Source: a virus. From it: DNA of 64,000 nucleotides. The DNA lies in IMG/VR virus record IMGVR_UViG_3300030329_005959, positions 40,266-104,265 of that record. One strand, given 5' to 3'. The first letter of the stretch is position 1, and each line of letters starts with the position of its first letter. A model generated the notes under the pieces. It had not been told where the DNA came from. It made no database searches and saw only the letters and a list, made by a program, of their open reading frames with translations. The position numbers and the translations under genes are program-made. This document shows positions 1 through 64,000 of the stretch, one piece after another.

Positions 1-30
1 CGATTGATTGAGTCAGGCTTAAAATGTTAA
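1..30 (+). CDS. 3' end of an upstream gene (partial)
   Basis: The first frame of the window reads R-L-I-E-S-G-L-K-C and stops at TAA (28-30), overlapping the ATG of the next gene by 7 bases. The same tight overlap is seen throughout this operon, so this is probably the tail of another sugar-biosynthesis gene. Nine codons are too few to assign a family. The alternative is that this is only leader sequence. Confidence 0.35.
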   Translation, partial: RLIESGLKC

Positions 31-1280
31 CATCAGAAGAAATATTATGGCAAAACGCCATTAGACTAATGCCGCGAGGGACGCAAACAATGAGTAAGTG
101 TCCCGATCAGTTTGTAGAGGGGGTCTATCCCAAGTTCGCTAAAAAATCTAAAGGAGCTTATATCCAAGCTCTAGACAACAAGTGGTATTTGGACTACATG
201 TGTGGGTTGGGTCCAATTATTTTAGGCTTTAATCACAAGAAAACAAACAAGGCTATATCCAACCAACTCAAAAAAGGAATTATTCATTCTCTCCCTACGC
301 TGTTGGAGCAAGAACTGGCTGCTTTAATATGTGATAGTGTTCCGTGTGCGGAGCAGGTTAGATTTGCTAAAAATGGAACTGATGTAGATCTCGCTGCGGT
401 GCGAATAGCCCGTTCATACACTGGTAGAGAACATATTGTTAAGTGTGGATATCATGGATGGGGAGACTGGCACGGCATCACTCTTCGTCCCCACGGCATA
501 CCTAAGTGTCTAGAAGAATGTGTTTCTGAGTTTGAATACAACAACCTCGCCAGTTTAGAGAGCGAACTTTCTAAGCGCCCTGTGGCGGGGGTAATAATGG
601 AAGCTCAAGCTCTGACAAAACCACAAGAAGGCTTCTTGCAGGGGGTTAAGGACTTATGTAGGAAGCATGGAGCGGTGTTGATATTTGATGAAGTAGTCAC
701 AGGGTTTCGTTGGGCACTGGGGGGCGCTCAAGAACATTATGGAGTCACTCCTGACTTATGTTGTTTAGGGAAAGGAATGGCTAACGGAATGCCTCTTAGT
801 GCCATCGCTGGAAAAAAAGAATATATGCAAGAACTTAATCATGCATTTTTTTCTATGACTTTTGGAGGAGAATGTTTATCTTTAGCCGCGTCTATAGAAA
901 CAATAAAAGAGCTTAAAAATAAAAACTATAAACATATTTGGGATCTAGGAAACAAGCTGGACAAAGGAATAAAAGAAGCCGCCAAAAAGCACGGGTTAGA
1001 AATTAATTTTAGTGGAAGCGCCCCTCGACACAATCTATCATTTAGCGACAAATACGATGATCCTCAAGGCATGAAAGCTCTTTTTTATCAAGAAATGTTC
1101 AGAGAGGGTGTTCTTTTCCCTAATGTCATTTATATACAATTTTCTCACACTTTGAAAGACATAGAAAAAACTATAACAGCAGCAGACAAATCTTTTTCTT
1201 TTCTGAAAAAAAATCTCAATAAAATAGATTTAGTTTTGAGAGGAAAAAGGAGCATTAACATTTTTAGAAAAAACACTTAA
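24..1280 (+). CDS. Class III PLP aminotransferase, glutamate-1-semialdehyde aminomutase-like
   Basis: A 418-residue fold-type I PLP enzyme of the class III (HemL-like) group. Visible are the aromatic loop YHGWGDW (143-149), the cofactor-binding FDEVVTGFR (221-229) and the Schiff-base lysine K250 in LGKGMANG. In this setting it more likely installs an amino group on a sugar or acyl precursor than makes tetrapyrrole, because the rest of the operon is for nonulosonic-acid-type sugars (inference). The last base is shared with the next start codon, so translation is probably coupled. The family is clear; the substrate is unknown. Confidence 0.8.
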   Translation: MLTSEEILWQNAIRLMPRGTQTMSKCPDQFVEGVYPKFAKKSKGAYIQALDNKWYLDYMCGLGPIILGFNHKKTNKAISNQLKKGIIHSLPTLLEQELAALICDSVPCAEQVRFAKNGTDVDLAAVRIARSYTGREHIVKCGYHGWGDWHGITLRPHGIPKCLEECVSEFEYNNLASLESELSKRPVAGVIMEAQALTKPQEGFLQGVKDLCRKHGAVLIFDEVVTGFRWALGGAQEHYGVTPDLCCLGKGMANGMPLSAIAGKKEYMQELNHAFFSMTFGGECLSLAASIETIKELKNKNYKHIWDLGNKLDKGIKEAAKKHGLEINFSGSAPRHNLSFSDKYDDPQGMKALFYQEMFREGVLFPNVIYIQFSHTLKDIEKTITAADKSFSFLKKNLNKIDLVLRGKRSINIFRKNT

Positions 1281-2221
1281 TGAAAGAAAAAATTAAAGAA
1301 ATAGAACAGGCTCTTGATGCCCTTTTGCTCGATCAAGAAAACAGAGTAGATAGGTTTGATGCAAATTACATTGATGACTTTCACTTTATTCTGAAAGAAA
1401 CCCATTCAATTAAAAAAACCGAAGACGAACACAACGACAGTTTCAACAAACTTAAAAAGCTCGTTGGTGGGAATTCAAAATCTGTTAAAGAACTAGGCGA
1501 AACTATAAAAACCATAGAAGGATTAAACATATCTAAATATAAGCCAAAGGAATCTGACTCATCTACTAAATCTGAGCATAAGTATGATCAAACTTCTAGT
1601 TGGGACTCAGCTAAAGACCTCAAAGTTAATGACCAAAATAAAGATAAACTTAATCAACTTCAGGTCGATTATTCGGTTCTTAGTCATGCTAATCAAAAAG
1701 TCGCCCCTTCAGTTTTTTGGAGGCGCGACGGTTTAACTGATGAAAAAAACCAGCTATTTAAGGATTTTTGTGCTGGAAAAAAAGTCCTATGCATAGGGCC
1801 AAGATGGGCCGAAGAGGTTTCATATATATCTAACACCTTTAAGTGTGAAGCTCTTGGGTTAGATCTTTTTTCGAATAACAAAGATCTAGTAAAAGTCGGT
1901 GATATGCACGATATGCCTTTTGAGGATAACACCTTCGATGTAGTATATCAAAAGAACACTTTTAACAAATCTTACGACATTAGAAAATGTTTAGACGAGT
2001 GCGTGAGGGTTTTAGTCAATGGTGGCGTTATAATTTCTGACGAACTATTAGGATATAATATTGGAGTCAATGAAATTGCCCGAACGAGTATAAACAGGAA
2101 TTCTTGGTATACCTCCTATCTTGATAAAACAGTAGATGAGATTTTGTGTGACAAAGAAGTGTCCATAAACGCAAGCTGGGTGGATCTTGTTGGACTATAT
2201 GCTGTTAAAATAAAAAAATAG
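1280..2221 (+). CDS. SAM-dependent methyltransferase with N-terminal coiled coil
   Basis: A 313-residue protein. The first ~110 residues are charged and helical and look like a coiled coil. The C-terminal half is a class I SAM methyltransferase: motif I is VLCIGPRW (the usual glycine-rich loop is poor), an acidic residue ends the next strand (GLDLF), and a D-M-P-F segment and FDVVYQ follow. Small acceptors are usual for this type, and sugar methylation is plausible here. Overlaps its neighbour by one base in the glycan operon. The weak motif I leaves activity uncertain. Confidence 0.6.
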   Translation: MKEKIKEIEQALDALLLDQENRVDRFDANYIDDFHFILKETHSIKKTEDEHNDSFNKLKKLVGGNSKSVKELGETIKTIEGLNISKYKPKESDSSTKSEHKYDQTSSWDSAKDLKVNDQNKDKLNQLQVDYSVLSHANQKVAPSVFWRRDGLTDEKNQLFKDFCAGKKVLCIGPRWAEEVSYISNTFKCEALGLDLFSNNKDLVKVGDMHDMPFEDNTFDVVYQKNTFNKSYDIRKCLDECVRVLVNGGVIISDELLGYNIGVNEIARTSINRNSWYTSYLDKTVDEILCDKEVSINASWVDLVGLYAVKIKK

Positions 2222-2223
2222 CT

Positions 2224-2913
2224 ATGAAGTCTATAGAAAACACTCTTTTTTTTATTCAAGCGAGGACTCAATCGACAAGAGTGCCTAACAAAATGTTAAG
2301 GCCGTTTGCTGATTCGAACTTATTTGAAATAGCTGTTAAAAAACTACTCAAGTCAGAGGTCATACCTAAAGATAATTTTTATTTATCTATAATGGATGAG
2401 GAGTTGATTAAAATAGCAGAAAAGTATAATGTAAACTATTTTACGAGAAGCGAAGAGTCTACTCAAGAACCAGTTACTTTACCGAAAGTGTTTGAGTGGC
2501 ACGACAAGCTACCGTTTACACACTATGTGAATGTAAACGCTTGCAATCCACTTCTTAAAATAGAAACCATAGACAGTTTTATCCAAAAATTTTTACAAAC
2601 CAAATCAAGGGGACTGTTTGGTGTCTTTGAGAAAAAAACTTTTCTTTTTGGGTGTAATCACTCAATGTTAAATGAGTTTTATGGAGGCGAAAGACATTTA
2701 TCCACACTGGAAACCAAGTTTGTGGAGACCTGTTATGAGGCAGCTCATTCTTTGTATGCTGGTTGCGTAGAAGATATCAAAAAGCACATTTATATGGGCT
2801 CATTTACTAGCGAAAATGATCCTGAGTTCTTTATTCTTGATGAAAAAGAGTGTCTAGACATTGATTGGCCTTGGCAATTTGAAATGGCGGAAAAACTTTA
2901 TTCAAATTCATGA
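2224..2913 (+). CDS. Acylneuraminate cytidylyltransferase-like nucleotidyltransferase
   Basis: A 229-residue NTP-transferase (GT-A fold) of the NeuA/SpsF type. The signature QARTQSTRVPNKML (about 12-25) matches the nucleotide-binding loop that starts CMP-sialic-acid synthetases. VNACNPLL near the middle matches the substrate-site strand, where D or N is usual. With the NeuB homologue downstream the natural role is activation of a nonulosonic acid to its CMP form. The C-terminus (DIDWPWQFEMAE) also fits the family. It overlaps the next gene by 4 bases (ATGA). Confidence 0.72.
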   Translation: MKSIENTLFFIQARTQSTRVPNKMLRPFADSNLFEIAVKKLLKSEVIPKDNFYLSIMDEELIKIAEKYNVNYFTRSEESTQEPVTLPKVFEWHDKLPFTHYVNVNACNPLLKIETIDSFIQKFLQTKSRGLFGVFEKKTFLFGCNHSMLNEFYGGERHLSTLETKFVETCYEAAHSLYAGCVEDIKKHIYMGSFTSENDPEFFILDEKECLDIDWPWQFEMAEKLYSNS

Positions 2914-3719
2914 AAGCAGTAATAATTGGTGGAGGCTCCATTGGTCAGCGACATGCGGGGAACTTAAAAGGTTTGGGTGTTAATACTAGAATTGTAGATA
3001 TTGATGAAATAGAAACCATAGACTCTATCTTAAATAATGGCTTTGATTTTGGTTTGGTTTGCTCACCGAATCTATATCATATAGAACATTGCACAAAATT
3101 AGCGGAATATAACATTCCAACCTTCTGTGAAAAACCTTTTTATTCTGACGTTGACGGAGTGGCTTCTCTTTTAAAAACTGTTGAAGAAAAAAAATTAATC
3201 ACAATGGTAGCGGCGAACTTAAGATTCGCGGACGAGGTGAAATCTATTGATTCTACAGCTAGCTATATTAATGTCCACTTTGGCTATGACCTAAAAAAAT
3301 GGAGACCAGATTCGGACCACTTGCTTTCTTATAGTGCCAATAAAGCTTTAGGTGGAGGCATTCTCCTAGACGCTATACACGAACTAGATTACCTTTATTT
3401 TAAATTTGGTAAAATACAAGACATTTTTTATAACAAAAGCAAGTTAACAAATATCACAAATGATACCGAAGATTTGGTTGTCGGGCGCATTTATTTCGAA
3501 AGCGGAACTATAGCTGATTTTTCTCTTAACTATCTCTCGGAGGATTATCAAAGATATTACGATATTTTAGAGGACGGCGTTTTAAAAAGAAAAAACATAA
3601 ATATCAGCAACCAGATGTATATAGACGAAATGACTTATTTTATTGATTGCGTGGTATCAAATACCCAAGGTATGAATAGTTTTAATGAGGCAAACACACT
3701 GTTAACTACAATTATTTAA
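2910..3719 (+). CDS. Gfo/Idh/MocA-family NAD(P)-dependent sugar oxidoreductase
   Basis: A 269-residue protein opening with the Rossmann dinucleotide-binding motif GGGSIGQRHAGNL. The CEKPF motif around residue 75 is the family's conserved K-P pair, and a GGG-HELDYL segment lies in the C-terminal domain. Such enzymes oxidise or reduce nucleotide sugars in O-antigen and nonulosonate pathways. It is somewhat shorter than the usual 320-380 residues and ends shortly after the C-terminal sheet. Its ATG overlaps the preceding stop. Confidence 0.75.
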   Translation: MKAVIIGGGSIGQRHAGNLKGLGVNTRIVDIDEIETIDSILNNGFDFGLVCSPNLYHIEHCTKLAEYNIPTFCEKPFYSDVDGVASLLKTVEEKKLITMVAANLRFADEVKSIDSTASYINVHFGYDLKKWRPDSDHLLSYSANKALGGGILLDAIHELDYLYFKFGKIQDIFYNKSKLTNITNDTEDLVVGRIYFESGTIADFSLNYLSEDYQRYYDILEDGVLKRKNINISNQMYIDEMTYFIDCVVSNTQGMNSFNEANTLLTTII

Positions 3720-4544
3720 ATGGAAAATTGGGTCGAAAATAAAAAAGTGCATGATGCAGAATGGGGTATGCTCTATGCTTATTGTATGGCTAATGCTGCC
3801 AAATATACCAACATAAAAGAAGAGTGGGCGAATTTATTCAGTTTTGAAATGGGGCACCCCCTTACCTTGAGATATATTTCAGAAGGTAAGCATAAGATTA
3901 ACGGGAAGGAAGGATATTTTAAAAGCAAAAATAAACATCTGCAAAACAGAATTGATAAATATATCACCCCAACGACTGATGCTATACTAGACTTAGGCGC
4001 TGGCTGGGGAAGGCACAGCATTCAGTTGGCCTTTAATAATCCCGATTACAATATAATCTCGGGCGAACTATCAGATACAGGGAAGGCTATCCTAGAATAT
4101 TTTATCGAAAAATATGATTTGTCTATCACAATCGTTGATTTTAATTGGCATGACCATAAATCTATAATTGATTTTTTGTCTCAGCAGTTTAGCTACGACG
4201 AAGGCAAAACTTGGTCTAACTTTAAAGAGATAATTATTTTTACTAGCAATGCTATAGAGCAGATACCCAACATTAAGTTGGAATTCTTTACAGATTTATT
4301 GAGTTTGCCTATTAAAAAAATTAGCGCTATTCACATCGAGCCTGTGAAGTTTCAATATGATAATGCTGATTTTCCCTTCTCCGAGGAAAATGCTCATTAC
4401 AACCGAAACCTTAAAACGGTATTAGATAGTTTAGTATCTTTGGGTCTTATTAAGATCAAAGATGTGATACCGCTCTATTGGGGGCACAGTTTAAATATAG
4501 CATCACAAAACAACACTCTAATAGAATGGGTAAAACTTTTATAA
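3720..4544 (+). CDS. SAM-dependent methyltransferase-like protein
   Basis: A 274-residue protein whose ATG directly follows the upstream stop (TAA then ATG). The central part contains ILDLGAGWGRHSIQLA (about 89-104), a good motif I for class I SAM methyltransferases; ISGELSDTG follows with the expected acidic residue. The N-terminal ~85 residues and C-terminal ~100 have no recognised motif. A role as sugar or lipid methyltransferase of the glycan operon is inferred from position. There is no Shine-Dalgarno sequence, as for most genes in this operon. Confidence 0.6.
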   Translation: MENWVENKKVHDAEWGMLYAYCMANAAKYTNIKEEWANLFSFEMGHPLTLRYISEGKHKINGKEGYFKSKNKHLQNRIDKYITPTTDAILDLGAGWGRHSIQLAFNNPDYNIISGELSDTGKAILEYFIEKYDLSITIVDFNWHDHKSIIDFLSQQFSYDEGKTWSNFKEIIIFTSNAIEQIPNIKLEFFTDLLSLPIKKISAIHIEPVKFQYDNADFPFSEENAHYNRNLKTVLDSLVSLGLIKIKDVIPLYWGHSLNIASQNNTLIEWVKLL

Positions 4545-5521
4545 TAGCTGAAGCAGGGGCAAATCACAATAGAAATTTTGACCAAGCGCTTTCTTTAATA
4601 GATGTAGCAAAAGAATCAGGGGCAACTGCGGTAAAGTTCCAAACTTATTCTTCAGAAACCCTCTATGCAGCAAGCACCCCAGATTTTGCGGGTTACAAAA
4701 ACATAAGCAAACTAATAAAAGATATAGAGCTTCCCAGATCTTGGCAAAAAGATCTGAAGGATTACTGTGATGAGAGTGGGATTGAGTTTATGTCTACGCC
4801 TTTTGACGAGAAAGCTGTAGAAGAGCTTGTTGATTTAGGGGTTAAAAGACTTAAAATCTCAGGCTTTGAATCTACAGATCCTCGCTTTGTAAAATTAGTG
4901 GCGTCTACGGGTTTGCCAATTATAATGAGCATTGGAATAGGGTTTGACCTTAAATACGTAGAGTCTTTTTTAGAAATTTTTTCAGCGTATAACAATCACC
5001 TAACATTACTACACTGTAACAACGCTTACCCCACCCCCATGCAAGATGCAAACCTGCGGCAGATGGGGGTTTTATCGACGTATAAAGGTGTTGACGCAGT
5101 AGGTTTTTCTGACCATACAATTTCGACCCTAACCCCTTCTTGGGCGGTTGCTTTAGGAGCAACTGTTATTGAAAAACATTTTACTATAAGCCGCAAACTA
5201 CGAGGACCAGACCACCCTTTTGCTCTTGAGCCTCTTGAACTTAAAGAAATGGTGGACAACATCCACTTGGCTGAACTAGCAATTAAAAACAAAGGTTCTG
5301 GCTTTACAAAATCTGAGAGGCCGTTTTCTAAAGCAATGAGATCGGTGGTCTCTCTAGGGTCTATAAAAAAAGGAGAGGTTTTAACAGTTACTAACACTAC
5401 TACCAAAAGGCCGTTTTTGGAGAATTCGGTTCCTGCATTTGATTATTTTAAGGTATTAGGTAAAATAGTTACAGAAGATATAGAAGACGACCAAATCTTA
5501 AACAAAAATCAAATCAAATGA
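4526..5521 (+). CDS. neuB: NeuB-family nonulosonic acid (sialic/legionaminic/pseudaminic) synthase
   Basis: A 331-residue protein starting at ATG 4526 (FIIAEAGANHN follows at once, as in all NeuB proteins), inside the end of the upstream gene. The TIM-barrel domain shows VKFQTY, MSTPFD, LKI-SG, LHCNNAYPTP, GFSDHT and the metal-binding EKHFT segment. A C-terminal SAF antifreeze-like domain (about 268-331) begins RPFSKAMRSVVSLGSIKKG. The family condenses a 6-carbon N-acyl amino sugar with phosphoenolpyruvate to a 9-carbon 2-keto-3-deoxy acid. Which acid is made cannot be told. It is the key enzyme that defines the operon's product. Confidence 0.9.
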   Translation: MGKTFIIAEAGANHNRNFDQALSLIDVAKESGATAVKFQTYSSETLYAASTPDFAGYKNISKLIKDIELPRSWQKDLKDYCDESGIEFMSTPFDEKAVEELVDLGVKRLKISGFESTDPRFVKLVASTGLPIIMSIGIGFDLKYVESFLEIFSAYNNHLTLLHCNNAYPTPMQDANLRQMGVLSTYKGVDAVGFSDHTISTLTPSWAVALGATVIEKHFTISRKLRGPDHPFALEPLELKEMVDNIHLAELAIKNKGSGFTKSERPFSKAMRSVVSLGSIKKGEVLTVTNTTTKRPFLENSVPAFDYFKVLGKIVTEDIEDDQILNKNQIK

Positions 5522-6345
5522 GCGACTTACAAAAAAGAATTGTAGAAGAATTAAAAGAAGACGGGATTTCTATCACTCATGTAGACGAATTATTTGGAGA
5601 TACCTCTCGAAACTATTTTTCTAATTCTTTGTTGTATTTTAATGAATTTCTATCCTCTCCACACATTAAAGAAAGATGTGATAGGATATCTTCAGGAAAT
5701 CCCATCCAAGACAAGAATAAATGGTTTGAGGTAACGGTTTATGAGTATTTGAACAGGGGCCTGAGTCTGGATGACGGAGATGTAATAAGAATGAACTTGT
5801 CTCCCGAAATTCTTTCTATCGCGGAAGCTTTTTACGGGACTCTCCCTAAAGTTAGGAACATTCTTACTTGGGTTCACCCACAAAACCCCTCTACATCAGA
5901 AATTGGATCGCAGCGTTGGCACCGAGACAAAGAAGATGAATCCATTTTAAAAGTTTTTATTTTATTTTCTGAAGTTGGCCCTAAAAACGGTCCCACGCAA
6001 TTTATCAAGAAGTCGCAAGCGGGTGGAAAATATCAAGATATTTCATCTTTAGGAGGCGACGGATATGGGGGGTTAAACTATGAAATTCCAGAGGGAGAGC
6101 TTGTCTCTTGTGAGGGGACGGTAGGGACAATAATTTTTATGAACAACAATGGGGTTCATAAAGGAGGGTTGGTAAAAGACGGTATCAGAAGCCTAACTCA
6201 CGCTTGTTTTCTAAAGCCTACAGCTCCCTTTCTCAATAATGGAGTGTTGCCCTGTTTTGAATATGATTCCCAAGTTAATCTTTTAGACAGAGAGGGTGAG
6301 TCCTATCAAAATTTAAGCGATACCCAAAAATTTGTTCTCTCATGA
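5518..6345 (+). CDS. Phytanoyl-CoA dioxygenase-like Fe(II)/2-oxoglutarate oxygenase
   Basis: A 275-residue protein with the facial-triad motif HxD in QRWHRDKED, and a distal histidine in NNGVHKGG followed 8-9 residues later by R in DGIRS (likely the 2-oxoglutarate-binding arginine). This is the layout of PhyH-type dioxygenases, used in natural-product and lipid hydroxylation. In this operon it probably hydroxylates a sugar or its acyl substituent (inference). Overlaps both neighbours by 4 bases. Confidence 0.72.
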   Translation: MSDLQKRIVEELKEDGISITHVDELFGDTSRNYFSNSLLYFNEFLSSPHIKERCDRISSGNPIQDKNKWFEVTVYEYLNRGLSLDDGDVIRMNLSPEILSIAEAFYGTLPKVRNILTWVHPQNPSTSEIGSQRWHRDKEDESILKVFILFSEVGPKNGPTQFIKKSQAGGKYQDISSLGGDGYGGLNYEIPEGELVSCEGTVGTIIFMNNNGVHKGGLVKDGIRSLTHACFLKPTAPFLNNGVLPCFEYDSQVNLLDREGESYQNLSDTQKFVLS

Positions 6346-7004
6346 CCGCTTTGGTAATATCGCAAGATAGACCTTGGACTCGCCAACTAATTAATAGTCT
6401 GGATAACGAGGAACATGAGATTTTTTATTCTTCTTTAATATCTCAGGAGTTAATTGAAAATATCGGCCCTGATTGGATATTTTTCTTTCACTGGTCCGAA
6501 ATTGTTCCTAAAACTATATACAAAAATTATAAGTGTTGCGTAATCCACACTGGCAATTTACCTAAGGCGAGAGGAGGAAGTCCTCTGCAAAATCAAATAT
6601 TAGAGGGCGTGACCGACACCCAAGTAAATATTATTGAAATGTCAGGTGAGATAGATGCTGGCGGGATATATTGCTCTGCTCCTATTTCTTTACAAGGGAG
6701 TATTACTGATATATGGCTTTCAATAGCTGATGTAACCTCTAATTTAATAAACTTTTGTATGTCTGCAAACCCGAAAGCGGCTCCACAAAGGGGGAAGTCC
6801 CAAACATATAAACGCATTAAAAATAATAGTGTTAACTTTAATATTGAAAAGCCACTTTCCTTCGTTTATGATCAGATTAGAATGGTGGATGATGATTTTT
6901 ATCCTAAATGCCATTTGGACATCAATGGTTTTAGGTTAGAGTTTAGCAGGGCAAAACTGAAAACAGATAAAATTTTAGCCGATGTTACAATTACCAAAAA
7001 ATAG
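6342..7004 (+). CDS. Formyltransferase-family protein (methionyl-tRNA/sugar N-formyltransferase fold)
   Basis: A 220-residue protein with the Formyl_trans_N core: CCVIHTGNLPKARGGSP matches the N-x-H...LP..RG.sP motif, and SGEIDAGGIY carries the catalytic aspartate. The histidine and aspartate are present, but the usual asparagine two positions before the histidine appears to be valine. Sugar N-formyltransferases (VioF, ArnA type) use 10-formyl-THF to formylate 4-amino sugars, which fits the aminotransferase and NeuB nearby. The altered triad position may reduce or change activity. Confidence 0.68.
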   Translation: MTALVISQDRPWTRQLINSLDNEEHEIFYSSLISQELIENIGPDWIFFFHWSEIVPKTIYKNYKCCVIHTGNLPKARGGSPLQNQILEGVTDTQVNIIEMSGEIDAGGIYCSAPISLQGSITDIWLSIADVTSNLINFCMSANPKAAPQRGKSQTYKRIKNNSVNFNIEKPLSFVYDQIRMVDDDFYPKCHLDINGFRLEFSRAKLKTDKILADVTITKK

Positions 7005-7647
7005 CGACATATTAATTTTAGCTGCTCATCCCGATGATGAAACATTAGGGTGTGGCGCTACTGCGGCTAAACTCTCAGAGGAAGGTCACAATATCCACTT
7101 AATGACATTCACTGACGGGGTTGATGCCAGAGACGAAAAAGGAAAGGAAAACAGAAACAACAGGCTGGGCCGTATCTCCGAGATACTAGGAATTAATTCG
7201 TTTAATCATGGAGATTTTCCCGATAACAGCATGGACGTTGTTCCCTTGTTAAAACTTTGCAAATACATAGAAAATCACTGTCCTTTTGCACCTGATTTAA
7301 TTTTTACCCACCACCCCGATTGTCTTAATATAGATCATGAAATGGTTTACCGAGCCACTTTAACCGCCTTTAGGCCGCAGTTTGGGTTAAGACAAACAAT
7401 TTTGTCTTATTTTGTCCCGTCTTCAACCGATTACAATCCTCAGGCTAACTTTAACGGGAATGTCTATGTTGACATCAAAGGCTATGTGGATAAAAAGCTA
7501 AAAGCGTTATCGGTTTATGACGAAGAGATGAGAGAACACCCTCACAGCAGAAGCTACACTAATGTAAAAAATTTGTCTTCTACATGGGGAAGCGAAGTCG
7601 GCTTAGAGTCTGCTGAGAAATTTCAACTAATAAGATCTGTTTCTTAA
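6982..7647 (+). CDS. PIG-L family (LmbE-like) zinc-dependent N-deacetylase
   Basis: A 221-residue protein with the diagnostic AAHPDDETLGCG at about 14-25, whose H-P-D-D binds zinc and supplies the catalytic base. A distal histidine cluster THHPDCLNIDH provides the third ligand. The family removes N-acetyl groups from GlcNAc-type sugars or related conjugates. Paired with the formyl- and acetyltransferases it suggests exchange of an N-acyl group on an amino sugar. It starts 22 bases inside the previous gene. Confidence 0.83.
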   Translation: MLQLPKNSDILILAAHPDDETLGCGATAAKLSEEGHNIHLMTFTDGVDARDEKGKENRNNRLGRISEILGINSFNHGDFPDNSMDVVPLLKLCKYIENHCPFAPDLIFTHHPDCLNIDHEMVYRATLTAFRPQFGLRQTILSYFVPSSTDYNPQANFNGNVYVDIKGYVDKKLKALSVYDEEMREHPHSRSYTNVKNLSSTWGSEVGLESAEKFQLIRSVS

Positions 7648-7648
7648 A

Positions 7649-8179
7649 ATGATAGAAGGCAAGAAAGTAAATTTAACTAAAGTTGACAGAGAGAATATCG
7701 AACAACTTAGGGAATGGAGAAACAACCCGTTGTTGAGAAAATATTTTAGAGAACACCGAGAGATCAACAAAGATAATCAATCTTGTTGGTATGAAAGCAA
7801 GGTGTTGGGAGATCCTAATCAATATAACTTTGAAATAAGGGCCAACAAAAACTCTGAACTAATCGGGCATTGCGGCCTTTATTATATTAATTGGATTAGC
7901 AGGACTGCTGAGTTTGGCATTTATATTGGAGATAGAGCCTATAGAAATGGAGGTTATGGTTCGGACACCCTTAGAACTTTAATTGGTTATGGATTTAAAG
8001 ATTTAAATTTAAATAGAATTTGGTGCGAAGTTTACGACAACAATAAATCCATTGAAGTATATAAGCATATTGGCTTTAAATACGAGGGCACATTAAGACA
8101 AAACTATTACAACGAAGGCCGCTATTGGGATGCTCATGTTCTCGGTATGCTGAAAAGTGAATATGAATCAATCTCTTAA
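7649..8179 (+). CDS. GNAT acetyltransferase, RimJ/PseH-like
   Basis: A 176-residue protein with the RimJ/RimL-type GNAT pattern: LREWRNNP near 22-29, GIYIGDRAYRNGGYGSDTL as the acetyl-CoA pyrophosphate loop, and NKSIEVYKHIGFKYEGTLR at the end of the fold. PseH, which acetylates a 4-amino sugar on the way to pseudaminic acid, is the closest known role in a NeuB-containing operon, but this is inference from context. Only one base separates it from the previous stop. Confidence 0.78.
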   Translation: MIEGKKVNLTKVDRENIEQLREWRNNPLLRKYFREHREINKDNQSCWYESKVLGDPNQYNFEIRANKNSELIGHCGLYYINWISRTAEFGIYIGDRAYRNGGYGSDTLRTLIGYGFKDLNLNRIWCEVYDNNKSIEVYKHIGFKYEGTLRQNYYNEGRYWDAHVLGMLKSEYESIS

Positions 8180-8930
8180 AGACAGCAAAGTATTAATTGT
8201 AGGGACTTCCAGTTCGGTAGCCCAATACGATAAAAAATTCCTCCAAGAAAAACGAGAAAACGGATATAAGATATTATCTTATTCTGGCAACTCTCTTATT
8301 TATTTATACGACATTGGATTTAAGCCTGATTTTTTCATTTTTTTCGACCCTTTTGCCTATACTATTGGAATAGGAAATATGGGGGAGCGATGCAAAGATT
8401 GGCTAAAGGAAACGACATATATAGGGTATGAAAACAGCTCCTTTGAGTCTTTGTTGGCTACTAATAAATTCTTAAACGGAAGCGAAAGTTTTGGATTCAC
8501 TGATTTTTTAAGAAACGACTCTTTGGTTAACCTCTATAAAGACAATCCTCCTTCAGAAATCTTTAAAGAGTGTTTGTGTGAAAATCCCACAACCGTAAAT
8601 TTTGATCAGATAGAAAATTTAAACTTGTCAGACAGGCTTTACATGATAAGAAACTATGGTAATGAATTAGACAAATTTACCTATTATCTTCTGCCAGTAA
8701 TTTTTAATTTCTTCAAAAACCTTTCGACTTTAGAGTGTTTGGGTTTTGGGACATTTGGGTTCGACCGATACAGGGGAACATCAGGGTCTTATTCCGAATA
8801 TGTAAGAGCATATGATCAAATCTTACCTCATTTGAATAATGTCAAAATAAACCAAAATGTTGACATTAAATTAGAGGATGATAGTTATTTCAAAAAAGTC
8901 GAAACTCTCTTTTCTAAAGATATTTCATGA
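8163..8930 (+). CDS. Unrecognised protein of the glycan operon (possible MAF/DUF115-like)
   Basis: A 255-residue protein from ATG 8163 (GTG 8157 is an alternative two codons earlier). SKVLIVGTSSSV at the start resembles a nucleotide-binding strand and loop, and IGFKPDFFIFFDP resembles the KPDF-(x)n-DP segment of the motility-accessory/6-hydroxymethylpterin-like (DUF115) glycosylation proteins that occur near nonulosonate genes. No clear catalytic residues are visible. A glycosyltransferase-like role is possible but unproven. Overlaps the GNAT gene by 17 bases. Confidence 0.45.
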   Translation: MNQSLKDSKVLIVGTSSSVAQYDKKFLQEKRENGYKILSYSGNSLIYLYDIGFKPDFFIFFDPFAYTIGIGNMGERCKDWLKETTYIGYENSSFESLLATNKFLNGSESFGFTDFLRNDSLVNLYKDNPPSEIFKECLCENPTTVNFDQIENLNLSDRLYMIRNYGNELDKFTYYLLPVIFNFFKNLSTLECLGFGTFGFDRYRGTSGSYSEYVRAYDQILPHLNNVKINQNVDIKLEDDSYFKKVETLFSKDIS

Positions 8931-9973
8931 AAAAAATAATTATAACAGGGGTGACAGGTCAAGATGGTAGCCATATGGCAGACTATTTACTCCAGAATAC
9001 AGAGCACACCGTCATTGGTGGAGTAAGAAGGTTAAGTGTTGAAAACCACAAGAACATCAAGCATTTAGAAAAAAACCCTCGTTTTTATCTTATTGATTTA
9101 GATGTAACGGATGCTCATAACACTGATAATGTAATTTCTAGGGAAAAACCCGATTATTTTATTAATTTTGCTGCGAATTCTTTTGTGGGCAGCAGTTGGG
9201 ATATGCCTGTAAATCACATGCAGACTAATTGCATGGCGGTTCTCTACCAGTTAGAAGCGCTTCGAAAGCATACCCCTCACTGCCGTTATTACAACGCAGG
9301 TAGCTCTGAGGAGTTTGGGAACGTTGTGACGACTCCGCAAGCAGAAGATCATCCCTTGCGCCCCAGAAGCCCATATGGAGCCTCTAAATGCGCTGCCCGA
9401 CATTTGGTAAAAGTTTACCGAGACTCTTACAAACTTTACGCGGTTCAGGGTTGGTTATTTAATCACGAAGGTGTTCGCAGAGGGGAAGAATTTGTTACTA
9501 GGAAGATCACAAAAAATGTCGCCAAAATTTTAGCACAATATGAAACGGGCAAAGTTGTGGTCCCGATGCAATTAGGCAATTTAGACGCGAAGAGGGACTG
9601 GAGCGATGCGGAAGATTTTATTAGAGGCGTCTGGTTGATGTTAAATCAAGATAGAGAAAACCCGAAGGACTACGTTCTTTCCTCTAATGAAACACACACT
9701 ATAAGAGAATTTATTGAGGAAGCTTTTAATTTTGTAGGTTTCCACAGAAACGCTTGTGAATGGAAAGGGGAAGGTCTTGAAGAAAAATACATGCACGGTC
9801 GAGATTGTTTTGTGGAAATTAATTCAGATTTTTATAGGCCAGCAGAGGTTGACTTGCTTTTGGGCGACTCAACAAAAGCGCGTGATGAGCTTGGGTGGAA
9901 ACCAAAAACCACATTTATCCAGCTTATCAAAAAAATGGTTGACAAGGATGTGGCGTCAGTTATTACTGGGTAG
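8927..9973 (+). CDS. gmd: GDP-mannose 4,6-dehydratase-like NAD-dependent epimerase/dehydratase
   Basis: A 348-residue extended short-chain dehydrogenase. The GVTGQDGSHMADYLL loop binds NADP, GSSEEFG carries the catalytic Ser/Glu region, and SPYGASKCAARH holds the Tyr-x3-Lys pair. FNHEG-RRGEEFVTRKIT and the conserved LGNLDAKRDW segment are typical of Gmd, which makes GDP-4-keto-6-deoxymannose, the precursor of fucose, rhamnose and perosamine. It closes the sugar operon. No fucose synthase follows, so the 4-keto sugar may be aminated or used by host enzymes. Confidence 0.88.
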   Translation: MKKIIITGVTGQDGSHMADYLLQNTEHTVIGGVRRLSVENHKNIKHLEKNPRFYLIDLDVTDAHNTDNVISREKPDYFINFAANSFVGSSWDMPVNHMQTNCMAVLYQLEALRKHTPHCRYYNAGSSEEFGNVVTTPQAEDHPLRPRSPYGASKCAARHLVKVYRDSYKLYAVQGWLFNHEGVRRGEEFVTRKITKNVAKILAQYETGKVVVPMQLGNLDAKRDWSDAEDFIRGVWLMLNQDRENPKDYVLSSNETHTIREFIEEAFNFVGFHRNACEWKGEGLEEKYMHGRDCFVEINSDFYRPAEVDLLLGDSTKARDELGWKPKTTFIQLIKKMVDKDVASVITG

Positions 9974-10320
9974 TGCCGAAGTCTAAAGGCCCGAATAAAC
10001 GGGATATCATTTTTCGTCTTATAGAAGTTCCCGACAAAGGGAGGCGACCATTTTTCGCGAGGGAAATGAAGTTGCTTAACGATCTTTGTGATCGCTATTC
10101 TTTGGAGTTTATGAATATTGTAAACTTTGGGAAAAAGTTTGATTCTCTGGCTTATCTTGTTAGCCCGAAACTTAAGAACTCTCTTGATGAAAAGTTTAGA
10201 GCCTTCAATTTTAAGGTTGATTTATCCAAGTATGAAACCTATGATATAGGGGAAAAAATAGGTGACGATGCGGTCATTTCACAAACCCCCAAAACAGTAA
10301 AAGATTTTTTAGATGAGTAA
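9973..10320 (+). CDS. Hypothetical protein between sugar and replication blocks
   Basis: A 115-residue protein starting at GTG 9973, which shares its G with the preceding TAG stop. The protein is basic at the N-terminus and mixed in the middle, with no recognised motif. It overlaps the RecA-like gene by 8 bases, so it is probably co-expressed with the replication genes. I do not recognise a family. Confidence 0.6.
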   Translation: MPKSKGPNKRDIIFRLIEVPDKGRRPFFAREMKLLNDLCDRYSLEFMNIVNFGKKFDSLAYLVSPKLKNSLDEKFRAFNFKVDLSKYETYDIGEKIGDDAVISQTPKTVKDFLDE

Positions 10321-11425
10321 AGAGATTCAACCACAAGAACTTCTTGGCAATTATTTGAAAGCGCACAAGGAAGATCACTATAATTTCGAAGATAGCATAG
10401 ATTATAAAATCTCCAGCGGCTCTCTTCAATTTGACATGCATCTGGAGGGTGGCTTTGGGCCTGGGTTGCATCGTTTCACAGGAGTCAACGAAGGCGGCAA
10501 AACTTCAGAGTCTTTACAGGTTATGAAAAACTTTCTTAAGGGACTCCCCAAATCACGGGGGCTATATGTAAAAGCGGAAGGACGATTAGGGCCAGAGGTT
10601 CAAAAGCGCTCTGGTGTTAAGTTTGTTTTTTCTCCTGAAGAGTGGGTAGACGGAACTTGTTTTGTTTTTGAAAGCAATATTTATGAAACAGTAATGGGAC
10701 TAATACGACAACTCATTACTAATAACGAGGACAAGGTTAAATATTGTTTTATTTTAGATTCTGTGGACGGTTTAATCCGCAAAGATGACCTAGACAAAAA
10801 CTTCGAAGAGAGCACTAAAGTCGCTGGGGGTGCGGTTGTTGCCTCTAATTTCTGCAAAAAAACGAGCACCGCTCTGGGCAAGCGAGGGCACATGGCTATC
10901 TTCATTAGTCAAGTCCGTGCGGACATTAAACTCGACCCTTATTCCAAGGCTCCTGTTCGCCAAACCACAGCTACAGGGGGGAACGCTCTCTTGCATTTTG
11001 CGAACAACATTTTAGAGTTCGAACCTCGCTTTAAAGGAGATTTAATTTTGAAAAACCCTTCCGTCAAAACAATGGATGCGAAGAAGAATCCAATTATTGG
11101 ACACCATGCCAAGGTTACTATTAAAAAATCCGCTCACGAAAACACCAACACAACCCTTTCTTATCCTATTCGTTATGGGCGCATAGACGGCAACTCAATA
11201 TGGGTGGAGAAGGAAATCGTAGATCTCCTCTATGCGTGGGAATTTGTGGAAAAGAAAGGCGCGTGGATTAAGCCTAGCGATGACTTTAAAGAGTTAGTTG
11301 ACTCCAAAGGATTTGGTTTTCCTGATAAAATTCAGGGCGATAACAATCTCTTTAAAACTATAGAAGATAACAAAGAATTGTCTGCATTTCTAATAGACTA
11401 TTTCAAGGAACAGATAAATGCATGA
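10313..11425 (+). CDS. RecA/UvsX-like recombinase
   Basis: A 370-residue ATPase with Walker A GVNEGGKT (57-64), Walker B-like KYCFILDSVDG, and the RecA-type segment IFISQVRADI followed by a glycine-rich loop (TTATGGNALLHF) in the position of DNA-binding loop 2. This is the arrangement of phage RecA/UvsX strand-exchange proteins, which drive recombination-dependent replication. It opens the replication cluster and overlaps the next gene by 4 bases. Length and motifs suggest a functional protein. Confidence 0.82.
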   Translation: MSKEIQPQELLGNYLKAHKEDHYNFEDSIDYKISSGSLQFDMHLEGGFGPGLHRFTGVNEGGKTSESLQVMKNFLKGLPKSRGLYVKAEGRLGPEVQKRSGVKFVFSPEEWVDGTCFVFESNIYETVMGLIRQLITNNEDKVKYCFILDSVDGLIRKDDLDKNFEESTKVAGGAVVASNFCKKTSTALGKRGHMAIFISQVRADIKLDPYSKAPVRQTTATGGNALLHFANNILEFEPRFKGDLILKNPSVKTMDAKKNPIIGHHAKVTIKKSAHENTNTTLSYPIRYGRIDGNSIWVEKEIVDLLYAWEFVEKKGAWIKPSDDFKELVDSKGFGFPDKIQGDNNLFKTIEDNKELSAFLIDYFKEQINA

Positions 11426-11829
11426 AGTTTATTGACTCATATGGCAAACAGAGAAATCTAAAGAACGCAAAGAAGTATTTAATAGATTGGGACAAGCCTA
11501 GCCGCAGCAAGTTCCAAACCCAAGTTAAAAGGTTTCTAAGAAGGTATTGGAAGAATGATATTGTGTTCGAAGAGTTTAGGGTCGTAGGCACTCGCCTTAC
11601 CTTAGACTTTTATAATGCCAATAAAAAGATAGCAGTTGAAGTTCAAGGGGCACAGCACACAAAATTTGTTAAGTTTTTCCATAAAAATCGTTTCAAGTAT
11701 AGAGAGCAACTCAAAAGGGATGAAAAAAAGCTCGACTTTTGTAAAGCTAATGATATAAAGTTGGCAGAAGTTTATCCACAGGACAAAATAGTAGCCTCAT
11801 TATTTAAAAAACAGGATATTTATTTATGA
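11422..11829 (+). CDS. PD-(D/E)XK-like nuclease (Vsr/DUF559-type fold)
   Basis: A 135-residue basic protein. LTLDFYNANKKIAVEVQG looks like the PD-(D/E)XK core, with D in LDF and E-x-Q in place of the usual E-x-K. A histidine follows in GAQH, and a basic helix (REQLKRDEKKLDFC) closes the fold, as in very-short-patch and DUF559 nucleases. Position between recombinase and helicase suggests a role in recombination or repair. The E-x-Q variant occurs in some active members of the superfamily. Confidence 0.6.
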   Translation: MKFIDSYGKQRNLKNAKKYLIDWDKPSRSKFQTQVKRFLRRYWKNDIVFEEFRVVGTRLTLDFYNANKKIAVEVQGAQHTKFVKFFHKNRFKYREQLKRDEKKLDFCKANDIKLAEVYPQDKIVASLFKKQDIYL

Positions 11830-12059
11830 ATTTAGAAGAAAATGACGAATTCTCTATCCCGTCTGAGATGGTAGAAAAAATTTACGAGCTGTCAGGGGGC
11901 GTGGATAAATATAAAGGTGTGATATTGGCGGTTTCTTCTGAAAATGGCAAACCTTTAATATATTGTAAATTTGATTGTGGGATGACTGAGTTTGCTTTGA
12001 CTAAAGCTCTTGAAAACCACTTTACATCCCCTCTTGAAAGAAGGGAAGAAGACCGATGA
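11826..12059 (+). CDS. Small acidic hypothetical protein
   Basis: A 77-residue acidic protein overlapping both neighbours by 4 bases (ATGA), so it is part of the replication operon. The sequence has a short helix (PSEMVEKIYELSGG) then alternating strands. No family recognised; a small helicase- or primase-associated factor is possible from position only. Confidence 0.6.
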   Translation: MNLEENDEFSIPSEMVEKIYELSGGVDKYKGVILAVSSENGKPLIYCKFDCGMTEFALTKALENHFTSPLERREEDR

Positions 12060-13573
12060 TTTATAACTTTGAACTAGAAAAGCAGCTATTGGCGGGTTTG
12101 ATTAAAGAGCCTGACACTTTAGCAGAAATATCCAATTTTATTGGCACTTCTGATTTTTACTCCAAGCAAAGCTCTTTGCACTCAGCCATTTTCAGGATTG
12201 TTAAACAAGCTATAGATGCAGGAGACGAGGTAGACGAAGTTATTATAGCTCAAAGGGTTAACGACGTAGGGTTGTCATTCGAAGATAATTTAAACCCCTC
12301 GGATTATATTAAATCCTTAGCTCTCAGAAAAGTCCCCAAAGGCAACACCCTCAAAACAGCTAAGGAATTAAAAAAATATTCAATTAGGCGTGAAATCTTG
12401 GATTCTTCTCAAGATATCGCCAAAAAGATGAAAAACATGGCTCCTGAGGCGTCCTATAGAGCCATTATAGAAGCCGCTGATTCCGCATACAATTCCCGCA
12501 TTAACCTCTACGAGATGGGCAATGACACGCCTGAAAATATTTATGAGGAAATGGAGGCTCTTATAGAAGAGCGCGGCAACAATCCCGTTACAGAGTTCGG
12601 GATGATGGGTCCGCACCCTAAAGTCAACGAAATTTACGGCTCATTGCTCCGCGCAGGAAATATTACCGTTATAGTAGCCAGATCGGGAGTTGGTAAAACA
12701 AATTTCTGCATGGATTACAGCACGAAGGTGAGTCTTAAGTATGATGTCCCAGTTTTGCATTTTGATAACGGCGAGATGAGCAAAGAAGAGCTTATTATGC
12801 GCCAGTGCGCTGCCCTTTCAGGGGTTTCCATGCATCTACTGGAGAGTGGTAAATGGAGGCAAGCTGGCGAGAAAGTGGTAGATAAAGTCCGCTCGGTTTG
12901 GCCAGTGGTTAAAAACTTAAAATTTTATTATTATAATGTGGGAGGAATGGACGTAGACTCTATGGTCAACACTCTTAAAAGATTTTATTATTCCAAGGTA
13001 GGTCGAGGCAAATCAATGGTATTTTCCTTTGATTACATTAAAACCACCTCAGAAAATATCGCCAACAAGTCAGAGTGGCAGGTAGTGGGGGAGATGGTGG
13101 ACAAGTTTAAGAAGTGTGTGCAGAAGGAAATTCTTCATGACGGTAATCCCGTTATTCCTATGATCACTTCTGTCCAGTCCAACAGATACGGCATCACCAA
13201 TAACAGAAACTCTCAAAACATTGTAGATGACGAGTCTATTGTTTCTCTTTCAGATCGCATTACCCAATTCTGTTCCCACATGTTTATTTTGCGGAACAAG
13301 ACCACTGATGAGATAGAGACTGAAGGGGGTAGATTTGGCACTCATAAGCTGATTAACGTCAAATCTCGACATTTAGGAAGTGATATTGCTGGTGCTATTG
13401 AACCAGTTAGGATTGGAGACGCGCTGCGTAAAAATTCTATAAACTTAGAATTTAATAACTTTAATATCGCGGAAAGGGGAGACTTGAGAGATATCGCTAG
13501 AATGCTAGATGGCGAAGAAGATTTAGATGGTGATGGAGTCCAACAAACAATCCCAGATTTCGATGAGTTCTGA
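12056..13573 (+). CDS. dnaB: DnaB-type replicative helicase
   Basis: A 505-residue hexameric helicase. The N-terminal domain begins FELEKQLLAGLIKEPDTLAEI, as in DnaB. The RecA-like domain has Walker A in RSGVGKTN (209-216), the HFDNGEMSKEEL segment after it (DnaB usually has S-x-E-M), Walker B in VFSFDYIKT and a glutamine-rich SVQSN. It unwinds DNA ahead of the polymerase and recruits primase. The C-terminal acidic tail (DGEEDLDGDG) may contact partners. The primase gene overlaps its end. Confidence 0.88.
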   Translation: MIYNFELEKQLLAGLIKEPDTLAEISNFIGTSDFYSKQSSLHSAIFRIVKQAIDAGDEVDEVIIAQRVNDVGLSFEDNLNPSDYIKSLALRKVPKGNTLKTAKELKKYSIRREILDSSQDIAKKMKNMAPEASYRAIIEAADSAYNSRINLYEMGNDTPENIYEEMEALIEERGNNPVTEFGMMGPHPKVNEIYGSLLRAGNITVIVARSGVGKTNFCMDYSTKVSLKYDVPVLHFDNGEMSKEELIMRQCAALSGVSMHLLESGKWRQAGEKVVDKVRSVWPVVKNLKFYYYNVGGMDVDSMVNTLKRFYYSKVGRGKSMVFSFDYIKTTSENIANKSEWQVVGEMVDKFKKCVQKEILHDGNPVIPMITSVQSNRYGITNNRNSQNIVDDESIVSLSDRITQFCSHMFILRNKTTDEIETEGGRFGTHKLINVKSRHLGSDIAGAIEPVRIGDALRKNSINLEFNNFNIAERGDLRDIARMLDGEEDLDGDGVQQTIPDFDEF

Positions 13574-14597
13574 AGACTTCCAAGGTGTTTTGGAGTCGAT
13601 AGGATACAATCTAATTGACTGCGGGGACCATTGGAGAACACAAGCTCTATATCGAGATGGCGACAACAAAACTGCTGTAAAAATTTATAAGAATACAGGA
13701 GTATGGATGGACTTTGTAGAGAACAAAGGGTCGATGCCTTTTGAAGCATTGATCCGCTTAACAGTCAAAGACGACAAACAAGTAAAAGAGATCATTGGTG
13801 ACACCAAACTAGAAACCTCTACGCTTTACTCCCCTAAAGAAACAATAGAAATGGAAAAAATTTACCCCCCATCTTCCTTAGACCGACTTTTCCCAAATTA
13901 TCATTTTTATGAGAAAAGGGGTATTTCTAAGCAGACACAGCAAGCCTTCCAAGCTGGCTTGGCTGGGGTGGGTAAAATGTATAGAAGGATGGTTTTTCCT
14001 GTTTTCAACGAACACGATCAGATAATTGGCTTTTCTGGCAGGAAAGTGGACTCAAATAACGATTACCCCAAGTGGAAACACATCGGGAGGCGCAACAACT
14101 GGGTTTATCCCGCTTACAATAAAAAGACAGGTGTAGACGAAGAAATAACAGCCCAAGAGCAAGTGGTTCTAGTAGAAAGCATAGGAGATGCAATGGCATT
14201 ATATGAACAAGGTATTAAAAACGTTTTGGTTATTTTTGGTCTCTCTGTTAACAATAATATCGTTAACTATCTTAGTGGTAAGCCTATTAATCATATTTTT
14301 ATTTCGACTAACAATGACGCGGCTAGTCAAGAAAATAGGGGCTTTATTGCGGCCATCAAAAGCTTCATAAAGCTTTCTAAGTATTTCGACCTAGACAGGT
14401 TGACTGTAAAATTCCCCCCGAAACCCTATAATGATTTTGGTGACGCTCATTTGTCGGAATACGACCTTACTGCTTGGCTTGGCAAAGACATAGATAAAGC
14501 TGCACAACTAGATTACATCTTAGAGTTTGTTAGAAACAACCCATCTTGCTTCACTAAGAAAGAAATAAAAACATCCTTAATACTTAGTGATGCCTGA
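13563..14597 (+). CDS. DnaG-like primase with Toprim domain, zinc cysteines absent
   Basis: A 344-residue protein from ATG 13563. The N-terminal ~75 residues follow the CHC2 zinc-domain layout (the WRTQALYRDGDNKTAVKIY region, then FEALIRLT), but the zinc cysteines and histidine are missing. The middle has the catalytic-core GRKVDSN, YPKW and N-W-V-Y segments. The Toprim domain has VVLVESIGDAMALYEQG, with the metal-binding glutamate, and ISTNNDAAS in place of D-x-D-x-A-G. It should make primers for the phage polymerase. The weakened acidic motif leaves its activity uncertain. Confidence 0.75.
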   Translation: MSSEDFQGVLESIGYNLIDCGDHWRTQALYRDGDNKTAVKIYKNTGVWMDFVENKGSMPFEALIRLTVKDDKQVKEIIGDTKLETSTLYSPKETIEMEKIYPPSSLDRLFPNYHFYEKRGISKQTQQAFQAGLAGVGKMYRRMVFPVFNEHDQIIGFSGRKVDSNNDYPKWKHIGRRNNWVYPAYNKKTGVDEEITAQEQVVLVESIGDAMALYEQGIKNVLVIFGLSVNNNIVNYLSGKPINHIFISTNNDAASQENRGFIAAIKSFIKLSKYFDLDRLTVKFPPKPYNDFGDAHLSEYDLTAWLGKDIDKAAQLDYILEFVRNNPSCFTKKEIKTSLILSDA

Positions 14598-15615
14598 ACT
14601 CCAAACGCCGTTATCTGCTAGTAGAATAAAAACGGCGCAGTCGTGTTCGTGGCTCTATTGGTGCAAGTATAAGTTAAAGCTGCCCGATAAAAGCAATGAT
14701 GGAGCCCGAAGAGGCTCCATTTGCCATTTAGTTTTTGAAGTGCTTGGGGCAAAGGGAAGGAAGAAATATTATAATAAAATAATAAAAAGTCAAGATGTTT
14801 TTGCTGTCCCTTCGATAGAGCGATTAATTCTTAAACATGCTACTAGAGAGGGTATAGATGACCCTGAGAATGTAGAGCTAATGAAAGACATGATCTTCAA
14901 TGGTCTTTCGTATGATTTTTTTGGCTGTGATCTAGGAAAGCCCACAGAGGAATACTCAGAGAAGGATTTTGATATCATAAAAAATGATGGCAATATAAAA
15001 TACAAAATAAGAGGCTTTATAGATAAGTTATTTTTGTATAAAAAAAAGAAATTTGCTATCATACGAGACTTCAAGACGAGCAAAGAAGTTTTTAAAGGTA
15101 AAGACCAAACCGACAACCTGCAAGACCTTATGTATAGCCTTGCGGTTAAAAACCTGTTCCCCGAGTATTCTGAGAGAGTTAGCGAATTTCTCTTCCTTAA
15201 GTTCGACCTAGACCCCGATGCAGCAAAATCAGGTGTTGTCCGCATGAAGGCCCTTGACGAGAACGAGCTAGAGGGTTTTGAAATGCAGTTATCTGAAATA
15301 CAAAAATATTTAGACAACTTTTCTGAAAAAGATGCCAAGAAAAACTATGCCGCTCATCAAGGTTTTCCCAAAGACAACTCCTTTAGCGGAAAACTTCTAT
15401 GTGGATTTGCGACAAAGAAAGGAGAACTAAAGTTGGATGGCAGTCCCAAATGGCATTGCCCCATGAAGTTTGATTTCTTTTATTATCAAGTCACAAATTC
15501 AGAAGGAAAATTTGTGGCCTCATATTTTGAAGATGAGTTTTCCGAGGACTTGGTGCCTGAGGATTGCAGCTACGAAATGATGTATTATCAGGGTTGTCCC
15601 GCACATTCTTCTTGA
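14590..15615 (+). CDS. PD-(D/E)XK exonuclease, RecB/Cas4/AddB-like
   Basis: A 341-residue protein from ATG 14590, nested in the primase stop. The RecB-type nuclease motifs are GFIDKLF (D), IIRDFKTSK (the D-x-K pair) and the QDLMYSLA (Q-x3-Y) helix. Cysteines near the N-terminus (SCSWLYWC) and near the end (LLCGF, WHCP, GCP) are placed as in Cas4 and AddB, where one N-terminal and three C-terminal cysteines hold a 4Fe-4S cluster. It probably processes DNA ends for recombination-dependent replication. Confidence 0.75.
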   Translation: MPELQTPLSASRIKTAQSCSWLYWCKYKLKLPDKSNDGARRGSICHLVFEVLGAKGRKKYYNKIIKSQDVFAVPSIERLILKHATREGIDDPENVELMKDMIFNGLSYDFFGCDLGKPTEEYSEKDFDIIKNDGNIKYKIRGFIDKLFLYKKKKFAIIRDFKTSKEVFKGKDQTDNLQDLMYSLAVKNLFPEYSERVSEFLFLKFDLDPDAAKSGVVRMKALDENELEGFEMQLSEIQKYLDNFSEKDAKKNYAAHQGFPKDNSFSGKLLCGFATKKGELKLDGSPKWHCPMKFDFFYYQVTNSEGKFVASYFEDEFSEDLVPEDCSYEMMYYQGCPAHSS

Positions 15616-15646
15616 CCTTTCAAGGAAAAGGTCCAATATACAGGAG
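15612..15646 (+). promoter_or_regulatory. Candidate promoter with overlapping 7-bp inverted repeat
   Basis: A TTGACC box (15612-15617), 16-base spacer and CAATAT (15634-15639) end 7 bases before ATG 15647, the same layout as other promoters here. The inverted repeat GACCTTT / AAAGGTC (15614-15633) covers the -35 box and could be an operator or a weak terminator of the upstream gene. An AGGAG lies directly against the ATG. Confidence 0.4.
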
Positions 15647-16384
15647 ATGACTCCAGTATTCAAGTCAACCTACTCTATAGGGAAGAGCATTCTAACTCTC
15701 GATAAGGAAGAGACAGAGGGCGGTCCAGATAGTATAATTGAAATATGCAAAGAAAACTCCATCAAGTCTCTTGTTCTTGTGGAAGATTCAATGACAGGAT
15801 TTGTTACTGCCCACAATCGCTGCAAAGAGGCTGGTATTGATCTAGTCTTCGGCTTGAGAATTACCTGCTGCAATGATACTTATGAAGACGATGATTCTGA
15901 TCACAAGATTATAATTTTTGCTAAGAACGATGAGGGTTGCCGTTTACTCTACCGAATTTATTCATACGCTTACACAGGACAAAACGGTAAAGTAGATTTT
16001 GGGTTTCTGTTCGGTATTTGGGACGACAATATTGAATTAGTTATTCCTTTTTATGATTCTTTTATATATAATAATAACTTTCACTTTAAAAAGTGTGTCC
16101 CCGATTTTTCCACAATACTCCCGACTTTTTGGCTGGAAGCGAACGACTTACCCTTCGATGGCTTGTTAGCTGAGAAGGTATTAAAGTTTGCCCAAGGAAT
16201 GATGAGGCCAGTTAAGCGGGTAAAAACTATTCTATATAAAAACAGAGACGATGCTGAAGCTCTTCAAACTTACAAGATTCTCTGTAACCGAAATTTTGGC
16301 CGAGCCGCCTCTTTAAGTAGTCCTAACCTTAATCACTTCGGCAGTAAGGAGTTCTGCCTTGAATCTTATTTGCAATATGAATGA
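15647..16384 (+). CDS. Degenerate PHP domain of DNA polymerase III alpha, separate gene
   Basis: A 245-residue protein that follows the N-terminal PHP domain of DnaE: STYSIGKSILTL, then a helix, SLVLVEDSMTGFV, a KEAGIDLVFGLRI segment (canonical 'GIKPIIG') and the HKIIIFAKN-GC-LLYRIYSYAY part. In active PHP domains the first part carries H-x-H and the second L-T-D-H; here these are replaced (KSTYS, VEDSM), so metal-dependent activity is probably lost. It likely serves as a structural subunit pairing with the polymerase product of 17006-19561. The exonuclease gene is wedged between the two. Confidence 0.68.
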   Translation: MTPVFKSTYSIGKSILTLDKEETEGGPDSIIEICKENSIKSLVLVEDSMTGFVTAHNRCKEAGIDLVFGLRITCCNDTYEDDDSDHKIIIFAKNDEGCRLLYRIYSYAYTGQNGKVDFGFLFGIWDDNIELVIPFYDSFIYNNNFHFKKCVPDFSTILPTFWLEANDLPFDGLLAEKVLKFAQGMMRPVKRVKTILYKNRDDAEALQTYKILCNRNFGRAASLSSPNLNHFGSKEFCLESYLQYE

Positions 16385-17009
16385 GTCATTACTTAGATTT
16401 AACAAAAAGCAAAGATATCTTGTTTTTGACACTGAGACGGAGGGGCTGAATTTAGTTACCTCTAGGCCGTGGCAAATCGCTTGGTTGGTAGTGGAGGGAG
16501 ATACAATTCTTTCCCGTCATGACAAGTTTATAGATTGGCCTGACTTAAACGTTTCTGAAGGTGCAGCCAAAGTCACAGGCTTTTCTCGCAAAGAGTATGA
16601 AAAGAAAGCTGAAGCTCCCGACCAAGTGTGGTGCCAATTTTCTGCCCAACTTTATAATGAAGACAACTTAGTTATCGGGCAAAACCTTTTAGGTTTTGAT
16701 GTTTACATAATTAATGTGTGGCGCAAATTGATGGGTATGCAAAGTGATTACTCTTTTGTAAACCGAATCATAGATACTAAATCCTTGGCGACAGCTATTG
16801 CTAAACAAATCCCCGTAGAGAAGCAGAACTTTCTACCTTGGCAGTATAGGTTGCTGAACTACAGAGAAAGAGGCTTAAAAACCTCTCAAGCCACCCTTCT
16901 AAAAAAATACAGCATCCCCCACGATCCGAAGAGGCTCCACGATGCCCTTTATGATATTGAAATGAATTTTAAAGTTTTTCGTAAGCAACTTTTTGAGCTG
17001 GAGATATGA
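16377..17009 (+). CDS. DnaQ-like DEDDh 3'-5' exonuclease (proofreading)
   Basis: A 210-residue protein starting at ATG 16377, overlapping the PHP gene by 8 bases. Exo motifs: VFDTETEGL (D18, E20), GQNLLGFDVYI (Exo II Asp) and HDALYDIEMNF (Exo III His and Asp five residues later), so it belongs to the DEDDh class with all four acidic residues and the histidine. It is the expected proofreading partner of the C-family polymerase; phage C-family enzymes often use such epsilon-like proteins. The gene ends inside the polymerase start (ATGA). Confidence 0.85.
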   Translation: MNESLLRFNKKQRYLVFDTETEGLNLVTSRPWQIAWLVVEGDTILSRHDKFIDWPDLNVSEGAAKVTGFSRKEYEKKAEAPDQVWCQFSAQLYNEDNLVIGQNLLGFDVYIINVWRKLMGMQSDYSFVNRIIDTKSLATAIAKQIPVEKQNFLPWQYRLLNYRERGLKTSQATLLKKYSIPHDPKRLHDALYDIEMNFKVFRKQLFELEI

Positions 17010-19561
17010 ATTCCACTAAATATACAGGCTATAAAACCCCCTTTCCTGTAGGGGTTAAGCTGCCAAAAATCAAAATCGAAAAAAAATATTACGAAGAAGT
17101 CTCTTGCGTAGACCTGGAAGATAACTTCCAATTCCTTAGAAAGCTGTGTTTTAAAAAGGTCAAAGAAAAAGGTATAGACCAACAGGACAATGCTCAAATC
17201 TATTATGACCGTATTAAAGAAGAGTTGGCGATCTTCCAAGACTTAGGGTTTGTTGATTATATTCTTCTGAACTGGGACATCCTTAACTATTGCAAGGAAA
17301 ACGATATCCCCACGGGTGCGGGTCGCGGCAGTGCGGCGGGGTCTCTAGTTTTGTATGTTATAGGAGTCACTAACATTGACCCTATCGAGCATGATTTATT
17401 TTTTGAGCGCTTTGTGTCTAAGAGCAGAGCCAAAAAGATAGAACATGAAGGTGAAACTTATTTAGACGGCAGCTTGCTCGCTGATGTAGATAATGACATC
17501 TCTTATGATCGACGCGCCGAGGTCATTAAATATATTGAGAAAAAATTCGAAGGGCGAACTTCCAAGATTCTCACTTTAAACACTTTAAGCAGTAAGCTCT
17601 GCATGAAAGAGTGTGGTAAAATAGTTGAAGAATTAAGCGAGGGAGAGGTGAACCAAATCAGTGATACAATTCCCAAACACTTTGGGATAGTCGCCAAGCT
17701 AGACACAGCCTATGAGGAAAGTGAGACTTTTAAGGCTTATGCTGATAAATACCCCAAAGTCTTTAGGATAGCGCAGAAGCTCCAAGGACTAAACAAAAAT
17801 ACAGGGGTTCACCCTTCAGGTATTTGCATTTCTTATTATGATTTAGATGATATCATGCCGTTACAAACCACTAATGACGGGGCGTTGGTTTCTGGTTATG
17901 ACATGAATGATGTGGCTAGCCTAAGCGTTAAGTTTGATATCCTTGGTTTAAGGACTTTATCTGTAGTTCATGATGTCTGTAAGCAAATAGGGATAGATGC
18001 CTCTGAGATCGACCCCCATCACCATTCCATCTATGCAGCCTTGTCTTGTCTGCGGTCTCCGCAAGGGCTTTTTCAGATCGAAGCAGACACTAACTTCAAG
18101 GTATGCCAACAAATAGCTCCACGCGATCTTGAGCAACTTTCTGCGGTGGTCGCTATTGCTAGACCTGGGGCACTAGACTTTAAGGATAGATATGCAGAAT
18201 ATGCGCGAACAGGTGAATCTCAGTCGGTTCATGAATTTTTTGATGACATTCTTAGTTATACGGGTGGCATCCCCTTGTATCAGGAGCAGTTAATGAAAAT
18301 GGCTGTTAAAGTAGGATTCAGTCTGGATGAATCCGAGCAGCTTCGACGCATCGTGGGCAAGAAAAAGGTGGATCAAATGCCAGCGTGGAAAGCGAAGATC
18401 GAAGAGAAGATAGAAAAGAATAATCTCGATCCAGCCATCGGAGACGTTTTATGGAGCGTGGCAGAAGACTCTGCTAATTACTCTTTTAACAAATCTCACT
18501 CTATTAGTTACGCTTATCTTGCAGCTTGCACGGTGTATCTTAAATTTAACTACCCCAAGGAGTTCTTTTTAAGTCTTTTAAAATACACTAAATATGAGCC
18601 TAATTCTCATGAAGAGATAGCTAAAATTACCCAAGAATTAGGTAATTTTGGCATAAAGCTTTTACCTCCCGATCTTAATAAGTCTGATATTGATTTTAAG
18701 ATTGAAGAAGACAACATAAGATATGGCCTTAATTCTATCAAAGGCGTTTCCACCAAGGTTTTGGAGTCTTTATTAGAATTTAGAGAGGACTCGTTTGCTA
18801 ACAAGTATGAAGTATTTTTATCCGCGAAGCAAGCTGGGTTAAACATAGGGACTCTCTCTGCCTTAATACAAGCAGGACTTCTTGATTCATTTGTTTCTAG
18901 CAATCGGTGTCGATTAGTTTTAGAGGCTCAAACTTTTAACATTCTTACTGACCGAGAGAAGAGAAACCTGATTGCGTTAGGCCCTAAATACGACTACGAC
19001 ATTATCACAGCCATTCATGAGGCTAGGAAAGAGGAGATGGTGGGCGATGACAACCGCCAAATGTTTACAGAGAAGCGTTTCGGGACATTCCGCAAAAAAT
19101 TTAATCCATATAAAGAAATATATGAGATGAATTCAAAACACATCAAATATGCTAATTGGTATTTTGAAGAGAAACTTCTGGGCTATAGCTACTCTCACAA
19201 CATAAGGCAGGTTTTTAGTTACGAAGATGATTTTCACTCATCTGCGGTCGTGAGAGATTTACCTGATAGAGCAAACGTTAAGTTTGTGGGTATTCTGACT
19301 GACATTATCCGCAGGACTAGTAGAAATGGCAACAAATATGCCCGTCTGGACTTGCAAGACGAAGCGGGAAAAGTAGATGGTTTATTTCTTGACAGTCAAC
19401 GCGCACCGCGCCTCACTAATTATCTAGATTCTGGTAAGAAATTACCCAAAAAAGGGGAAATTATGATAATTTATGGCTCAAAGGGTGATGATGTTGTTTT
19501 TGTTGACAAACTCTTTCCATTAAAGGATAAAATCTACATGAAGTTATCTGAACTTAAATAG
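17006..19561 (+). CDS. dnaE: DNA polymerase III alpha (C-family) catalytic subunit lacking PHP
   Basis: An 851-residue replicative polymerase. Palm motifs: GAGRGSAAGS (104-113), the catalytic pair D160/D162 in ADVDNDISYDRR, and the third Asp D311 in KFDILGLRTLS. Fingers: LFQIEAD, IARPGAL, YQEQLMKMA, RRIVGKKK and FNKSHSISYAYLA. A C-terminal OB-fold (FVGILTDIIRRTSRNGNKY) follows. It begins where the PHP domain of a normal DnaE would end, so PHP and polymerase are encoded apart with the exonuclease between. There is no obvious tau- or clamp-binding peptide. All catalytic residues are present. Confidence 0.93.
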   Translation: MNSTKYTGYKTPFPVGVKLPKIKIEKKYYEEVSCVDLEDNFQFLRKLCFKKVKEKGIDQQDNAQIYYDRIKEELAIFQDLGFVDYILLNWDILNYCKENDIPTGAGRGSAAGSLVLYVIGVTNIDPIEHDLFFERFVSKSRAKKIEHEGETYLDGSLLADVDNDISYDRRAEVIKYIEKKFEGRTSKILTLNTLSSKLCMKECGKIVEELSEGEVNQISDTIPKHFGIVAKLDTAYEESETFKAYADKYPKVFRIAQKLQGLNKNTGVHPSGICISYYDLDDIMPLQTTNDGALVSGYDMNDVASLSVKFDILGLRTLSVVHDVCKQIGIDASEIDPHHHSIYAALSCLRSPQGLFQIEADTNFKVCQQIAPRDLEQLSAVVAIARPGALDFKDRYAEYARTGESQSVHEFFDDILSYTGGIPLYQEQLMKMAVKVGFSLDESEQLRRIVGKKKVDQMPAWKAKIEEKIEKNNLDPAIGDVLWSVAEDSANYSFNKSHSISYAYLAACTVYLKFNYPKEFFLSLLKYTKYEPNSHEEIAKITQELGNFGIKLLPPDLNKSDIDFKIEEDNIRYGLNSIKGVSTKVLESLLEFREDSFANKYEVFLSAKQAGLNIGTLSALIQAGLLDSFVSSNRCRLVLEAQTFNILTDREKRNLIALGPKYDYDIITAIHEARKEEMVGDDNRQMFTEKRFGTFRKKFNPYKEIYEMNSKHIKYANWYFEEKLLGYSYSHNIRQVFSYEDDFHSSAVVRDLPDRANVKFVGILTDIIRRTSRNGNKYARLDLQDEAGKVDGLFLDSQRAPRLTNYLDSGKKLPKKGEIMIIYGSKGDDVVFVDKLFPLKDKIYMKLSELK
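19503..19531 (+). promoter_or_regulatory. Weak candidate promoter for the ClpA-like gene
   Basis: Inside the end of the polymerase gene, TTGACA (19503-19508), 17 bases, GATAAA (19526-19531) precedes the in-frame polymerase codons M-K-L-S-E-L-K-stop. Transcription would begin about 37 bases before the ClpA-like start. The -10 match is poor. Confidence 0.3.
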
Positions 19562-19572
19562 TGTAATTAATT

Positions 19573-22002
19573 ATGATGGGTCTAACTGATTTCAATTTAA
19601 CACCAAAAGCAAAAAAAGGGTTAAAAGACGCCAAAAAATTCGCAGAAGCCAACGGACACGCGCTTGTAACTACCGAGCACCTAATTTACGGGTGCTTAGT
19701 TAATTTATCAGATAGCTGTGCCTTAAAACTTAAAGGATATGGGGTTCCTCTTGAACAAAAGGAATTTGTTAAAATCTTCAAAGATTACGCCTCTAAAAAT
19801 ACAAAGATTTTTGAATCTACAAAGGGGCAAGGAGGCTGGCACGAAGATGTTAACGAAGTAATTCTTTTCGCCAAAGAGTTTTCCGACCAGTTTGACAGTT
19901 ACTTTATTGGTGTTGAGCACATTTTGTATGTGATTTTAGACATGGAAGGCCCGTTTATCGCGCATTTGCGGGAAAACGCCATTGATCCCCTTCACGCAAA
20001 AGATGTAATAGAAACTCATGTTTTAGAAAGTAGCATCCCCCCCACAGACCAAATAAAAAATATTTTACAGATTCAGGGTAAAAGAAATTTTTCCCTCCAA
20101 GAAGAGGAGCAGCGCCCCGTAAGCCACTTAAGCAAGTATTGCATCAATCTTAATGAACGCTTTCTAGATAAACAATCCTCTAAAATTTCAGGTAGAGACG
20201 ATGAGACTAACGAACTAATAGAAATCCTCTCCAAAAAAAATAAAAGTAACGCTATTTTGGTCGGGGAGGCTGGAGTCGGTAAAACTGCGATTGTGGAGGG
20301 GTTAGCCCAACGTATAGTTTCCCAAACGGTGCCTCCCCACATGTCCCTAATGCAAATCTGTGGGGTTGATATCAGCGCTATGGTTGCTGGCACTAAATAC
20401 AGGGGAGAGTTTGAGGAGAGATTCAAGTCCCTTATCTCAGAAGCAGAAAAAGAACCTAATATAATTTTATTTTTTGACGAAATACACACAATCATCGGAG
20501 CGGGTAATTCGGAAGGGGCCGTAGACGCATCTAATATGTTAAAACCTGCTTTAGCAAGGGGCGACATAAAATGCATAGGCGCTACTACCTCCCAAGAGTA
20601 TAAGAAGTTTTTTGAGAAGGATACAGCCATGAAAAGAAGGTTTGACAAAATCGTGGTGGAGGAACCTTCCAAAGCAGATACTAAAAAAATAGTAATGGAG
20701 GCTCTTCCTTTTTATGAGGATTTTCACCACGTTGATTACAAAGAAGAAGATATCGACACCATCCTAGATCTGGCTGAAAAATTTTTAAGCAATAAAAGGT
20801 TTCCCGATAAAGCTTTTGATTTAGTGGATCAAATCGGAGCGAGGACTAGAATCAAGTATGTCCCCGTTTCCTCTCAAATGGCTTCTGCGAGGAAAAAATT
20901 CTGTGACTTCTTAGTCAAGAACGGGGAGGACAAAGAATTAAATGAGGAACAATTTACCGTTCTCTTAAAAGATTACCTGCAAGAACTCGCGGCGAGCGGG
21001 AAACCAAAAGGACGTAAGCAAAAAATACGACAGAAGGATATAATCGCTGTCTTTACTGAAAAAACAGGCTTGTCGCCCAAGACTATTGCTAAAAACAATT
21101 CAGCGTTTATCAATTTCCCCAAACACATGAATAGTGAGATATTTGGTCAAGAAGAGAATATCGAGACCATCCATAATGCTTTGTCTTGCGCTAAAGCGGG
21201 GCTGAATGACCCCCAGAAACCACTTTCTAACTTTTTGTTTATAGGGGGCACCAGTGTAGGTAAAACTTTCACTGCTAAGAAAATAGCTAAATATTTTTAT
21301 GGCAATGAAAAGTCCTTTTTACAACTTAACATGAGCGAATACCAAGATAAAACAGCTATCTCTAAGCTTATAGGAGCCAACGCAGGTTATGTGGGTTACG
21401 AGGACGGAGGACTTTTGACAGAGTTTGTTCGTAATAACCCCAACTGTGTCGTTCTATTTGATGAGGTGGAAAAATGCGACCCTAAAATCTTGGACTTATT
21501 ACTACATATTTTGGATGAAGGTTATGCCACAGACAACTTAAATAGAGAAATTGATTTTCGAAGAACAGTTATTGTTATGACCTCTAATATTGGTCACAGC
21601 GAAAAATCTAAACGAAGTATGGGATTCGTTCCTACCCAAGAAACAGACTCGGACATTTACAAAAAATCTCTAGAAAAGCATTTGCGTCCTGAATTACTAG
21701 CCCGATTAGACGAAATACTTTTCTTTAACGAGTTAAATGATAGCCACCTTCTTAAGATTATTAACCAAGAACTTAAGCATATTGCGACTCGTCTCTTAGA
21801 TAGAGGTATCGAACTAAGCTATAACTCCAGTGTAAAAAAACTTATTTTTAATAAAGCGAAAAGGAAAAACAGTCATGCTAGGCAGATTAAAAACCTAGTT
21901 AAAAGCACTATTCAAGTTCCTCTGTCTGAGTTTATTGTAAAAAATCGCAAAATAGAGAAAATTTCTCTTAAAGTAGTTGACAAATCGCTAGCATTTATAT
22001 AA
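19573..22002 (+). CDS. clpA: ClpA-like AAA+ unfoldase
   Basis: An 809-residue protein with a Clp N domain (1-150), D1 ATPase (Walker A GEAGVGKT 231-238, Walker B ILFFDE) and D2 ATPase (Walker A GGTSVGKT 558-565, Walker B VVLFDE). There is no long ClpB-type coiled middle domain, so it is ClpA/ClpC-like. At 682-685 the residues S-M-G-F occupy the site of the IGL/IGF loop that docks ClpP. No ClpP gene is in the window, so it may recruit host ClpP or act alone as a remodeller. It starts at one of two adjacent ATGs (19573 or 19576). Confidence 0.88.
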   Translation: MMGLTDFNLTPKAKKGLKDAKKFAEANGHALVTTEHLIYGCLVNLSDSCALKLKGYGVPLEQKEFVKIFKDYASKNTKIFESTKGQGGWHEDVNEVILFAKEFSDQFDSYFIGVEHILYVILDMEGPFIAHLRENAIDPLHAKDVIETHVLESSIPPTDQIKNILQIQGKRNFSLQEEEQRPVSHLSKYCINLNERFLDKQSSKISGRDDETNELIEILSKKNKSNAILVGEAGVGKTAIVEGLAQRIVSQTVPPHMSLMQICGVDISAMVAGTKYRGEFEERFKSLISEAEKEPNIILFFDEIHTIIGAGNSEGAVDASNMLKPALARGDIKCIGATTSQEYKKFFEKDTAMKRRFDKIVVEEPSKADTKKIVMEALPFYEDFHHVDYKEEDIDTILDLAEKFLSNKRFPDKAFDLVDQIGARTRIKYVPVSSQMASARKKFCDFLVKNGEDKELNEEQFTVLLKDYLQELAASGKPKGRKQKIRQKDIIAVFTEKTGLSPKTIAKNNSAFINFPKHMNSEIFGQEENIETIHNALSCAKAGLNDPQKPLSNFLFIGGTSVGKTFTAKKIAKYFYGNEKSFLQLNMSEYQDKTAISKLIGANAGYVGYEDGGLLTEFVRNNPNCVVLFDEVEKCDPKILDLLLHILDEGYATDNLNREIDFRRTVIVMTSNIGHSEKSKRSMGFVPTQETDSDIYKKSLEKHLRPELLARLDEILFFNELNDSHLLKIINQELKHIATRLLDRGIELSYNSSVKKLIFNKAKRKNSHARQIKNLVKSTIQVPLSEFIVKNRKIEKISLKVVDKSLAFI

Positions 22003-22003
22003 T
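21977..22003 (+). promoter_or_regulatory. Sigma70-like promoter, leaderless geometry
   Basis: Perfect TTGACA (21977-21982) and TATAAT (21998-22003) with a 15-base spacer, or TAATAT (22000-22005) with 17. The -10 box ends about 8 bases before ATG 22012. It lies inside the last codons of the ClpA-like gene. Predicted transcription begins at or next to the ATG. Confidence 0.75.
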
Positions 22004-22011
22004 ATACCCAT

Positions 22012-22236
22012 ATGAAACGAGTAAACACTAGAGTCATGAGAGCGATCCGCAACACCAAAGGTAGGTTTTTCGGTCTCTACACTTCGCAGGGTGAAACCTT
22101 GAATGCCCAGCTGTCAGGAGAAACCGATAACTACGTTAAGGTCTATGATCGCAATGCTCGCGAAGATCGCACTTTTGCTAAGACCAGCATTTGTGGGGTG
22201 CGTATCGCAGAACAAAATTTCGGCAAGGTATTTTAA
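22012..22236 (+). CDS. Small basic hypothetical protein
   Basis: A 74-residue protein (starting M-K-R-V-N-T-R) with a basic N-terminus and a strand-rich core (GRFFGLYTSQGETLNAQL, then YVKVYDRNARE) that looks like a small SH3/OB-type barrel. It has its own near-consensus promoter and a terminator, so it is a one-gene transcription unit, probably well expressed. Nucleic-acid binding is a guess from charge and fold. Confidence 0.65.
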   Translation: MKRVNTRVMRAIRNTKGRFFGLYTSQGETLNAQLSGETDNYVKVYDRNAREDRTFAKTSICGVRIAEQNFGKVF

Positions 22237-22258
22237 CCTCTGTCATACCTTACCGATA

Positions 22259-22328
22259 TAAGAAGAAGTTGTTGCATCCTTCTTCTAAGAGTCAACCCCC
22301 TTGAAAAAGGGGGTTGATTTATTATTAT
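22259..22328 (+). terminator. Two stem-loops; rho-independent terminator with GAAA tetraloop
   Basis: A first inverted repeat AGAAGAAG / CTTCTTCT (22261-22286) is followed by an 11-bp stem (TCAACCCCCTT / AAGGGGGTTGA, 22292-22317) closed by GAAA and followed by TTTATTATTAT. The second is a good intrinsic terminator for 22012-22236. Its loop and 3' arm also carry the -35 box of the next promoter. Confidence 0.8.
22301..22328 (+). promoter_or_regulatory. Promoter embedded in the terminator hairpin
   Basis: TTGAAA (22301-22306), a 16-base spacer and TATTAT (22323-22328) end 5 bases before GTG 22334. The -35 box lies at the hairpin apex, and the T-rich tail doubles as the -10. It supports GTG 22334 as the start of the following gene. 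Confidence 0.5.
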
Positions 22329-22333
22329 AAGTA

Positions 22334-23398
22334 GTGAAACTCTCTTCTTTATTTAAAGACAAGGCTTATGCCTTTGCTCAGTCAGGCGACCCTGAAGACG
22401 ATTGTAAGTTCGCTACAGCTCTTCTCAAAAAAACCAACCCTGAACTTAACATAAAACATCTCGCCCTGTGGTCAGTCACGGATTATTACGATGTTTTCAT
22501 GATTTTAACTGCTAATCAAGAGCTTTTAAAATTAAAAATTTCTTTAAGTGATCCCGATCACGTTTTGGAAAAAGAAAGTGTTGTTTTAAGAAGAAGCCAT
22601 TGTCCTGCTCTCCCTATTTTGGTGGATTACGGAACAAGCAAAATAGGAGAAGAGGTTACTTATTTGTTGGCGCGTGTTCCTGCGGGAGAAAACGTGAGAA
22701 GTCAGGGCAGATCATGCTTAATAAATAATTTAGATTTATTTCTTAAGAGTTATTGGGTGTTTGCTAAAAGCCACAACGTTAAACCCACTTATAAAAAAGT
22801 CATAACTTATTTTACAAAAAATTTAATACCTCAGAATGTTTTAGGAAAAGAGTCTCTGGAGGCTTTAGAAGATTATACTGATTCTGATTTGTGCGAAAAA
22901 TTTCTCTTAGATCTCCGTGCAGATATTCTATCTCGCTTTAAAGACATACAGAAAAAACTAAACAAAAAATGTCATGCGGCCTTGTCCCTTGATTCAATTT
23001 TTTATTATGGTGGGGGTTTTTATTTTGATGAACTGCATAATGTTTGTATGGGTCATCCTTATATAGACTTTTGTGATATGGTGATTGAATCAGGCAGTCC
23101 TCCCGAAAATGATATTTATTTATGGAAACAATTTTGTGACAGCGGCTCTTTCCCGCAGGACAGAGATCTGTATGATAAGATTTATCAACTATGCCTAAGA
23201 AAAAAGCTCGCTGATTTATTAATTTCATACATCAAAGAGGTTTATGTTTATGATTCTTTTCGATACGAAGAAATCTTCCATGTAGCTGATAGCTTTTCCC
23301 ATGCCTATACTCGATTCCAAGAGATAGAATCTTTCTCAGAAAACAAAGATTTCATCATGAAAACGATTTGCGAGCCTATTTTTGGTGTAAAAGCATAG
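22334..23398 (+). CDS. Hypothetical protein, weak kinase-like (APH) resemblance
   Basis: A 354-residue protein starting at GTG 22334; no ATG occurs in frame until about residue 56, and the promoter geometry supports GTG. HAALSLDSIFYYGGGFY followed by an IDFCD segment is reminiscent of the H-x-D-x4-N and D-x-D catalytic loop of aminoglycoside/choline phosphotransferases, but the key acidic residues are altered. It could be a pseudokinase or unrelated. It overlaps nothing and leads a short operon with 23401-23613. Confidence 0.5.
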   Translation: MKLSSLFKDKAYAFAQSGDPEDDCKFATALLKKTNPELNIKHLALWSVTDYYDVFMILTANQELLKLKISLSDPDHVLEKESVVLRRSHCPALPILVDYGTSKIGEEVTYLLARVPAGENVRSQGRSCLINNLDLFLKSYWVFAKSHNVKPTYKKVITYFTKNLIPQNVLGKESLEALEDYTDSDLCEKFLLDLRADILSRFKDIQKKLNKKCHAALSLDSIFYYGGGFYFDELHNVCMGHPYIDFCDMVIESGSPPENDIYLWKQFCDSGSFPQDRDLYDKIYQLCLRKKLADLLISYIKEVYVYDSFRYEEIFHVADSFSHAYTRFQEIESFSENKDFIMKTICEPIFGVKA

Positions 23399-23400
23399 GT

Positions 23401-23613
23401 ATGCCCCTCCCCTCTCCAAGAGACAAAGAGAAACGTTCTGACTTTATGAACAGATGTATGCTTGATCTTGCGGGTAAAGAGGAGTTTAAGGACAACAAAC
23501 AAAGAGCCGCTGTCTGCTATTCTCAGTTTAAGAAAGGGGCCAGTAAAGCCTCTGCAATAGTTGACGATGATGATGAGACTTTTTATTGTTTTTTAAAGGA
23601 GCCAAACAAATAA
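23401..23613 (+). CDS. Small phage-conserved protein with FMNRCM / AAVCYSQF motif
   Basis: A 70-residue protein from ATG 23401, two bases after the preceding stop. The pattern LPSPRDKEKRSDFMNRCM...DNKQRAAVCYSQFKKG matches a short module widespread in phage genomes, where it stands alone or sits in head-maturation proteins. Two conserved cysteines flank a predicted helical hairpin. The biochemical role is unknown. Confidence 0.7.
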   Translation: MPLPSPRDKEKRSDFMNRCMLDLAGKEEFKDNKQRAAVCYSQFKKGASKASAIVDDDDETFYCFLKEPNK

Positions 23614-23623
23614 CCAAAGAAAA

Positions 23624-23965
23624 ATGCCCGAAAACAAAGAAACCAAATCAATTGACAGCAAGTTCTTAATCTCTTTAGGTATCGGGCTTGCTGTTCAAGC
23701 AGCGGGAATTGTATGGTGGGCTAGCAACTTACAAAGTTCTGTGCAGCATAACGATTACCAGCTCCAGATGTTAAAAAAGGATGTCGATGCTCACGCAATT
23801 TTTGTCCGCGACTGGCCAGCTGGCAAATGGGGTAGCGGAAGTCTCCCAGATGACGTAAAACAAAATTTAAAAATTTCGATGCTAGAGCTTGATGTGGAGA
23901 AGATTATGGAAAAGCTGTATAACGGCAGTCACTCTCCCCCTCCACAAGCCTCCAAAAATAATTGA
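23624..23965 (+). CDS. Small membrane-anchored hypothetical protein
   Basis: A 113-residue protein with one clear membrane helix (FLISLGIGLAVQAAGIVWWA, about 14-33), then a short coiled-coil stretch (YQLQMLKKDVDAH), a FVRDWPAGKWGSG segment and a helical tail. The layout (cytoplasmic N-terminus, one TM, outside coiled coil) resembles small phage membrane proteins near lysis or tail genes. No family assigned. Confidence 0.62.
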   Translation: MPENKETKSIDSKFLISLGIGLAVQAAGIVWWASNLQSSVQHNDYQLQMLKKDVDAHAIFVRDWPAGKWGSGSLPDDVKQNLKISMLELDVEKIMEKLYNGSHSPPPQASKNN

Positions 23966-23989
23966 ATTTCATTCTGTGATACATACAAT
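23962..23989 (+). promoter_or_regulatory. Sigma70-like promoter, leaderless geometry
   Basis: TTGAAT (23962-23967), a 16-base spacer and TACAAT (23984-23989), with five bases to ATG 23995. The -35 box overlaps the upstream TGA stop. Predicted start of transcription is at or within a base or two of the ATG. Confidence 0.6.
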
Positions 23990-23994
23990 CTTAC

Positions 23995-24501
23995 ATGATT
24001 GTTCAGTATTATAAGCCTAATTCCAAGAACACGGGATGCGCCTTCAGTTTCGATATTGGAGCTAACAATAAAAACCAAGAGCCCTGTGTCTACGTCAGGG
24101 CGGTAAAGCAATATTCTTGGGATAGCTCTAAGAGGAGTGGTTCTTTTTCAGGTAATGCTAAAGATCCAGAAAAATCTATTTCTATTAAATTAAATGAGAT
24201 TGAGGTGGGAGGACTTATAAATGCAGTCACTAACTATAAGGAATTTTCTGCCTTTCATTCCTACGAGGACAACAAAACAAGTATTTCCTTTAAGCCTTAT
24301 ACCAAAAAAGATGGCACAGAGGCTTTTTCTTTCGGGGTAACTCGTAATTCTAGCAACAAATTCGGCATTGGAGTAGAAATGTCTGAAGCTTATGGGTTAC
24401 TTGAATTTTGTAAATTTTTTCTTTCAGAACTTTATATCTGTAGGTTGCAAAATAATTTGAAACAACGAAAACTAACCGATCTTCGGTCGAGTGGGGTCTG
24501 A
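23995..24501 (+). CDS. Hypothetical protein, possible PC4/Whirly-like ssDNA-binding fold
   Basis: A 168-residue protein rich in beta strands with a helical C-terminus: repeated strand motifs (GCAFSFDIG, SISIKLNEIEVGGLINAV, TSISFKPYTKK, FGIGVEMSEAYGLLEFCKFFL). The plan of a four-strand sheet followed by a helix recalls PC4-like and Whirly/MRP single-stranded nucleic-acid-binding domains, but I see no specific signature. A phage SSB role would fit, since no other SSB is evident in the replication block. Low certainty on function. Confidence 0.45.
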   Translation: MIVQYYKPNSKNTGCAFSFDIGANNKNQEPCVYVRAVKQYSWDSSKRSGSFSGNAKDPEKSISIKLNEIEVGGLINAVTNYKEFSAFHSYEDNKTSISFKPYTKKDGTEAFSFGVTRNSSNKFGIGVEMSEAYGLLEFCKFFLSELYICRLQNNLKQRKLTDLRSSGV

Positions 24502-24544
24502 TATCACAAGCTACACTATATTCTGAATCACAAAAAACTCTCTC

Positions 24545-26437
24545 ATGAGTAAAAAAACAGTCTTAATACATTCTAATTTTTGTAGGGCTTTTACTGGATT
24601 CGGTAAAAACAAAAAAAATATTATGCGGTATCTTTTTAATACTGGCAAATATAATCTTGTGGAGTTAGCTAATGGGATTCATTGGGATGATCCCGTGACC
24701 CAAACTCTTCCGTGGACATGCCGAGGCTCTCTATCACCTCCTCAAGAGTTAAACAACTTAAACCCAGAAGAAAAACGGGCTGCGGGTTATGGAGCCAAGC
24801 TTGTAGATCGGGCCATAAAAGAATTTAAGCCTGATGTTTATATAGGCATAGAAGACATTTGGGCGTTTAATAATTTTCACAGAAAGTCATGGTGGAATAA
24901 AGTTAACACCATGATTTGGACTACATTAGACAGCCTTCCTATCTTACCTCAAGCGGTGGAGTATGCCCCTAAAATAAAAAACTATTATGTGTGGTCTTCT
25001 TTCGCTGAAGAAGCTTTTAAGAAAAAAGGTTATACTCACATTAAAACTCTGCGAGGATCTTTAGAGGGCTCTAATTTTTTTAGAATGCCTGATGAAAAAC
25101 GAGCGGAACTTAGGGAAGCTCATAAACTAAATGACCAGTATCTGGTAGGGTTTGTTTTCCGTAATCAATTAAGAAAAAGTGTTCCGAATCTTTTGGAGGG
25201 TTTTAAAATCTTCAAAGAAAAAGAGCCCAAAGCAAAACTCCTTCTCCACACTCATTGGTCTGAAGGGTGGGATATACCTCGATTGCTTGCAGAAAAACAG
25301 ATAAATCATGTCGATGTATTAACAACTTATGTCTGCTCGAAATGCGGCTCTTACGAAGTGCGTCCCTTTTCAGGTCAAGGACAGAAGTGCAACAAATGTC
25401 GTTCTGAAGGGACGGTCAATACCACCAATCCAAGCAGGGGGGTCACTGAAGAACAATTAAACGAAATTTACAATCTTATGGATGTTTATTGCCACCCCTT
25501 TACTAGCGGAGGTCAAGAGATACCCATCCAAGAAGCTAAACTAACCGAACTTATAACCCTAGTCACTAATTATTCTTGTGGAGAAGACACTTGCACTTCA
25601 GATTCAGGAGGGCTCCCCTTGGAGTGGAGTGAATACAGGGAGCCTGGGACTCAGTTTATTAAAGCTTCCACTTCCGCTCAAAGTATCGCAGACCAATTAA
25701 CTAAGGTGCATGGACTAGAAGAAGAAGAAAAAAAAGAGTGGGGCCGCAAAGCTCGGCAATGGACTATTGATAATTTTTCCGTTGAGGTAATAGGGAAGAA
25801 ACTAGAAGAGATAATCGACGCCATGCCTGATGTAGATTATGATTATGACAGTGCGAGCATTCTTAAATTTGATCCAAGTTATGAACCAAAAGCCCACTAC
25901 CCAGAATCTAAAAATTTTATTATAGATATCTATAAAAATATTTTAAAGGAAGACGTTGATGAAAATTCTGAAGGTTTTAAGCATTGGCTTAATGAATTAA
26001 ACAATGGGAAAACCGCTACCGAAATTGTAAATCATTTTAGGAAAGTGGCCATGGATGAAAACAATAAAACAAATCTTCCTGATCTTTCCTCTCTACTTGG
26101 AGATAGCGACAAAGGAAAAAGGATTGCTGTTGTAATACCGCAAAGCGAAACGGATGTATTTCTAGTAAATTCTCTCTTGAAAAACCTCAAGAAACAACAT
26201 AAGAACTACAACCTTTATATTTTTACGCAGCCTCAATACTTTAGTTATATAGACGATAATCCTTATATTCACAAAATAATGCCTTATTCTCCTGTTTTGG
26301 AAAATTCTTTTTTAATGGAAGGGGCTGGTGACCATGAGGGATTTTTTGAAATGGTTTTTTATCCACATACAACGACACAAAAACAAGCGTCTTATATGCA
26401 TAACGGTTTAAATAAACACCAATTTTCTCTTCGTTAG
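24545..26437 (+). CDS. Multidomain glycosyltransferase: GT4-like with zinc-ribbon insert, DUF4214 and GT9-like start
   Basis: A 630-residue protein. The GT-B core has an N-terminal Rossmann half (1-180), a second half (about 198-430) with DVYCHPFTSGGQEIPIQEAKLT typical of GT4 nucleotide-sugar sites. Between them is a four-cysteine ribbon (C264, C267, C282, C285). After ~450 comes a DUF4214-like segment (IIDIYKNILKEDVDENSEGF), then a Rossmann strand KRIAVVIPQSETDVFLVNSL that begins a second GT-B unit whose other half seems to be the next gene. It probably glycosylates a phage or host surface molecule. Confidence 0.7.
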   Translation: MSKKTVLIHSNFCRAFTGFGKNKKNIMRYLFNTGKYNLVELANGIHWDDPVTQTLPWTCRGSLSPPQELNNLNPEEKRAAGYGAKLVDRAIKEFKPDVYIGIEDIWAFNNFHRKSWWNKVNTMIWTTLDSLPILPQAVEYAPKIKNYYVWSSFAEEAFKKKGYTHIKTLRGSLEGSNFFRMPDEKRAELREAHKLNDQYLVGFVFRNQLRKSVPNLLEGFKIFKEKEPKAKLLLHTHWSEGWDIPRLLAEKQINHVDVLTTYVCSKCGSYEVRPFSGQGQKCNKCRSEGTVNTTNPSRGVTEEQLNEIYNLMDVYCHPFTSGGQEIPIQEAKLTELITLVTNYSCGEDTCTSDSGGLPLEWSEYREPGTQFIKASTSAQSIADQLTKVHGLEEEEKKEWGRKARQWTIDNFSVEVIGKKLEEIIDAMPDVDYDYDSASILKFDPSYEPKAHYPESKNFIIDIYKNILKEDVDENSEGFKHWLNELNNGKTATEIVNHFRKVAMDENNKTNLPDLSSLLGDSDKGKRIAVVIPQSETDVFLVNSLLKNLKKQHKNYNLYIFTQPQYFSYIDDNPYIHKIMPYSPVLENSFLMEGAGDHEGFFEMVFYPHTTTQKQASYMHNGLNKHQFSLR

Positions 26438-26439
26438 TT

Positions 26440-27582
26440 ATGTCTCACTTACTAGAAGAATATGCCAAAAATTTAGGAGTGAAAATTTCCACTCCTATTG
26501 TGAAGGATCACTTTTTCCCTTTGGTGGCGCAGAAATACATCACACTCTCTAATGATGACGTTGTTGAGTCCAAACATTATCCTGATTACGATATTGTATT
26601 AAATTTGCTCCGACCGTTCCTGCAACATGAAAACATCAAAGTTATCCAACTTGGGGGTAAATCAAAAATAGAAGGAGTGGATGCTGCTTTAAACCTCTCT
26701 TTCAAACAGCAAAGTTTTATTATCTCTAGGTCTTTACTGCATGTGGGATCTGATAGTGTATTGAATCATCTGGCAAGCTCCAAACAAATACCTACAGTTA
26801 ACATATTTGGTAATACCTTCCCTGAAATTAATCGACCTATTTTCTCTAGATCCTCTTCTAATATAAATTTAACTCCAGTGTGGGACAAGAAACCGTGTTT
26901 TATCAACATCGACCCTAAAAACCAAATAAATACCATCAAACCTGAGGAGATAGCGGGAAGCATATTAGATTTATTAAAAATAGACAAAAAACAACTTACT
27001 TTTAAAACTCTTTTTGTCGGGAAACATTTTAAACAGAAAATCCTAGAGGTTGTCCCTACTGTTTTCGCGCCCCTTAAACTCGCCGCAAATCAAATACCTT
27101 TAATACGAGCTGATTATGGCTTCGATGAGGATTCGTTTTTAAAGTTTTGTCAAAGCTACAAAGTATCTGTTTACTTAGACAAACTTATTCAGCCACAAGC
27201 TTTAACCAATATAGCAGCTAACATTCAAAGTCTTTCTATTTTTGTAGACTCTACTTGGGACACTATCCCCGACAAATATTTTAAAATATTAAAAGACTTG
27301 CAGATTGAATGTATTCTTTTTGTTAAAAACGAAAAAGAAATAGCTGCGATACGCAACAAATATTTTGATGTCCCCGTGCGCCCTTACCTTCCAGAAAAAA
27401 AACCCCCATGCACTGTTAGCGATGGGTCTAGGTTTATTTGTGATAAACGCATAGTCGAAGGCTCCAAAGAGTATTTAAGTTACGCTCATTGGAAAAAAGG
27501 GCTTGACAGAAACAACGAAGTGATAGATACTCCTGAATATTGGAGAGAATCAGATCACTTTTATATTTATGAGTCAGACTAA
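26440..27582 (+). CDS. GT9-like (heptosyltransferase fold) glycosyltransferase half
   Basis: A 380-residue protein starting 3 bases after the previous stop. VIQLGGKSKIEGVDAALNLSF and SRSLLHVGSDSVLNHLASSKQIPTVNIFG match the C-terminal nucleotide-sugar half of GT9/ADP-heptose transferases. The matching N-terminal half lies at the C-terminal end of 24545-26437, so the two genes may be a split enzyme or act as a pair. The last ~180 residues are unassigned. Ends overlapping the next gene by 14 bases. Confidence 0.6.
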   Translation: MSHLLEEYAKNLGVKISTPIVKDHFFPLVAQKYITLSNDDVVESKHYPDYDIVLNLLRPFLQHENIKVIQLGGKSKIEGVDAALNLSFKQQSFIISRSLLHVGSDSVLNHLASSKQIPTVNIFGNTFPEINRPIFSRSSSNINLTPVWDKKPCFINIDPKNQINTIKPEEIAGSILDLLKIDKKQLTFKTLFVGKHFKQKILEVVPTVFAPLKLAANQIPLIRADYGFDEDSFLKFCQSYKVSVYLDKLIQPQALTNIAANIQSLSIFVDSTWDTIPDKYFKILKDLQIECILFVKNEKEIAAIRNKYFDVPVRPYLPEKKPPCTVSDGSRFICDKRIVEGSKEYLSYAHWKKGLDRNNEVIDTPEYWRESDHFYIYESD

Positions 27583-28345
27583 AACAGCCAAAAAGAAGGC
27601 AGCAAAGAAGTTCTACGGTCCCGATGTTTATAAGCGTAACAGCCACGGGTTGTTAGAAAACGCGGAGTATATCTTTAACGAAGATGGCTCTGTAAACTGG
27701 AGGGCGATGATCAAGCCTGAGTTTCTTTACCCTAACAAGGGGTGGTTCGATTCTCGTAATCAACCTGTGCCGACATCTCCAGAGGGTTTAGAAGATAAGC
27801 AGCTACTTATTATGCTTGGAGGTATCAAGGAGCTAGCTAAAATGCGCGGGTATTCTACGGTTGCTTTTGACGTAGTTCACTCTTCAGATGGTTATGTCAC
27901 TGCTAAATGCATGATAAACTGGAATAAAAACTACGAAACACAAGATGAGGTTGTTTATGAAGACTACGCGAATGCCACTCTTTCTAATACAGATAGTTTT
28001 TGCGCTAAGTTCTTAGAAACGATTGCCTGTAATCGTGCTTTTGTTCGTTGCGTCCGCAACTATTTGAATATCCACATTGTAGGCGCAGATGAAATAGATA
28101 AATCCCAAGCCAGCGCTCAATCCTATGAGTCCGATGCTGTCGCTACTCCTATCACCCCTGTAGACCTCTTGGAAAAGACCCTTAGGGAGAAGCATAATGT
28201 TGATTCCTTTGAGGGGTGCAAGAATGTTCTCAGAGATCTGTGGAAGACTGAAAGCTACAGGAACGAAAAGGCTAAGGAGTGGTCTTGCTTCAAAGACATC
28301 CCCGCTAAAGAAGCTCGCAAGCTAATTGTTGTCTTAAATAAATGA
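27569..28345 (+). CDS. Putative single-strand annealing (Rad52/Erf-like) recombination protein
   Basis: A 258-residue protein with a very basic start (KTAKKKAAKK). The core reads strand-strand-strand (STVAFDVVHSSDGYVTAKCMINW) then KFLETIACNRAFVRCVRNYLNIHIVG, which resembles the end of the Rad52/Erf core, where a helix of the form E-T-A-x-x-R-A-x-x-x-x-L leads to a conserved Gly. A C-terminal HEH-like tail follows a variable linker. The assignment is by pattern only and could be wrong. Confidence 0.4.
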   Translation: MSQTKTAKKKAAKKFYGPDVYKRNSHGLLENAEYIFNEDGSVNWRAMIKPEFLYPNKGWFDSRNQPVPTSPEGLEDKQLLIMLGGIKELAKMRGYSTVAFDVVHSSDGYVTAKCMINWNKNYETQDEVVYEDYANATLSNTDSFCAKFLETIACNRAFVRCVRNYLNIHIVGADEIDKSQASAQSYESDAVATPITPVDLLEKTLREKHNVDSFEGCKNVLRDLWKTESYRNEKAKEWSCFKDIPAKEARKLIVVLNK

Positions 28346-28800
28346 TTAAGAGATTAACAAATCCTTCTGAATTCAAAAGGGCTTTAGATGACATTTTTGA
28401 TCTTTTCGAATATGAAAATGAAAATCAAGGTCACCAGTTTTTGAGGCATAACAAAGAACACATTTCCAATTCTTTTGCACATCAAAAAGTGTTAGTTTGG
28501 GATTTTTTTGTGTGGGCTAATTTAAATGAACATAATAAATATGATGCCACAATCGCTTTTTTAAACCAAAAAAACGAAAAATTTGGAGAGGAGATTTTTT
28601 CAGAATATATTTGGATGTCAGCGAATCCCAATGTAGGCTACAAACTCTTAGCCACAGCGTTAAAATTCGCCAAAGAAAAAGAATTCAAACATGTGACCAT
28701 GACTTGCGCTATGCGGCACCCAAAAGCAGAGAAAATAGGTCGCTTCTATGAAAAAATGGGTTTCGTAAAAGATTCTGAAACCTATATAGTCAAGCTATGA
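28342..28800 (+). CDS. GNAT-family acetyltransferase
   Basis: A 152-residue protein with GNAT-like ending: the ANPNVGYKLLATALKFAKEKE helix at the acetyl-CoA site and the closing KIGRFYEKMGFVKDSETY motif. The first half is weakly conserved. It sits between the possible annealing gene and small genes, overlapping by 4 bases at each end. The substrate is unknown; phage GNATs may modify host proteins or small molecules. Confidence 0.65.
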   Translation: MIKRLTNPSEFKRALDDIFDLFEYENENQGHQFLRHNKEHISNSFAHQKVLVWDFFVWANLNEHNKYDATIAFLNQKNEKFGEEIFSEYIWMSANPNVGYKLLATALKFAKEKEFKHVTMTCAMRHPKAEKIGRFYEKMGFVKDSETYIVKL

Positions 28801-28994
28801 ACAATAAAATAGCCAGAGAATTAAGAAAGCTTTGCGATCCTGTAGATCCAGTATCTACAAGAGTTTACCGACGTTTAAAAAAACAATACAAGAAACTACC
28901 CCACCATGCCAGAAGAGACTTTATCGACCTCCTTAGACAAACAACCTTCAAATTGGACGAAGAACAAGGTGGGAGCCTTTTGGATAAAGACTAA
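28797..28994 (+). CDS. Small basic hypothetical protein
   Basis: A 65-residue basic, helical protein (ARELRKLCDPVDPVSTRVYR, then KKQYKKLPHHARRDF). Overlaps the GNAT gene by 4 bases and the next gene by 89 bases in another frame. It resembles small nucleic-acid-associated phage proteins in composition only. Confidence 0.55.
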   Translation: MNNKIARELRKLCDPVDPVSTRVYRRLKKQYKKLPHHARRDFIDLLRQTTFKLDEEQGGSLLDKD

Positions 28995-29136
28995 AGAAAA
29001 TGGTCGAAGTTACCTTTCAGGTAATATCGAAATCAATGGTAAGTCGGTGCCTTGTTTAATCTTTAAAAATGATTATCAAGAGGGCAACACTCCGCACTTT
29101 CATATCTACGCTGTCGATCAAACAACAGCTAAATAA
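28906..29136 (+). CDS. Small DUF736-like protein
   Basis: A 76-residue protein starting inside the previous gene. GAFWIKTKENGRSYLSGNI followed by LIFKND matches the phage/plasmid pattern 'lW-k-k-g-k-yLsG-i... -fkN'. This family is often found near SSB or recombination genes, but its function is unknown. It ends 8 bases into the opposing tail operon, marking the point where the two transcription directions converge. Confidence 0.6.
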   Translation: MPEETLSTSLDKQPSNWTKNKVGAFWIKTKENGRSYLSGNIEINGKSVPCLIFKNDYQEGNTPHFHIYAVDQTTAK

Positions 29137-29422
29137 TTTCGTTTTCTTCTCTTTCTTCTCGGACTGATTCTGGCTGATATTGTTCACGCCAGTCTTGATA
29201 ATCTGCTTCTGATTCCAGAGCGAGCTTTTCATCATCGCTTAGGGTCATGCCATCGTCCTCTATTAAGAGATACGATCCTCCTTGATCGCTTTCAGAGACT
29301 TCCCAACCATACATGAATTCTGATTCATCTTCTTCCTTCTTAGGTCGCCCCAATTTTTCCTCCCAAAGCTCTCTGCTTCTTTGTTCGGCACCATCAATAT
29401 TTTCGAATTTTAAATATCTCAT
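29129..29422 (-). CDS. Acidic hypothetical protein at the end of the tail operon
   Basis: A 97-residue, strongly acidic protein with a helical start (AEQRSRELWEEKLGRPKKEE) and a glutamate-rich end. It is the last gene of the - strand tail operon and overlaps the LamG-like gene by 4 bases. Acidic small proteins in this place are often fibre chaperones or scaffold factors, but nothing in the sequence proves it. Confidence 0.6.
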   Translation of the reverse strand: MRYLKFENIDGAEQRSRELWEEKLGRPKKEEDESEFMYGWEVSESDQGGSYLLIEDDGMTLSDDEKLALESEADYQDWREQYQPESVREEREENEII

Positions 29423-30399
29423 GCGTAATTAATCTCGTTATATATTGCGGCATTTGTCTCTAATGCAAGTTTAAGGTCATCATCTAATGCCGCTTCCCCC
29501 GATCCCGCGCTTGAATCAAATACATAAACTTCTCTGATTATTCCATTAAAAGGATTGTTGCTTATTCTTCTACAACCAATTCTAAATCTATCCGATCTAC
29601 CAATATGTTTATCTTCATTTACGTCTCTAGTGGTTTCGGTCCCGCTCACTCTAAGTATCATGGATTTTCCATCTCCTCCTGCGGCAGTTGATCTTTGCCT
29701 GTCGTAGTATGAACCCACTATTGTGCGTGTATATGTTGGATAACCACTAGCACTATCTTCGTCATAAGCATCTACAGCTAACCTGTAACTTCCACCAGAT
29801 AAATAAATCATTTCTACTCCATCATTAAAATTATCTAAATTAGTAATGAGACCGCCAGCTCCTGTAAAATTAAATACTTCACAAGCCATAACTAAACTAA
29901 AATTATCGTCAGTATTAGGTAATCTGTATTGGTTTACTTGCAAATAATCTCCAGAAGCGCTATATCCCCCAGAGGTAACACATTTAAGCCCTCTGTTAAA
30001 CACTCCAGAAGAAATTAACTCAGGCTGTCTACTTGTAGTTGTTTGGACTGCATCTGGTGCAGTTGGATATCCGCTCCAAGATCCTCCACCTTGTTGAGTG
30101 CTTGTATTGCCACTTTGGTTATACCACTTGGTAACGAAAGCTGAGTTGCTTCCTACAAAATCTCTAAGGGTGCTCCCTGCGCTAGTCAAACTGTTAAGGG
30201 TCACCTCTTTTTGATTGTAAAAATAAACATCTGCTTCGGTGCTATCAGAATCTCTTCTAACTCTTATAGCAGCACCAGTGTAAGCCGCACGAAGCAGCCT
30301 TAATCCATAGGCTAGCCTTGCGGTGGGCATACCGCTTATATCTAGAGGAGTTTCTACATGTTTTTCGAATATCCCCGACATTGAGGGTCTTATAATCAT
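29419..30399 (-). CDS. LamG / arabinofuranosidase-B-like domain fibre protein
   Basis: A 326-residue protein. AYGLRLLRAAYTGAAIRVRR, then FVTKWYNQSG, matches the pattern (a-y-s-l-R-l-L...-a-i-r-V-R-r... v-t-W-Y-D-Q-S-G) of arabinofuranosidase-B-like concanavalin folds in phage fibres. DKHIGRSDRFRIG followed by GIIREVYVFD is the closing LamG-type strand pair. It probably binds a host carbohydrate at the tail tip. A shorter paralogue lies at 49627-50532. Overlaps the giant fibre gene by 4 bases. Confidence 0.7.
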   Translation of the reverse strand: MIIRPSMSGIFEKHVETPLDISGMPTARLAYGLRLLRAAYTGAAIRVRRDSDSTEADVYFYNQKEVTLNSLTSAGSTLRDFVGSNSAFVTKWYNQSGNTSTQQGGGSWSGYPTAPDAVQTTTSRQPELISSGVFNRGLKCVTSGGYSASGDYLQVNQYRLPNTDDNFSLVMACEVFNFTGAGGLITNLDNFNDGVEMIYLSGGSYRLAVDAYDEDSASGYPTYTRTIVGSYYDRQRSTAAGGDGKSMILRVSGTETTRDVNEDKHIGRSDRFRIGCRRISNNPFNGIIREVYVFDSSAGSGEAALDDDLKLALETNAAIYNEINYA

Positions 30400-33300
30400 A
30401 ATAAATTACCGAATACTGCGTAGGTGTTTGTAGCTAGTCTTACTATAGACCCAGGTTGATATCCAGATGCTAAGGTCACAGTCCCATTAGTGGTCCCATT
30501 AATAATCATATTGCTCGACCCTACAATGTCTACATCTTGTCCAGTATGTAATACTGATGCATTAAACCCTGCTCCCAAATCACTAGATATCGTTATTTGG
30601 TCAAATGAGGTAGAGGTTCCGTTAATAAATGTCCCGTTATCTGCGACCCTCAAAGTGAAGTCTGCGCTTTTTTCAGACAAACTAAACCCACCTTTAATTG
30701 CCCCTGAGACATCCAGCTCGGTAGTGGGGGCGCTGTTTCCAATCCCGACATTTCCTTGAACTATTAACCCATTAGAAGGCGCGGCAGTCCCTATATAAGA
30801 TGTCCCCACACTAGCGTTTCCGTATAATCCCAGTGTGCTACTGGTTGAATAATAACCTAATGCAGTTTTTCCTTCTACTGTTAATCCGTTCTCAATCGAA
30901 GCACCAACTAGACTGCTTCCTACAACCATTCCCGTTGCATAGATACATCCCTGCGTATGGAGTTTATATAGAGCGTTGGGAGAGTCTGTCCCCACACCGA
31001 CATTGCTATTGGAAGCTACTGTAAGTGCTGTAGTCCCTGCCGTAGCAAGCTGAATTGTGTCTGTGCTGACATCTATACGAGTATCGGTATCTCCATCATG
31101 AAAAATTGTATTTTGAAGATAGATACTATTAAAAGTCGGAGAACCACCATCAGCAACCCCTCCAATGTCAGACAAAACTTCAGAAGTAGAGCGACTCTCT
31201 AATCCATCAGCAGTAAATCTAGCGTATTCGTTATCGGCTACGGTCGCGCTGTCAATCTTAACGGCATTTGTGTCTGCTATCCCGAAAGTCAAGGATGCTT
31301 GTTTTGCATCCAATTGAGTTTGTATGTTTGAGGATACGCCATCAAGATAATCAAATTCAGTGCTTGTAACGTCTGTCGCATATAAAGCTTCTAAGTAGTC
31401 GATCTCACCAGAAGAAAGATTTTGAAGCTCACTATCTAAAGATAGATCACCGAGAAGTTCAGATGTTGAGCGCCCCTCAAGACCAGCAGATGTGAACCTA
31501 GCATATTCATCGTCAGCGACTGATGCGCTGTCGATTTTTACAGCATTTGTATTTGAGATGCCAAATGTCAAAGAGGCTTGCGCCCCGATATCACTAAGAA
31601 CCTCTGATGTTGAACGACTCTCTAAACCGTCAGCAGTAAACCGTGCGTATTCGTCGTCGGCAACGTCTGCACTGTCGATTTTAACAGCGTTTGTGTTTGC
31701 TATCCCGAAGGTAAGTGAAGCCTGTCCTCCAATGTCTGAAAGAACTTCTGATGCCGATCTACCTTCTACTTGAGTTCCGTCTATGCGGAGAAAATCGTTA
31801 TCAACAAGTGTGCTGTTTGCTTGGATAACGTTATTATTACTTATCCCTACGTCTTTTGTGGCAGCAGTGCCGAGTCCTAAAGATGTCGATGCGTCTCCAG
31901 AAAGCAAATATCCTGTTCCATTTAAGGTCAGTCTGTTTTCAAGCCCTGTGCCGTAAAAATCTCCACCTCCTGATATCCCTCCTGCTCCTGTAGTAATTAA
32001 ACTATTAAAAGTGGGAGAATCACTAGTGCTTAATCCTATATCGCTTCGGACTTCAGAAGTAGAGCGGCTTTCTAAACCATTAGATGTAAATCTAGCGTAT
32101 TCATTGTCAGCTACTGACGCGCTATCTATTTTGACTGCATTGGTATTTGCTATACCAAAGGTAAGCGAAGCTTGCGCCCCGATATCCGAAAGCACTTCTG
32201 AAGTAGACCTGCTTTCTAAACCGTCAGCTGTAAATCTCGCATATTCGTCATCAGCAACGTCTGCACTGTCAATCTTTACTGCGTTTGTATTTGATATACC
32301 AAACGTAAGAGAAGCTTGTCCTCCGATGTCAGACAAGACTTCAGAGGCAGATCTTCCTTCGATTTGAGTGCCATCTATTCTGAGGAAGTCGTTATCTACT
32401 AAGGTGTTATTCGCTTGTAAAAGGTTTGTATTGCTAATACCCACGTTCAACGGAGCAGCTGCACCAGTGGCGCTACTTAAAACAAAACGTCCGTCTAGAT
32501 CTGTAGTAACAGTGGACGCATCGTTGCGACTTAATGTAATAACACCATCACTTGTGTTAAAAGATGCACCAGTAACAAAGGTGTTTGTATCAGGTGGAGA
32601 ATCTCCTGATAGGAGATAAGGAGTTCCGTTGTTCGTAATTCTATTCCCGACTCCAGTCCCTAGAACACTCCCCGTAACTGTGAGTGTAGATGTGCCAGTT
32701 ATATCAATACTCTCAAATACACCTGACACCCCAGACAAATATTGCCCTTGGACGGCCATAGAAGTCGTTGTCGTATTACCTCTAGCTGAGACCGTCTGAA
32801 GAGTGTCTGTTTCTGTCGCAGACCCCGTAGAAACAGCGTTTCCATTCACAAAAAGTCCACTTGTCGATTCAACGTAGACTCCATTAACAAAATCTAAAGT
32901 CGCAGTATGCGCTCCACTCGACGCATGAACTCTATCTTGCCCATCTGCTAATACTGCGGCTCCGCTGTGTCCAGTTGGTATTTCAGCTTTATTACCTAAA
33001 GCAAAAGCATAGTCTCCGCTTACCTTTGAAGCTTTTCCTGGGCCTACAAGTGCGAATCGTCCTGAGGATTCGGTAAACCAGCCACCAAGGGTAACAGAAT
33101 CGTTAGCGTAAATTTTATTTCCTTCTCCACCTAATACAGAACTGAATGTGCCATGCACTTCATTTTCTTCTCCTCCTCCGATAAAAGCGTAACCATTACC
33201 TCCTGAAATAATGTTTGATACACCGCCACCTATGGCAGAAATGCCAGCGTATATCTCGTTACTTTGACCTCCTCCAACAAAAGAAGTGGTAGCACTTTCT

Positions 33301-35309
33301 ATTTTATTATTTTGGCCACCCCCAACTATTGAATAGTTAGAATTAAAAATATCATTATTCTTTCCTCCAATGCTGGAGGAATAATCTGAACCCGTTAGAT
33401 CAATTTGTGAACCACCTCCAATAAAGTTAAAGTCACCCCCTGATATGTTATTAGTGACTCCTCCCGCGATTACATCATAATCTCCCGAAATCTGATGCCC
33501 ACTACCGCCGCCGATCAAACAACCTGACGAATTAAGCATGGAATCGTAAGCAGCTATGATGGCTGAAGTCTCAGTTTGAAGTGAGTAACCATCCTTGCCT
33601 ATCTCTACAGCCGACTTACCGAGAGGGTCATACATAGTTGCCCCATCGCTAGTGAAATCCAACCTAGACTGTCCGTTTGTCACAAGTCTAAATTCGTCGT
33701 TGTCGGGAAAGCCAAAGTAAGAATTAGCGTCCCCAACGTGTCGAATCCAACTATTAATATAAAAGATACTACTACCATTCATATAAATGTCGGTAGTGCT
33801 TGTGTTTCCTAAGTCAACAACCTCCTGTAAGGGGCAACAACCAGTCGTAATATCTGTAGTCAACGCATACTCTACAGTATCTGAATATTTTAATCTTCCC
33901 GTCATGGAGGTGGCTTTTCCCGAAACGATTAAGTTCCCTCCCTCTCCCGTTAGGTCGGTTATTTTTAGGTTTCCTGCGAGGTTCCCACTCCCTTCGATTG
34001 GGAGATAAATAGGAACTGGAGATTCATAGTCCGCTATGACAACCCCCGACCCCGAAACGGGATACAGTCCCGTAGTCATTGAGTAAGGAGTCCCGAAGGC
34101 TAATTTAAGATCTAAAGGTGTGCCTTCTGGCACACCGTCTTTTAGAGTGATGGAAAAATCTTGTTGCTGCCTTTGGTTAAGATTATAAACCCCTAGCAAA
34201 TTTCCCTCATTAGTTGGAGAGTTCGCGGACCAGATTGCCATATCGCCAAATTCGGTGTATCTGGGGTCATTCATGAATGACAGGTCTAATCTTATATCTC
34301 CTGTAGTGCCTGTAGTATTAATTAACTGGTTATTGAAATACTTTCTTGCGTCCGCAGCGTCAGCAGCACTCATCCCACCTGTGTCGGGCGCTGGAAAGTT
34401 CTCGCTGTTATCAGATTCGTTTAGGTAGGTTCCTCCCGAAGCTCTGTAGTATAGGTGGTCTAAGTATAAATCATTTGCATACAAATAAATTTCACTTCTG
34501 TGGGTGGTTCCGTCGTAATTAACAACATCGTTTCTTACGCCAAAATTTGGTGTATAGACTCCAAATACATCTGCATTTTGGGCTACAGTGAAAGGAAAAG
34601 TGGAAGCGGTAGTGGTTCGATAACTAGGATACACCAAACCTCCTGTAATATCAAGAATACTTATTATTTGTCCACTAATATATGGTGATGCATTTATAGA
34701 AGCAGAGGAATTCACCAATCCTCCAGCGGGGTCTCCTAATCCAAACTGGAGGGTGACATCTCCCCTTAGGTGTATGCCGCTCCCCGTGGTTGTAGATATG
34801 AGATCACCTGTATCCACATCAAAAACAGTTTCAAATTCTTTGATGTCTAGCGTAGTGAATGGTCCCTCATAAAAACCACTAGCGGTGATTTCACTGGTGG
34901 TTGTTCCTATCCCTACTTTACCTGTGTATGTATTAGTCCCCTCATACACGGCATATAAAGCTCCACTATAATTAGTCCCCCTAACCAAAGTGTGTGAGGT
35001 GGCACCCCCCACATTCACATACCCAGTGCCTTCGCCCCTAACGTCTCCGTTGGGGGTAGCCCCTCCGATTAACGTCCCTGTGGACATATATTGGTCGGCT
35101 AGCGGAGTGGTGTAGCCCGAAGGCAATCCCGCGCTCCCGCTCTCTACTATATTAATAAAACGAACACTTGCCCACGAACCATAAACAGCTTCAGAATTAA
35201 GCGCACCTCCTGCGCCCGTAATTCCTGTCGCGTAGGTATAAGCTCCCGAGCCATAAACATAAGCACCATCGTCTTTCGTATGTTTTAAAACTGTGTATCC
35301 TGCGTCCAT
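30396..35309 (-). CDS. Large tail fibre with YadA-like roll and ~50-residue repeats
   Basis: A 1637-residue protein. The first ~590 residues are strand-rich and unassigned. A middle part repeats a GGG-x-x-N-x-I-x-G pattern (such as AGGVTNNISGGDFNFIGGGS), the YadA/Hep_Hag-type left-handed roll, and leads into FALGNKAEIPTGHSGAAVLA. The next part has five near-copies of a ~50-residue unit beginning QASLTFGI and ending STSEVLSDIG. The C-terminal region (VASNSNVGVGTDSP, VQGNVGIGNSAPTTELDVSG) is of fibre-tip type. It is likely a trimeric receptor-binding fibre. Confidence 0.8.
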   Translation of the reverse strand: MDAGYTVLKHTKDDGAYVYGSGAYTYATGITGAGGALNSEAVYGSWASVRFINIVESGSAGLPSGYTTPLADQYMSTGTLIGGATPNGDVRGEGTGYVNVGGATSHTLVRGTNYSGALYAVYEGTNTYTGKVGIGTTTSEITASGFYEGPFTTLDIKEFETVFDVDTGDLISTTTGSGIHLRGDVTLQFGLGDPAGGLVNSSASINASPYISGQIISILDITGGLVYPSYRTTTASTFPFTVAQNADVFGVYTPNFGVRNDVVNYDGTTHRSEIYLYANDLYLDHLYYRASGGTYLNESDNSENFPAPDTGGMSAADAADARKYFNNQLINTTGTTGDIRLDLSFMNDPRYTEFGDMAIWSANSPTNEGNLLGVYNLNQRQQQDFSITLKDGVPEGTPLDLKLAFGTPYSMTTGLYPVSGSGVVIADYESPVPIYLPIEGSGNLAGNLKITDLTGEGGNLIVSGKATSMTGRLKYSDTVEYALTTDITTGCCPLQEVVDLGNTSTTDIYMNGSSIFYINSWIRHVGDANSYFGFPDNDEFRLVTNGQSRLDFTSDGATMYDPLGKSAVEIGKDGYSLQTETSAIIAAYDSMLNSSGCLIGGGSGHQISGDYDVIAGGVTNNISGGDFNFIGGGSQIDLTGSDYSSSIGGKNNDIFNSNYSIVGGGQNNKIESATTSFVGGGQSNEIYAGISAIGGGVSNIISGGNGYAFIGGGEENEVHGTFSSVLGGEGNKIYANDSVTLGGWFTESSGRFALVGPGKASKVSGDYAFALGNKAEIPTGHSGAAVLADGQDRVHASSGAHTATLDFVNGVYVESTSGLFVNGNAVSTGSATETDTLQTVSARGNTTTTSMAVQGQYLSGVSGVFESIDITGTSTLTVTGSVLGTGVGNRITNNGTPYLLSGDSPPDTNTFVTGASFNTSDGVITLSRNDASTVTTDLDGRFVLSSATGAAAPLNVGISNTNLLQANNTLVDNDFLRIDGTQIEGRSASEVLSDIGGQASLTFGISNTNAVKIDSADVADDEYARFTADGLESRSTSEVLSDIGAQASLTFGIANTNAVKIDSASVADNEYARFTSNGLESRSTSEVRSDIGLSTSDSPTFNSLITTGAGGISGGGDFYGTGLENRLTLNGTGYLLSGDASTSLGLGTAATKDVGISNNNVIQANSTLVDNDFLRIDGTQVEGRSASEVLSDIGGQASLTFGIANTNAVKIDSADVADDEYARFTADGLESRSTSEVLSDIGAQASLTFGISNTNAVKIDSASVADDEYARFTSAGLEGRSTSELLGDLSLDSELQNLSSGEIDYLEALYATDVTSTEFDYLDGVSSNIQTQLDAKQASLTFGIADTNAVKIDSATVADNEYARFTADGLESRSTSEVLSDIGGVADGGSPTFNSIYLQNTIFHDGDTDTRIDVSTDTIQLATAGTTALTVASNSNVGVGTDSPNALYKLHTQGCIYATGMVVGSSLVGASIENGLTVEGKTALGYYSTSSTLGLYGNASVGTSYIGTAAPSNGLIVQGNVGIGNSAPTTELDVSGAIKGGFSLSEKSADFTLRVADNGTFINGTSTSFDQITISSDLGAGFNASVLHTGQDVDIVGSSNMIINGTTNGTVTLASGYQPGSIVRLATNTYAVFGNLL
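31141..32460 (-). repeat. Tandem ~50-codon repeats inside the fibre gene
   Basis: Five near-identical units encode a block starting QASLTFGI, with NAVKIDSA, EYARFT, GLESRSTSEV and SDIG following. Two further related blocks contain DNDFLRIDGTQ and EGRSASEV. DNA identity between units is high, so the array is a good target for recombinational expansion or loss. Coordinates are approximate. Confidence 0.8.
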
Positions 35310-38300
35310 TATAAAATTGCTATCTGGTTAACAAAAGATTTATTGAATATTAAAAGGTCATCATAAACTACAAATATTCCTGAACAGTCATAATTAGAAT
35401 CAAAGTAAAAATTAGCCAGCGCTTTGCCGCCCTTTTGCCCTAAGGCATTAACACAATAGTTGTAAACCCCTACTTGACCTAAATTTGAAAACTGGTAACC
35501 TGTGTCTGCAACTGTAGTTTCAGTTACTCGTCCGTTAGGATGCGTTAAACGCACATTAAAGCCCGTGCTGTTTGTTATGTCGGTCCATCTCCCTGTGATA
35601 GTAAAAGTGTCAGTAACGGAGTCTGGAACCCCTGTAGAAAGATACTCTAGAACTGGTGATGCTAGAGTTTCATAAGTGACGTTATTAATAGTTTGGGCGA
35701 CTTGATAACTATAAGTATCCGCTTTGTTTTCTATACTTATATCTTTTTCTATTAAATTAAATTTGCCTGTATCGTATTTAGTGGCGCTGACAAGATATTC
35801 ATTGGGAGCCTCCTCCTGCATCGAAATTACTTTATAAATAAAGGGGCTGGCATCTCTGATTTCAAATTTTGCAGGACTGCCTAATTTTATAAAAGGCAGT
35901 AACTGTGGTTTATCAAACCCCGAAAGCACACTGCCGTATGGGTTGTAACCAGACAATTCTAAGTCGGAAGCACTTTCTACAATAACTCCAGTAACAGATA
36001 GCACAGCCATTTGGTTGGGCGAACTTCCTGAAATTTCTGAGTTAAGAACTCCGTGACCTCCTCCGAAAGCACTGTCAAAGTCAATTCCTGAAAAGGGGAA
36101 ATGATGAGTTGTAGAACGTCCCGATGTTATGCTCATGTCCACCTCCGTGATTGCGCCTGTATTGAAACTAAACAAAGTTTGAGCACCAGTTCCTGATGCA
36201 ATAAAATCTCCAGAACCCAAAGCGAAGGCTCCTGTCCTCTGGTTGGCTGGCTCTGATTCTGGCGACGATCCTGATGCCAACGTCCATCCCGTAAACCCTG
36301 TGTTAAAATAAAGAAACTTCCCACTTTCGGCATGATTTCCACTAACGCCTGTGTATAGACCGTATTGCTGAGAAAGTTGCCTAGTATCTGGTAGGCTTAC
36401 ATCATAACCTGAGGTGTAACCCGAGAATCCGTAATCTCCTGTATACGCGGCCCATGCGTCAGTCACTTGTCCTGTAACGGTGAAGCCTTGGTAGCGGCTT
36501 CTAAGAATGTTATTTAAACTGTCTATATCTTCTATCGTATCTCGACCTGTGGGGTTATAAACGGTCAAGGTCGATTCCATGTCTCCTGAAATATAGCTAT
36601 TACTTATTCTTATTGTTTCATTCTCAAGGTCTACAGCTAGAATTTTACCAAAATTAGCTTTATTGGTTTTTAGTTCATCCTCGATGGTTATTAGGTCTCC
36701 AGGTTGGCAAAGGAGACTCTCTAGTCCTGCTGTGAAAGCAACGGTTTGGTTTTCATCAATCGTGTTAAAGATGGCGTGTTGACCCATGCGCCTAGCCATT
36801 GCGCGAGAAGTTATACCTACGCCTTCTATCGTTGTTTTAAATACCCCTCTCTCCTTTATATCTTCTTCGTCTTCTATTACTTCTATTTTGGGAGTGAACT
36901 TATCAAAGCGGTCTCTAAAGCTCACCTCTATAGTATTGTATTGCTGATCTCTCCTAGTGTTTGAATAGTAAAACTGACCGTCTTTCACCGACTCATTAGT
37001 AAACAAATTAATAGAGCCTCTTGGCCGATCATCTACAAAATTTATTTCCGAGTTCCCAAAGAAAACTCGACCCCTAAATAGGGAAGCAATAGTATTAATG
37101 GCGTCGTAAAGTTTTTGTCCCCTATCGAAAACAACATTACACGAAAATCTAGGCTCTAAACCTCCACGGCCATCTGTTACCCCTTCAAAGTAACCATTAT
37201 CGTCTACCGCATCACAAAACCGCCCTATTTTATATAACTGCCATTTATTAATTTTTGACTCATCAATATGGCTTCCCATCCCATAACGAGAATTAGTGAG
37301 AAGGTCATATAAAATCCACGCAGGGTTATCAGTCCACTTTAAAACGGGAGCGAAGTTTCCGTCCCAATCTCCATTATATACAGCTTTGCTACTTGCTGGA
37401 GCGGCTTCAAACTCCTCAACAGTATTCCAATACCTTTTATCAGTGCGCCCACGTTCGGGGTAATAATTAGAGGGCACTTTTACTAATTTTAATTTACAAT
37501 CGTAAGTGCGCTTTGGAATGTTGCCGAAAGCTCTGGAGTCAAGTTTGGTTCCTACAATTGCCGAGAAGGGATAAGGCATATCTACCTCGATAATTTCAGT
37601 AACCTTGTTGAGATTGACTATTTTATTTAATAAGACAGAGTTACTCTCGTAAGATAGCTTAGTTACTTTCACATAACGCTTTTGCACACTATCTTGGTCG
37701 ATAGTCCCCACTTCAATCCCCGTGAGCCCATCCTCGCTTAATTCTTGATTTTCTTTTATAAGAACCTCAGGCAATTCAAATGGGATGTTTAAACTCTCCC
37801 TTCGGTCTAAATTAACAACATAGTCATTGTTGTTTGGTCCTGAAGCGCTATCAGGATTGCCTAAATCAACCAATGTTTGCCCTTCTATTAAAGCTACTAT
37901 TCTAAAAGTATAAGTTTTAAAGGGTATTTCGGCTCCCACTCCCTTGTCATATTTGCCTGTTTCTACTTGGATGTTTAAAACCGCTGGGAATTTACTTCCT
38001 GGGTTTTTGTCCCCTCCATCTCCCGTTAGGTGAGGGATGGTAATTTTTTTCAAGAGAGTGTCTGATAAAGCTTCTATATTTAATGTAATAAAAACCTTCG
38101 CTACATTAGGGTTGTATACGGTGTGAACACAGGGAATTGCCTTTTCATCCCAATTTACTAGAGAACCTTCTGCCCATTTCGAGTAGTTGAATGTGCGAGC
38201 GTCGTTATCACCCGCATATCTCTCGTCGTCGCTTCCTTCCATAAGGGGCAAGTTAGTGCTTGGGTCTATTTGTAAATTAAAATTTGCCGCTCCCAGAGCC

Positions 38301-40114
38301 AATACTTCGCTGCGGGTAAGCGAATCCGACCCCGCGTTGATTCTTTGTGGCGCGTTTCCTTGAGCACCCGCAGCACGGCGATTGATGGCCGCAGCAGGGC
38401 CAAGTCCAGCAGGTCTTGTTGTGAACGGGCCAAAAAGTTCCTTATTGTAAACGTGATCTATAAATACTCTACGGAACGCCTTTAAAGGTGTTTGATCTTC
38501 TGTCCCTTGTTTAAATTCAGCTAAAACGTTGGTGTAATTAAATTTTAAATTAGAAGAAACTTCGGTTTCGGTTACATTTGGAATGCCATTTCGCCAATCT
38601 TGTCCAAACCCCACCGTGGTCGTATATTGTAGGGTATTTATATCTGTCATGTGTTGCACGGTTTGTCGGTGGAAAGAAACTATCTTGGACTCCACTCCCT
38701 CTCCCGAGAATATCGCGTTCTGCATCGGCAATGTAAAAACTATAAACCCGTGCATTTTGCCTGTGAGATTGCCCAGAGAATCAATTTCTGGGCAAGTAAT
38801 ATCTAATTTCCTTCCATAGCTCATCCTTGCCAGTGTCCCGATCATCCAGTCGATTGGAATTCCGTTCAACCAACCATCCATAGCCCAGCCCGAGCCAAGC
38901 ACGAGAGGATCGGCTCCGACAACCATAGTTGTCATGTCGAGCACATTGCTCCCATCTTCATCCAAAATGTTTCTACCGACGATGTTGGGGTTATCCTCTT
39001 CGACTTTAACTATAAAAGTGAAACCTAAGTTTAACCATTCGGTAGTCTGCTCCTTTACCCAGTTGCTCAGTAGTCCTGCGATATTTTGGTTTCCCTCTGC
39101 GCCCCACCCCAGATTAGTAAGAGCTTTTGCTGCTAAGGTTTTTTGAAAGTTATTAGCTTCAGGGTTTAATCCGTCAGGACTATTATTATCGTTCCATAAA
39201 GCAAGGATTTCGGTCAGCTCTGACCTTACAAAATTTTCAGCGTCGTCAAGGGTTCTACTGAATCCCCCCATCCAACCAATAGGGTTCTCTGCGCTATTTC
39301 TCTCTTTGGGAGTAAATCCGCAAAAAAACTTGGAGGACGCCAAGGTGTTTTGGTCCGTCCAATACATAGATTGAGGTCTGACTCCTTCTCCATCCTCACC
39401 ATTCCATAGTCCCCGAGGAAAGCGGTCATTTCTGAAAGCAGCATCTACTTGGCTGTCGCCGTCCCCCCCGTAATTCAGTTCTCCATCCAGATACCAATAA
39501 AATCTTACTCCGCTAGAGCTTTCTAGATAAGCCCTAATATACAGGGAGGATTCTAAATGATCAGGAGCTTCTTCAGGATTTTCGTCACCCACTCTTATCT
39601 TCTGGAAGATCATGTTCAGGGTATGCCACGGAGTCCAGTTAGCGTCTGCCCATTCTACCCGCATCTGCGATTCATAGTTATTTGGTTCCCCTCCTACCCC
39701 GTTATGATTTAAGGTAGATATCAGTCCGTCTTGACTTAAATCTATTTGCCTAGTGAGGGCTTTACAAAACTCCTTGAGCGCCCGTATACCCGTCCCCGTT
39801 CCACTCGCTAATTCTCTAGCGTTCTGTTCTGCGCCTTGCTGAGATAACGTGTTGTTTGCGCCCTCGTTATCTATCGCCACTGCCGTATCCTCAAAGTAGA
39901 TTCCTTTTAGGATATTTAACCCTTCCAATAGGTCTCCCTCAGGTCCGACCAATCCCGCGATAGGCCCATCACTAATCAAATCAATAGTTTCAGCATAGCT
40001 GTGCGAAGCCCCATACTGTAACTCTCCCATTACGGGAGGCAAGTAAACTGGAGGCTGGGGTTTTTTCTTTTTCTTCGCCCCAGCGACCTGCAACTTTTTT
40101 AGTATATGGCTCAT
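35309..40114 (-). CDS. gpJ-like tail tip / host-specificity protein
   Basis: A 1601-residue protein at the gpJ position, after gpL-, gpK- and gpI-like genes. MGELQYGASHSYAETIDLISDGPIAGLVG at its start is the signature of lambda J. The middle contains the phage tail-hub region (GRVFFGNSEINFVDDRP; MARRMGQHAIF; the CQPGDLITIEDE segment), followed by fibronectin-like strands at the C-terminus (AQTINNVTYETLASPVLEYL; VRLTHPNGRVTE). It forms the central tail tip that contacts the receptor. Large but typical for distant J relatives. Shares one base with the fibre gene. Confidence 0.87.
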   Translation of the reverse strand: MSHILKKLQVAGAKKKKKPQPPVYLPPVMGELQYGASHSYAETIDLISDGPIAGLVGPEGDLLEGLNILKGIYFEDTAVAIDNEGANNTLSQQGAEQNARELASGTGTGIRALKEFCKALTRQIDLSQDGLISTLNHNGVGGEPNNYESQMRVEWADANWTPWHTLNMIFQKIRVGDENPEEAPDHLESSLYIRAYLESSSGVRFYWYLDGELNYGGDGDSQVDAAFRNDRFPRGLWNGEDGEGVRPQSMYWTDQNTLASSKFFCGFTPKERNSAENPIGWMGGFSRTLDDAENFVRSELTEILALWNDNNSPDGLNPEANNFQKTLAAKALTNLGWGAEGNQNIAGLLSNWVKEQTTEWLNLGFTFIVKVEEDNPNIVGRNILDEDGSNVLDMTTMVVGADPLVLGSGWAMDGWLNGIPIDWMIGTLARMSYGRKLDITCPEIDSLGNLTGKMHGFIVFTLPMQNAIFSGEGVESKIVSFHRQTVQHMTDINTLQYTTTVGFGQDWRNGIPNVTETEVSSNLKFNYTNVLAEFKQGTEDQTPLKAFRRVFIDHVYNKELFGPFTTRPAGLGPAAAINRRAAGAQGNAPQRINAGSDSLTRSEVLALGAANFNLQIDPSTNLPLMEGSDDERYAGDNDARTFNYSKWAEGSLVNWDEKAIPCVHTVYNPNVAKVFITLNIEALSDTLLKKITIPHLTGDGGDKNPGSKFPAVLNIQVETGKYDKGVGAEIPFKTYTFRIVALIEGQTLVDLGNPDSASGPNNNDYVVNLDRRESLNIPFELPEVLIKENQELSEDGLTGIEVGTIDQDSVQKRYVKVTKLSYESNSVLLNKIVNLNKVTEIIEVDMPYPFSAIVGTKLDSRAFGNIPKRTYDCKLKLVKVPSNYYPERGRTDKRYWNTVEEFEAAPASSKAVYNGDWDGNFAPVLKWTDNPAWILYDLLTNSRYGMGSHIDESKINKWQLYKIGRFCDAVDDNGYFEGVTDGRGGLEPRFSCNVVFDRGQKLYDAINTIASLFRGRVFFGNSEINFVDDRPRGSINLFTNESVKDGQFYYSNTRRDQQYNTIEVSFRDRFDKFTPKIEVIEDEEDIKERGVFKTTIEGVGITSRAMARRMGQHAIFNTIDENQTVAFTAGLESLLCQPGDLITIEDELKTNKANFGKILAVDLENETIRISNSYISGDMESTLTVYNPTGRDTIEDIDSLNNILRSRYQGFTVTGQVTDAWAAYTGDYGFSGYTSGYDVSLPDTRQLSQQYGLYTGVSGNHAESGKFLYFNTGFTGWTLASGSSPESEPANQRTGAFALGSGDFIASGTGAQTLFSFNTGAITEVDMSITSGRSTTHHFPFSGIDFDSAFGGGHGVLNSEISGSSPNQMAVLSVTGVIVESASDLELSGYNPYGSVLSGFDKPQLLPFIKLGSPAKFEIRDASPFIYKVISMQEEAPNEYLVSATKYDTGKFNLIEKDISIENKADTYSYQVAQTINNVTYETLASPVLEYLSTGVPDSVTDTFTITGRWTDITNSTGFNVRLTHPNGRVTETTVADTGYQFSNLGQVGVYNYCVNALGQKGGKALANFYFDSNYDCSGIFVVYDDLLIFNKSFVNQIAIL

Positions 40115-40764
40115 GTTTGTCGTGTGCTACTGGTGGTCATAATAAATCCCCTTTTAAGACCCAAAGCATCTAGATCGGAGTGGGGAGCGGGTTGGGGAGT
40201 TAATGCTTTTTCAGTTCTCTCATGTTGGGGGTAAGATTTAATGCTAGACTGTATCACTTGTGACCCCACTCTTAAGCGCCCATATCCCAGAGGTAAGGGG
40301 GCTCCTTGACTAGCCACATTCGCTAGATTACTGAAAACTTGAGACGCTTTAGCTGCTTGCGCTTCTGCGGTCTGTTGTTCTACCTCAGGTTGAGGGCTTA
40401 AAGCAAAAGAAAGAGCGGCCCAAACCACCGCAGCTGCGATTTTACCTATAAGCACTGCCGCTCCCCCCCCTCCAAGGAGAGCCGCAACTCCCGCAGCTAT
40501 TGGCCCACTCCCTGCGATAGCGGGAACCAAATCAATAGTTTGGGGGTTATTTTGATTATGGAGTTCTTCTTCAATGTTAATCCTTTTTTTATTAATAATA
40601 ACCTCATATACACACCCCTCTTTATGCAATTGCATAATTCTTTGGACAAAACCGCCCCTATTGGCATCAATAGCGTGTAGCACATTCTTTGGCCTTCCTA
40701 TATTTAAATAGAAATTTTTCCCGTATTCCTTGGCCAAAACTCCGTGTAATCTTATGTTTGTCAT
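40111..40764 (-). CDS. gpI-like tail assembly protein
   Basis: A 217-residue protein. An N-terminal ubiquitin-like part (RLHGVLAKEYGKNF; NRGGFVQRI) is followed by a glycine/alanine-rich hydrophobic stretch (the GPIAAGVAALLGGGGAA region) and APLPLGYGRLRVGSQVI, all hallmarks of lambda gpI. It helps assemble the tail tip with gpJ and gpK. The gene overlaps gpJ-like and gpK-like genes by 4 bases each, as in other lambdoid tail operons. Confidence 0.83.
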   Translation of the reverse strand: MTNIRLHGVLAKEYGKNFYLNIGRPKNVLHAIDANRGGFVQRIMQLHKEGCVYEVIINKKRINIEEELHNQNNPQTIDLVPAIAGSGPIAAGVAALLGGGGAAVLIGKIAAAVVWAALSFALSPQPEVEQQTAEAQAAKASQVFSNLANVASQGAPLPLGYGRLRVGSQVIQSSIKSYPQHERTEKALTPQPAPHSDLDALGLKRGFIMTTSSTRQT

Positions 40765-41174
40765 GCTACAGCCTTAATCCTTTCTAGTTTCTTTACATCT
40801 GCTTCACAAGTTTCGGGAGTATAAATATTTATTTTTTTACTGTTTAAACTGTATATCAAAAAGGGTTGGCAGCAATTATCAGCCATTTTCACATCGAACT
40901 CGGACGCTGTTTCATCTCCTACTATATGACTGTGGAAAATAGCCACCATTCCGTAGGCATCCTTAAAGAGTAAATAATTTAAAGGATTAATTAAAAAAAG
41001 AGAAGAAGGGTCAGGTGCGATATTTTCTTCTTTTTGAATTACATATTGGTTTGAGTTGTAATCATATCCTACAAAGCCGCAAATTTCCTCTTTAAAATTT
41101 TTCTGAGAAATTTTCTTGATGTGTTCAAGCACTTGGTTTTCTTTTTTAAATCGTTCTTCCATGGCTAAATCCAT
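40761..41174 (-). CDS. gpK-like JAMM/MPN protease domain, no NlpC/P60 domain
   Basis: A 137-residue protein from ATG 41174 (ATG 41162 is also possible; a longer TTG start at 41195 is less likely). It has a complete JAMM motif: E30 in EEICGF, then H81-S-H83 with S91 and D94 in HSHIVGDETASEFD, the exact H-x-H-x7-S-x2-D spacing. Lambda gpK adds an NlpC/P60 peptidoglycan hydrolase domain; it is absent here. It likely processes or assembles the tail tip. The start overlaps the gpL-like gene. Confidence 0.82.
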   Translation of the reverse strand: MDLAMEERFKKENQVLEHIKKISQKNFKEEICGFVGYDYNSNQYVIQKEENIAPDPSSLFLINPLNYLLFKDAYGMVAIFHSHIVGDETASEFDVKMADNCCQPFLIYSLNSKKINIYTPETCEADVKKLERIKAVA

Positions 41175-43254
41175 CAGTTCCTGGGAACCCTCCAAATCGG
41201 GGGTTGGAGGGAGTATAGTTATCTAATCCTACGAAAGTTGAGGAGCTATAATCTTTAGTGACCCCTGAAAAAGCTCCGCTTCCTGTTAAGTGAAACTCAC
41301 CCGTATGGATATCGAGCATCCCACTATTAATAGCGGGACTCCCTGTCGTCCCGTCCCACCACGCGACCAAGCTGTCTTTGCCATACAAAAGTGGCTCTGT
41401 TCCTTCGGGCAATCCGTCACCCGTCCCCCCTGTCAATGTGCTCATCAGCCCTATGCACTCGCTGTATAATCGTGGAACATGAGTAAAAGAATTAGTTATT
41501 TCCCATGGAGAAACGATACGCTTTCTTAAAAAACGTATTTCTTCTTCCTTTAAAGCCCTCTTCCACAACCCCCACATTCCTAGATTTCCGTTCATTGTGG
41601 TAACATGCTTAGTCCCCTCAGGCCAGTTAAAAGGATCAACATCGGCGGTGGGGAAATATTCCACAGCTCCAAGCATAAACGTTTCTGGTAATGCTGCATA
41701 AGGTGTTCCGTCTGATTGCCAACCCTCATACCGTTGATTCCACGAAGCAAAGTTTCCTAAATTATTTTGTAAAACCTCTGCATCTATCGGCAAGAATTGC
41801 TTTACCCCATCTACAAAGAATTCTATCATTGTGGTAGCGTCATCTCCTTCTCCATTAATAAAAGGAGCTGTCCCCGTCCGATGTCTAATGATATATTGAC
41901 GCCATTCTTCATTCTCTTCTCTAGCTAGTTGCGGGGCACCTAAAGCTTGAGTGCGCCAAGCTGTTTCGTTAGTGTCTGTCGGATGAAGGGTGTGCCCAAT
42001 GTATTGAGCTTGGACATTGTAAGCGGGGCTTGAACTGAGGTTAATATTAAGGAATCTCCCCGCTGGCCACACCCCATTGTCGGCTTGAGAAGTGCTAAAA
42101 ACCCCCGCTCCCAACGGAGAGTTTTCATTGATGTTCGCCCACCCCACAATAGTCCAGTCACCTCTTGGATCTAACGCTCCAGTAACCTCAGGATCAGTGG
42201 TATGGAAAAGGCCGCTAAACTCTGGGGCTCCCCCTAATTGTGCCCCTGACAACTTAACACAAGGGAAAGATTCGGAGTTCTCACCCCCTGACCTAAAAAG
42301 CAATTGGTCTGCTGTGTTAAATCTCTTTCGGCACGCTGTTAACCTTTTAGTGCAACCATCTTTTTGCCAAAAACTGGGGTTTTTTTCAGGATGGTTTCCT
42401 GTGTTAAAATCTGCGACAGACACATAAACCGTCTTGAGAGGTGACCCAGCGGCATTGGGGTTTCCTCCACCATACGGGGGTAGTAAGATGGTGGGGCTTT
42501 CTACTATGACTATATCCCCTTTGCTATATCCTTTAGTTGCATTCCACCCGAGACTTTCATCAGCCAAAAAATCACTTTGGGATTGGTTTCCATCAGGATC
42601 AAGAGGGGCGTTATATTGAGGGACCACACCACTCCCACTTGAGTCTAGAAATGGTCGCCCATTTTCCATTTCCACGGGTAACCCTTGATAACGACATCCT
42701 TCCCCTCTATATTGCCAATAACAAAATCTACCTTGGACCCCTCTAGAATTAACACTAAAGTTTTCTATATCTAGGGGAGAATTCAGCTCAAACTCTACAA
42801 ATATCTTAGACTCTTGAGTCTTTCTCCCCATTATCCATTCCTCATCCAACAACTCAGCTTTACTATCGGCTACACCGAATGGGTTTCCTCCGTCAAAGTT
42901 GTCATCGTCTAAAAACTTAACTTGGACCTTTTTCCTGACGGTTTTTGCGTTTTTAAAATCTTTAAAATTTTGGAGTAGATTGGTGATAATATTATTTTTA
43001 TTACCAAGTCTTACTTTTGGGCGCGGCAACTTACCGTCTCCCAGCATATCAAATCCTTCGCTTTCGATAGCGATGGGCACATATTGGAGACCTTGCCATT
43101 TTATAGGGTCACTATAAATAGCCCCTCCATGAAAACCCACAAACAAGCTGGGCTTATTAATCCTATCGGGGTAAAACTTAAATAATTCAAGGACAGCTGT
43201 AGGCTGCAAATCTAGAAGACTACTTGCTGCCTTATTTTTTCCTTCTCCCGCCAT
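41146..43254 (-). CDS. gpL-like minor tail protein with inserted and C-terminal carbohydrate-type domains
   Basis: A 702-residue protein, about three times lambda gpL. The first ~310 residues follow gpL (LQPTAVLELFKFYPD; QGLQYVPIAIESEGFDM; LPRPKVRLGN) and end with cysteines C178, C187, C301 and C308, the likely 4Fe-4S ligands. Between the second and third is a ~110-residue insert (WNATKGYSKGDIVIV and NPSFWQ), similar to chitin-binding CBM5/12 modules. After 312 a LamG-like concanavalin domain follows (GDWTIVGWANI; IRFLRKRI). First gene of the - strand tail operon. Confidence 0.8.
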   Translation of the reverse strand: MAGEGKNKAASSLLDLQPTAVLELFKFYPDRINKPSLFVGFHGGAIYSDPIKWQGLQYVPIAIESEGFDMLGDGKLPRPKVRLGNKNNIITNLLQNFKDFKNAKTVRKKVQVKFLDDDNFDGGNPFGVADSKAELLDEEWIMGRKTQESKIFVEFELNSPLDIENFSVNSRGVQGRFCYWQYRGEGCRYQGLPVEMENGRPFLDSSGSGVVPQYNAPLDPDGNQSQSDFLADESLGWNATKGYSKGDIVIVESPTILLPPYGGGNPNAAGSPLKTVYVSVADFNTGNHPEKNPSFWQKDGCTKRLTACRKRFNTADQLLFRSGGENSESFPCVKLSGAQLGGAPEFSGLFHTTDPEVTGALDPRGDWTIVGWANINENSPLGAGVFSTSQADNGVWPAGRFLNINLSSSPAYNVQAQYIGHTLHPTDTNETAWRTQALGAPQLAREENEEWRQYIIRHRTGTAPFINGEGDDATTMIEFFVDGVKQFLPIDAEVLQNNLGNFASWNQRYEGWQSDGTPYAALPETFMLGAVEYFPTADVDPFNWPEGTKHVTTMNGNLGMWGLWKRALKEEEIRFLRKRIVSPWEITNSFTHVPRLYSECIGLMSTLTGGTGDGLPEGTEPLLYGKDSLVAWWDGTTGSPAINSGMLDIHTGEFHLTGSGAFSGVTKDYSSSTFVGLDNYTPSNPRFGGFPGTDGFSHGRTI

Positions 43255-43261
43255 ATTTTTA

Positions 43262-43295
43262 TTTACACTTTATTACCCTATTATATAATAAAGAA
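43262..43295. promoter_or_regulatory. Divergent promoter region with shared palindromic -10
   Basis: On the + strand TTTACA (43262-43267), 16 bases, TATAAT (43284-43289), six bases, ATG 43296. The palindrome TATTATATAATA (43279-43290) also gives TATAAT on the - strand (43280-43285), with TTTAAT 16 bases upstream (43302-43307), pointing into the tail operon that starts at 43254. One element may therefore fire both ways. Confidence 0.55.
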
Positions 43296-44021
43296 ATGAA
43301 AATTAAAGACCTAAACGACGCTGCCACAGTATGGCCCTTTTTTTACGATTACTCTGTGAGGTCTAAGCCCTATAGCGGCTGTGAGTCCCCGTCTGCTATC
43401 CTGAGGAAAGAAAAAATAAAAGGTTTCTTTGAGGATTTAGGGCACTCTTGTGAAATATACAGAGCGGAAGAAGATGGAGAGCCCTTTGGTTTCATGTTTA
43501 CCAAAGTAGAGAAAGATTTCATGTATCTCAGCTTTGCTTTCGGGATTAGTTCTAGCAGTAAATTCTCCCATACAAAATGGACGGAGTGTATTTACCGTCT
43601 TTTTGACTTACTTCTAGAAAAATACAAAAAAAATTATTTTGTAGCAGAAATAAGAAGAGAACACAAAGTGGAAGCATTTAAAAAGTGGATTGAAAAATAT
43701 CAAAAAAAAGCTATACTCTTTAAAGATCCAAAAAATACTATTGTTTGGTGTAAATCAGAACGTATGAGTGTAATATTTAAAGTTGTCGGGACAAATAAGA
43801 CAACAGAACATTTGATGGGCAAAGAAGCCTCGTTAGGATATACCCGTAAAGGGCCGCGTTGTGTAGTGCGGGAGCTTCTTTTCGAAGATCAGCGTTATAT
43901 TTTAGATGAAAAAAGTATTGACTTCCTTTCTGATCATGTTTTAATCCACGGGTTGCTGTCAGACGACAAAGAAAATGTCGGAAGAATAGCGCTTAAATTT
44001 GAGCCACAAAAGATAAAATGA
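43296..44021 (+). CDS. Hypothetical protein, weak GNAT-like N-terminal half
   Basis: A 241-residue protein starting at ATG 43296, fitted to the promoter just upstream. EEDGEPFGFMFTKVEKDFMY, then a helix (KWTECIYRLFDLLLEKY) and a VEAFKKWIEKY helix, resemble a distant GNAT fold, but no acetyl-CoA loop is convincing. The C-terminal ~90 residues (KTTEHLMGKEASLGYTRKG) are unassigned. First gene of a + strand run toward the lysis region. Confidence 0.5.
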   Translation: MKIKDLNDAATVWPFFYDYSVRSKPYSGCESPSAILRKEKIKGFFEDLGHSCEIYRAEEDGEPFGFMFTKVEKDFMYLSFAFGISSSSKFSHTKWTECIYRLFDLLLEKYKKNYFVAEIRREHKVEAFKKWIEKYQKKAILFKDPKNTIVWCKSERMSVIFKVVGTNKTTEHLMGKEASLGYTRKGPRCVVRELLFEDQRYILDEKSIDFLSDHVLIHGLLSDDKENVGRIALKFEPQKIK

Positions 44022-44215
44022 ATTGCGTTAACTATAGAGTATATAACCGCAAAGGACAATACCACCACTGCTACAGCCCATCTCTAGAGGGAGCTTTGGA
44101 TTGGGCAATCGACTGCGCTAAAGTAGTCCACGGATCGGTGCGAGAAGTTTATCCCGATGGAGAAGAAAAAGAGATCTTTTCAGTAAAAGAAAAAGCCAGT
44201 GCTAAAGGCAATTAA
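44018..44215 (+). CDS. Small hypothetical protein
   Basis: A 65-residue protein overlapping its predecessor by 4 bases (ATGA). It is a compact sequence (YRVYNRKGQYHHCYSPSLEG, then ALDWAIDCAKVVHG) of the kind common in phages. No known motif. Confidence 0.55.
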   Translation: MNCVNYRVYNRKGQYHHCYSPSLEGALDWAIDCAKVVHGSVREVYPDGEEKEIFSVKEKASAKGN

Positions 44216-44453
44216 ATCACTTATAAAATCTGTAGAGCTTTTTTTGACTTTAAAAAACAAAAAGTTCTATTATGACTTACACAAAGAACACAGAAAAACA
44301 GAAGATGAACTTATTAAAGAAATCGAAAAACTTAGGGATACTGGTGATAGCAATGACGCTTCCCGCGCTGACCTCTTGCGGAAACGGCTCCGTATGGAAA
44401 ATGAGCAATTTGAACATTTATCAGCCTTCTACTCTAAGATTGAAGAAGAATAA
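44199..44453 (+). CDS. Helical small protein, candidate inner-membrane spanin (Rz-like)
   Basis: An 84-residue protein from GTG 44199. The N-terminus (LKAIKSLIKSVELFLTL) is amphipathic to hydrophobic, followed by a long charged helix (HKEHRKTEDELIKEIEKLRD, then RLRMENEQFEHLSAFYSKIE) with coiled-coil character. A lipoprotein gene is nested out of frame in its second half, as in Rz/Rz1 pairs. The weak membrane helix is the main argument against Rz. Confidence 0.42.
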   Translation: MLKAIKSLIKSVELFLTLKNKKFYYDLHKEHRKTEDELIKEIEKLRDTGDSNDASRADLLRKRLRMENEQFEHLSAFYSKIEEE

Positions 44454-44583
44454 CCCTGTTCATACCCAAGATGGCCTTTATACCCCTCAGACTGACGAAG
44501 TGTGGCACTCTGACGCTCGATATAGAGAACTAGAGAGAGAGGTTTACTACTTGCCACGGCATCAAATACTAGCTGACAAATAA
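44305..44583 (+). CDS. Lipoprotein, candidate outer-membrane spanin (Rz1-like), nested in another frame
   Basis: A 92-residue protein from ATG 44305 with a lipoprotein signal: basic N-terminus (NLLKKSKN), hydrophobic stretch (LGILVIAMTLPAL) and the lipobox L-T-S-C. The mature part is polar with some prolines and ends YREL-EREVYYLPRHQ. It overlaps the 44199-44453 gene by 149 bases in a different frame, the hallmark of Rz/Rz1-type overlapping spanins. Both lie near the holin and endolysin genes. Confidence 0.55.
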   Translation: MNLLKKSKNLGILVIAMTLPALTSCGNGSVWKMSNLNIYQPSTLRLKKNNPVHTQDGLYTPQTDEVWHSDARYRELEREVYYLPRHQILADK

Positions 44584-44596
44584 TCCCATTTAGGGG

Positions 44597-44624
44597 TTGA
44601 CAAAGATTTTCCACTAACTAATAT
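44597..44624 (+). promoter_or_regulatory. Sigma70-like promoter, leaderless geometry
   Basis: Perfect TTGACA (44597-44602), 16-base spacer, TAATAT (44619-44624), then eight bases to ATG 44633. It drives the single outer-membrane gene, which has its own terminator. Confidence 0.75.
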
Positions 44625-44632
44625 ACATAAAT

Positions 44633-45322
44633 ATGAAGACACTACTGTTTAGTCTCGTAACACTGTTGGGCGTTACTCTTGGTAACGCAGGTCTTAGCGC
44701 TGTAGATCTTGCAGAAAACATTTCTGTGGACGCTAGCGTTTCTTACAGCAATCTTTCCACTAGTGGCGGCTTGGCTGTCAGGGAGGATTCTTTGGGTTAC
44801 TCCGTGCTTCTTGGCACTTCGTTTGAAGGTGGGGTTGCTTCGGTCGGCGTTGATATCTACGATGCTGACGGAGGAACTGACACTGACCTTTCGATTTCTT
44901 GGGCGCGTCCAGTAACTATTCTGGGGCAATCTCTTGAAGCAGAGATTTATTTTCAGCAAATCGAATCTTCTTACGGAGGTTGGGAGGAAGCTGGTCTTGG
45001 TCTGACCTATTCTAATGAATGGGCAGATGTAACTGCTACTTTGTGGCATGAACTAGGGACCGATGCTTCTTATGGAGTTGAAATCACTGTTTCCCGTGAC
45101 TTTACTGTTCCTGTAGAGAATCTTACCGTTAGTCCATTCGTTGCTGTAAATATTGCTAACGATTATAATGCAGTAGAGGTGGGGGTTTCTGCTGATTATG
45201 ATTTTGGTAACAATCTTTCTGTAGGTGCAAAAGTTTCTTATAACCACAATGATGTAGATGGATCTGCCTACTCCCTCGATAACGATTGGGTCGTAGGTGC
45301 AGGGTTTAACTACAAATTCTGA
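44633..45322 (+). CDS. Secreted outer-membrane beta-barrel protein (moron-like)
   Basis: A 229-residue protein with a signal peptide (KTLLFSLVTLLGVTLGNAG, cleavage likely near 20-24) followed by about eight amphipathic strands (for example YSVLLGTSFEGGVASVGVDI and VSPFVAVNIANDYNAVEVGV), ending in K-F, the C-terminal aromatic recognised by the barrel-assembly machinery. Size fits an 8- to 10-strand porin-like barrel. It is flanked by a near-consensus promoter and a strong terminator, as in phage morons. Surface masking or superinfection exclusion is a natural role (inference). Base composition is richer in GC than the neighbours. Confidence 0.75.
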   Translation: MKTLLFSLVTLLGVTLGNAGLSAVDLAENISVDASVSYSNLSTSGGLAVREDSLGYSVLLGTSFEGGVASVGVDIYDADGGTDTDLSISWARPVTILGQSLEAEIYFQQIESSYGGWEEAGLGLTYSNEWADVTATLWHELGTDASYGVEITVSRDFTVPVENLTVSPFVAVNIANDYNAVEVGVSADYDFGNNLSVGAKVSYNHNDVDGSAYSLDNDWVVGAGFNYKF

Positions 45323-45346
45323 TTGTAATCCCCAACAAATAATAAG

Positions 45347-45377
45347 AAAAGCCTCCCTTTTTTGGGAGGCTTTTTTT
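45347..45377 (+). terminator. Rho-independent terminator
   Basis: The stem AAAAGCCTCCC / GGGAGGCTTTT (45347-45374) with a T6 loop is followed by a T run to 45377. It ends the outer-membrane protein unit. Confidence 0.88.
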
Positions 45378-45400
45378 GTATTCGGTGTAAATAAATAAAC

Positions 45401-45718
45401 ATGGAACCCGAAAAGTCTATTTTAAAGGAGTTTCTTAACGGCGGGTGGTTGGTCCCATTAGTGGGCGCTGCGGCGATGTTAGCTAGGCTTTTGTCGGGCA
45501 ACAATGAACTGTCGTGTAAACAGCAATTAAAAAGAATATTAACGGCAGCTATAGCTGCTGGTGTTGCTTGGTTTGTCTTAGAGCAAACTGATGTTTCGTC
45601 GTTAACCAAGGCTATTACATATGGCATTATCGGTGTTGTGAGCCCCGAAGTCATATCTGGTATAGTGCGACTAGGAGAAAAGTTCGCCAAGAACCCAGAA
45701 AAATTTATTAAAAAATGA
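45401..45718 (+). CDS. Holin (LydA-like)
   Basis: A 105-residue protein with three hydrophobic segments: GGWLVPLVGAAAMLARLL (14-31), ILTAAIAAGVAWFVL (46-60) and AITYGIIGVVSPEVI (71-85), flanked by charged ends with a lysine-rich tail. Size and plan match LydA-type holins (Phage_holin_3). It leads a three-gene unit with 45715-46320 and the endolysin, each overlapping by 4 bases. A TAAATA sequence lies 7 bases before the ATG, but no matching -35 is seen. Confidence 0.75.
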   Translation: MEPEKSILKEFLNGGWLVPLVGAAAMLARLLSGNNELSCKQQLKRILTAAIAAGVAWFVLEQTDVSSLTKAITYGIIGVVSPEVISGIVRLGEKFAKNPEKFIKK

Positions 45719-46320
45719 GACCCAAGTTCATAGTCTATTGCCTCGCAGCTATTTGTTTAACTTTTGCTTTTAAAGGTTTGCTTCTCACTGAAGATATTGA
45801 CGAAACTCTAAAGGAAAACGCTCGCCAGTCTGAGTCCTCTATTATGGAAATAGGAATGTGCTTTGATTGGTATGGAGTTATTATAGTAGATTCTGTGGTT
45901 AAAACATCTAACGGTGTTATCACACCAGCAGAAATGGTGGAGGTTTTGGAAGAAGAGAGTGCCTATAAAGATGAGTATTTAGAAGGATACAAAAAAGATA
46001 TCACTCCTCAAGAGGTGGAGTTCGCTGAATTTGTTTTCGAACAAGAAAAAAAAATAAGCGTTTATGTAGAAAGGCTTATTGCTTGGGGAAAGGGTAACGA
46101 TATAGACAGTATCCGAGCTTCTATTCCTGTTATGTATGAAATGACTGACCCCACAATTGAGGCCATTAACAACATAATGGACACAAAAATGTATTACAAT
46201 GAGGAACAGTCAGCAATTCTTCACGGAAAAATAAAACTTTACTCTGACTTTATGATTTTAGCGGTTGTTCTATCGGTTGTAATGTCAGTGTGTGCGTCAC
46301 TTAGTAGGAGGTGTAGATGA
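45715..46320 (+). CDS. Two-TM protein with periplasmic helical bundle, between holin and endolysin
   Basis: A 201-residue protein with a hydrophobic N-terminal helix (FIVYCLAAICLTFAFKGLLL) and a C-terminal one (DFMILAVVLSVVMSVCASL), separated by ~155 polar helical residues. This TM-helical bundle-TM plan resembles the four-helix sensor module of chemoreceptors, without any signalling domain. Its position between holin and endolysin suggests a lysis-timing or antiholin-like part, but the sequence does not prove it. Confidence 0.55.
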   Translation: MRPKFIVYCLAAICLTFAFKGLLLTEDIDETLKENARQSESSIMEIGMCFDWYGVIIVDSVVKTSNGVITPAEMVEVLEEESAYKDEYLEGYKKDITPQEVEFAEFVFEQEKKISVYVERLIAWGKGNDIDSIRASIPVMYEMTDPTIEAINNIMDTKMYYNEEQSAILHGKIKLYSDFMILAVVLSVVMSVCASLSRRCR

Positions 46321-46937
46321 ATTTTAAAGGTAAAAAAGAAGTAGTCAAAGCAGTCCAAAAGCTTTTGGGTGTTTCTTCTGACGGGGCAGATGGCCCTGTG
46401 ACATGGAATGCTATCTTAGCTAAACTCTCCACAAAGGAAACTACAGCGCCTAAGGGGACCATTCCTGAAAAAATGGTTTCATTAGCAAGGGAAGAAATAG
46501 GAGTATCCGAAGTGGATGGCAGTAATTGTGGACCTAGAGTGGATGAATACAAAGCGGCTACATGGCTGGACGCTGATAAGGGTTGGCCTTGGTGTGCTGC
46601 CTTTATTTGTTGGTTAGTCAGGGAAGCTATGGAGGGAGAGGCCGTATCGTTTAAACGCCCTAGAACGGCGGGTGCATGGGATTTTGAAAACTGGGCTAAA
46701 CAAGAATCAAATAGAGGTGTAGAATTGCGTAAGCCTACAAACGAAGATATTAAAGCTGGTGATATTGTTGTGTTTACATTCTCTCATATTGGTATCGCCG
46801 TAGCTGACGTAGACTCAAGCGGTTACGTTAAAACTATTGAAGGTAATACCAATGGTGCTGGTAGCCGAGAGGGTGGCTCAGTCTTGGAAAAAAATAGGCA
46901 CGTTTCTAAGATCAGAAGTAGGATAAGAATTCTGTAG
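46317..46937 (+). CDS. Endolysin: peptidoglycan-binding domain plus CHAP amidase
   Basis: A 206-residue protein. The first ~40 residues (KEVVKAVQKLLGVSSDGADG, then PVTWNAI) form a PG_binding_1-type domain. The remainder is a CHAP domain: catalytic C93 in GWPWCAAFICWLV, H157 in FSHIGIAV, and the EGNTNGAG segment that carries the third residue. It has no signal peptide, so it needs the holin to reach the wall. It starts inside the stop of the upstream gene (ATGA). Confidence 0.87.
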   Translation: MNFKGKKEVVKAVQKLLGVSSDGADGPVTWNAILAKLSTKETTAPKGTIPEKMVSLAREEIGVSEVDGSNCGPRVDEYKAATWLDADKGWPWCAAFICWLVREAMEGEAVSFKRPRTAGAWDFENWAKQESNRGVELRKPTNEDIKAGDIVVFTFSHIGIAVADVDSSGYVKTIEGNTNGAGSREGGSVLEKNRHVSKIRSRIRIL

Positions 46938-46944
46938 ATTTTTA

Positions 46945-46972
46945 TTGACACCGAGGCTCAAACCTCTACTAT
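46945..46972 (+). promoter_or_regulatory. Sigma70-like promoter, leaderless geometry
   Basis: Perfect TTGACA (46945-46950), 16 bases, TACTAT (46967-46972), and eight bases to ATG 46981. It resolves the start of the next gene, since the alternative upstream TTG start coincides with the -35 box. Confidence 0.75.
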
Positions 46973-46980
46973 TGGTGTTG

Positions 46981-47475
46981 ATGAAAGAACAAGCGATTCA
47001 AGTCCGCAAACAAGACATCCTCAAGTATGTATTGGGGGAGTCTGGTTACCATCCTATCGAGATCTCCCTTGATGAAGAGTATCTGCTCAATGAGAGATAC
47101 GAGGTTTTCGACCTCTTCATTTATGATTGTTCTTCGAAGAAAAAAATTGTTCAAGGAGTTGACTATATTAATTTCTTTAAAGAAGTTGATAAATTGAGAC
47201 AGAAAATATTGAGTGGAGAACACATAAGCAAGAGAGAAATCTTCTCGATGTGCGTTGAATTGGCTGAAATCGCCCCCAAGAAAGTTTTAATTGACAACTC
47301 TCTTGATTTGTCTGATATGCCTGTGGTTGACAGTGAGGCAATTAAAAAAGTATTTGGCTTAGATAAGCCTCGACCCAAGTTCGCTGATTTTAAAATGAGC
47401 GAAGAAGATCACGCCTTGGAAGAATACGAGGCAGAAAAAAGGAAACTATTTGATGGACTTGAAGAAGATGAATAA
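46981..47475 (+). CDS. Hypothetical acidic protein
   Basis: A 164-residue protein starting at ATG 46981. It opens KEQAIQVRKQDILKYVLGES and is largely helical with an acidic end (HALEEYEAEKRKLFDGLEED). No domain recognised. First gene of a unit with MazG-like, basic small and pyrophosphatase genes. Confidence 0.6.
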   Translation: MKEQAIQVRKQDILKYVLGESGYHPIEISLDEEYLLNERYEVFDLFIYDCSSKKKIVQGVDYINFFKEVDKLRQKILSGEHISKREIFSMCVELAEIAPKKVLIDNSLDLSDMPVVDSEAIKKVFGLDKPRPKFADFKMSEEDHALEEYEAEKRKLFDGLEEDE

Positions 47476-47836
47476 ATTTTCAGAATTAGAAAGCAACGTA
47501 ATCCGTTGGGCGCAAGAACGAGGCATTTTTGATCGAGGGGATGCCTTGGCTCAGTTAGACAAGACAGAGGAAGAACTTGACGAAACAATCCATGCTGTAA
47601 AAGCTCTGCGAAACTGGGAGCTTGCTATGAAGCACGACCCCAAAAATGTTAACCCCCAAACAATAGAGTCTTTGAAGAATGAGGTCGCTGATGGCATTGG
47701 TGATATGCTGGTGACAATCATTATTGCGGCTGAAATGCTCAACCTTGAGAGTATCGAGTGTTTGCAGTTGGCCTACGATGAGATCAAAGACAGGACGGGT
47801 AAGATGGTGGGAGGCCAGTTTGTGAAAGACAAATGA
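47468..47836 (+). CDS. MazG-like nucleotide pyrophosphohydrolase
   Basis: A 122-residue protein from ATG 47468. The all-alpha NTP pyrophosphatase signature is clear: K-T-E-E-E-L-D-E-T (the EExxE metal site) in the first half and EVADGIGDMLVTIIIAA (the ExxD site) in the second. Such phage enzymes hydrolyse NTPs or (p)ppGpp and tune the nucleotide pool. Overlaps both neighbours (ATGAATAA at the start, ATGA at the end). Confidence 0.78.
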   Translation: MNKFSELESNVIRWAQERGIFDRGDALAQLDKTEEELDETIHAVKALRNWELAMKHDPKNVNPQTIESLKNEVADGIGDMLVTIIIAAEMLNLESIECLQLAYDEIKDRTGKMVGGQFVKDK

Positions 47837-47973
47837 AGAAAAAACAATCATCCTCTTATCAAGAGAAAAAAAAGAAGAGTTTCAAAGGATTTAATTCTCG
47901 CAAGAAAACTTCTTTCCTGAAAGGAAGCAAACATTACAAGAAAAAATATCGCGGTCAGGGCAGAGTCAAGTGA
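47833..47973 (+). CDS. Very basic 46-residue protein
   Basis: A 46-residue protein rich in lysine and arginine (starting M-K-K-K-Q-S-S-S-Y, with EKKKKSF, SRKKTSF and HYKKKYRGQGRVK). It overlaps the MazG-like gene by ATGA and the pyrophosphatase by GTGA. The charge suggests DNA or RNA binding, but that is only a composition argument. Confidence 0.6.
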   Translation: MKKKQSSSYQEKKKKSFKGFNSRKKTSFLKGSKHYKKKYRGQGRVK

Positions 47974-48497
47974 ACCTAGTTAATGACATTCCTATCACTG
48001 TCGATGATTTCGATCATGTAAGCTGCATTGTAGAAATCCCCAAGGATACTAATACAAAATACGAATATAACGAAAGATTAAATATCTTTGAGTTAGATAG
48101 GTGTTTAGTATCCTCTTTGCAATATCCAATAAACTACGGTTTCATTACTCAAACTTTAGCGTTAGATGATGATCCTTTAGATGTTCTGATTTTCAATCAT
48201 GATCCCATCGACAGGGCTAGTCTAGTCAGGTGCAGGGTGATGGGTGTGTTAGGTTTCGAAGATGGCGGTAAGATAGACAATAAGGTAATTGCCGTTCCCC
48301 ATTGGTCTCCTCAAGAAAAATATTCTAAACTTGGTGATATCGAATCCGCGCATCTAAAAATATTTAGGCAGTTTTTTAAAATATATAAAATAGATCGCAA
48401 CTCAGAAACTAAAGTAGGAGAGTGGAGATGCGCTAATACTGCTTTAAAAACAGTAAAAGAGTCACATCGCAGGTGGCTCAATGGAGCTTGGAATTAA
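47970..48497 (+). CDS. ppa: Inorganic pyrophosphatase (type I)
   Basis: A 175-residue protein starting at GTG 47970. The family features are VEIPKDTNTKYEYNE, the YPINYGFI strand, ALDDDPLDVLIF (the D-x-D-P-x-D-V-L active-site motif) and DNKVIAVP, which carries the second acidic metal site. It hydrolyses pyrophosphate made by DNA and nucleotide-sugar synthesis. A natural helper for the polymerase and the sugar cytidylyltransferase in this phage. Confidence 0.85.
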   Translation: MNLVNDIPITVDDFDHVSCIVEIPKDTNTKYEYNERLNIFELDRCLVSSLQYPINYGFITQTLALDDDPLDVLIFNHDPIDRASLVRCRVMGVLGFEDGGKIDNKVIAVPHWSPQEKYSKLGDIESAHLKIFRQFFKIYKIDRNSETKVGEWRCANTALKTVKESHRRWLNGAWN

Positions 48498-48553
48498 AAA
48501 TTCTGTTGAAATTCTATAAAAAGTGTAGATAATAGTAACAACAAATAAATATC

Positions 48554-48742
48554 ATGGATGTCATTTTACAATTATTTCAGGATAACCCTTGGTTTGGCGT
48601 GGTAGCAGCTGGTATTGCCTTTGCTTCTGCTATTACTGCTGCTACTCCTACCCCTAAAAAGGGTAGCTTTTGGGCTAAAGTTTATGGGATCATCGACTGG
48701 GCTGCTCTGAACATCGGGAAAGCCAAAGATAAGGGAGAATAA
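48554..48742 (+). CDS. Small membrane protein
   Basis: A 62-residue protein with one hydrophobic stretch (WFGVVAAGIAFASAITAATP) near the start and a cationic amphipathic end. A terminator follows, so it may be a one-gene unit. It could be a pinholin-like or tail-associated membrane peptide. An AT-rich leader (ACAAATAAATATC) precedes the ATG, without a Shine-Dalgarno sequence. Confidence 0.6.
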   Translation: MDVILQLFQDNPWFGVVAAGIAFASAITAATPTPKKGSFWAKVYGIIDWAALNIGKAKDKGE

Positions 48743-48760
48743 ATTACTTAATCTTTCATA

Positions 48761-48793
48761 AAAACCTCCGCCCCTTGTGGTCGGGGGTTTTTT
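48761..48793 (+). terminator. Rho-independent terminator
   Basis: The stem AAAACCTCCG / CGGGGGTTTT (48761-48791) has a T6 run (48788-48793). It ends the small membrane gene; the next promoter's -35 begins two bases later. Confidence 0.78.
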
Positions 48794-48794
48794 G

Positions 48795-48822
48795 TTGCTA
48801 TAATAGAGCCAACAGATATAAT
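48795..48822 (+). promoter_or_regulatory. Sigma70-like promoter, leaderless geometry
   Basis: TTGCTA (48795-48800), 16 bases, TATAAT (48817-48822), six bases to ATG 48829. A second TATAAT (48799-48804) overlaps the -35. Confidence 0.6.
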
Positions 48823-48828
48823 AAGCGT

Positions 48829-49362
48829 ATGATTTCAGATAAGGCACGGGGCTTGTCAGGCTCCAAGCATGTAGCTCACACTCAGAAGCTAATGGACGAG
48901 TCTACCGAAAGGTATCACCATTCTTGTTTGTCTGCTGGCCTGACGATCAAAAAAGCCACTAAAAAGCAGGACATTGGCCATGTCGATTTTGTAGTAGAGG
49001 GCGAGACTGTAGATTTAAAAGGATTAAAAAACTCTACCAGAGAGGGTAAAATCCTATTAGAATTCCTTAACGTTCTTGGTAAAACGGGTTGGTGCAATGA
49101 AAACGGCACCCCTTTGTGGATAGCTTTTGATTTTGGAGCTTTCTTCCTCCATGTTAAAAACATCGACCTCTATAACCTAGCAAAAGAAAAATGTGATTTA
49201 AGGGACACCGTTAGCCGAGTAGACGCTTGCCTCCACAAAGGATATCGCCGCAAAGGAAGAAAAGATTTAATGTCAATGGTTCTTTTGAAAGATGTTCTGG
49301 GGAGTTGCGAGCATTGGTTTTTGCCCTACACAAAATACCAAATACCTATTGAAGAAATTTAG
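48829..49362 (+). CDS. Putative PD-(D/E)XK nuclease
   Basis: A 177-residue protein from ATG 48829. GHVDFVVEGETVDLKGLK shows a D-x(n)-D-L-K arrangement like the PD-(D/E)XK core, and a later helix (GKILLEFLNVLGKTGW) follows it, as in several phage restriction-type nucleases. The C-terminus is basic (KGYRRKGRKDL). Possible roles are DNA processing or host-DNA breakdown. Low to moderate certainty. Confidence 0.5.
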   Translation: MISDKARGLSGSKHVAHTQKLMDESTERYHHSCLSAGLTIKKATKKQDIGHVDFVVEGETVDLKGLKNSTREGKILLEFLNVLGKTGWCNENGTPLWIAFDFGAFFLHVKNIDLYNLAKEKCDLRDTVSRVDACLHKGYRRKGRKDLMSMVLLKDVLGSCEHWFLPYTKYQIPIEEI

Positions 49363-49376
49363 GTGTAATAGAAAGT

Positions 49377-49634
49377 ATGTCTAAAACAGTTCGACAATTA
49401 ACAATGGAACAAAACGGTGTTCCAGGTGGTCAATATGTGACAGGGGACACTACCGATGTCACGGGGAATTGGTTTGCTATTCAAGCGTTAGAAGCGACAA
49501 CCATGAACGATGGAACCACTTCTAATCTGGAAAACATAGGCTCCTCTTCGGGTGTTATTCCTGCTGGCTCTACTATTTTTGGTGATTTTACCGTTATCAA
49601 ATGTTCTGGCAAAGCCATATTGTATAATGCTTAA
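49377..49634 (+). CDS. Small virion-type protein (decoration- or fibre-like)
   Basis: An 85-residue protein of polar, strand-rich type: TGNWFAIQALEATTMNDGTT, then IPAGSTIFGDFTVIKCSGKA. The 'tGnwFAIqaL... iPAGttIyG-f' pattern is frequent in small phage structural proteins encoded beside fibre genes. It overlaps the LamG-like paralogue by 8 bases. Confidence 0.6.
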   Translation: MSKTVRQLTMEQNGVPGGQYVTGDTTDVTGNWFAIQALEATTMNDGTTSNLENIGSSSGVIPAGSTIFGDFTVIKCSGKAILYNA

Positions 49635-50532
49635 ATTAGGGCAAAGTTTAGGAACCCGTGCAAAACCAGTGGCGGGTCTACCTATAGATGAGATTTCTTC
49701 CGCTCCTCAGGGTGCTTGGAGTTTAAGGAAGCTATCGTCAACTTATACTGGCCCCGTCCTTATCGCTAACAGCACCAGTGGTTACACAGCTACCGTTTAT
49801 TTTGATGCTAATGGAGAATTAAGCCTAAATAGCCCCACTAACATGGGGAGTTATGGGTATCCAACGCTGAAGGACTGGGCTTGGAACGAAGGGGATGGCA
49901 ATCTGTGGGTGAGCACTTGGTATGACCAGTCAGGAGGGACGACTCGCAATGCGACTCAAACTATCGCGGGTGACATGCCTATTCTTACTGAGGGGGGAGT
50001 TTTAGTAAAACAAGGGAGCTTTCTCTTTGCTGATGATTATTTTAAGGTTTTAAATTATAAATTTCCTAACCCTAATGATAGCTGCACTATTTTAGCTGTC
50101 GCTCGCCCCACAAATTCAGACGCAATGGGAATCGTCACGGACATCGAGAGTTTTAATGATGGGGTAGAATTAATTTATGCTAGCAATAGCTGGGACTGGC
50201 GTATTAAAAATTCAGATTTAAATAATAACCCCATAGACCCCGTGATAAATGGCAAATTCCAAATAGCCATCGCAGTCTATGATACAAGCTTGGGTTCTAA
50301 TCAACAAAAGCTTTATGTGAATGGGATATTAACGCAGCAAAACTGCACAGAAGACAAACATGTTGCTAGCACAGATAGGTTCAGAATCGGAGCCAGAATA
50401 ACCACAAGCAATCAAATGGATGGCAATATTGCTGAAGCCATGATTTGGGACGCTGCTTTATCTGAGGCAGATATTCACAAGCTTCAGCATAATATTTTTA
50501 TGCACTATTCTATTCCGAAAGGTTCGCCGTAG
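49627..50532 (+). CDS. LamG / arabinofuranosidase-B-like fibre protein, paralogue
   Basis: A 301-residue protein from ATG 49627, inside the end of 49377-49634. GAWSLRKLSSTYTGPVLIA, then VSTWYDQSGG, and the closing DKHVASTDRFRIGARI match the fibre gene 29419-30399 on the other strand, without the arginine pair after I-R-V. Likely a carbohydrate-binding virion protein. It lies away from the tail operon and on the opposite strand, so it may be made at a different time. Confidence 0.7.
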   Translation: MLKLGQSLGTRAKPVAGLPIDEISSAPQGAWSLRKLSSTYTGPVLIANSTSGYTATVYFDANGELSLNSPTNMGSYGYPTLKDWAWNEGDGNLWVSTWYDQSGGTTRNATQTIAGDMPILTEGGVLVKQGSFLFADDYFKVLNYKFPNPNDSCTILAVARPTNSDAMGIVTDIESFNDGVELIYASNSWDWRIKNSDLNNNPIDPVINGKFQIAIAVYDTSLGSNQQKLYVNGILTQQNCTEDKHVASTDRFRIGARITTSNQMDGNIAEAMIWDAALSEADIHKLQHNIFMHYSIPKGSP

Positions 50533-50545
50533 GCTAAAATTTCCC

Positions 50546-50573
50546 TTGACTTTTGTTTCAGTAGGCAGATAAT
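50546..50573 (+). promoter_or_regulatory. Sigma70-like promoter
   Basis: TTGACT (50546-50551), 16 bases, GATAAT (50568-50573), eleven bases to ATG 50585. The leader would be only about four bases long. Confidence 0.5.
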
Positions 50574-50584
50574 GGTTACTGACT

Positions 50585-50815
50585 ATGGACCTTGATGATT
50601 GCGACTTGTATTTTGCTGATGATGCCATTCGCTTCACTGGCTTAGATGAATGTGCCATAGGTGTTGACCAGAGAGGTTATATAGTCTACTCCTATCAAAA
50701 GATGCTTGAGCATTTTATGAAGGACATGAGTTACGAAGAAGCCGAGGAGTGGATCGGTTTCAATGTCGTGGGTATCAAACCTGATACATATACTGTTGTA
50801 TATAATGAACATTAA
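50585..50815 (+). CDS. Small acidic hypothetical protein
   Basis: A 76-residue acidic protein (DLDDCDLYFADDAIRFTGLD, then MKDMSYEEAEEWIGFNVVG). The FTGLDECAIGVDQRG part recalls short phage proteins with a Y-S-x-x-K-M-L motif (YSYQKMLEHFMKDM). No function assigned. It overlaps the next gene by 11 bases. Confidence 0.6.
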   Translation: MDLDDCDLYFADDAIRFTGLDECAIGVDQRGYIVYSYQKMLEHFMKDMSYEEAEEWIGFNVVGIKPDTYTVVYNEH

Positions 50816-51065
50816 ATTAATTAAATTGTCGTATGCGATACTTTCTATTATCGCAGGGTTAACGGTAGGGGTTGTCTTGTCCCTGTATGTGGGGCTAATG
50901 TCTTGCATCCAAACACTTATTGTGTTTCCTTTTCAGATCTATACCAACTGCGTGGCCAATGCCATAGAGAAGAAAATAAAAGCTATGGGCTCCCCCGCCC
51001 AAGGTGACGAGGATATGTGGGATCGACACATCCAAAGGATGGAAGAACAGAGCAAAAATAACTGA
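50805..51065 (+). CDS. Small membrane protein
   Basis: An 86-residue protein from ATG 50805. A single long hydrophobic segment (LSYAILSIIAGLTVGVVLSL, about 8-40) is followed by a charged end. The gene is nested in the stop of the previous one. Function unknown. Confidence 0.6.
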   Translation: MNIKLIKLSYAILSIIAGLTVGVVLSLYVGLMSCIQTLIVFPFQIYTNCVANAIEKKIKAMGSPAQGDEDMWDRHIQRMEEQSKNN

Positions 51066-51066
51066 T

Positions 51067-51618
51067 ATGGTTGATCTATCACAAGCAAAACAAATAGAAG
51101 GTCACGAAGACTATTGGGTATTTCCTGATGGAAGGGTTTACAGCAACAAATTATGGAGAGGCAAAAGGGGTAGGTTTTTGAATCCTCCACTTAGAACTTG
51201 TGGAAAGAAAAAATATCGCACTGTGAGTTTGTGCGGGAAGAAAGGTAGGGTTTTAAAATCATTACATGTTTTAGTAGCTGAAGCCTTTATTGGCCCTCGA
51301 CCAACTATAAATGGAAAAAGAACAGAGGTAGACCATATAGATGGTAACTCTTTAAATAATCACGTAGACAATCTTAGATATGGCACTAGAGCAAACAATC
51401 AAATTAACAGACCGCCAGAAGAAAACTGTTTATCGAAATATAAAGGTGTTTCTCTCAACGTTAGGGGGCGACCATTTGCTCAATTAAGTATTAATAACAA
51501 AACTAAATATCTAGGAGAGTTTAACACTGAAATAGAAGCTGCAAAAGCTTACGATAAAAAAGCTTATGAAGTTCACGGTGAGTTCGCTTACCTTAACTTC
51601 CCAGAAGACTACAGATGA
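51067..51618 (+). CDS. HNH homing-type endonuclease with AP2 domain
   Basis: A 183-residue protein from ATG 51067. NUMOD4-like start (YWVFPDGRVYSN), HNH core (VDHIDGNSLNNHVDNLRYGT, with H-I-D and N-N-H), and an AP2 DNA-binding module (KYKGVSLNVRGRPFAQLSI, with YLGEFNTEIEAAKAYD). This is the domain order of freestanding phage homing endonucleases, which spread between related phages. It may have inserted here, since neighbouring genes are small and dense. No intron sequence is evident. Confidence 0.85.
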   Translation: MVDLSQAKQIEGHEDYWVFPDGRVYSNKLWRGKRGRFLNPPLRTCGKKKYRTVSLCGKKGRVLKSLHVLVAEAFIGPRPTINGKRTEVDHIDGNSLNNHVDNLRYGTRANNQINRPPEENCLSKYKGVSLNVRGRPFAQLSINNKTKYLGEFNTEIEAAKAYDKKAYEVHGEFAYLNFPEDYR

Positions 51619-52004
51619 ACACAAAAGAACTACTCCAACTCCACGATGATACCTGCGAGGCTTGCAAGGCAATCATGCAACAGAAAAATAGCGATTACAC
51701 TGGAGGCAAGAATGCTACAGATATATTTGCTAATTTTAATTCCTCTAAGATCTTAAACATCCATCCAGTTCAAGGCTTGCTTCTGCGATTAATTGACAAA
51801 GTTCAAAGGATTCGTTCCTTTACCAACGACAAGGAATTGAAAGTCGCAAATGAGTCTGTAGATGATGCTTGCGATGATATCGTAAACTATGCTATCTTGG
51901 CTAAGGCGATGTTGCGGGAGGAAAGATCCCAGATTGAACAGGACCGCCGAAATAAAGCAGGGCCGACACCAGATCAAGGAGGCCATCCAGCAGGGTGGTG
52001 CTAA
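51615..52004 (+). CDS. DUF1599-like (nucleotide modification-associated) protein
   Basis: A 129-residue protein with K-N-S-D-Y near 27, FANFNSS, LLRLIDKVQRI, and V-A-N-E-S-V-D-D-A-C-D-D-I-V-N-Y with the closing acidic helix. This is the pattern of all-alpha nucleotide-modification-associated domain 1 (DUF1599), related to MazG. It may sanitise or modify nucleotides. Overlaps the HNH gene by 4 bases. Confidence 0.68.
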   Translation: MNTKELLQLHDDTCEACKAIMQQKNSDYTGGKNATDIFANFNSSKILNIHPVQGLLLRLIDKVQRIRSFTNDKELKVANESVDDACDDIVNYAILAKAMLREERSQIEQDRRNKAGPTPDQGGHPAGWC

Positions 52005-52017
52005 ACATATAAGGTAA

Positions 52018-52263
52018 GTGAAAAAGAAGATTCATATAAACCAACACAAAATTCGGCGCAACGCCAAAACAGGAGAGCGCGAGCCTGTGATTACAGTCAA
52101 AACTTACAAGACAAACGATTATTGTCATGCTGTTACCATCACTTCTCCATGCAGGGTTATATATTCTCCCGACAAACCTTTACCATGTGGCGCAAAAGTC
52201 TGGATCGAAACCGAGGGGGACGTAATATGTTCCCAGATCGAAGAGGATTCGCCAAATAAGTAA
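52018..52263 (+). CDS. Hypothetical protein, strand-rich
   Basis: An 81-residue protein from GTG 52018. The basic start (KKKIHINQHKIRRNAKTGER) is followed by strands (EPVITVKTYKTNDYCHAVTI). The last codons coincide with a copy of the dispersed GATCGA...AAATAAG repeat. The tRNA-Leu gene begins two bases after the stop. Confidence 0.5.
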   Translation: MKKKIHINQHKIRRNAKTGEREPVITVKTYKTNDYCHAVTITSPCRVIYSPDKPLPCGAKVWIETEGDVICSQIEEDSPNK

Positions 52264-52264
52264 A
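52232..52264 (+). repeat. GATCGA...AAATAAG repeat, copy 1
   Basis: The sequence CCCAGATCGA, ten bases, then CCAAATAAGT covers the last codons of the 52018 gene and the start of the tRNA-Leu region. It matches other copies at 53494, 54194, 54233 and 58.9-59.6 kb. Confidence 0.6.
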
Positions 52265-52265
52265 T

Positions 52266-52342
52266 GGGTGCGTAGTCCAACTGGCAGAGACAACGGACTT
52301 AAAATCCGTCCAGTGCGGGTTCGAATCCCGCCGCGCCTACCA
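52266..52342 (+). tRNA. tRNA-Leu (anticodon UAA), short variable arm, CCA encoded
   Basis: Full cloverleaf: acceptor GGGTGCG / CGCGCCT, D arm with GG in the loop, anticodon stem ACGGA / TCCGT with loop CTTAAAA, five-base variable loop, T arm GCGGG / CCCGC with TTCGAAT, discriminator A and encoded CCA. Anticodon UAA reads UUA. Bacterial tRNA-Leu normally has a long variable arm; this one is class I, although it keeps A73. Confidence 0.92.
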
Positions 52343-52369
52343 CACAATATATTTATATTCGCGCAGTTT

Positions 52370-53507
52370 ATGTGTAAATATATATATCAAGCTACTATCT
52401 ACCATAGCGAGCCTACTTGTTTTTACATTTTCATCTTTAGGGTTATCTCAAGAGTCTAAATCTAACCTATTTGGGTTTCATTCAGAAATAGTAAGAGCAA
52501 ATACTTATAATTTAATAGGTATTAATGTCGCTACTCAACCTCACGGTAGATTAATAAGAACTATAGGGCAAGCTTTCGGCCTTGAAAACGCGGCGGGTTT
52601 AAAAAGTCCTACGTTTGGATTTGATAGTAACGATCCGACAGAGGCAGATGTAGTATGGATTTGGCGTGATGACGGTTCTTGGTTGGGAATATACTACAAT
52701 GACCAAGACTTAAGAACCGAAACCCCTCCGATGACAAGGGGTTGGAAAGCGATTGGTTTCGGGGACACTGATGCATCCCGAGTTGTTATACCTGAAAACG
52801 GGGGATTTTTACTACAATCTAGACAAGAAAGAGATTGGTTGTTAGTTTTTGGAGGAAATGTAAATGCATCCCCTAAATTTTTAAACATTAAAAATGGTTA
52901 CAACATTGTAAATAGAGGAACTCCTTGGCCTTTGAGGTTAGATGAATGTGATATAGAGAACTCTCACAGCTTCCGTAAAGGTGCTAATGGTGATTTGATT
53001 GGGTTCGATAACTCTGATGGAAAATGGGAGCAATATTATTTTGATGGTGAGTGGAAGAAAACAGACTCACCAGATGGCGATTACGGTCATGTAGAGCTAC
53101 CCTCTGCGTTCTTTGTATACAGAAGAGGTAAGCAGGGTTATATCTGGATACGACCCCCCGTGGGCGTTTCTCCGACGAAAAATAAATTGGGCAACACTCC
53201 ACCAGCACCCGATGTATCTGCAAGATTGGGTCTTAACGAGTGGGGTAATCCAATTTTTGAGATTTCATGGCACTCAAGTAGCCCTAAAATCATTTACAGA
53301 ACTGAAGTCTTTGGTTCCCACCCAGATTTACCACCCGAGGAAGCAGGAGACAGAAGCAGTTGGTTTTATTTACCCCCTCGTCGTGGCACTTGGGGCGATC
53401 ACTTATCCGATCACGCCCTGTTACGTTGGTTGCGCTATGGAATAGTTAGAGTTTCTGCCGAATGGGAATATGATAATACGTCTCAGCTAAAAGCCCAGAT
53501 CGAATGA
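52370..53507 (+). CDS. Secreted protein whose start is out of frame at an AT dinucleotide tract
   Basis: The open frame covers 52386-53507 and more, but the only good start, ATG 52370, is out of frame: ATG TGT AA-(AT)5-CAAG. One more AT unit joins it to a clear signal peptide (IKLLSTIASLLVFTFSSLG, then LSQ) and a 379-residue product. Inner motifs W-I-W-R-D-D-G-S-W-L, GGFLLQSRQ and AFFVYRRGK occur in two similar halves, as in TIGR02597 exported proteins of Verrucomicrobiota. It may be phase-variable, broken, or misassembled. TTG 52683 would drop the signal. Confidence 0.6.
52378..52387 (+). repeat. (AT)5 simple repeat in a start region
   Basis: Ten bases of alternating AT six bases after ATG 52370. 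Changing the tract by one unit shifts the frame of the secreted protein on or off. Confidence 0.85.
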
Positions 53508-53522
53508 TTTGGCCCAAATAAT
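53494..53522 (+). repeat. GATCGA...AAATAAG repeat, copy 2
   Basis: CCCAGATCGA then ...GGCCCAAATAATGG spans the stop codon of the secreted-protein gene and the start region of the sulfotransferase gene. Confidence 0.6.
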
Positions 53523-54192
53523 GGATAATGATATCCTAGAATTTCTTCAAGCGTCCTTATCTGCCCCTTTTAGCAGCATGGATTCTTTATTGTTTCTCCG
53601 CATACCGAAGAATGCGAGTTCTTCTATCATGGAAAGCCTTGGCACTAGAAACATAGTTAAAAAGTATGAAAAAAAACTACAAGAATCCTTAGATAAAAAT
53701 ATTTATAAAGATTTCTTCACTGCTACTCATGCTCGCCCCCACGAACTACAAACAGTTATCGGTGCAATAGAGCTTGATTGTTTTTCTTTCGCTGTTGCTC
53801 GAAATCCTTGGGACAGGGCTGTTTCTATGTATCATTTTGCCAAAAAACTGGGGCTAGGGGATCTGTTTGGGTTCTCTAACGACTTATCTTTCGAGCGTTT
53901 TTGTGAAGTTCTTGAATCCCGAGATGGGGACCGTTTGTTTATGCCTGTCTTTAAGCAAACCGAATGGACCCATAGTTCCATAAAGGTTAATGAAATATTA
54001 AAATTTGAAAATCTGAGCGAGGATTTCTCAACTATGGTAAAAAAGCACCAAATAAAACATATTTCCCCTGATCTACCCCACATTAATAGCACCGTTCACA
54101 AACCTTATCGGGATTATTTTAATTCCAACACTCAAAAAATTATAAAAAAAGTATTTGAAGAGGATTGCGATCTTCTTAAATATGTTTTTTGA
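53521..54192 (+). CDS. Sulfotransferase-family protein
   Basis: A 223-residue protein from ATG 53521 (TTG 53509 is an earlier alternative). FLRIPKNASSS (about 25-35) matches the 5'-phosphosulfate loop of PAPS-dependent sulfotransferases and VARNPWDRAVSMYHF matches the 3'-phosphate site (R and S). HARPHEL between them supplies a possible catalytic histidine. Such enzymes add sulfate to carbohydrates, so it may decorate a surface glycan with the sugar operon products. Confidence 0.78.
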   Translation: MDNDILEFLQASLSAPFSSMDSLLFLRIPKNASSSIMESLGTRNIVKKYEKKLQESLDKNIYKDFFTATHARPHELQTVIGAIELDCFSFAVARNPWDRAVSMYHFAKKLGLGDLFGFSNDLSFERFCEVLESRDGDRLFMPVFKQTEWTHSSIKVNEILKFENLSEDFSTMVKKHQIKHISPDLPHINSTVHKPYRDYFNSNTQKIIKKVFEEDCDLLKYVF

Positions 54193-54193
54193 T

Positions 54194-54265
54194 CCCAGAT
54201 CGACTGCGATTTTCCCAAATAAGCGCGTGAGTCCCAGATCGAATGATATTTTTCCAAATAAGTGA
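54194..54265 (+). repeat. GATCGA...AAATAAG repeat, copies 3 and 4 in tandem
   Basis: Copy 3 (54194-54225) CCCAGATCGACTG...TTTTCCCAAATAAGCG and copy 4 (54233-54265) CCCAGATCGAATG...TTTTTCCAAATAAGTG follow the sulfotransferase stop directly. Spacing between the two halves is constant at about 10 bases. Confidence 0.7.
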
Positions 54266-54285
54266 TTAGATTTTTTAATCGACTG

Positions 54286-54615
54286 TTATATTTTTTTCTT
54301 TACAGAAACTAAGTTTTGTATTTGAACGATTAAACTCATCACATTATCAACAGAAATTTTTTCTGCGATTACACTTAGGGGAAAGTTCATCTCCGTATCT
54401 AATCTTATTCCTTCTTCTCTTTCCTCTGGCGTGACGATCTCCATGACGTAATCATACAAACCTTTTCTCTTTAACAGGTTAAAATAATAATCTCTTTGTT
54501 GTTGTTGCGACTCCACCAATACATCGAGTCCGAGGTTCATGCTGGTCACCATTGTGAGATACCTAAAATATAATCCTTCGTTTGTAGTCAGATGAGAAAC
54601 CACAATAAGATTCAT
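54286..54615 (-). CDS. Hypothetical protein, helical
   Basis: A 109-residue protein from ATG 54615 on the - strand; a longer reading up to 54708 would run through the promoter region and is unlikely. It is largely helical (RYLTMVTSMNLGLDVLVESQ, then QQQQRDYYFNLLKRKG). It faces away from the AT-hook gene and may be a small regulator of that operon (inference only). Confidence 0.55.
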   Translation of the reverse strand: MNLIVVSHLTTNEGLYFRYLTMVTSMNLGLDVLVESQQQQRDYYFNLLKRKGLYDYVMEIVTPEEREEGIRLDTEMNFPLSVIAEKISVDNVMSLIVQIQNLVSVKKKI

Positions 54616-54708
54616 ACTATTATATACACTATGGTCGGGGTGAAAAAAATTCGAATTAAGGCAAAAAAATGCTTGCGCCCCCATTTCCCTAGTATATAGT
54701 GTCTCCAT
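54616..54708. promoter_or_regulatory. Divergent promoter region of the AT-hook/RuvB operon
   Basis: On the + strand TTGCGC (54673-54678), 16 bases, TATAGT (54695-54700), eight bases, ATG 54709. On the - strand TATAAT lies three bases before ATG 54615 with TTTTCA 16 bases upstream. Both give near-leaderless transcripts. The region sits between two genes running in opposite directions. Confidence 0.6.
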
Positions 54709-54945
54709 ATGAACGAAACACCTAAGAAGCGGGGTCGCCCAAAGGGTTCCACATCATTCACTAGGGTTAGACTTGGTGACCTACTGGATTCCTTCGGACC
54801 CGATGCTGCTATTGTTGTATCCAAGAAGTGGATGGATGAGGTTGGTCTGACCGTTGCTCCTGCTCCTGTCAAGACACTCCCTGCTGCTTCTGCTCCCGAG
54901 CAACCAGAAGAGAAGATTGAGTTCTCTGTTAATACGTTTGAGTAA
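54709..54945 (+). CDS. Small AT-hook-like DNA-binding protein
   Basis: A 78-residue protein starting NETPKKRGRPKGSTSF, an AT-hook (K-R-G-R-P-K-G) followed by RVRLGDLLDSFGPDAAIVVSKK, which looks like a helix-turn-helix of the same kind. The C-terminus is proline/alanine-rich. A regulator or DNA-organising protein is likely. It starts an operon with the RuvB-like helicase and overlaps it by one base. Confidence 0.65.
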   Translation: MNETPKKRGRPKGSTSFTRVRLGDLLDSFGPDAAIVVSKKWMDEVGLTVAPAPVKTLPAASAPEQPEEKIEFSVNTFE

Positions 54946-55865
54946 TGAGTCAACCTGTTGATATGTTTGAGGGTCTTATCGGACAGGATACCCTCAAGAG
55001 TCGCCTCCACTTCTATAGCAAAGCAAAGGAGGCTACTGGCACACTTCCTTTTCTTCTGTTTAATGGAGCAAAGGGTCTGGGCAAGACTGAGTTCGCAAAA
55101 TCATTTGCGAAGTCTCTGGGCAAGCCGATGATAGAAATTAATTGTTCTACTATTCGCAATGCCGAGCAGTTCTTTGAGCAGGTTTTTATTCCTGCGATTC
55201 TGGACAAGGATGTGACCGTTCTGTTAGATGAGGCTCATGCCTTACCGAAAGATTTAGAGATGGCGTTTCTCACCATCTTTAATATCGAAGGTGCCAAGAC
55301 AAAACGATTTGAATTTGGTGAAAACAGTTTCCTGTTCGACTTCCAAAGGCAGACTTTCTTGTTTGCTACTACAGAGTTGGATAAATTGTTTCCTCCTTTC
55401 AAGGACCGTCTCACTCAGCTTGACTTCGAACCATACAACGGAAAAGAGTTGGCTGGAATCATCCAGAAGAAACTCGACTGGATTACTTTTGGTGATAACG
55501 TCCTTGCTACGGTCGCTGAGACAGTGCGAGGTAATGCTCGCTCCGCAATTAAACGCGCATTAGAAATCAGTGCGTATGCCGAGGTCAATAACAGGGCTAA
55601 GTTCAATCTAGAAGACTGGAAGAAACTTTGCGATCTGTTGGGCATCTTGCCATACGGCATCAATGCGACTGAGTTGCAGGTGATGCGTATCCTGAAGGAC
55701 CGTGGTGCTTGCACGTTGCAGATGTTGTGTGCTGTCACTGGAATGTCGAGGACGGCAATCCAGAAGGATGCCGAAATCTACCTGCTGAAGAATGGGTTCA
55801 TGCGAATAGACGGCAAGCGGGAGATCACAGGCAAGGGAACCCAGGCATTAGAAAGGATAGGTTAA
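54945..55865 (+). CDS. RuvB-like AAA+ ATPase with winged-helix C-terminus
   Basis: A 306-residue protein. Walker A GAKGLGKT (41-48), Walker B VTVLLDEAHALP, sensor FLFATTELDKLFPPFKDRLT, and a lid region (VRGNARSAIKRALEISAY). The C-terminus (LQVMRILKDRGACTLQMLCA, then LLKNGFMRIDGKREITGKG) is the winged helix of RuvB. RuvA and RuvC are not in the window, so it may use host RuvA or load a clamp or helicase. Overlaps the next gene by one base. Confidence 0.78.
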   Translation: MSQPVDMFEGLIGQDTLKSRLHFYSKAKEATGTLPFLLFNGAKGLGKTEFAKSFAKSLGKPMIEINCSTIRNAEQFFEQVFIPAILDKDVTVLLDEAHALPKDLEMAFLTIFNIEGAKTKRFEFGENSFLFDFQRQTFLFATTELDKLFPPFKDRLTQLDFEPYNGKELAGIIQKKLDWITFGDNVLATVAETVRGNARSAIKRALEISAYAEVNNRAKFNLEDWKKLCDLLGILPYGINATELQVMRILKDRGACTLQMLCAVTGMSRTAIQKDAEIYLLKNGFMRIDGKREITGKGTQALERIG

Positions 55866-56173
55866 TGGCAAAAAAACAATACTCACTTCCCTCTACCATT
55901 AAAGTCGGGGACATCGAATTTAAAGTAATTTTAAAGAAGATGAAAGACTTTGGTGATATGGATATCGACAAGAAGGTCATAAGAGTGCGTGAGGGAATGA
56001 CATCAGAGGAAACATTCGATACCCTGATGCATGAGGTGACCCATGCTGCTCTCGCAATCAGTGGCTTAACTAACATTTTAGATGATGAGAATCTGGAGGA
56101 GGCTATTGTTCGCCTAACAGATTACGTGCTGTTCCCTGTATACAAAAGAGAATATGACAACTACAGAAAATAA
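55865..56173 (+). CDS. Small zinc metalloprotease-like protein (HExxH)
   Basis: A 102-residue protein from ATG 55865. The motif H56-E57-V-T-H60 in LMHEVTHAAL gives two zinc ligands and the catalytic Glu. E-E-A-I-V-R-L-T further on may supply the third ligand. This plan is common in small phage SprT/ImmA-like domains. Function and target are unknown. Confidence 0.65.
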   Translation: MAKKQYSLPSTIKVGDIEFKVILKKMKDFGDMDIDKKVIRVREGMTSEETFDTLMHEVTHAALAISGLTNILDDENLEEAIVRLTDYVLFPVYKREYDNYRK

Positions 56174-56327
56174 CAAGAAGAAGTTTGGGGTCTGTATAAA
56201 ATTCCTCAACAAATTTGATATTGAGGCGACCTCAGAAGAGGAAGCAGTAAGGATAGTGAATAATATGGACAACCAAGATTTGCTAAACGACTCTTATTTT
56301 AACATTGAATATATTTACGAATCGTGA
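56154..56327 (+). CDS. Small hypothetical protein
   Basis: A 57-residue protein from ATG 56154, overlapping the metalloprotease gene by 20 bases and ending in TGA 56325-56327, which shares GTGA with the next gene. Motif-free; the EEEAVRIVNNM helix and Y-I-Y-E-S end are typical of small phage genes. Confidence 0.55.
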   Translation: MTTTENNKKKFGVCIKFLNKFDIEATSEEEAVRIVNNMDNQDLLNDSYFNIEYIYES

Positions 56328-56632
56328 AGATGACAAAGCATCAGAAAGACACAATTAAAAACATCATTATCGGATTTTTAATTGGGGTAATAATTGCCTT
56401 GTGGTTAACCATCATGCGAGTCTGCATAGAGAAGGATGCCATAGAGGAGATGATGACGCCCCCCACTCCACCTAAAATTAAACGGGAGTTTCCTAAAGAC
56501 TACGAGAGAGCAAAAAGAAAGATGCCTGTTGTTCCTGATGCTGAGTTGACTCCAACCGAATATTTAAAAATAGCGAGTCTGTATCCAGAACTTTTTACCG
56601 ATGAAGAAATTGTTAACCTGTTAATCCAATGA
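56324..56632 (+). CDS. Small single-TM protein
   Basis: A 102-residue protein starting at GTG 56324 (GTGA overlap with the previous gene; ATG 56330 is possible). The N-terminal helix IIIGFLIGVIIALWLTIMRV is a membrane segment, followed by a soluble tail rich in proline and charge. Could anchor a small complex; function unknown. Confidence 0.55.
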   Translation: MKMTKHQKDTIKNIIIGFLIGVIIALWLTIMRVCIEKDAIEEMMTPPTPPKIKREFPKDYERAKRKMPVVPDAELTPTEYLKIASLYPELFTDEEIVNLLIQ

Positions 56633-56955
56633 AAAAGACATTATTGTTTGTGTTGTTTTGTGGTAGCGTTGTTGGTGCTGCTGCTATTTTAAAGACAAAA
56701 AAGGAACCTGTGGTTAAAGAAATCACTGTCTCCTATGATAATAAAAAACAAAAAGAAATACCAGTTACGGTAACTTTGACGAAGTTTCAACTTGAAAAGA
56801 TGTTGGACATGGTGGATGATGAGTATGGATACGGTGGTCCCGCTTCCCCGCAAGACAGTCTCACCTTCACTTCAATAGCTAAAGCTAAGGCCCCTCCTCA
56901 TTCGCAGGAATACAGCATCTCCTCGACTCATTTAGCTAAAGAACCAATAAGATAA
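56629..56955 (+). CDS. Small secreted or anchored protein
   Basis: A 108-residue protein from ATG 56629 (ATGA overlap). The N-terminal LLFVLFCGSVVGAAAIL is a signal or anchor helix; the rest is polar with a KFQLEKMLDMVDDEYG helix. Probably works outside the cytoplasm beside 56324-56632. Confidence 0.55.
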   Translation: MKKTLLFVLFCGSVVGAAAILKTKKEPVVKEITVSYDNKKQKEIPVTVTLTKFQLEKMLDMVDDEYGYGGPASPQDSLTFTSIAKAKAPPHSQEYSISSTHLAKEPIR

Positions 56956-57278
56956 TGAATACCGCATTAATTAATGTAACTGATACGATGCTCAAGAAAA
57001 GCATCATCGACGCAAACAAAAGCGTTTGCGAATTCGCCAAAACCTTTTCCTTCGATTATAACGAAGCTGAGTGTGGCGACCGCAAGCCTTTCGAGGCATC
57101 CTACCCTGATGGCACTCCCGCAAAGGTGACCTTCTACCGTGCCAAGACCAGAGGGGACAAGCGCATCTCCATCACCAAGCTGAAGAAGTTTGCCGATGCT
57201 GGAGACAAAGTAACCCTCCTCAATACTGATGATGATGAGGTAATTAAAATTCTTATTAATGTCACGGTCGATGAGTAA
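56955..57278 (+). CDS. Hypothetical protein
   Basis: A 107-residue protein that shares its ATG A with the preceding TAA. It has an EFAKTFSFDYNEAECGDRKP segment and strand-rich tail (GDKRISITKLKKFADAGDKV). No recognised family. Confidence 0.55.
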   Translation: MNTALINVTDTMLKKSIIDANKSVCEFAKTFSFDYNEAECGDRKPFEASYPDGTPAKVTFYRAKTRGDKRISITKLKKFADAGDKVTLLNTDDDEVIKILINVTVDE

Positions 57279-57456
57279 GATATACAATTATATGTTTGAT
57301 GTGGCAGCATCACTCGAAACATCGAAAGCTTTTGATGATATTACTGTGCCAGAGTTTTGTGCTGTCATGCGGGACCGTCTCGATAGACTTGAGAACGATA
57401 ACGAGATCGAAGCGTTTGGTCTTTGTGATTCAGTTGTAGTTGAAGGAGATGAATAG
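57271..57456 (+). CDS. Small acidic hypothetical protein
   Basis: A 61-residue protein from ATG 57271 within the stop region of the previous gene (ATGAGTAA). Acidic and helical. An earlier in-frame start exists at 57259, without support. Overlaps the next gene by 8 bases. Confidence 0.5.
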   Translation: MSKIYNYMFDVAASLETSKAFDDITVPEFCAVMRDRLDRLENDNEIEAFGLCDSVVVEGDE

Positions 57457-57715
57457 AGAACTAGAAGCAAGATATTTGCACTTAGAAATTGGTGACGAAA
57501 TCGAGGTGCAGGTCAAGCTAGATGATGATGGAGTAGTGGTCGATGCCTTTAGGGGCGAGCCGATGGAGGGAATCCCTCACCATATCGGGTCCACTTGGAA
57601 AACCTATGCAGAGATGGGAGTGGAAGTAAATGAAATTAGGAAGGCAACCCCTGAAGCATTAACAGAATCTGTTTTAGAGGATATGAGCATCGAGTTTTTG
57701 GAGGATAGCGAATGA
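57449..57715 (+). CDS. Small acidic hypothetical protein
   Basis: An 88-residue protein from ATG 57449; AAGGAG lies directly before the ATG. Acidic, strand-helix type (LEIGDEIEVQVKLDDDGVVV). No family. ATGA overlap with the glycosylase gene. Confidence 0.5.
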   Translation: MNRELEARYLHLEIGDEIEVQVKLDDDGVVVDAFRGEPMEGIPHHIGSTWKTYAEMGVEVNEIRKATPEALTESVLEDMSIEFLEDSE

Positions 57716-58386
57716 AAAAATTTCTTAAATCAAGAAAGCAACTCACGGTTAATCCTACCGACATCACCGATTTTAATCGGGACACTAATCAACTGGAAGC
57801 TTTTTGGTTGTTCTGTATGTTTGTGGCGGGGAAGAACAGTGACTATGCCTCCCGTTGCCTGAGCAAATTAATTCATGCGGCAAAACTTGGTCAAGACATA
57901 GGAGAGGAGGGGGTTTTTAATTATTTTAAATCCATAGGTGAAGTAGGAGTCCACAATGCACTGGTCGCAAGCAAGGTCGGACAGTATGGTAGACTAACAA
58001 AAGGTATCATGCAGTCTCTTGATCTTGATTTGGAGGCTTGCACTCTGGATGATCTGCTTGCCATACATGGTGTGGGTAATAAAACTGCTAGATTCTTCTT
58101 GCTTCACACCAGACAGGGTTGTGACTACGCAGTCTTAGACACCCACATCCTCTCATGGATGAGGAGTCATGGAGTTCCCGATGCCCCCAAGAATACTCCG
58201 ACCAACAGTAAGAAATACAAAGACCTAGAGAAACAGTTTAGGTATTTGTCTCGACTCAAGTTTCCCTACCTGTCAGATGCACAAATTGATTTGTTGATTT
58301 GGTTAGACCAGAGCAACAGGATATCAAGAGACGAAGTATTTGATATGGAGTTTCCCTTTGAGTCTAGAGATGGTGTAGATGATTAG
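57712..58386 (+). CDS. HhH-GPD DNA glycosylase/lyase-like protein
   Basis: A 224-residue protein. LLAIHGVGNKTARFFLL holds the helix-hairpin-helix with the catalytic lysine K124, and VLDTHILSWM holds the aspartate D143, as in bifunctional endonuclease III/OGG glycosylases. There is no 4Fe-4S cysteine cluster. It should remove damaged bases or, perhaps, protect modified phage DNA (inference). Confidence 0.75.
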   Translation: MKKFLKSRKQLTVNPTDITDFNRDTNQLEAFWLFCMFVAGKNSDYASRCLSKLIHAAKLGQDIGEEGVFNYFKSIGEVGVHNALVASKVGQYGRLTKGIMQSLDLDLEACTLDDLLAIHGVGNKTARFFLLHTRQGCDYAVLDTHILSWMRSHGVPDAPKNTPTNSKKYKDLEKQFRYLSRLKFPYLSDAQIDLLIWLDQSNRISRDEVFDMEFPFESRDGVDD

Positions 58387-58387
58387 T

Positions 58388-58543
58388 ATGGACAAAAAAG
58401 AAGGTTTGTTTGCTGCTAGTTGCTTCTTGTTTTGCTTCGGGGGAGTAGTTCTTGCTACCACCAAATTAGAATGGTTGAGTTGGTGTATGATGGCAACGGC
58501 AGTAGGCTTTTGGTTTGCGGGTCTTTATAGAGGATTAAAATAA
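58388..58543 (+). CDS. Small double-TM membrane protein
   Basis: A 51-residue protein from ATG 58388, one base after the preceding stop. Two hydrophobic stretches (GLFAASCFLFCFGGVVLA and WCMMATAVGFWFAGLY) are separated by a short polar turn. Last gene before a long non-coding region. Function unknown. Confidence 0.55.
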   Translation: MDKKEGLFAASCFLFCFGGVVLATTKLEWLSWCMMATAVGFWFAGLYRGLK

Positions 58544-59178
58544 ATTCTTTTAAATTATATCAAACCCCGTTTGCAATTACTAAAACCCCCCTTCCCCCTT
58601 ACATTACCACACAATAACAACACTCATCCTACATACAATACATAGGATAGACAATAGACTAGAAATAAAGAGGTGAACAGATTCTGTCCAGTTAGATGGG
58701 AAAGTGGATACAACCTACCCTTTTTAATTATTTAAATACCATTTAAACACATTTTACTTAAAAAGTGGACGATTATAGCCCAGTTACACTACTTGTTTTG
58801 TTTTTTTCTTTACTTTTACTTAGCTTATGTAGCGGAGCAAAAACCTCACATAGAGACGAAGAGATAGACGATTACTGGTCGGACGGTTAGCCAGATCGTG
58901 CAGATCAACTGAAATAATCTAAATAAACAAAGGGCGCGGATCGACTGGATCGAACGAAATAACCTAAATAAACAAAAAGTTCCAGATCCCCAGATCTATC
59001 GCAAATAATTAAATAAGCGATTGGCCGCAGATCAAACGCACAATACTAAATAAGTGATTGGCCGCAGTCACCACCTGTCGAGCGGATCGACACGTTGCCA
59101 CGACCTGTCGAAATGGTGGCCGAAAATCGACACGTTTCTTTTGTTAGGTTGCGCCCGAATTTTTTCTCATTTAAATGC
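58544..59178. other. Non-coding region with AT tracts, repeats and inverted repeats (possible origin/control region)
   Basis: About 635 bases without a plausible gene. It contains C-rich tracts (58588-58602), AT-rich runs at 58720-58765, four copies of the dispersed GATCGA...AAATAA repeat (58901-59056), a doubled GATTGGCCGCAG (59019-59030, 59056-59067), and TGTCGA/TCGACA inverted pairs at 59076-59140. A replication origin or regulator-binding region is plausible but not proven. Confidence 0.5.
58901..59056 (+). repeat. Four GATC[GA]...CTAAATAA repeats (copies 5-8)
   Basis: Copies begin at 58901 (CAGATCAACTG), 58947 (GGATCGAACG), 58991 (CAGATCTATCG) and 59028 (CAGATCAAACG), each with a following TAAATAA about 10 bases later. 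The last two extend to TAAATAAG[CT]GATTGGCCGCAG. Spacing of starts is roughly 37-46 bases, iteron-like. Confidence 0.7.
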
Positions 59179-59207
59179 TTGACCCCCACCGTAGGTGGGG
59201 GTAGAGT
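59179..59207 (+). promoter_or_regulatory. Promoter with perfect palindrome in its spacer
   Basis: TTGACC (59179-59184), 17 bases, TAGAGT (59202-59207), six bases to ATG 59214. The spacer is filled by a perfect 9-bp inverted repeat, ACCCCCACC / GGTGGGGGT, around GTA (59182-59202). It is an ideal operator for a dimeric repressor. Confidence 0.6.
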
Positions 59208-59213
59208 GCAGCC

Positions 59214-59501
59214 ATGACTCAAACAGAAGAGTATCCACTACCGACAGTCCACCTTAACGGCACCTCGAAAGAGATGTTACTTGAGGGTAACGAGGGAATC
59301 ATCCGTGCAATACACAGGCTCAAAGAAGCAATTCAGAATTGTCAGTTCCACCCCAGAGACTACTATGTGCATCCCCTTGAGGACACCGTTATCGGAGGGG
59401 CCTATGGTCTAGCAGCAGATGAACGGCAGAAGCACCTCCAGGCATTGGCAGACTTCGAAGCATACATCCTCAAGCACTACGATCATATCAGCGGACAGTG
59501 A
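59214..59501 (+). CDS. Hypothetical protein
   Basis: A 95-residue protein. TEEYPLPTVHLNGTSKEMLL followed by the helical part GIIRAIHRLKEAIQNCQFHP, and an ALADFEAYILKHY helix. It resembles small phage proteins that share the 'P-x-V-H-L-N-G-T-s' opening. Own promoter and terminator. Function unknown. Confidence 0.65.
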   Translation: MTQTEEYPLPTVHLNGTSKEMLLEGNEGIIRAIHRLKEAIQNCQFHPRDYYVHPLEDTVIGGAYGLAADERQKHLQALADFEAYILKHYDHISGQ

Positions 59502-59554
59502 TCGAAATAATCATTCTGATTTGTTTGATTTTACTCGCCATCACTAGAAGCTAG
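59498..59554 (+). CDS. Possible 18-residue membrane micropeptide
   Basis: GTG 59498 overlaps the TGA of the preceding gene and opens a frame of one hydrophobic stretch (IEIIILICLILLAI) ending at TAG 59552-59554. Coupled translation is plausible. It may equally be chance, because the region is short and AT-rich. Confidence 0.3.
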   Translation: MIEIIILICLILLAITRS

Positions 59555-59581
59555 GATCAAACGAAACAAACTAAATAAGTG
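59554..59581 (+). repeat. GATCGA...AAATAAG repeat, copy 9
   Basis: GGATCAAACG...CTAAATAAGTG lies directly before the following terminator stem. It is the last copy in the window. Confidence 0.6.
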
Positions 59582-59611
59582 GGTCGCGGAAACGCGGCCT
59601 TTCTTTTTTTT
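59582..59611 (+). terminator. Rho-independent terminator
   Basis: GGTCGCG / CGCGGCC (59582-59599) with GAAA loop, followed by TTTCTTTTTTTT. Ends the 59214 unit. Confidence 0.85.
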
Positions 59612-59629
59612 GGTATGCGAATCTTGCGT

Positions 59630-59709
59630 CATAAGTCGTTGATACTTAGGGAGTTACGGCGAGCGGCGGGGCGCGTCCTCGTAACTCGTTGACGCTTAGT
59701 GACTTATGA
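59630..59709. repeat. Double-hairpin GC-core element, copy A
   Basis: Starts CATAAGTCGTTGA, has a GC-rich core (GAGCGGCGGGGCGCG), then GTAACTCGTTGACGC and ends TGACTTATG; the two ends are also inverted repeats of each other. It overlaps the stop codon of the - strand gene at 59704. Confidence 0.8.
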
Positions 59710-59901
59710 CTTCTTTCTCCTCCTAAAACTCTCGTTCTTTTTGCTGCGCCAGTCTTGGGGACCAACCCCACGCTTACGCAACCACTCATCACAGGCTTTG
59801 CCTACTGTAGTAGATAGCCCACGCATGTAATTCATTTGTTTCTCCTCTGGAGCTACTTCCTTTTTTGGTCTGCCTCGACCTCTGTTATTCGTCGTGTTCA
59901 T
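59704..59901 (-). CDS. AT-hook-like small protein
   Basis: A 65-residue basic protein with N-R-G-R-G-R-P-K-K near the start (AT-hook) and a basic end (KKNESFRRRKKS). Last gene of the - strand run 60744-59704. Its stop lies inside repeat A. Probably binds DNA. Confidence 0.62.
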   Translation of the reverse strand: MNTTNNRGRGRPKKEVAPEEKQMNYMRGLSTTVGKACDEWLRKRGVGPQDWRSKKNESFRRRKKS

Positions 59902-60220
59902 AAAAGGGATGATTGTATTCTTCTGGTTCCTTCCACTGATGGCATTCCTCGGGCCTATGATTCATAGAAGCGCAAACTAGAGCCTGTCTGCTCATCTGTA
60001 TCTTTTGCCACACACTCTTTTTCCACGTTTGCCAGTCTGGGCTATATGCTTTTTGCCACAACCCATCTACTAAAAAGTAGGTAGTCGCATGAATTATTTC
60101 ACACGTTATGGGATCGTAGTAAGTCCGCAACAAGGCTTGCGTGTTCTCGCATGGGAGAATGTGATCTGCGATGAACTTGCTCTGCCCGTTGCCAAGGGCT
60201 ATATGCTCGTTGTCGTTCAT
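59885..60220 (-). CDS. Hypothetical protein
   Basis: A 111-residue protein with many tryptophans and histidines (VDGLWQKAYSPDWQTWKK, MNHRPEECHQWKEPEE). The C-H pattern could bind a metal, but spacing does not match a known finger. It overlaps the AT-hook gene by 17 bases. Confidence 0.55.
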   Translation of the reverse strand: MNDNEHIALGNGQSKFIADHILPCENTQALLRTYYDPITCEIIHATTYFLVDGLWQKAYSPDWQTWKKSVWQKIQMSRQALVCASMNHRPEECHQWKEPEEYNHPFYEHDE

Positions 60221-60221
60221 G

Positions 60222-60398
60222 TTAAAATTCTTCTACTCTATGCCCGTCCTCGCAAGTCTCTTCGTATCTAGTGCCGTTACCGTATTGACCTTCACCATCC
60301 AATACTTTCTGGATAGCATCGGCTCGGCTCACGGCATCCACGACAGCTTCCTGCCAGTGGATCTCTCTAAGGTATACTTTGTAGGGTCGTTCTTCCAT
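60222..60398 (-). CDS. Small acidic hypothetical protein
   Basis: A 58-residue protein from ATG 60398, one base after the upstream stop; a longer reading to 60527 lies inside that gene and is unlikely. EERPYKVYLREIHWQEAVV then VSRADAIQKVLDGEG: a small strand-helix module with the 'v-v-d-A-x-s-r-x-d-A-i-q' pattern common in phage. Confidence 0.58.
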   Translation of the reverse strand: MEERPYKVYLREIHWQEAVVDAVSRADAIQKVLDGEGQYGNGTRYEETCEDGHRVEEF

Positions 60399-60399
60399 C

Positions 60400-60744
60400 T
60401 TACCACCACGAATCGTATGCAACTTCGTATCCCTTGGCAAGATATTCTCTCGCCACCCTGATAAACTCCAACGTCTGAGCTTGGTAATGCTCACAGAAAC
60501 GAGAGTCACCACCGAAAAACAAACCACCTGTCTCGGGCAACATCTTATTGGTTACAACCAACTCCAGCATCTCAAGGTCTGCCTCGACCAACTCCAGAGG
60601 AACACAATTAAACTGTTTGGTCCCACCCTTCTTGCGATAGAGTTTCTCCATCCAACCGTGCAAGGCATTGTGCTTGCGCCAATAGGCGATTTCTTTTACT
60701 TCGCCCTCTGGACTCCTAACTTTCCCGTATGCGTCTAATCCCAT
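60400..60744 (-). CDS. Phage-conserved protein of the MGLDxY family
   Basis: A 114-residue protein. It opens GLDAYGKVRSPEGEVKEIAY then WRKHNALHGWMEKLYRKKGG, and ends with LPETGGLFFGG and a REYLAKGYEVAYDSWW helix. The same 'MGLDxY... WRKH-x-L-x-x-W' pattern occurs widely in phages of many hosts, function unknown. It opens a - strand operon with a leaderless promoter. Confidence 0.7.
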   Translation of the reverse strand: MGLDAYGKVRSPEGEVKEIAYWRKHNALHGWMEKLYRKKGGTKQFNCVPLELVEADLEMLELVVTNKMLPETGGLFFGGDSRFCEHYQAQTLEFIRVAREYLAKGYEVAYDSWW

Positions 60745-60753
60745 AACGCGGCT

Positions 60754-60781
60754 ATTATATCAGGGTATCGGGTCTGTGCAA
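60754..60781 (-). promoter_or_regulatory. Sigma70-like promoter, near-leaderless, after repeat B
   Basis: On the - strand TTGCAC (60781-60776), 16 bases, TATAAT (60759-60754), nine bases to ATG 60744. Repeat B ends ~30 bases upstream. Confidence 0.65.
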
Positions 60782-60810
60782 GCCCTTTTTTATTCTTTTT
60801 TATCCTTTAT

Positions 60811-60887
60811 AACTCGTTGAAACTCAACGAGTTACGGGCGCGGGGCGGGGCCGCAGCCGTAAGTCCTTGAGGGTGAGTGAGTTGTGG
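60811..60887. repeat. Double-hairpin GC-core element, copy B
   Basis: AACTCGTTGAAACTCAACGAGTT is a 10-bp hairpin, followed by the GC core (GCGCGGGGCGGGGCCGC) and a second, weaker AAGTCCTTGA...TGAGTTG pair. Its end touches the CCA of the tRNA-Asp gene. Confidence 0.85.
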
Positions 60888-60961
60888 CGGGAGCAACGGG
60901 ACTTGAACCCGTGACCTCTAGCGTGACAGGCTAGCGCTCTAACCTACTGAGCTACGCCCCC
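60885..60961 (-). tRNA. tRNA-Asp (anticodon GUC), CCA encoded
   Basis: On the - strand: acceptor GGGGGCG / TGCTCCC, anticodon stem with loop CTGTCAC (anticodon GTC), T arm ACGGG / CCCGT, discriminator G73 (an Asp identity element), encoded CCA. All arms pair well. Confidence 0.93.
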
Positions 60962-60987
60962 TAACCAAGAAGCATTGTGAGGATGAG

Positions 60988-61185
60988 TCAACCAAAGATT
61001 AAAAGTCCTTCTTGTGAGCCATAGACTTCCCTCTCGCCACAGCATTCACATTCATATTTGGTAGCATCAGGCTCAACCCCCGCTTGCACTTCACCGCAAG
61101 ACATACATAACCCTTCGTTGCTGTCTGCCATTGCTAGATCAAGCAACAGTTCTATTTTGTCGTGGCTAGTCATTGGATGGGTCAT
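60988..61185 (-). CDS. Small zinc-ribbon protein
   Basis: A 65-residue protein. LCMSCGEVQAGVEPDATKY followed by ECECCGERE gives two C-x-x-C pairs of a zinc ribbon. May regulate transcription or bind a partner. Overlaps 61182-61388 by 4 bases. Confidence 0.65.
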   Translation of the reverse strand: MTHPMTSHDKIELLLDLAMADSNEGLCMSCGEVQAGVEPDATKYECECCGEREVYGSQEGLLIFG

Positions 61186-61388
61186 ACTGGTGGGTGTAGC
61201 TCTTGTGCCATATCGTATAGATTTTTTTCTGCTTCGTCAAGCAACTTTCCAATCGCTATGATCTGATTTCGGACCTCCCTTGCGTTGCCCTTGCTTTCTT
61301 CATCTCTCGTAATTGCGAGAGACTTCATAGACATCTCGTAGTAGTTAAGAAGTTTTTCTGTGTGTTCTTCCCAGTTTGGAGTTTTCAT
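61182..61388 (-). CDS. Small helical hypothetical protein
   Basis: A 68-residue helical protein (NWEEHTEKLLNYYEMSMKSL, then AIGKLLDEAEKNLYDMAQEL) with coiled-coil character. Co-transcribed with the zinc-ribbon gene from the promoter at 61607-61634 through a ~210-base leader. Confidence 0.58.
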   Translation of the reverse strand: MKTPNWEEHTEKLLNYYEMSMKSLAITRDEESKGNAREVRNQIIAIGKLLDEAEKNLYDMAQELHPPV

Positions 61389-61390
61389 TT

Positions 61391-61447
61391 TTAAAAGAGA
61401 TGAGAGGAAGGATTTATATTATTACCTTCAACTTTCAGCTTACACAT
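61391..61447 (-). CDS. Possible 18-residue leader peptide
   Basis: On the - strand ATG 61447 begins M-C-K-L-K-V-E-G-N-N-I and ends TAA two bases before ATG 61388. It sits at the end of the long leader and could couple or attenuate translation. Weak evidence. Confidence 0.28.
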   Translation of the reverse strand: MCKLKVEGNNINPSSHLF

Positions 61448-61606
61448 GTTTCAGTTTAGCCTACTCGCACTCCACACATAAAAACTCAGTCGGTTGACCC
61501 CTGTCTAAATGCACAGATACCTTATCGCTGTGTTGGACGATTATTCAGTCACTCTCGATTGGGGAGCTACCCCAAAGTAGAAATTGTTATCGTTGAAGCT
61601 GCGAGT
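61448..61606 (-). other. Structured 5' leader of the 61388 operon
   Basis: Region between the promoter start (~61600) and the small leader peptide. It contains a hairpin TTGGGG / CCCCAA (about 61559-61575) and no longer gene. The other promoters here give leaderless transcripts, so a 200-base leader is exceptional and may be regulatory or a small RNA. Confidence 0.4.
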
Positions 61607-61634
61607 ATTATAGCAGGTTTCGGGGTGGGGTCAA
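61607..61634 (-). promoter_or_regulatory. Sigma70-like promoter after repeat C
   Basis: On the - strand TTGACC (61634-61629), 16 bases, TATAAT (61612-61607). Repeat C ends ~37 bases upstream. The spacer (CCACCCCGAAACCTGC) is C-rich like those of the promoters near repeats B and D. Confidence 0.7.
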
Positions 61635-61670
61635 GCACTTTCGGCTATTTATTTTCTTTTTTTTTCATTT

Positions 61671-61748
61671 ATAACTCGTTGATCCTCAACGAGTTACGGG
61701 GATCGGCCCCGCCCCCCGCCGTAACTCACTGATACTCAGTCAGTTACG
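61671..61748. repeat. Double-hairpin GC-core element, copy C
   Basis: AACTCGTTGATCCTCAACGAGTT (10-bp hairpin), GC core (GGGATCGGCCCCGCCCCCC), then GTAACTCACTGATACTCAGTCAGTTAC (second hairpin). The stop of the 61736 gene lies inside the second hairpin. Confidence 0.88.
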
Positions 61749-61870
61749 TCCAACTTGGCGAAGTTTTCTACTACGATATCGCAAAGATGCCCGATGATTC
61801 CATCGTCCATTCCATCAAGGAAGGTTATGATGTCTTGCTGGATCTGTTCCCTGCACTCTTCTTTGTTCAT
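61736..61870 (-). CDS. Small acidic protein ending in repeat C
   Basis: A 44-residue protein from ATG 61870, overlapping the next upstream gene by 4 bases (ATGT...). NKEECREQIQQDIITFLDGM is helical, then DDGIIGHLCDIVVENFAKLD. Its last codons and TGA are made by the second hairpin of repeat C. Confidence 0.6.
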   Translation of the reverse strand: MNKEECREQIQQDIITFLDGMDDGIIGHLCDIVVENFAKLDVTD

Positions 61871-62076
61871 CTTATGTTAGCTACATCTTTTTTGATCTGC
61901 GCTATGCGCTTTGCGAGTAGACTGCCCTTGTCGTTGGGTTCATCGGTGTGACCCTCTAACAAGTCATCTAGTTGGTCATAAACAAGCTGGTAACTACATG
62001 CCCGTCTCATCTGCGGCAACCACCTAGCCACATTGATTAAACCTTTCGTTTTGCGTGGTCGTCCTCCCTTGTTCAT
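61867..62076 (-). CDS. AT-hook-like small protein
   Basis: A 69-residue protein starting NKGGRPRKTKGL, an AT-hook core (G-R-P), followed by a helical body (LPQMRRACSYQLVYDQLDDL). Third AT-hook protein in the right arm. Overlaps both neighbours by 4 bases. Confidence 0.62.
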   Translation of the reverse strand: MNKGGRPRKTKGLINVARWLPQMRRACSYQLVYDQLDDLLEGHTDEPNDKGSLLAKRIAQIKKDVANIR

Positions 62077-62279
62077 ATAGACTCTAGCAATTCTTTTGTT
62101 TTTTCGCGGTCAGCAATCAGCTTGTCAATGAGACCGCCCATCTTGACAAACTCTTTCTTAGCCCAAAGGACATCTTCACTGTCCTCGCTCCGATCAATGA
62201 TGAGGAGCAACGCTTGAGCGGTGCCTCTCCAAGTCGGGGAAACCCGAATGGTTTTTTTGATTTTTTCTACTTCGGTCAT
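62073..62279 (-). CDS. Small helical hypothetical protein
   Basis: A 68-residue protein (EVEKIKKTIRVSPTWRGTAQ, then ALLLIIDRSEDSEDVLWAKK). Overlaps its neighbours by 4 bases each. No motif. Confidence 0.55.
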   Translation of the reverse strand: MTEVEKIKKTIRVSPTWRGTAQALLLIIDRSEDSEDVLWAKKEFVKMGGLIDKLIADREKTKELLESI

Positions 62280-62344
62280 CTATTTCGATATGTGCATATT
62301 ACTAAGAGCAGACTGGTTACGATTACGAAGGTGATGTCTAGCAT
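62276..62344 (-). CDS. Possible 22-residue membrane micropeptide
   Basis: ATG 62344 lies in the last codons of the upstream gene and TGA (62278-62276) overlaps the next ATG (ATGA). The product is one hydrophobic stretch (LDITFVIVTSLLLVICTY). Coupling at both ends makes translation plausible. Chance cannot be excluded. Confidence 0.38.
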   Translation of the reverse strand: MLDITFVIVTSLLLVICTYRNR

Positions 62345-63030
62345 GGCTCCACAACAAACCCCGTTTCGTCCTTCTTTGCAAGTCCTTTTTCAAGCAACCC
62401 GACAATCACACCCCGTGGATCTTGAAAGCGCAAGTCACTATCATCACCATCAACAACCTTTATACCTTGCCAATGGCTTGGTAGGTGGTCACGAAAGACT
62501 ATCGCCACGTTGCCTCGGATTCCTGGCCTTTTGCATATCTCATGGATGAGTTCATCAGGTGTCTCTTCACTCCGTGAGTATGTCAGGTGGTAATTGTTCG
62601 GGAGCTTACCGTCTAAGAACCTAAAGAATCTTTTCAAGTGTTTGGTGTAGTCGTAGAATTGAATCGTAGGAAAGTATTTAACAACCAGATTTTCCCACGG
62701 TAAGTCACTTGTGAGATTCAAACGGAAGCAACTCTTTAATTCCTTTCGCGATGCGCTTTTAACCGAGCTTTGGATTTCTTTGTATAGCTGCGATAGGAAT
62801 CCATCCCTATCCTCGAAAAACCTTCGTGTCTTTTTAATTCGGGCATCTTGAACGGTATGCATGATGCCACGACCTGCCGTATTGAGACAAGCAGCAGAAC
62901 AACCAGCAGTAGCAGAAGAACAAACATTTTTTCCTGATAGGTTATATGGTGCAAGGTGCAAGCCGTAGGTTTTCCAACCATACTTCTCACCCTTGATTGT
63001 TTTATGGTTTCCTGCGTTAAGCAATTTCAT
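62338..63030 (-). CDS. Gp88-like phage protein with cysteine cluster
   Basis: A 230-residue protein. KLLNAGNHKTIKGEKYGW and LHLAPYNLSGKNVCSSATAG, then CSAACLNTAGRG, match the conserved start of the mycobacteriophage gene-88 family ('K-L-l-s-G-N-x-K... C-x6-C-x3-C-L-x-t-a-G-r-G'). Later FYDYTKHLKRF and YHLTYSRSEE also match. The cysteines may bind a metal or iron-sulfur cluster. The function of the family is unknown. Confidence 0.72.
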   Translation of the reverse strand: MKLLNAGNHKTIKGEKYGWKTYGLHLAPYNLSGKNVCSSATAGCSAACLNTAGRGIMHTVQDARIKKTRRFFEDRDGFLSQLYKEIQSSVKSASRKELKSCFRLNLTSDLPWENLVVKYFPTIQFYDYTKHLKRFFRFLDGKLPNNYHLTYSRSEETPDELIHEICKRPGIRGNVAIVFRDHLPSHWQGIKVVDGDDSDLRFQDPRGVIVGLLEKGLAKKDETGFVVEPC

Positions 63031-63301
63031 TTGTGGTAGGTGTCTTGTGGTTTGCTGTGTTGTCGAAGCCGCTAATTTTTCTTTGCTTCGGTCCTTCTTC
63101 TTCCTCCTCTATGATATTGATATCCCAAAGCACAAGTCCATCATATTCTGGCTTGCAGTCAATAGCAGATTGCACACTGTCCTTTACTTTCCCCGTGTTA
63201 TTAAAGAAAGCGGTGTTTGATATAACTTCCCCTGTGTTGCCGTCATAATAGCAAATGGAAAACGATTTGGTAGTGAGTCTCGGTGGTGTAATTCCTGACA
63301 T
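63017..63301 (-). CDS. Hypothetical protein
   Basis: A 94-residue protein from ATG 63301, set by the promoter; a longer reading up to 63337 would start inside the -35. It shows strands FSICYYDGNTGEVISNTAFF and the acidic NIIEEEEEGPKQRK. Overlaps the Gp88-like gene by 14 bases. Confidence 0.6.
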   Translation of the reverse strand: MSGITPPRLTTKSFSICYYDGNTGEVISNTAFFNNTGKVKDSVQSAIDCKPEYDGLVLWDINIIEEEEEGPKQRKISGFDNTANHKTPTTNEIA

Positions 63302-63308
63302 GGTGGGG

Positions 63309-63337
63309 AGTATAGCACGGGGGTGCGGGTCTGTCAA
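63309..63337 (-). promoter_or_regulatory. Sigma70-like promoter, leaderless geometry, after repeat D
   Basis: On the - strand TTGACA (63337-63332), 17 bases, TATACT (63314-63309), seven bases to ATG 63301. Repeat D begins about 25 bases upstream. Confidence 0.75.
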
Positions 63338-63362
63338 TTTTAATGCATTAAAAAACCTCCTT

Positions 63363-63443
63363 CATAAGTCGTTGTCCCTCAACGACTTACGAGCGCGGGG
63401 TGGCCCCGCCGCCGTAACTCCTTGATACTCAACGAGTTACGAG
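63363..63443. repeat. Double-hairpin GC-core element, copy D
   Basis: CATAAGTCGTTGTCCCTCAACGACTTA (hairpin), GC core (GCGCGGGGTGGCCCCGCC), then GTAACTCCTTGATACTCAACGAGTTAC (second hairpin). It divides the DUF932-like unit from the promoter at 63309-63337. Confidence 0.88.
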
Positions 63444-63465
63444 GGTTAAAACCCAAGCATGAGAA

Positions 63466-63510
63466 AACCCCGCCCCCCGCTAGTAACCCGAAGGCGCGGA
63501 AGACGGGGTT
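63466..63510 (-). terminator. Candidate terminator of the DUF932-like gene
   Basis: On the - strand AACCCCG pairs with CGGGGTT (63510-63466) over a GC-rich inner stem, followed by TTTTC. The U run is short, so it is a modest candidate. Confidence 0.45.
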
Positions 63511-63528
63511 GGGTTGGCTACAAGAAAG

Positions 63529-64000
63529 CTATGCAGGGAGGGCGATCTCCTGGGCGTCTACGATCTCGGGGGCATGACCTGCGATCTTGTCGAACACCGA
63601 CTGCACCGTCATGGTGCGTTGCGGCAACTTGGACAGATCGCCGCCCTTGAGATGCTCGGTGATCCCGTTGTAGAGAGTCCAAAGGGAACCACCCTTAAAC
63701 TCCTCATGGCTCGGAGCTTCAAACTCCTTCACAGCCTTGTAAACGTCACGGGCGGGGAACGCCTTTGCGTCTACGAGGTCGATCACCATGTCGGCAGCAC
63801 TTGCCTTGGGAACCTCAACACTCTTGTAAGCGTCGATGCGCTTGCCCATGTCGGTCCAATGAGACACAACGCGAGAGATGGCAGACGAGAGAACGCGAGG
63901 AAGATCCTTCACGATGTTCTTGGTGTGCCTACGGGCGAGCTTCACATCAGAAGAGAAGCAAAGGTTTTCGCAAACCATCATCTGGTTGCCGATACAGATG
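63529..64000 (-). CDS. DUF932-like protein, C-terminal part (runs off the window)
   Basis: The last - strand gene, open through the window edge (the frame continues as I-C-I-G-N-Q-M-M before the first internal Met at 63981). GNQMMVCENLCFSSDVKLAR and LYNGITEHLKGG match the DUF932 phage/plasmid family, where the N-terminal half would lie beyond 64000. It appears more GC-rich than most of the window. Function unknown; often carried by plasmids and phages. Confidence 0.6.
   Translation of the reverse strand, partial: ICIGNQMMVCENLCFSSDVKLARRHTKNIVKDLPRVLSSAISRVVSHWTDMGKRIDAYKSVEVPKASAADMVIDLVDAKAFPARDVYKAVKEFEAPSHEEFKGGSLWTLYNGITEHLKGGDLSKLPQRTMTVQSVFDKIAGHAPEIVDAQEIALPA

Follow-up and report, generated by a model that had tools for sequence, protein, structure and literature searches.

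The window analysed here is a 64,000-nucleotide stretch of viral DNA taken from the IMG/VR record IMGVR_UViG_3300030329_005959, which is 104,265 bases long; it spans positions 40266-104265. The window carries genes for a DnaB-like helicase, a primase, a DNA polymerase III alpha-like polymerase, a UvsX-like recombinase, a Clp-like ATPase and a protein resembling tail protein J. A run of genes at 24-9973 of the window reads, from sequence only, as devoted to sugar or surface modification (aminotransferase, NeuB-like, cytidylyltransferase-like and GDP-mannose dehydratase-like proteins), and a tRNA gene of just 77 bases with anticodon TAA (52266-52342) is called as tRNA-Leu, without the long variable arm usual in leucine tRNAs. 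A nucleotide search gave no match to annotated phages, none of which is close, and all relatives found by protein searches fall below 60% identity; relatives of the helicase are encoded on 234 IMG/VR stretches, and those of a sigma-like protein described below on 302 stretches in viral contigs of IMG/VR. Related loci are not independent, and non-redundant counts are given for that reason. Gene starts come from a codon-based caller made for this analysis, which prefers ATG and ignores promoters.

An earlier note listed 13 sigma70-type promoters directly ahead of start codons, and all of them exist as it had them; when the window's 1,953 ATGs were ranked by promoter score at gaps of 4-11 bases between -10 box and start codon, the top 1% took in 11 of the 13 sites and the top 3.4% also those of 15647 and 54709, and the best-scoring ATGs were mostly gene starts. 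Scoring used a textbook sigma70 weight matrix with base frequencies from general knowledge. The site of the PHP-domain gene (ATG 15647) is TTGACC-16-CAATAT with gap 7 (15612-15639, plus strand); its orthologs retain TTGAC...TAnnnT...ATG despite the weak match in the present genome, and the gene before it ends on the TGA contained in the TTGA. On the same strand, TTGACA-15-TATAAT with gap 8 (21977-22003) precedes a gene for a 74-residue protein of unknown function (ATG 22012) in a layout kept in orthologs, and TTGAAA-16-TATTAT with gap 5 (22301-22328) precedes GTG 22334, with the -10 box kept in orthologs. A terminator-like hairpin, CCCCCTTGAAAAAGGGGG (22290-22334), provides the -35 element of the latter in its loop; hairpin and layout are kept in orthologs while the stem varies. 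Further plus-strand sites are TTGAAT-16-TACAAT with gap 5 at ATG 23995 (23962-23989), which is weak, not kept by orthologs and doubtful; TTTACA-16-TATAAT with gap 6 at ATG 43296 (43262-43289); TTGACA-16-TAATAT with gap 8 (44597-44624) at ATG 44633, the start of an outer-membrane-like protein with a MipA match; TTGACA-16-TACTAT with gap 8 at ATG 46981 (46945-46972); TTGCTA-16-TATAAT with gap 6 at ATG 48829 (48795-48822); TTGACT-16-GATAAT with gap 11 at ATG 50585 (50546-50573); TTGCGC-16-TATAGT, weak in its -35, with gap 8 at ATG 54709 (54673-54700); and TTGACC-17-TAGAGT with gap 6 at ATG 59214 (59179-59207). On the minus strand lie TTGCAC-16-TATAAT with gap 9 at ATG 60744 (60754-60781) and TTGACA-17-TATACT with gap 7 at ATG 63301 (63309-63337), the layout of the latter being present in one ortholog (L169). 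The near-consensus elements ascribed to these sites need correction at 43296 (TTTACA, not TTGACA), at 50585 (GATAAT, gap 11) and at the weak sites of 23995 and 15647.

A position-weight scan of all start codons of the record, with a call threshold of 7.5 bits, placed a promoter ending 4-11 bases upstream of the start in 14 of 124 genes, a share of 11.3%, whereas other ATGs reached 1.2% and shuffled upstream regions 0.5% (binomial P ~4e-10 over the whole record), so that the equal frequency in shuffled sequence on which the proposed family would have foundered was not seen. Among 80 related loci the layout occurs at 13.4% of genes over a background of 0.7-0.8%. In the 104-kb record the score peaks at gaps of 4-11 only and is near background at distances above 11 bases; the relatives have an additional peak at 60-67 bases, due at least partly to one conserved stretch upstream of the uvsX-like gene. 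No gap 4-11 peak appears in lambda, T4 (first 50 kb), crAss001 (first 50 kb), HTVC010P or Flavobacterium phage 11b. AT-rich upstream regions might by their composition mimic TATAAT near an ATG, and 15647, 54709 and 23995 are indeed weak members of the list; however, the layout stays at background level in shuffled sequence, at ATGs that start no gene, in reversed patterns, in the other phages and at genes inside operons, and these controls refute a chance origin of the site family as a whole, to which we assign next to no probability.

The geometry of the sigma70 class is narrow. Among 73 non-redundant examples, 71 have a spacer of 16-17 bases and 71 a gap of 5-9 bases, with a mode of 6. A -10 box occupies positions -12 to -7, leaving six bases before +1, so with gap 6 the A of the ATG would itself be +1. 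The distance from TTGACN15-19TANNNT to the start is 4-9 bases at 100 sites and 10-29 bases at none, and across whole records of 13 relatives TTGACN17-18TANNNTN4-10ATG matches 106 times compared with nine for the reversed pattern. In ortholog upstream regions, including those of 15647 and 22012, TTGAC, TAnnnT and ATG are fixed while the intervening and flanking bases vary. The -10 boxes do lie, as previously suggested, where an RNA would begin at the start codon or next to it, and this layout is conserved across the phage family. Certain start calls are uncertain, and real promoters could in principle precede ordinary leaders if the true start codons lay further downstream; against this, similarity to ortholog proteins starts within the first three residues, the distance from ATG to box is fixed and the called starts show no upstream Shine-Dalgarno enrichment, which makes such misplaced starts very improbable.

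The sigma70 class described in the earlier note stands, but a second class was missed. GTGTAA is the most over-represented hexamer upstream of starts (12 genes versus one expected) and ends 6-10 bases before the ATG in about 12-13 genes of this record. The pattern GTGTAAN5-11ATG occurs 14 times here against one reversed control, and 170 times against 24 summed over 13 relatives, with an excess in all 13. One copy (19561-19566, plus strand, gap 6) precedes an ATP-dependent protease-like gene at ATG 19573 and is kept by nearly all non-redundant orthologs listed; likewise, GTGTAA is kept in nearly all the non-redundant examples listed for two genes from the record's left part, for which 53 and 64 orthologs were found. 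Another copy (43263-43268, minus strand, gap 8) precedes ATG 43254 of a 702-residue gene heading the minus-strand tail genes and is overlapped by the divergent sigma70-type promoter of 43296. Two more lie on the plus strand at 45385-45390 (gap 10), directly after a terminator-like hairpin and ahead of a gene with a weak holin match (ATG 45401), and at 49363-49368 (gap 8, ATG 49377). The nature of the downstream genes suggests that the class may be expressed late. No clear -35 element is found upstream of GTGTAA, as would suit a translation signal or some other signal near the start codon; its absence before operon-internal starts, its occurrence in intergenic and divergent regions and its position after the terminator-like hairpin at 45401 argue instead for a promoter, and leave the reading as a translation or other signal unlikely.

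A gene to the left of the window (L002:4220-4933) encodes a sigma-like protein of 238 residues, which matches PF04542 (Sigma70_r2) at 24.2 bits against a cut-off of 24 (E 2.8e-5) and TIGR02937 over residues 37-199 (E 2.6e-5, below the TIGR02937 cut-off), with no match to PF04545 (region 4). Each of the 27 homologs that were aligned has a match to a sigma family, at E values of up to 1. Its structure model is poor (pLDDT 62.6), and ECF sigma factors make up most of the best PDB matches, none of which reaches E 0.001. The protein has a variable cysteine-containing insert, and the homolog of one relative (G010:C1:7161-7859, L198) contains an in-frame TAG. Sigma homologs were found in eight of 13 relative records; in the other five, which have GTGTAA sites and may be incomplete, none was found. 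This phage ECF-like sigma is probably the reader of the GTGTAA class and is proposed as the candidate for that role.

The scarcity of Shine-Dalgarno motifs reported earlier is confirmed, with a motif in 25 of 121 genes compared with ~22 expected, and 80 related loci show no excess; lambda, T4 (first 50 kb) and HTVC010P are strongly enriched. Five-base matches are slightly raised in the phage's own genome (10% versus 5%), and a few of its genes may use them. When promoters are defined strictly, as sigma70 sites with at least 9/12 matches (nine unit starts) or GTGTA[AT] (11 unit starts), one of either class is found at 20 of 58 transcription-unit starts but at none of 63 operon-internal genes, from which it follows that the leaderless layout holds for first genes. 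A looser count by eye puts a promoter at roughly 28-30 of the 58, leaving many unit starts at which none was recognised. The description of a phage built "largely" on leaderless translation of "many small units" is not supported in those words, given that 63 of the 121 genes, about half, are operon-internal and lack a strict promoter of both classes. Many of them begin in ATGA overlaps, and a 4-base overlap is the commonest same-strand junction (21 here, 342 in relatives), which suggests translational coupling.

We propose that the sites of both classes are promoters of leaderless mRNAs, an explanation we hold to be very likely. The host's RNA polymerase, carrying the housekeeping sigma, would read the promoters resembling TTGACA-N16/17-TATAAT, with transcription predicted to start on the start codon or up to ~5 bases upstream, so that we infer 5' ends at or beside the ATG. 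GTGTAA, likewise placed, would serve other genes, including the tail and protease-like genes, and would be read by the phage sigma. With the AUG at the very 5' end, ribosomes would then initiate there without pairing to a Shine-Dalgarno motif. Genes inside operons, many of which share 4 bases with the gene before, would probably rely on coupled translation.

As to why a phage should be organized in this way, it is rather likely that it copies its host, leaderless sigma70 genes being normal in a host phylum such as Verrucomicrobiota or another leaderless, Shine-Dalgarno-poor lineage, and that nothing in the layout is an adaptation specific to the phage; such copying agrees with the leaderless-promoter explanation and supplies its cause. 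Summed over 59 genomes of the phylum of a Verrucomicrobiales bin (G007, G021-G078), TTGACAN16-17TATNNTN5-8ATG occurs 253 times versus 16 reversed, which suggests that leaderless genes are widespread there, and 91 times versus 63 reversed over 40 genomes of the class of a Flavobacteriaceae bin; for tRNA-Asp, the top match scores 91.5 bits in the former group and 77.9 bits in the latter. Cellular contigs of a Woesebacteria bin (G004, L175-L189) have a leaderless promoter at 16.9% of genes. The genome bearing that name is a mix of cellular and phage contigs, the cellular ones without Shine-Dalgarno excess at 4 bases, and its leaderless signal is accordingly cellular at least in part. Host copying does not explain the GTGTAA class, however, and the relatives are scattered over Flavobacteriaceae, Verrucomicrobiales, Woesebacteria and Lokiarchaeota bins, which disagree on the host. 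Naming the host by binning was rejected, as the nine contigs with relatives in metagenome-assembled genomes fall in unrelated named groups in a scan of genome contigs. Verrucomicrobiota fits best by virtue of the same promoter layout and the closest tRNA-Asp, and is our best guess with about an even chance of being right; Patescibacteria is a possible host and is kept as a candidate because the Woesebacteria cellular contigs show the layout. The putative outer-membrane-like protein with the MipA match argues for a two-membrane host. Shine-Dalgarno-scarce organisms include some Verrucomicrobia (PMC10783764); no papers on phages of Verrucomicrobia were found with the search terms used.

In the literature found, a genome-wide leaderless layout in phages is mainly known from Thermus phages, while here it is conserved over many environmental contigs and in two classes. 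It offers a rule, based on sequence, by which the genes and transcription units of such phages can be located, and a clue to which hosts they infect; it is also a natural system in which to study 5'-AUG initiation and the way a phage sigma can set the transcription start on the start codon. The GTGTAA class, with its candidate phage sigma, resembles the late promoters of T4 (TATAAATA, gp55), which depend on a phage-encoded sigma and have a -10-like element but no evident -35. The T4 genes keep Shine-Dalgarno leaders (first 50 kb), whereas the present element is GTGTAA, 6-10 bases before the ATG. The leaderless mRNA of lambda is that of cI transcribed from PRM. This is one leaderless gene only, in a genome enriched in Shine-Dalgarno motifs throughout and without a gap 4-11 peak, and it represents the classic leaderless phage mRNA (PMC3160421). 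Among cellular genes, the -10 motif adjoins the ORF in Deinococcus-Thermus (PMC12340547), and TANNNT lies ~12 bases upstream of bacterial leaderless genes, Verrucomicrobia not being among the leaderless phyla listed (PMC3160421). These genes resemble those of the present phages in having the -10 immediately ahead of the start codon, an arrangement for leaderless mRNA, but their -10 is able to act without a -35, which the phage promoters usually have at 16-17 bases. The closest known case is the Thermus thermophilus phage phiYS40, whose middle and late transcripts are mostly without leader according to PMC3594737, which cites the original work. As far as that account goes, the likeness would lie in the leaderless layout; phiYS40 has a thermophilic host, and the present group has sigma70-type and GTGTAA classes that are both leaderless in layout, together with a phage sigma-like gene. 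It may equally well prove true or not that these phages form a large uncultured group without 5' leaders at most transcription units, with two classes read by host sigma70 and by their own ECF-like sigma, and so the equivalent of phiYS40 for a phylum of hosts (probably Verrucomicrobiota) in which leaderless expression is little described.
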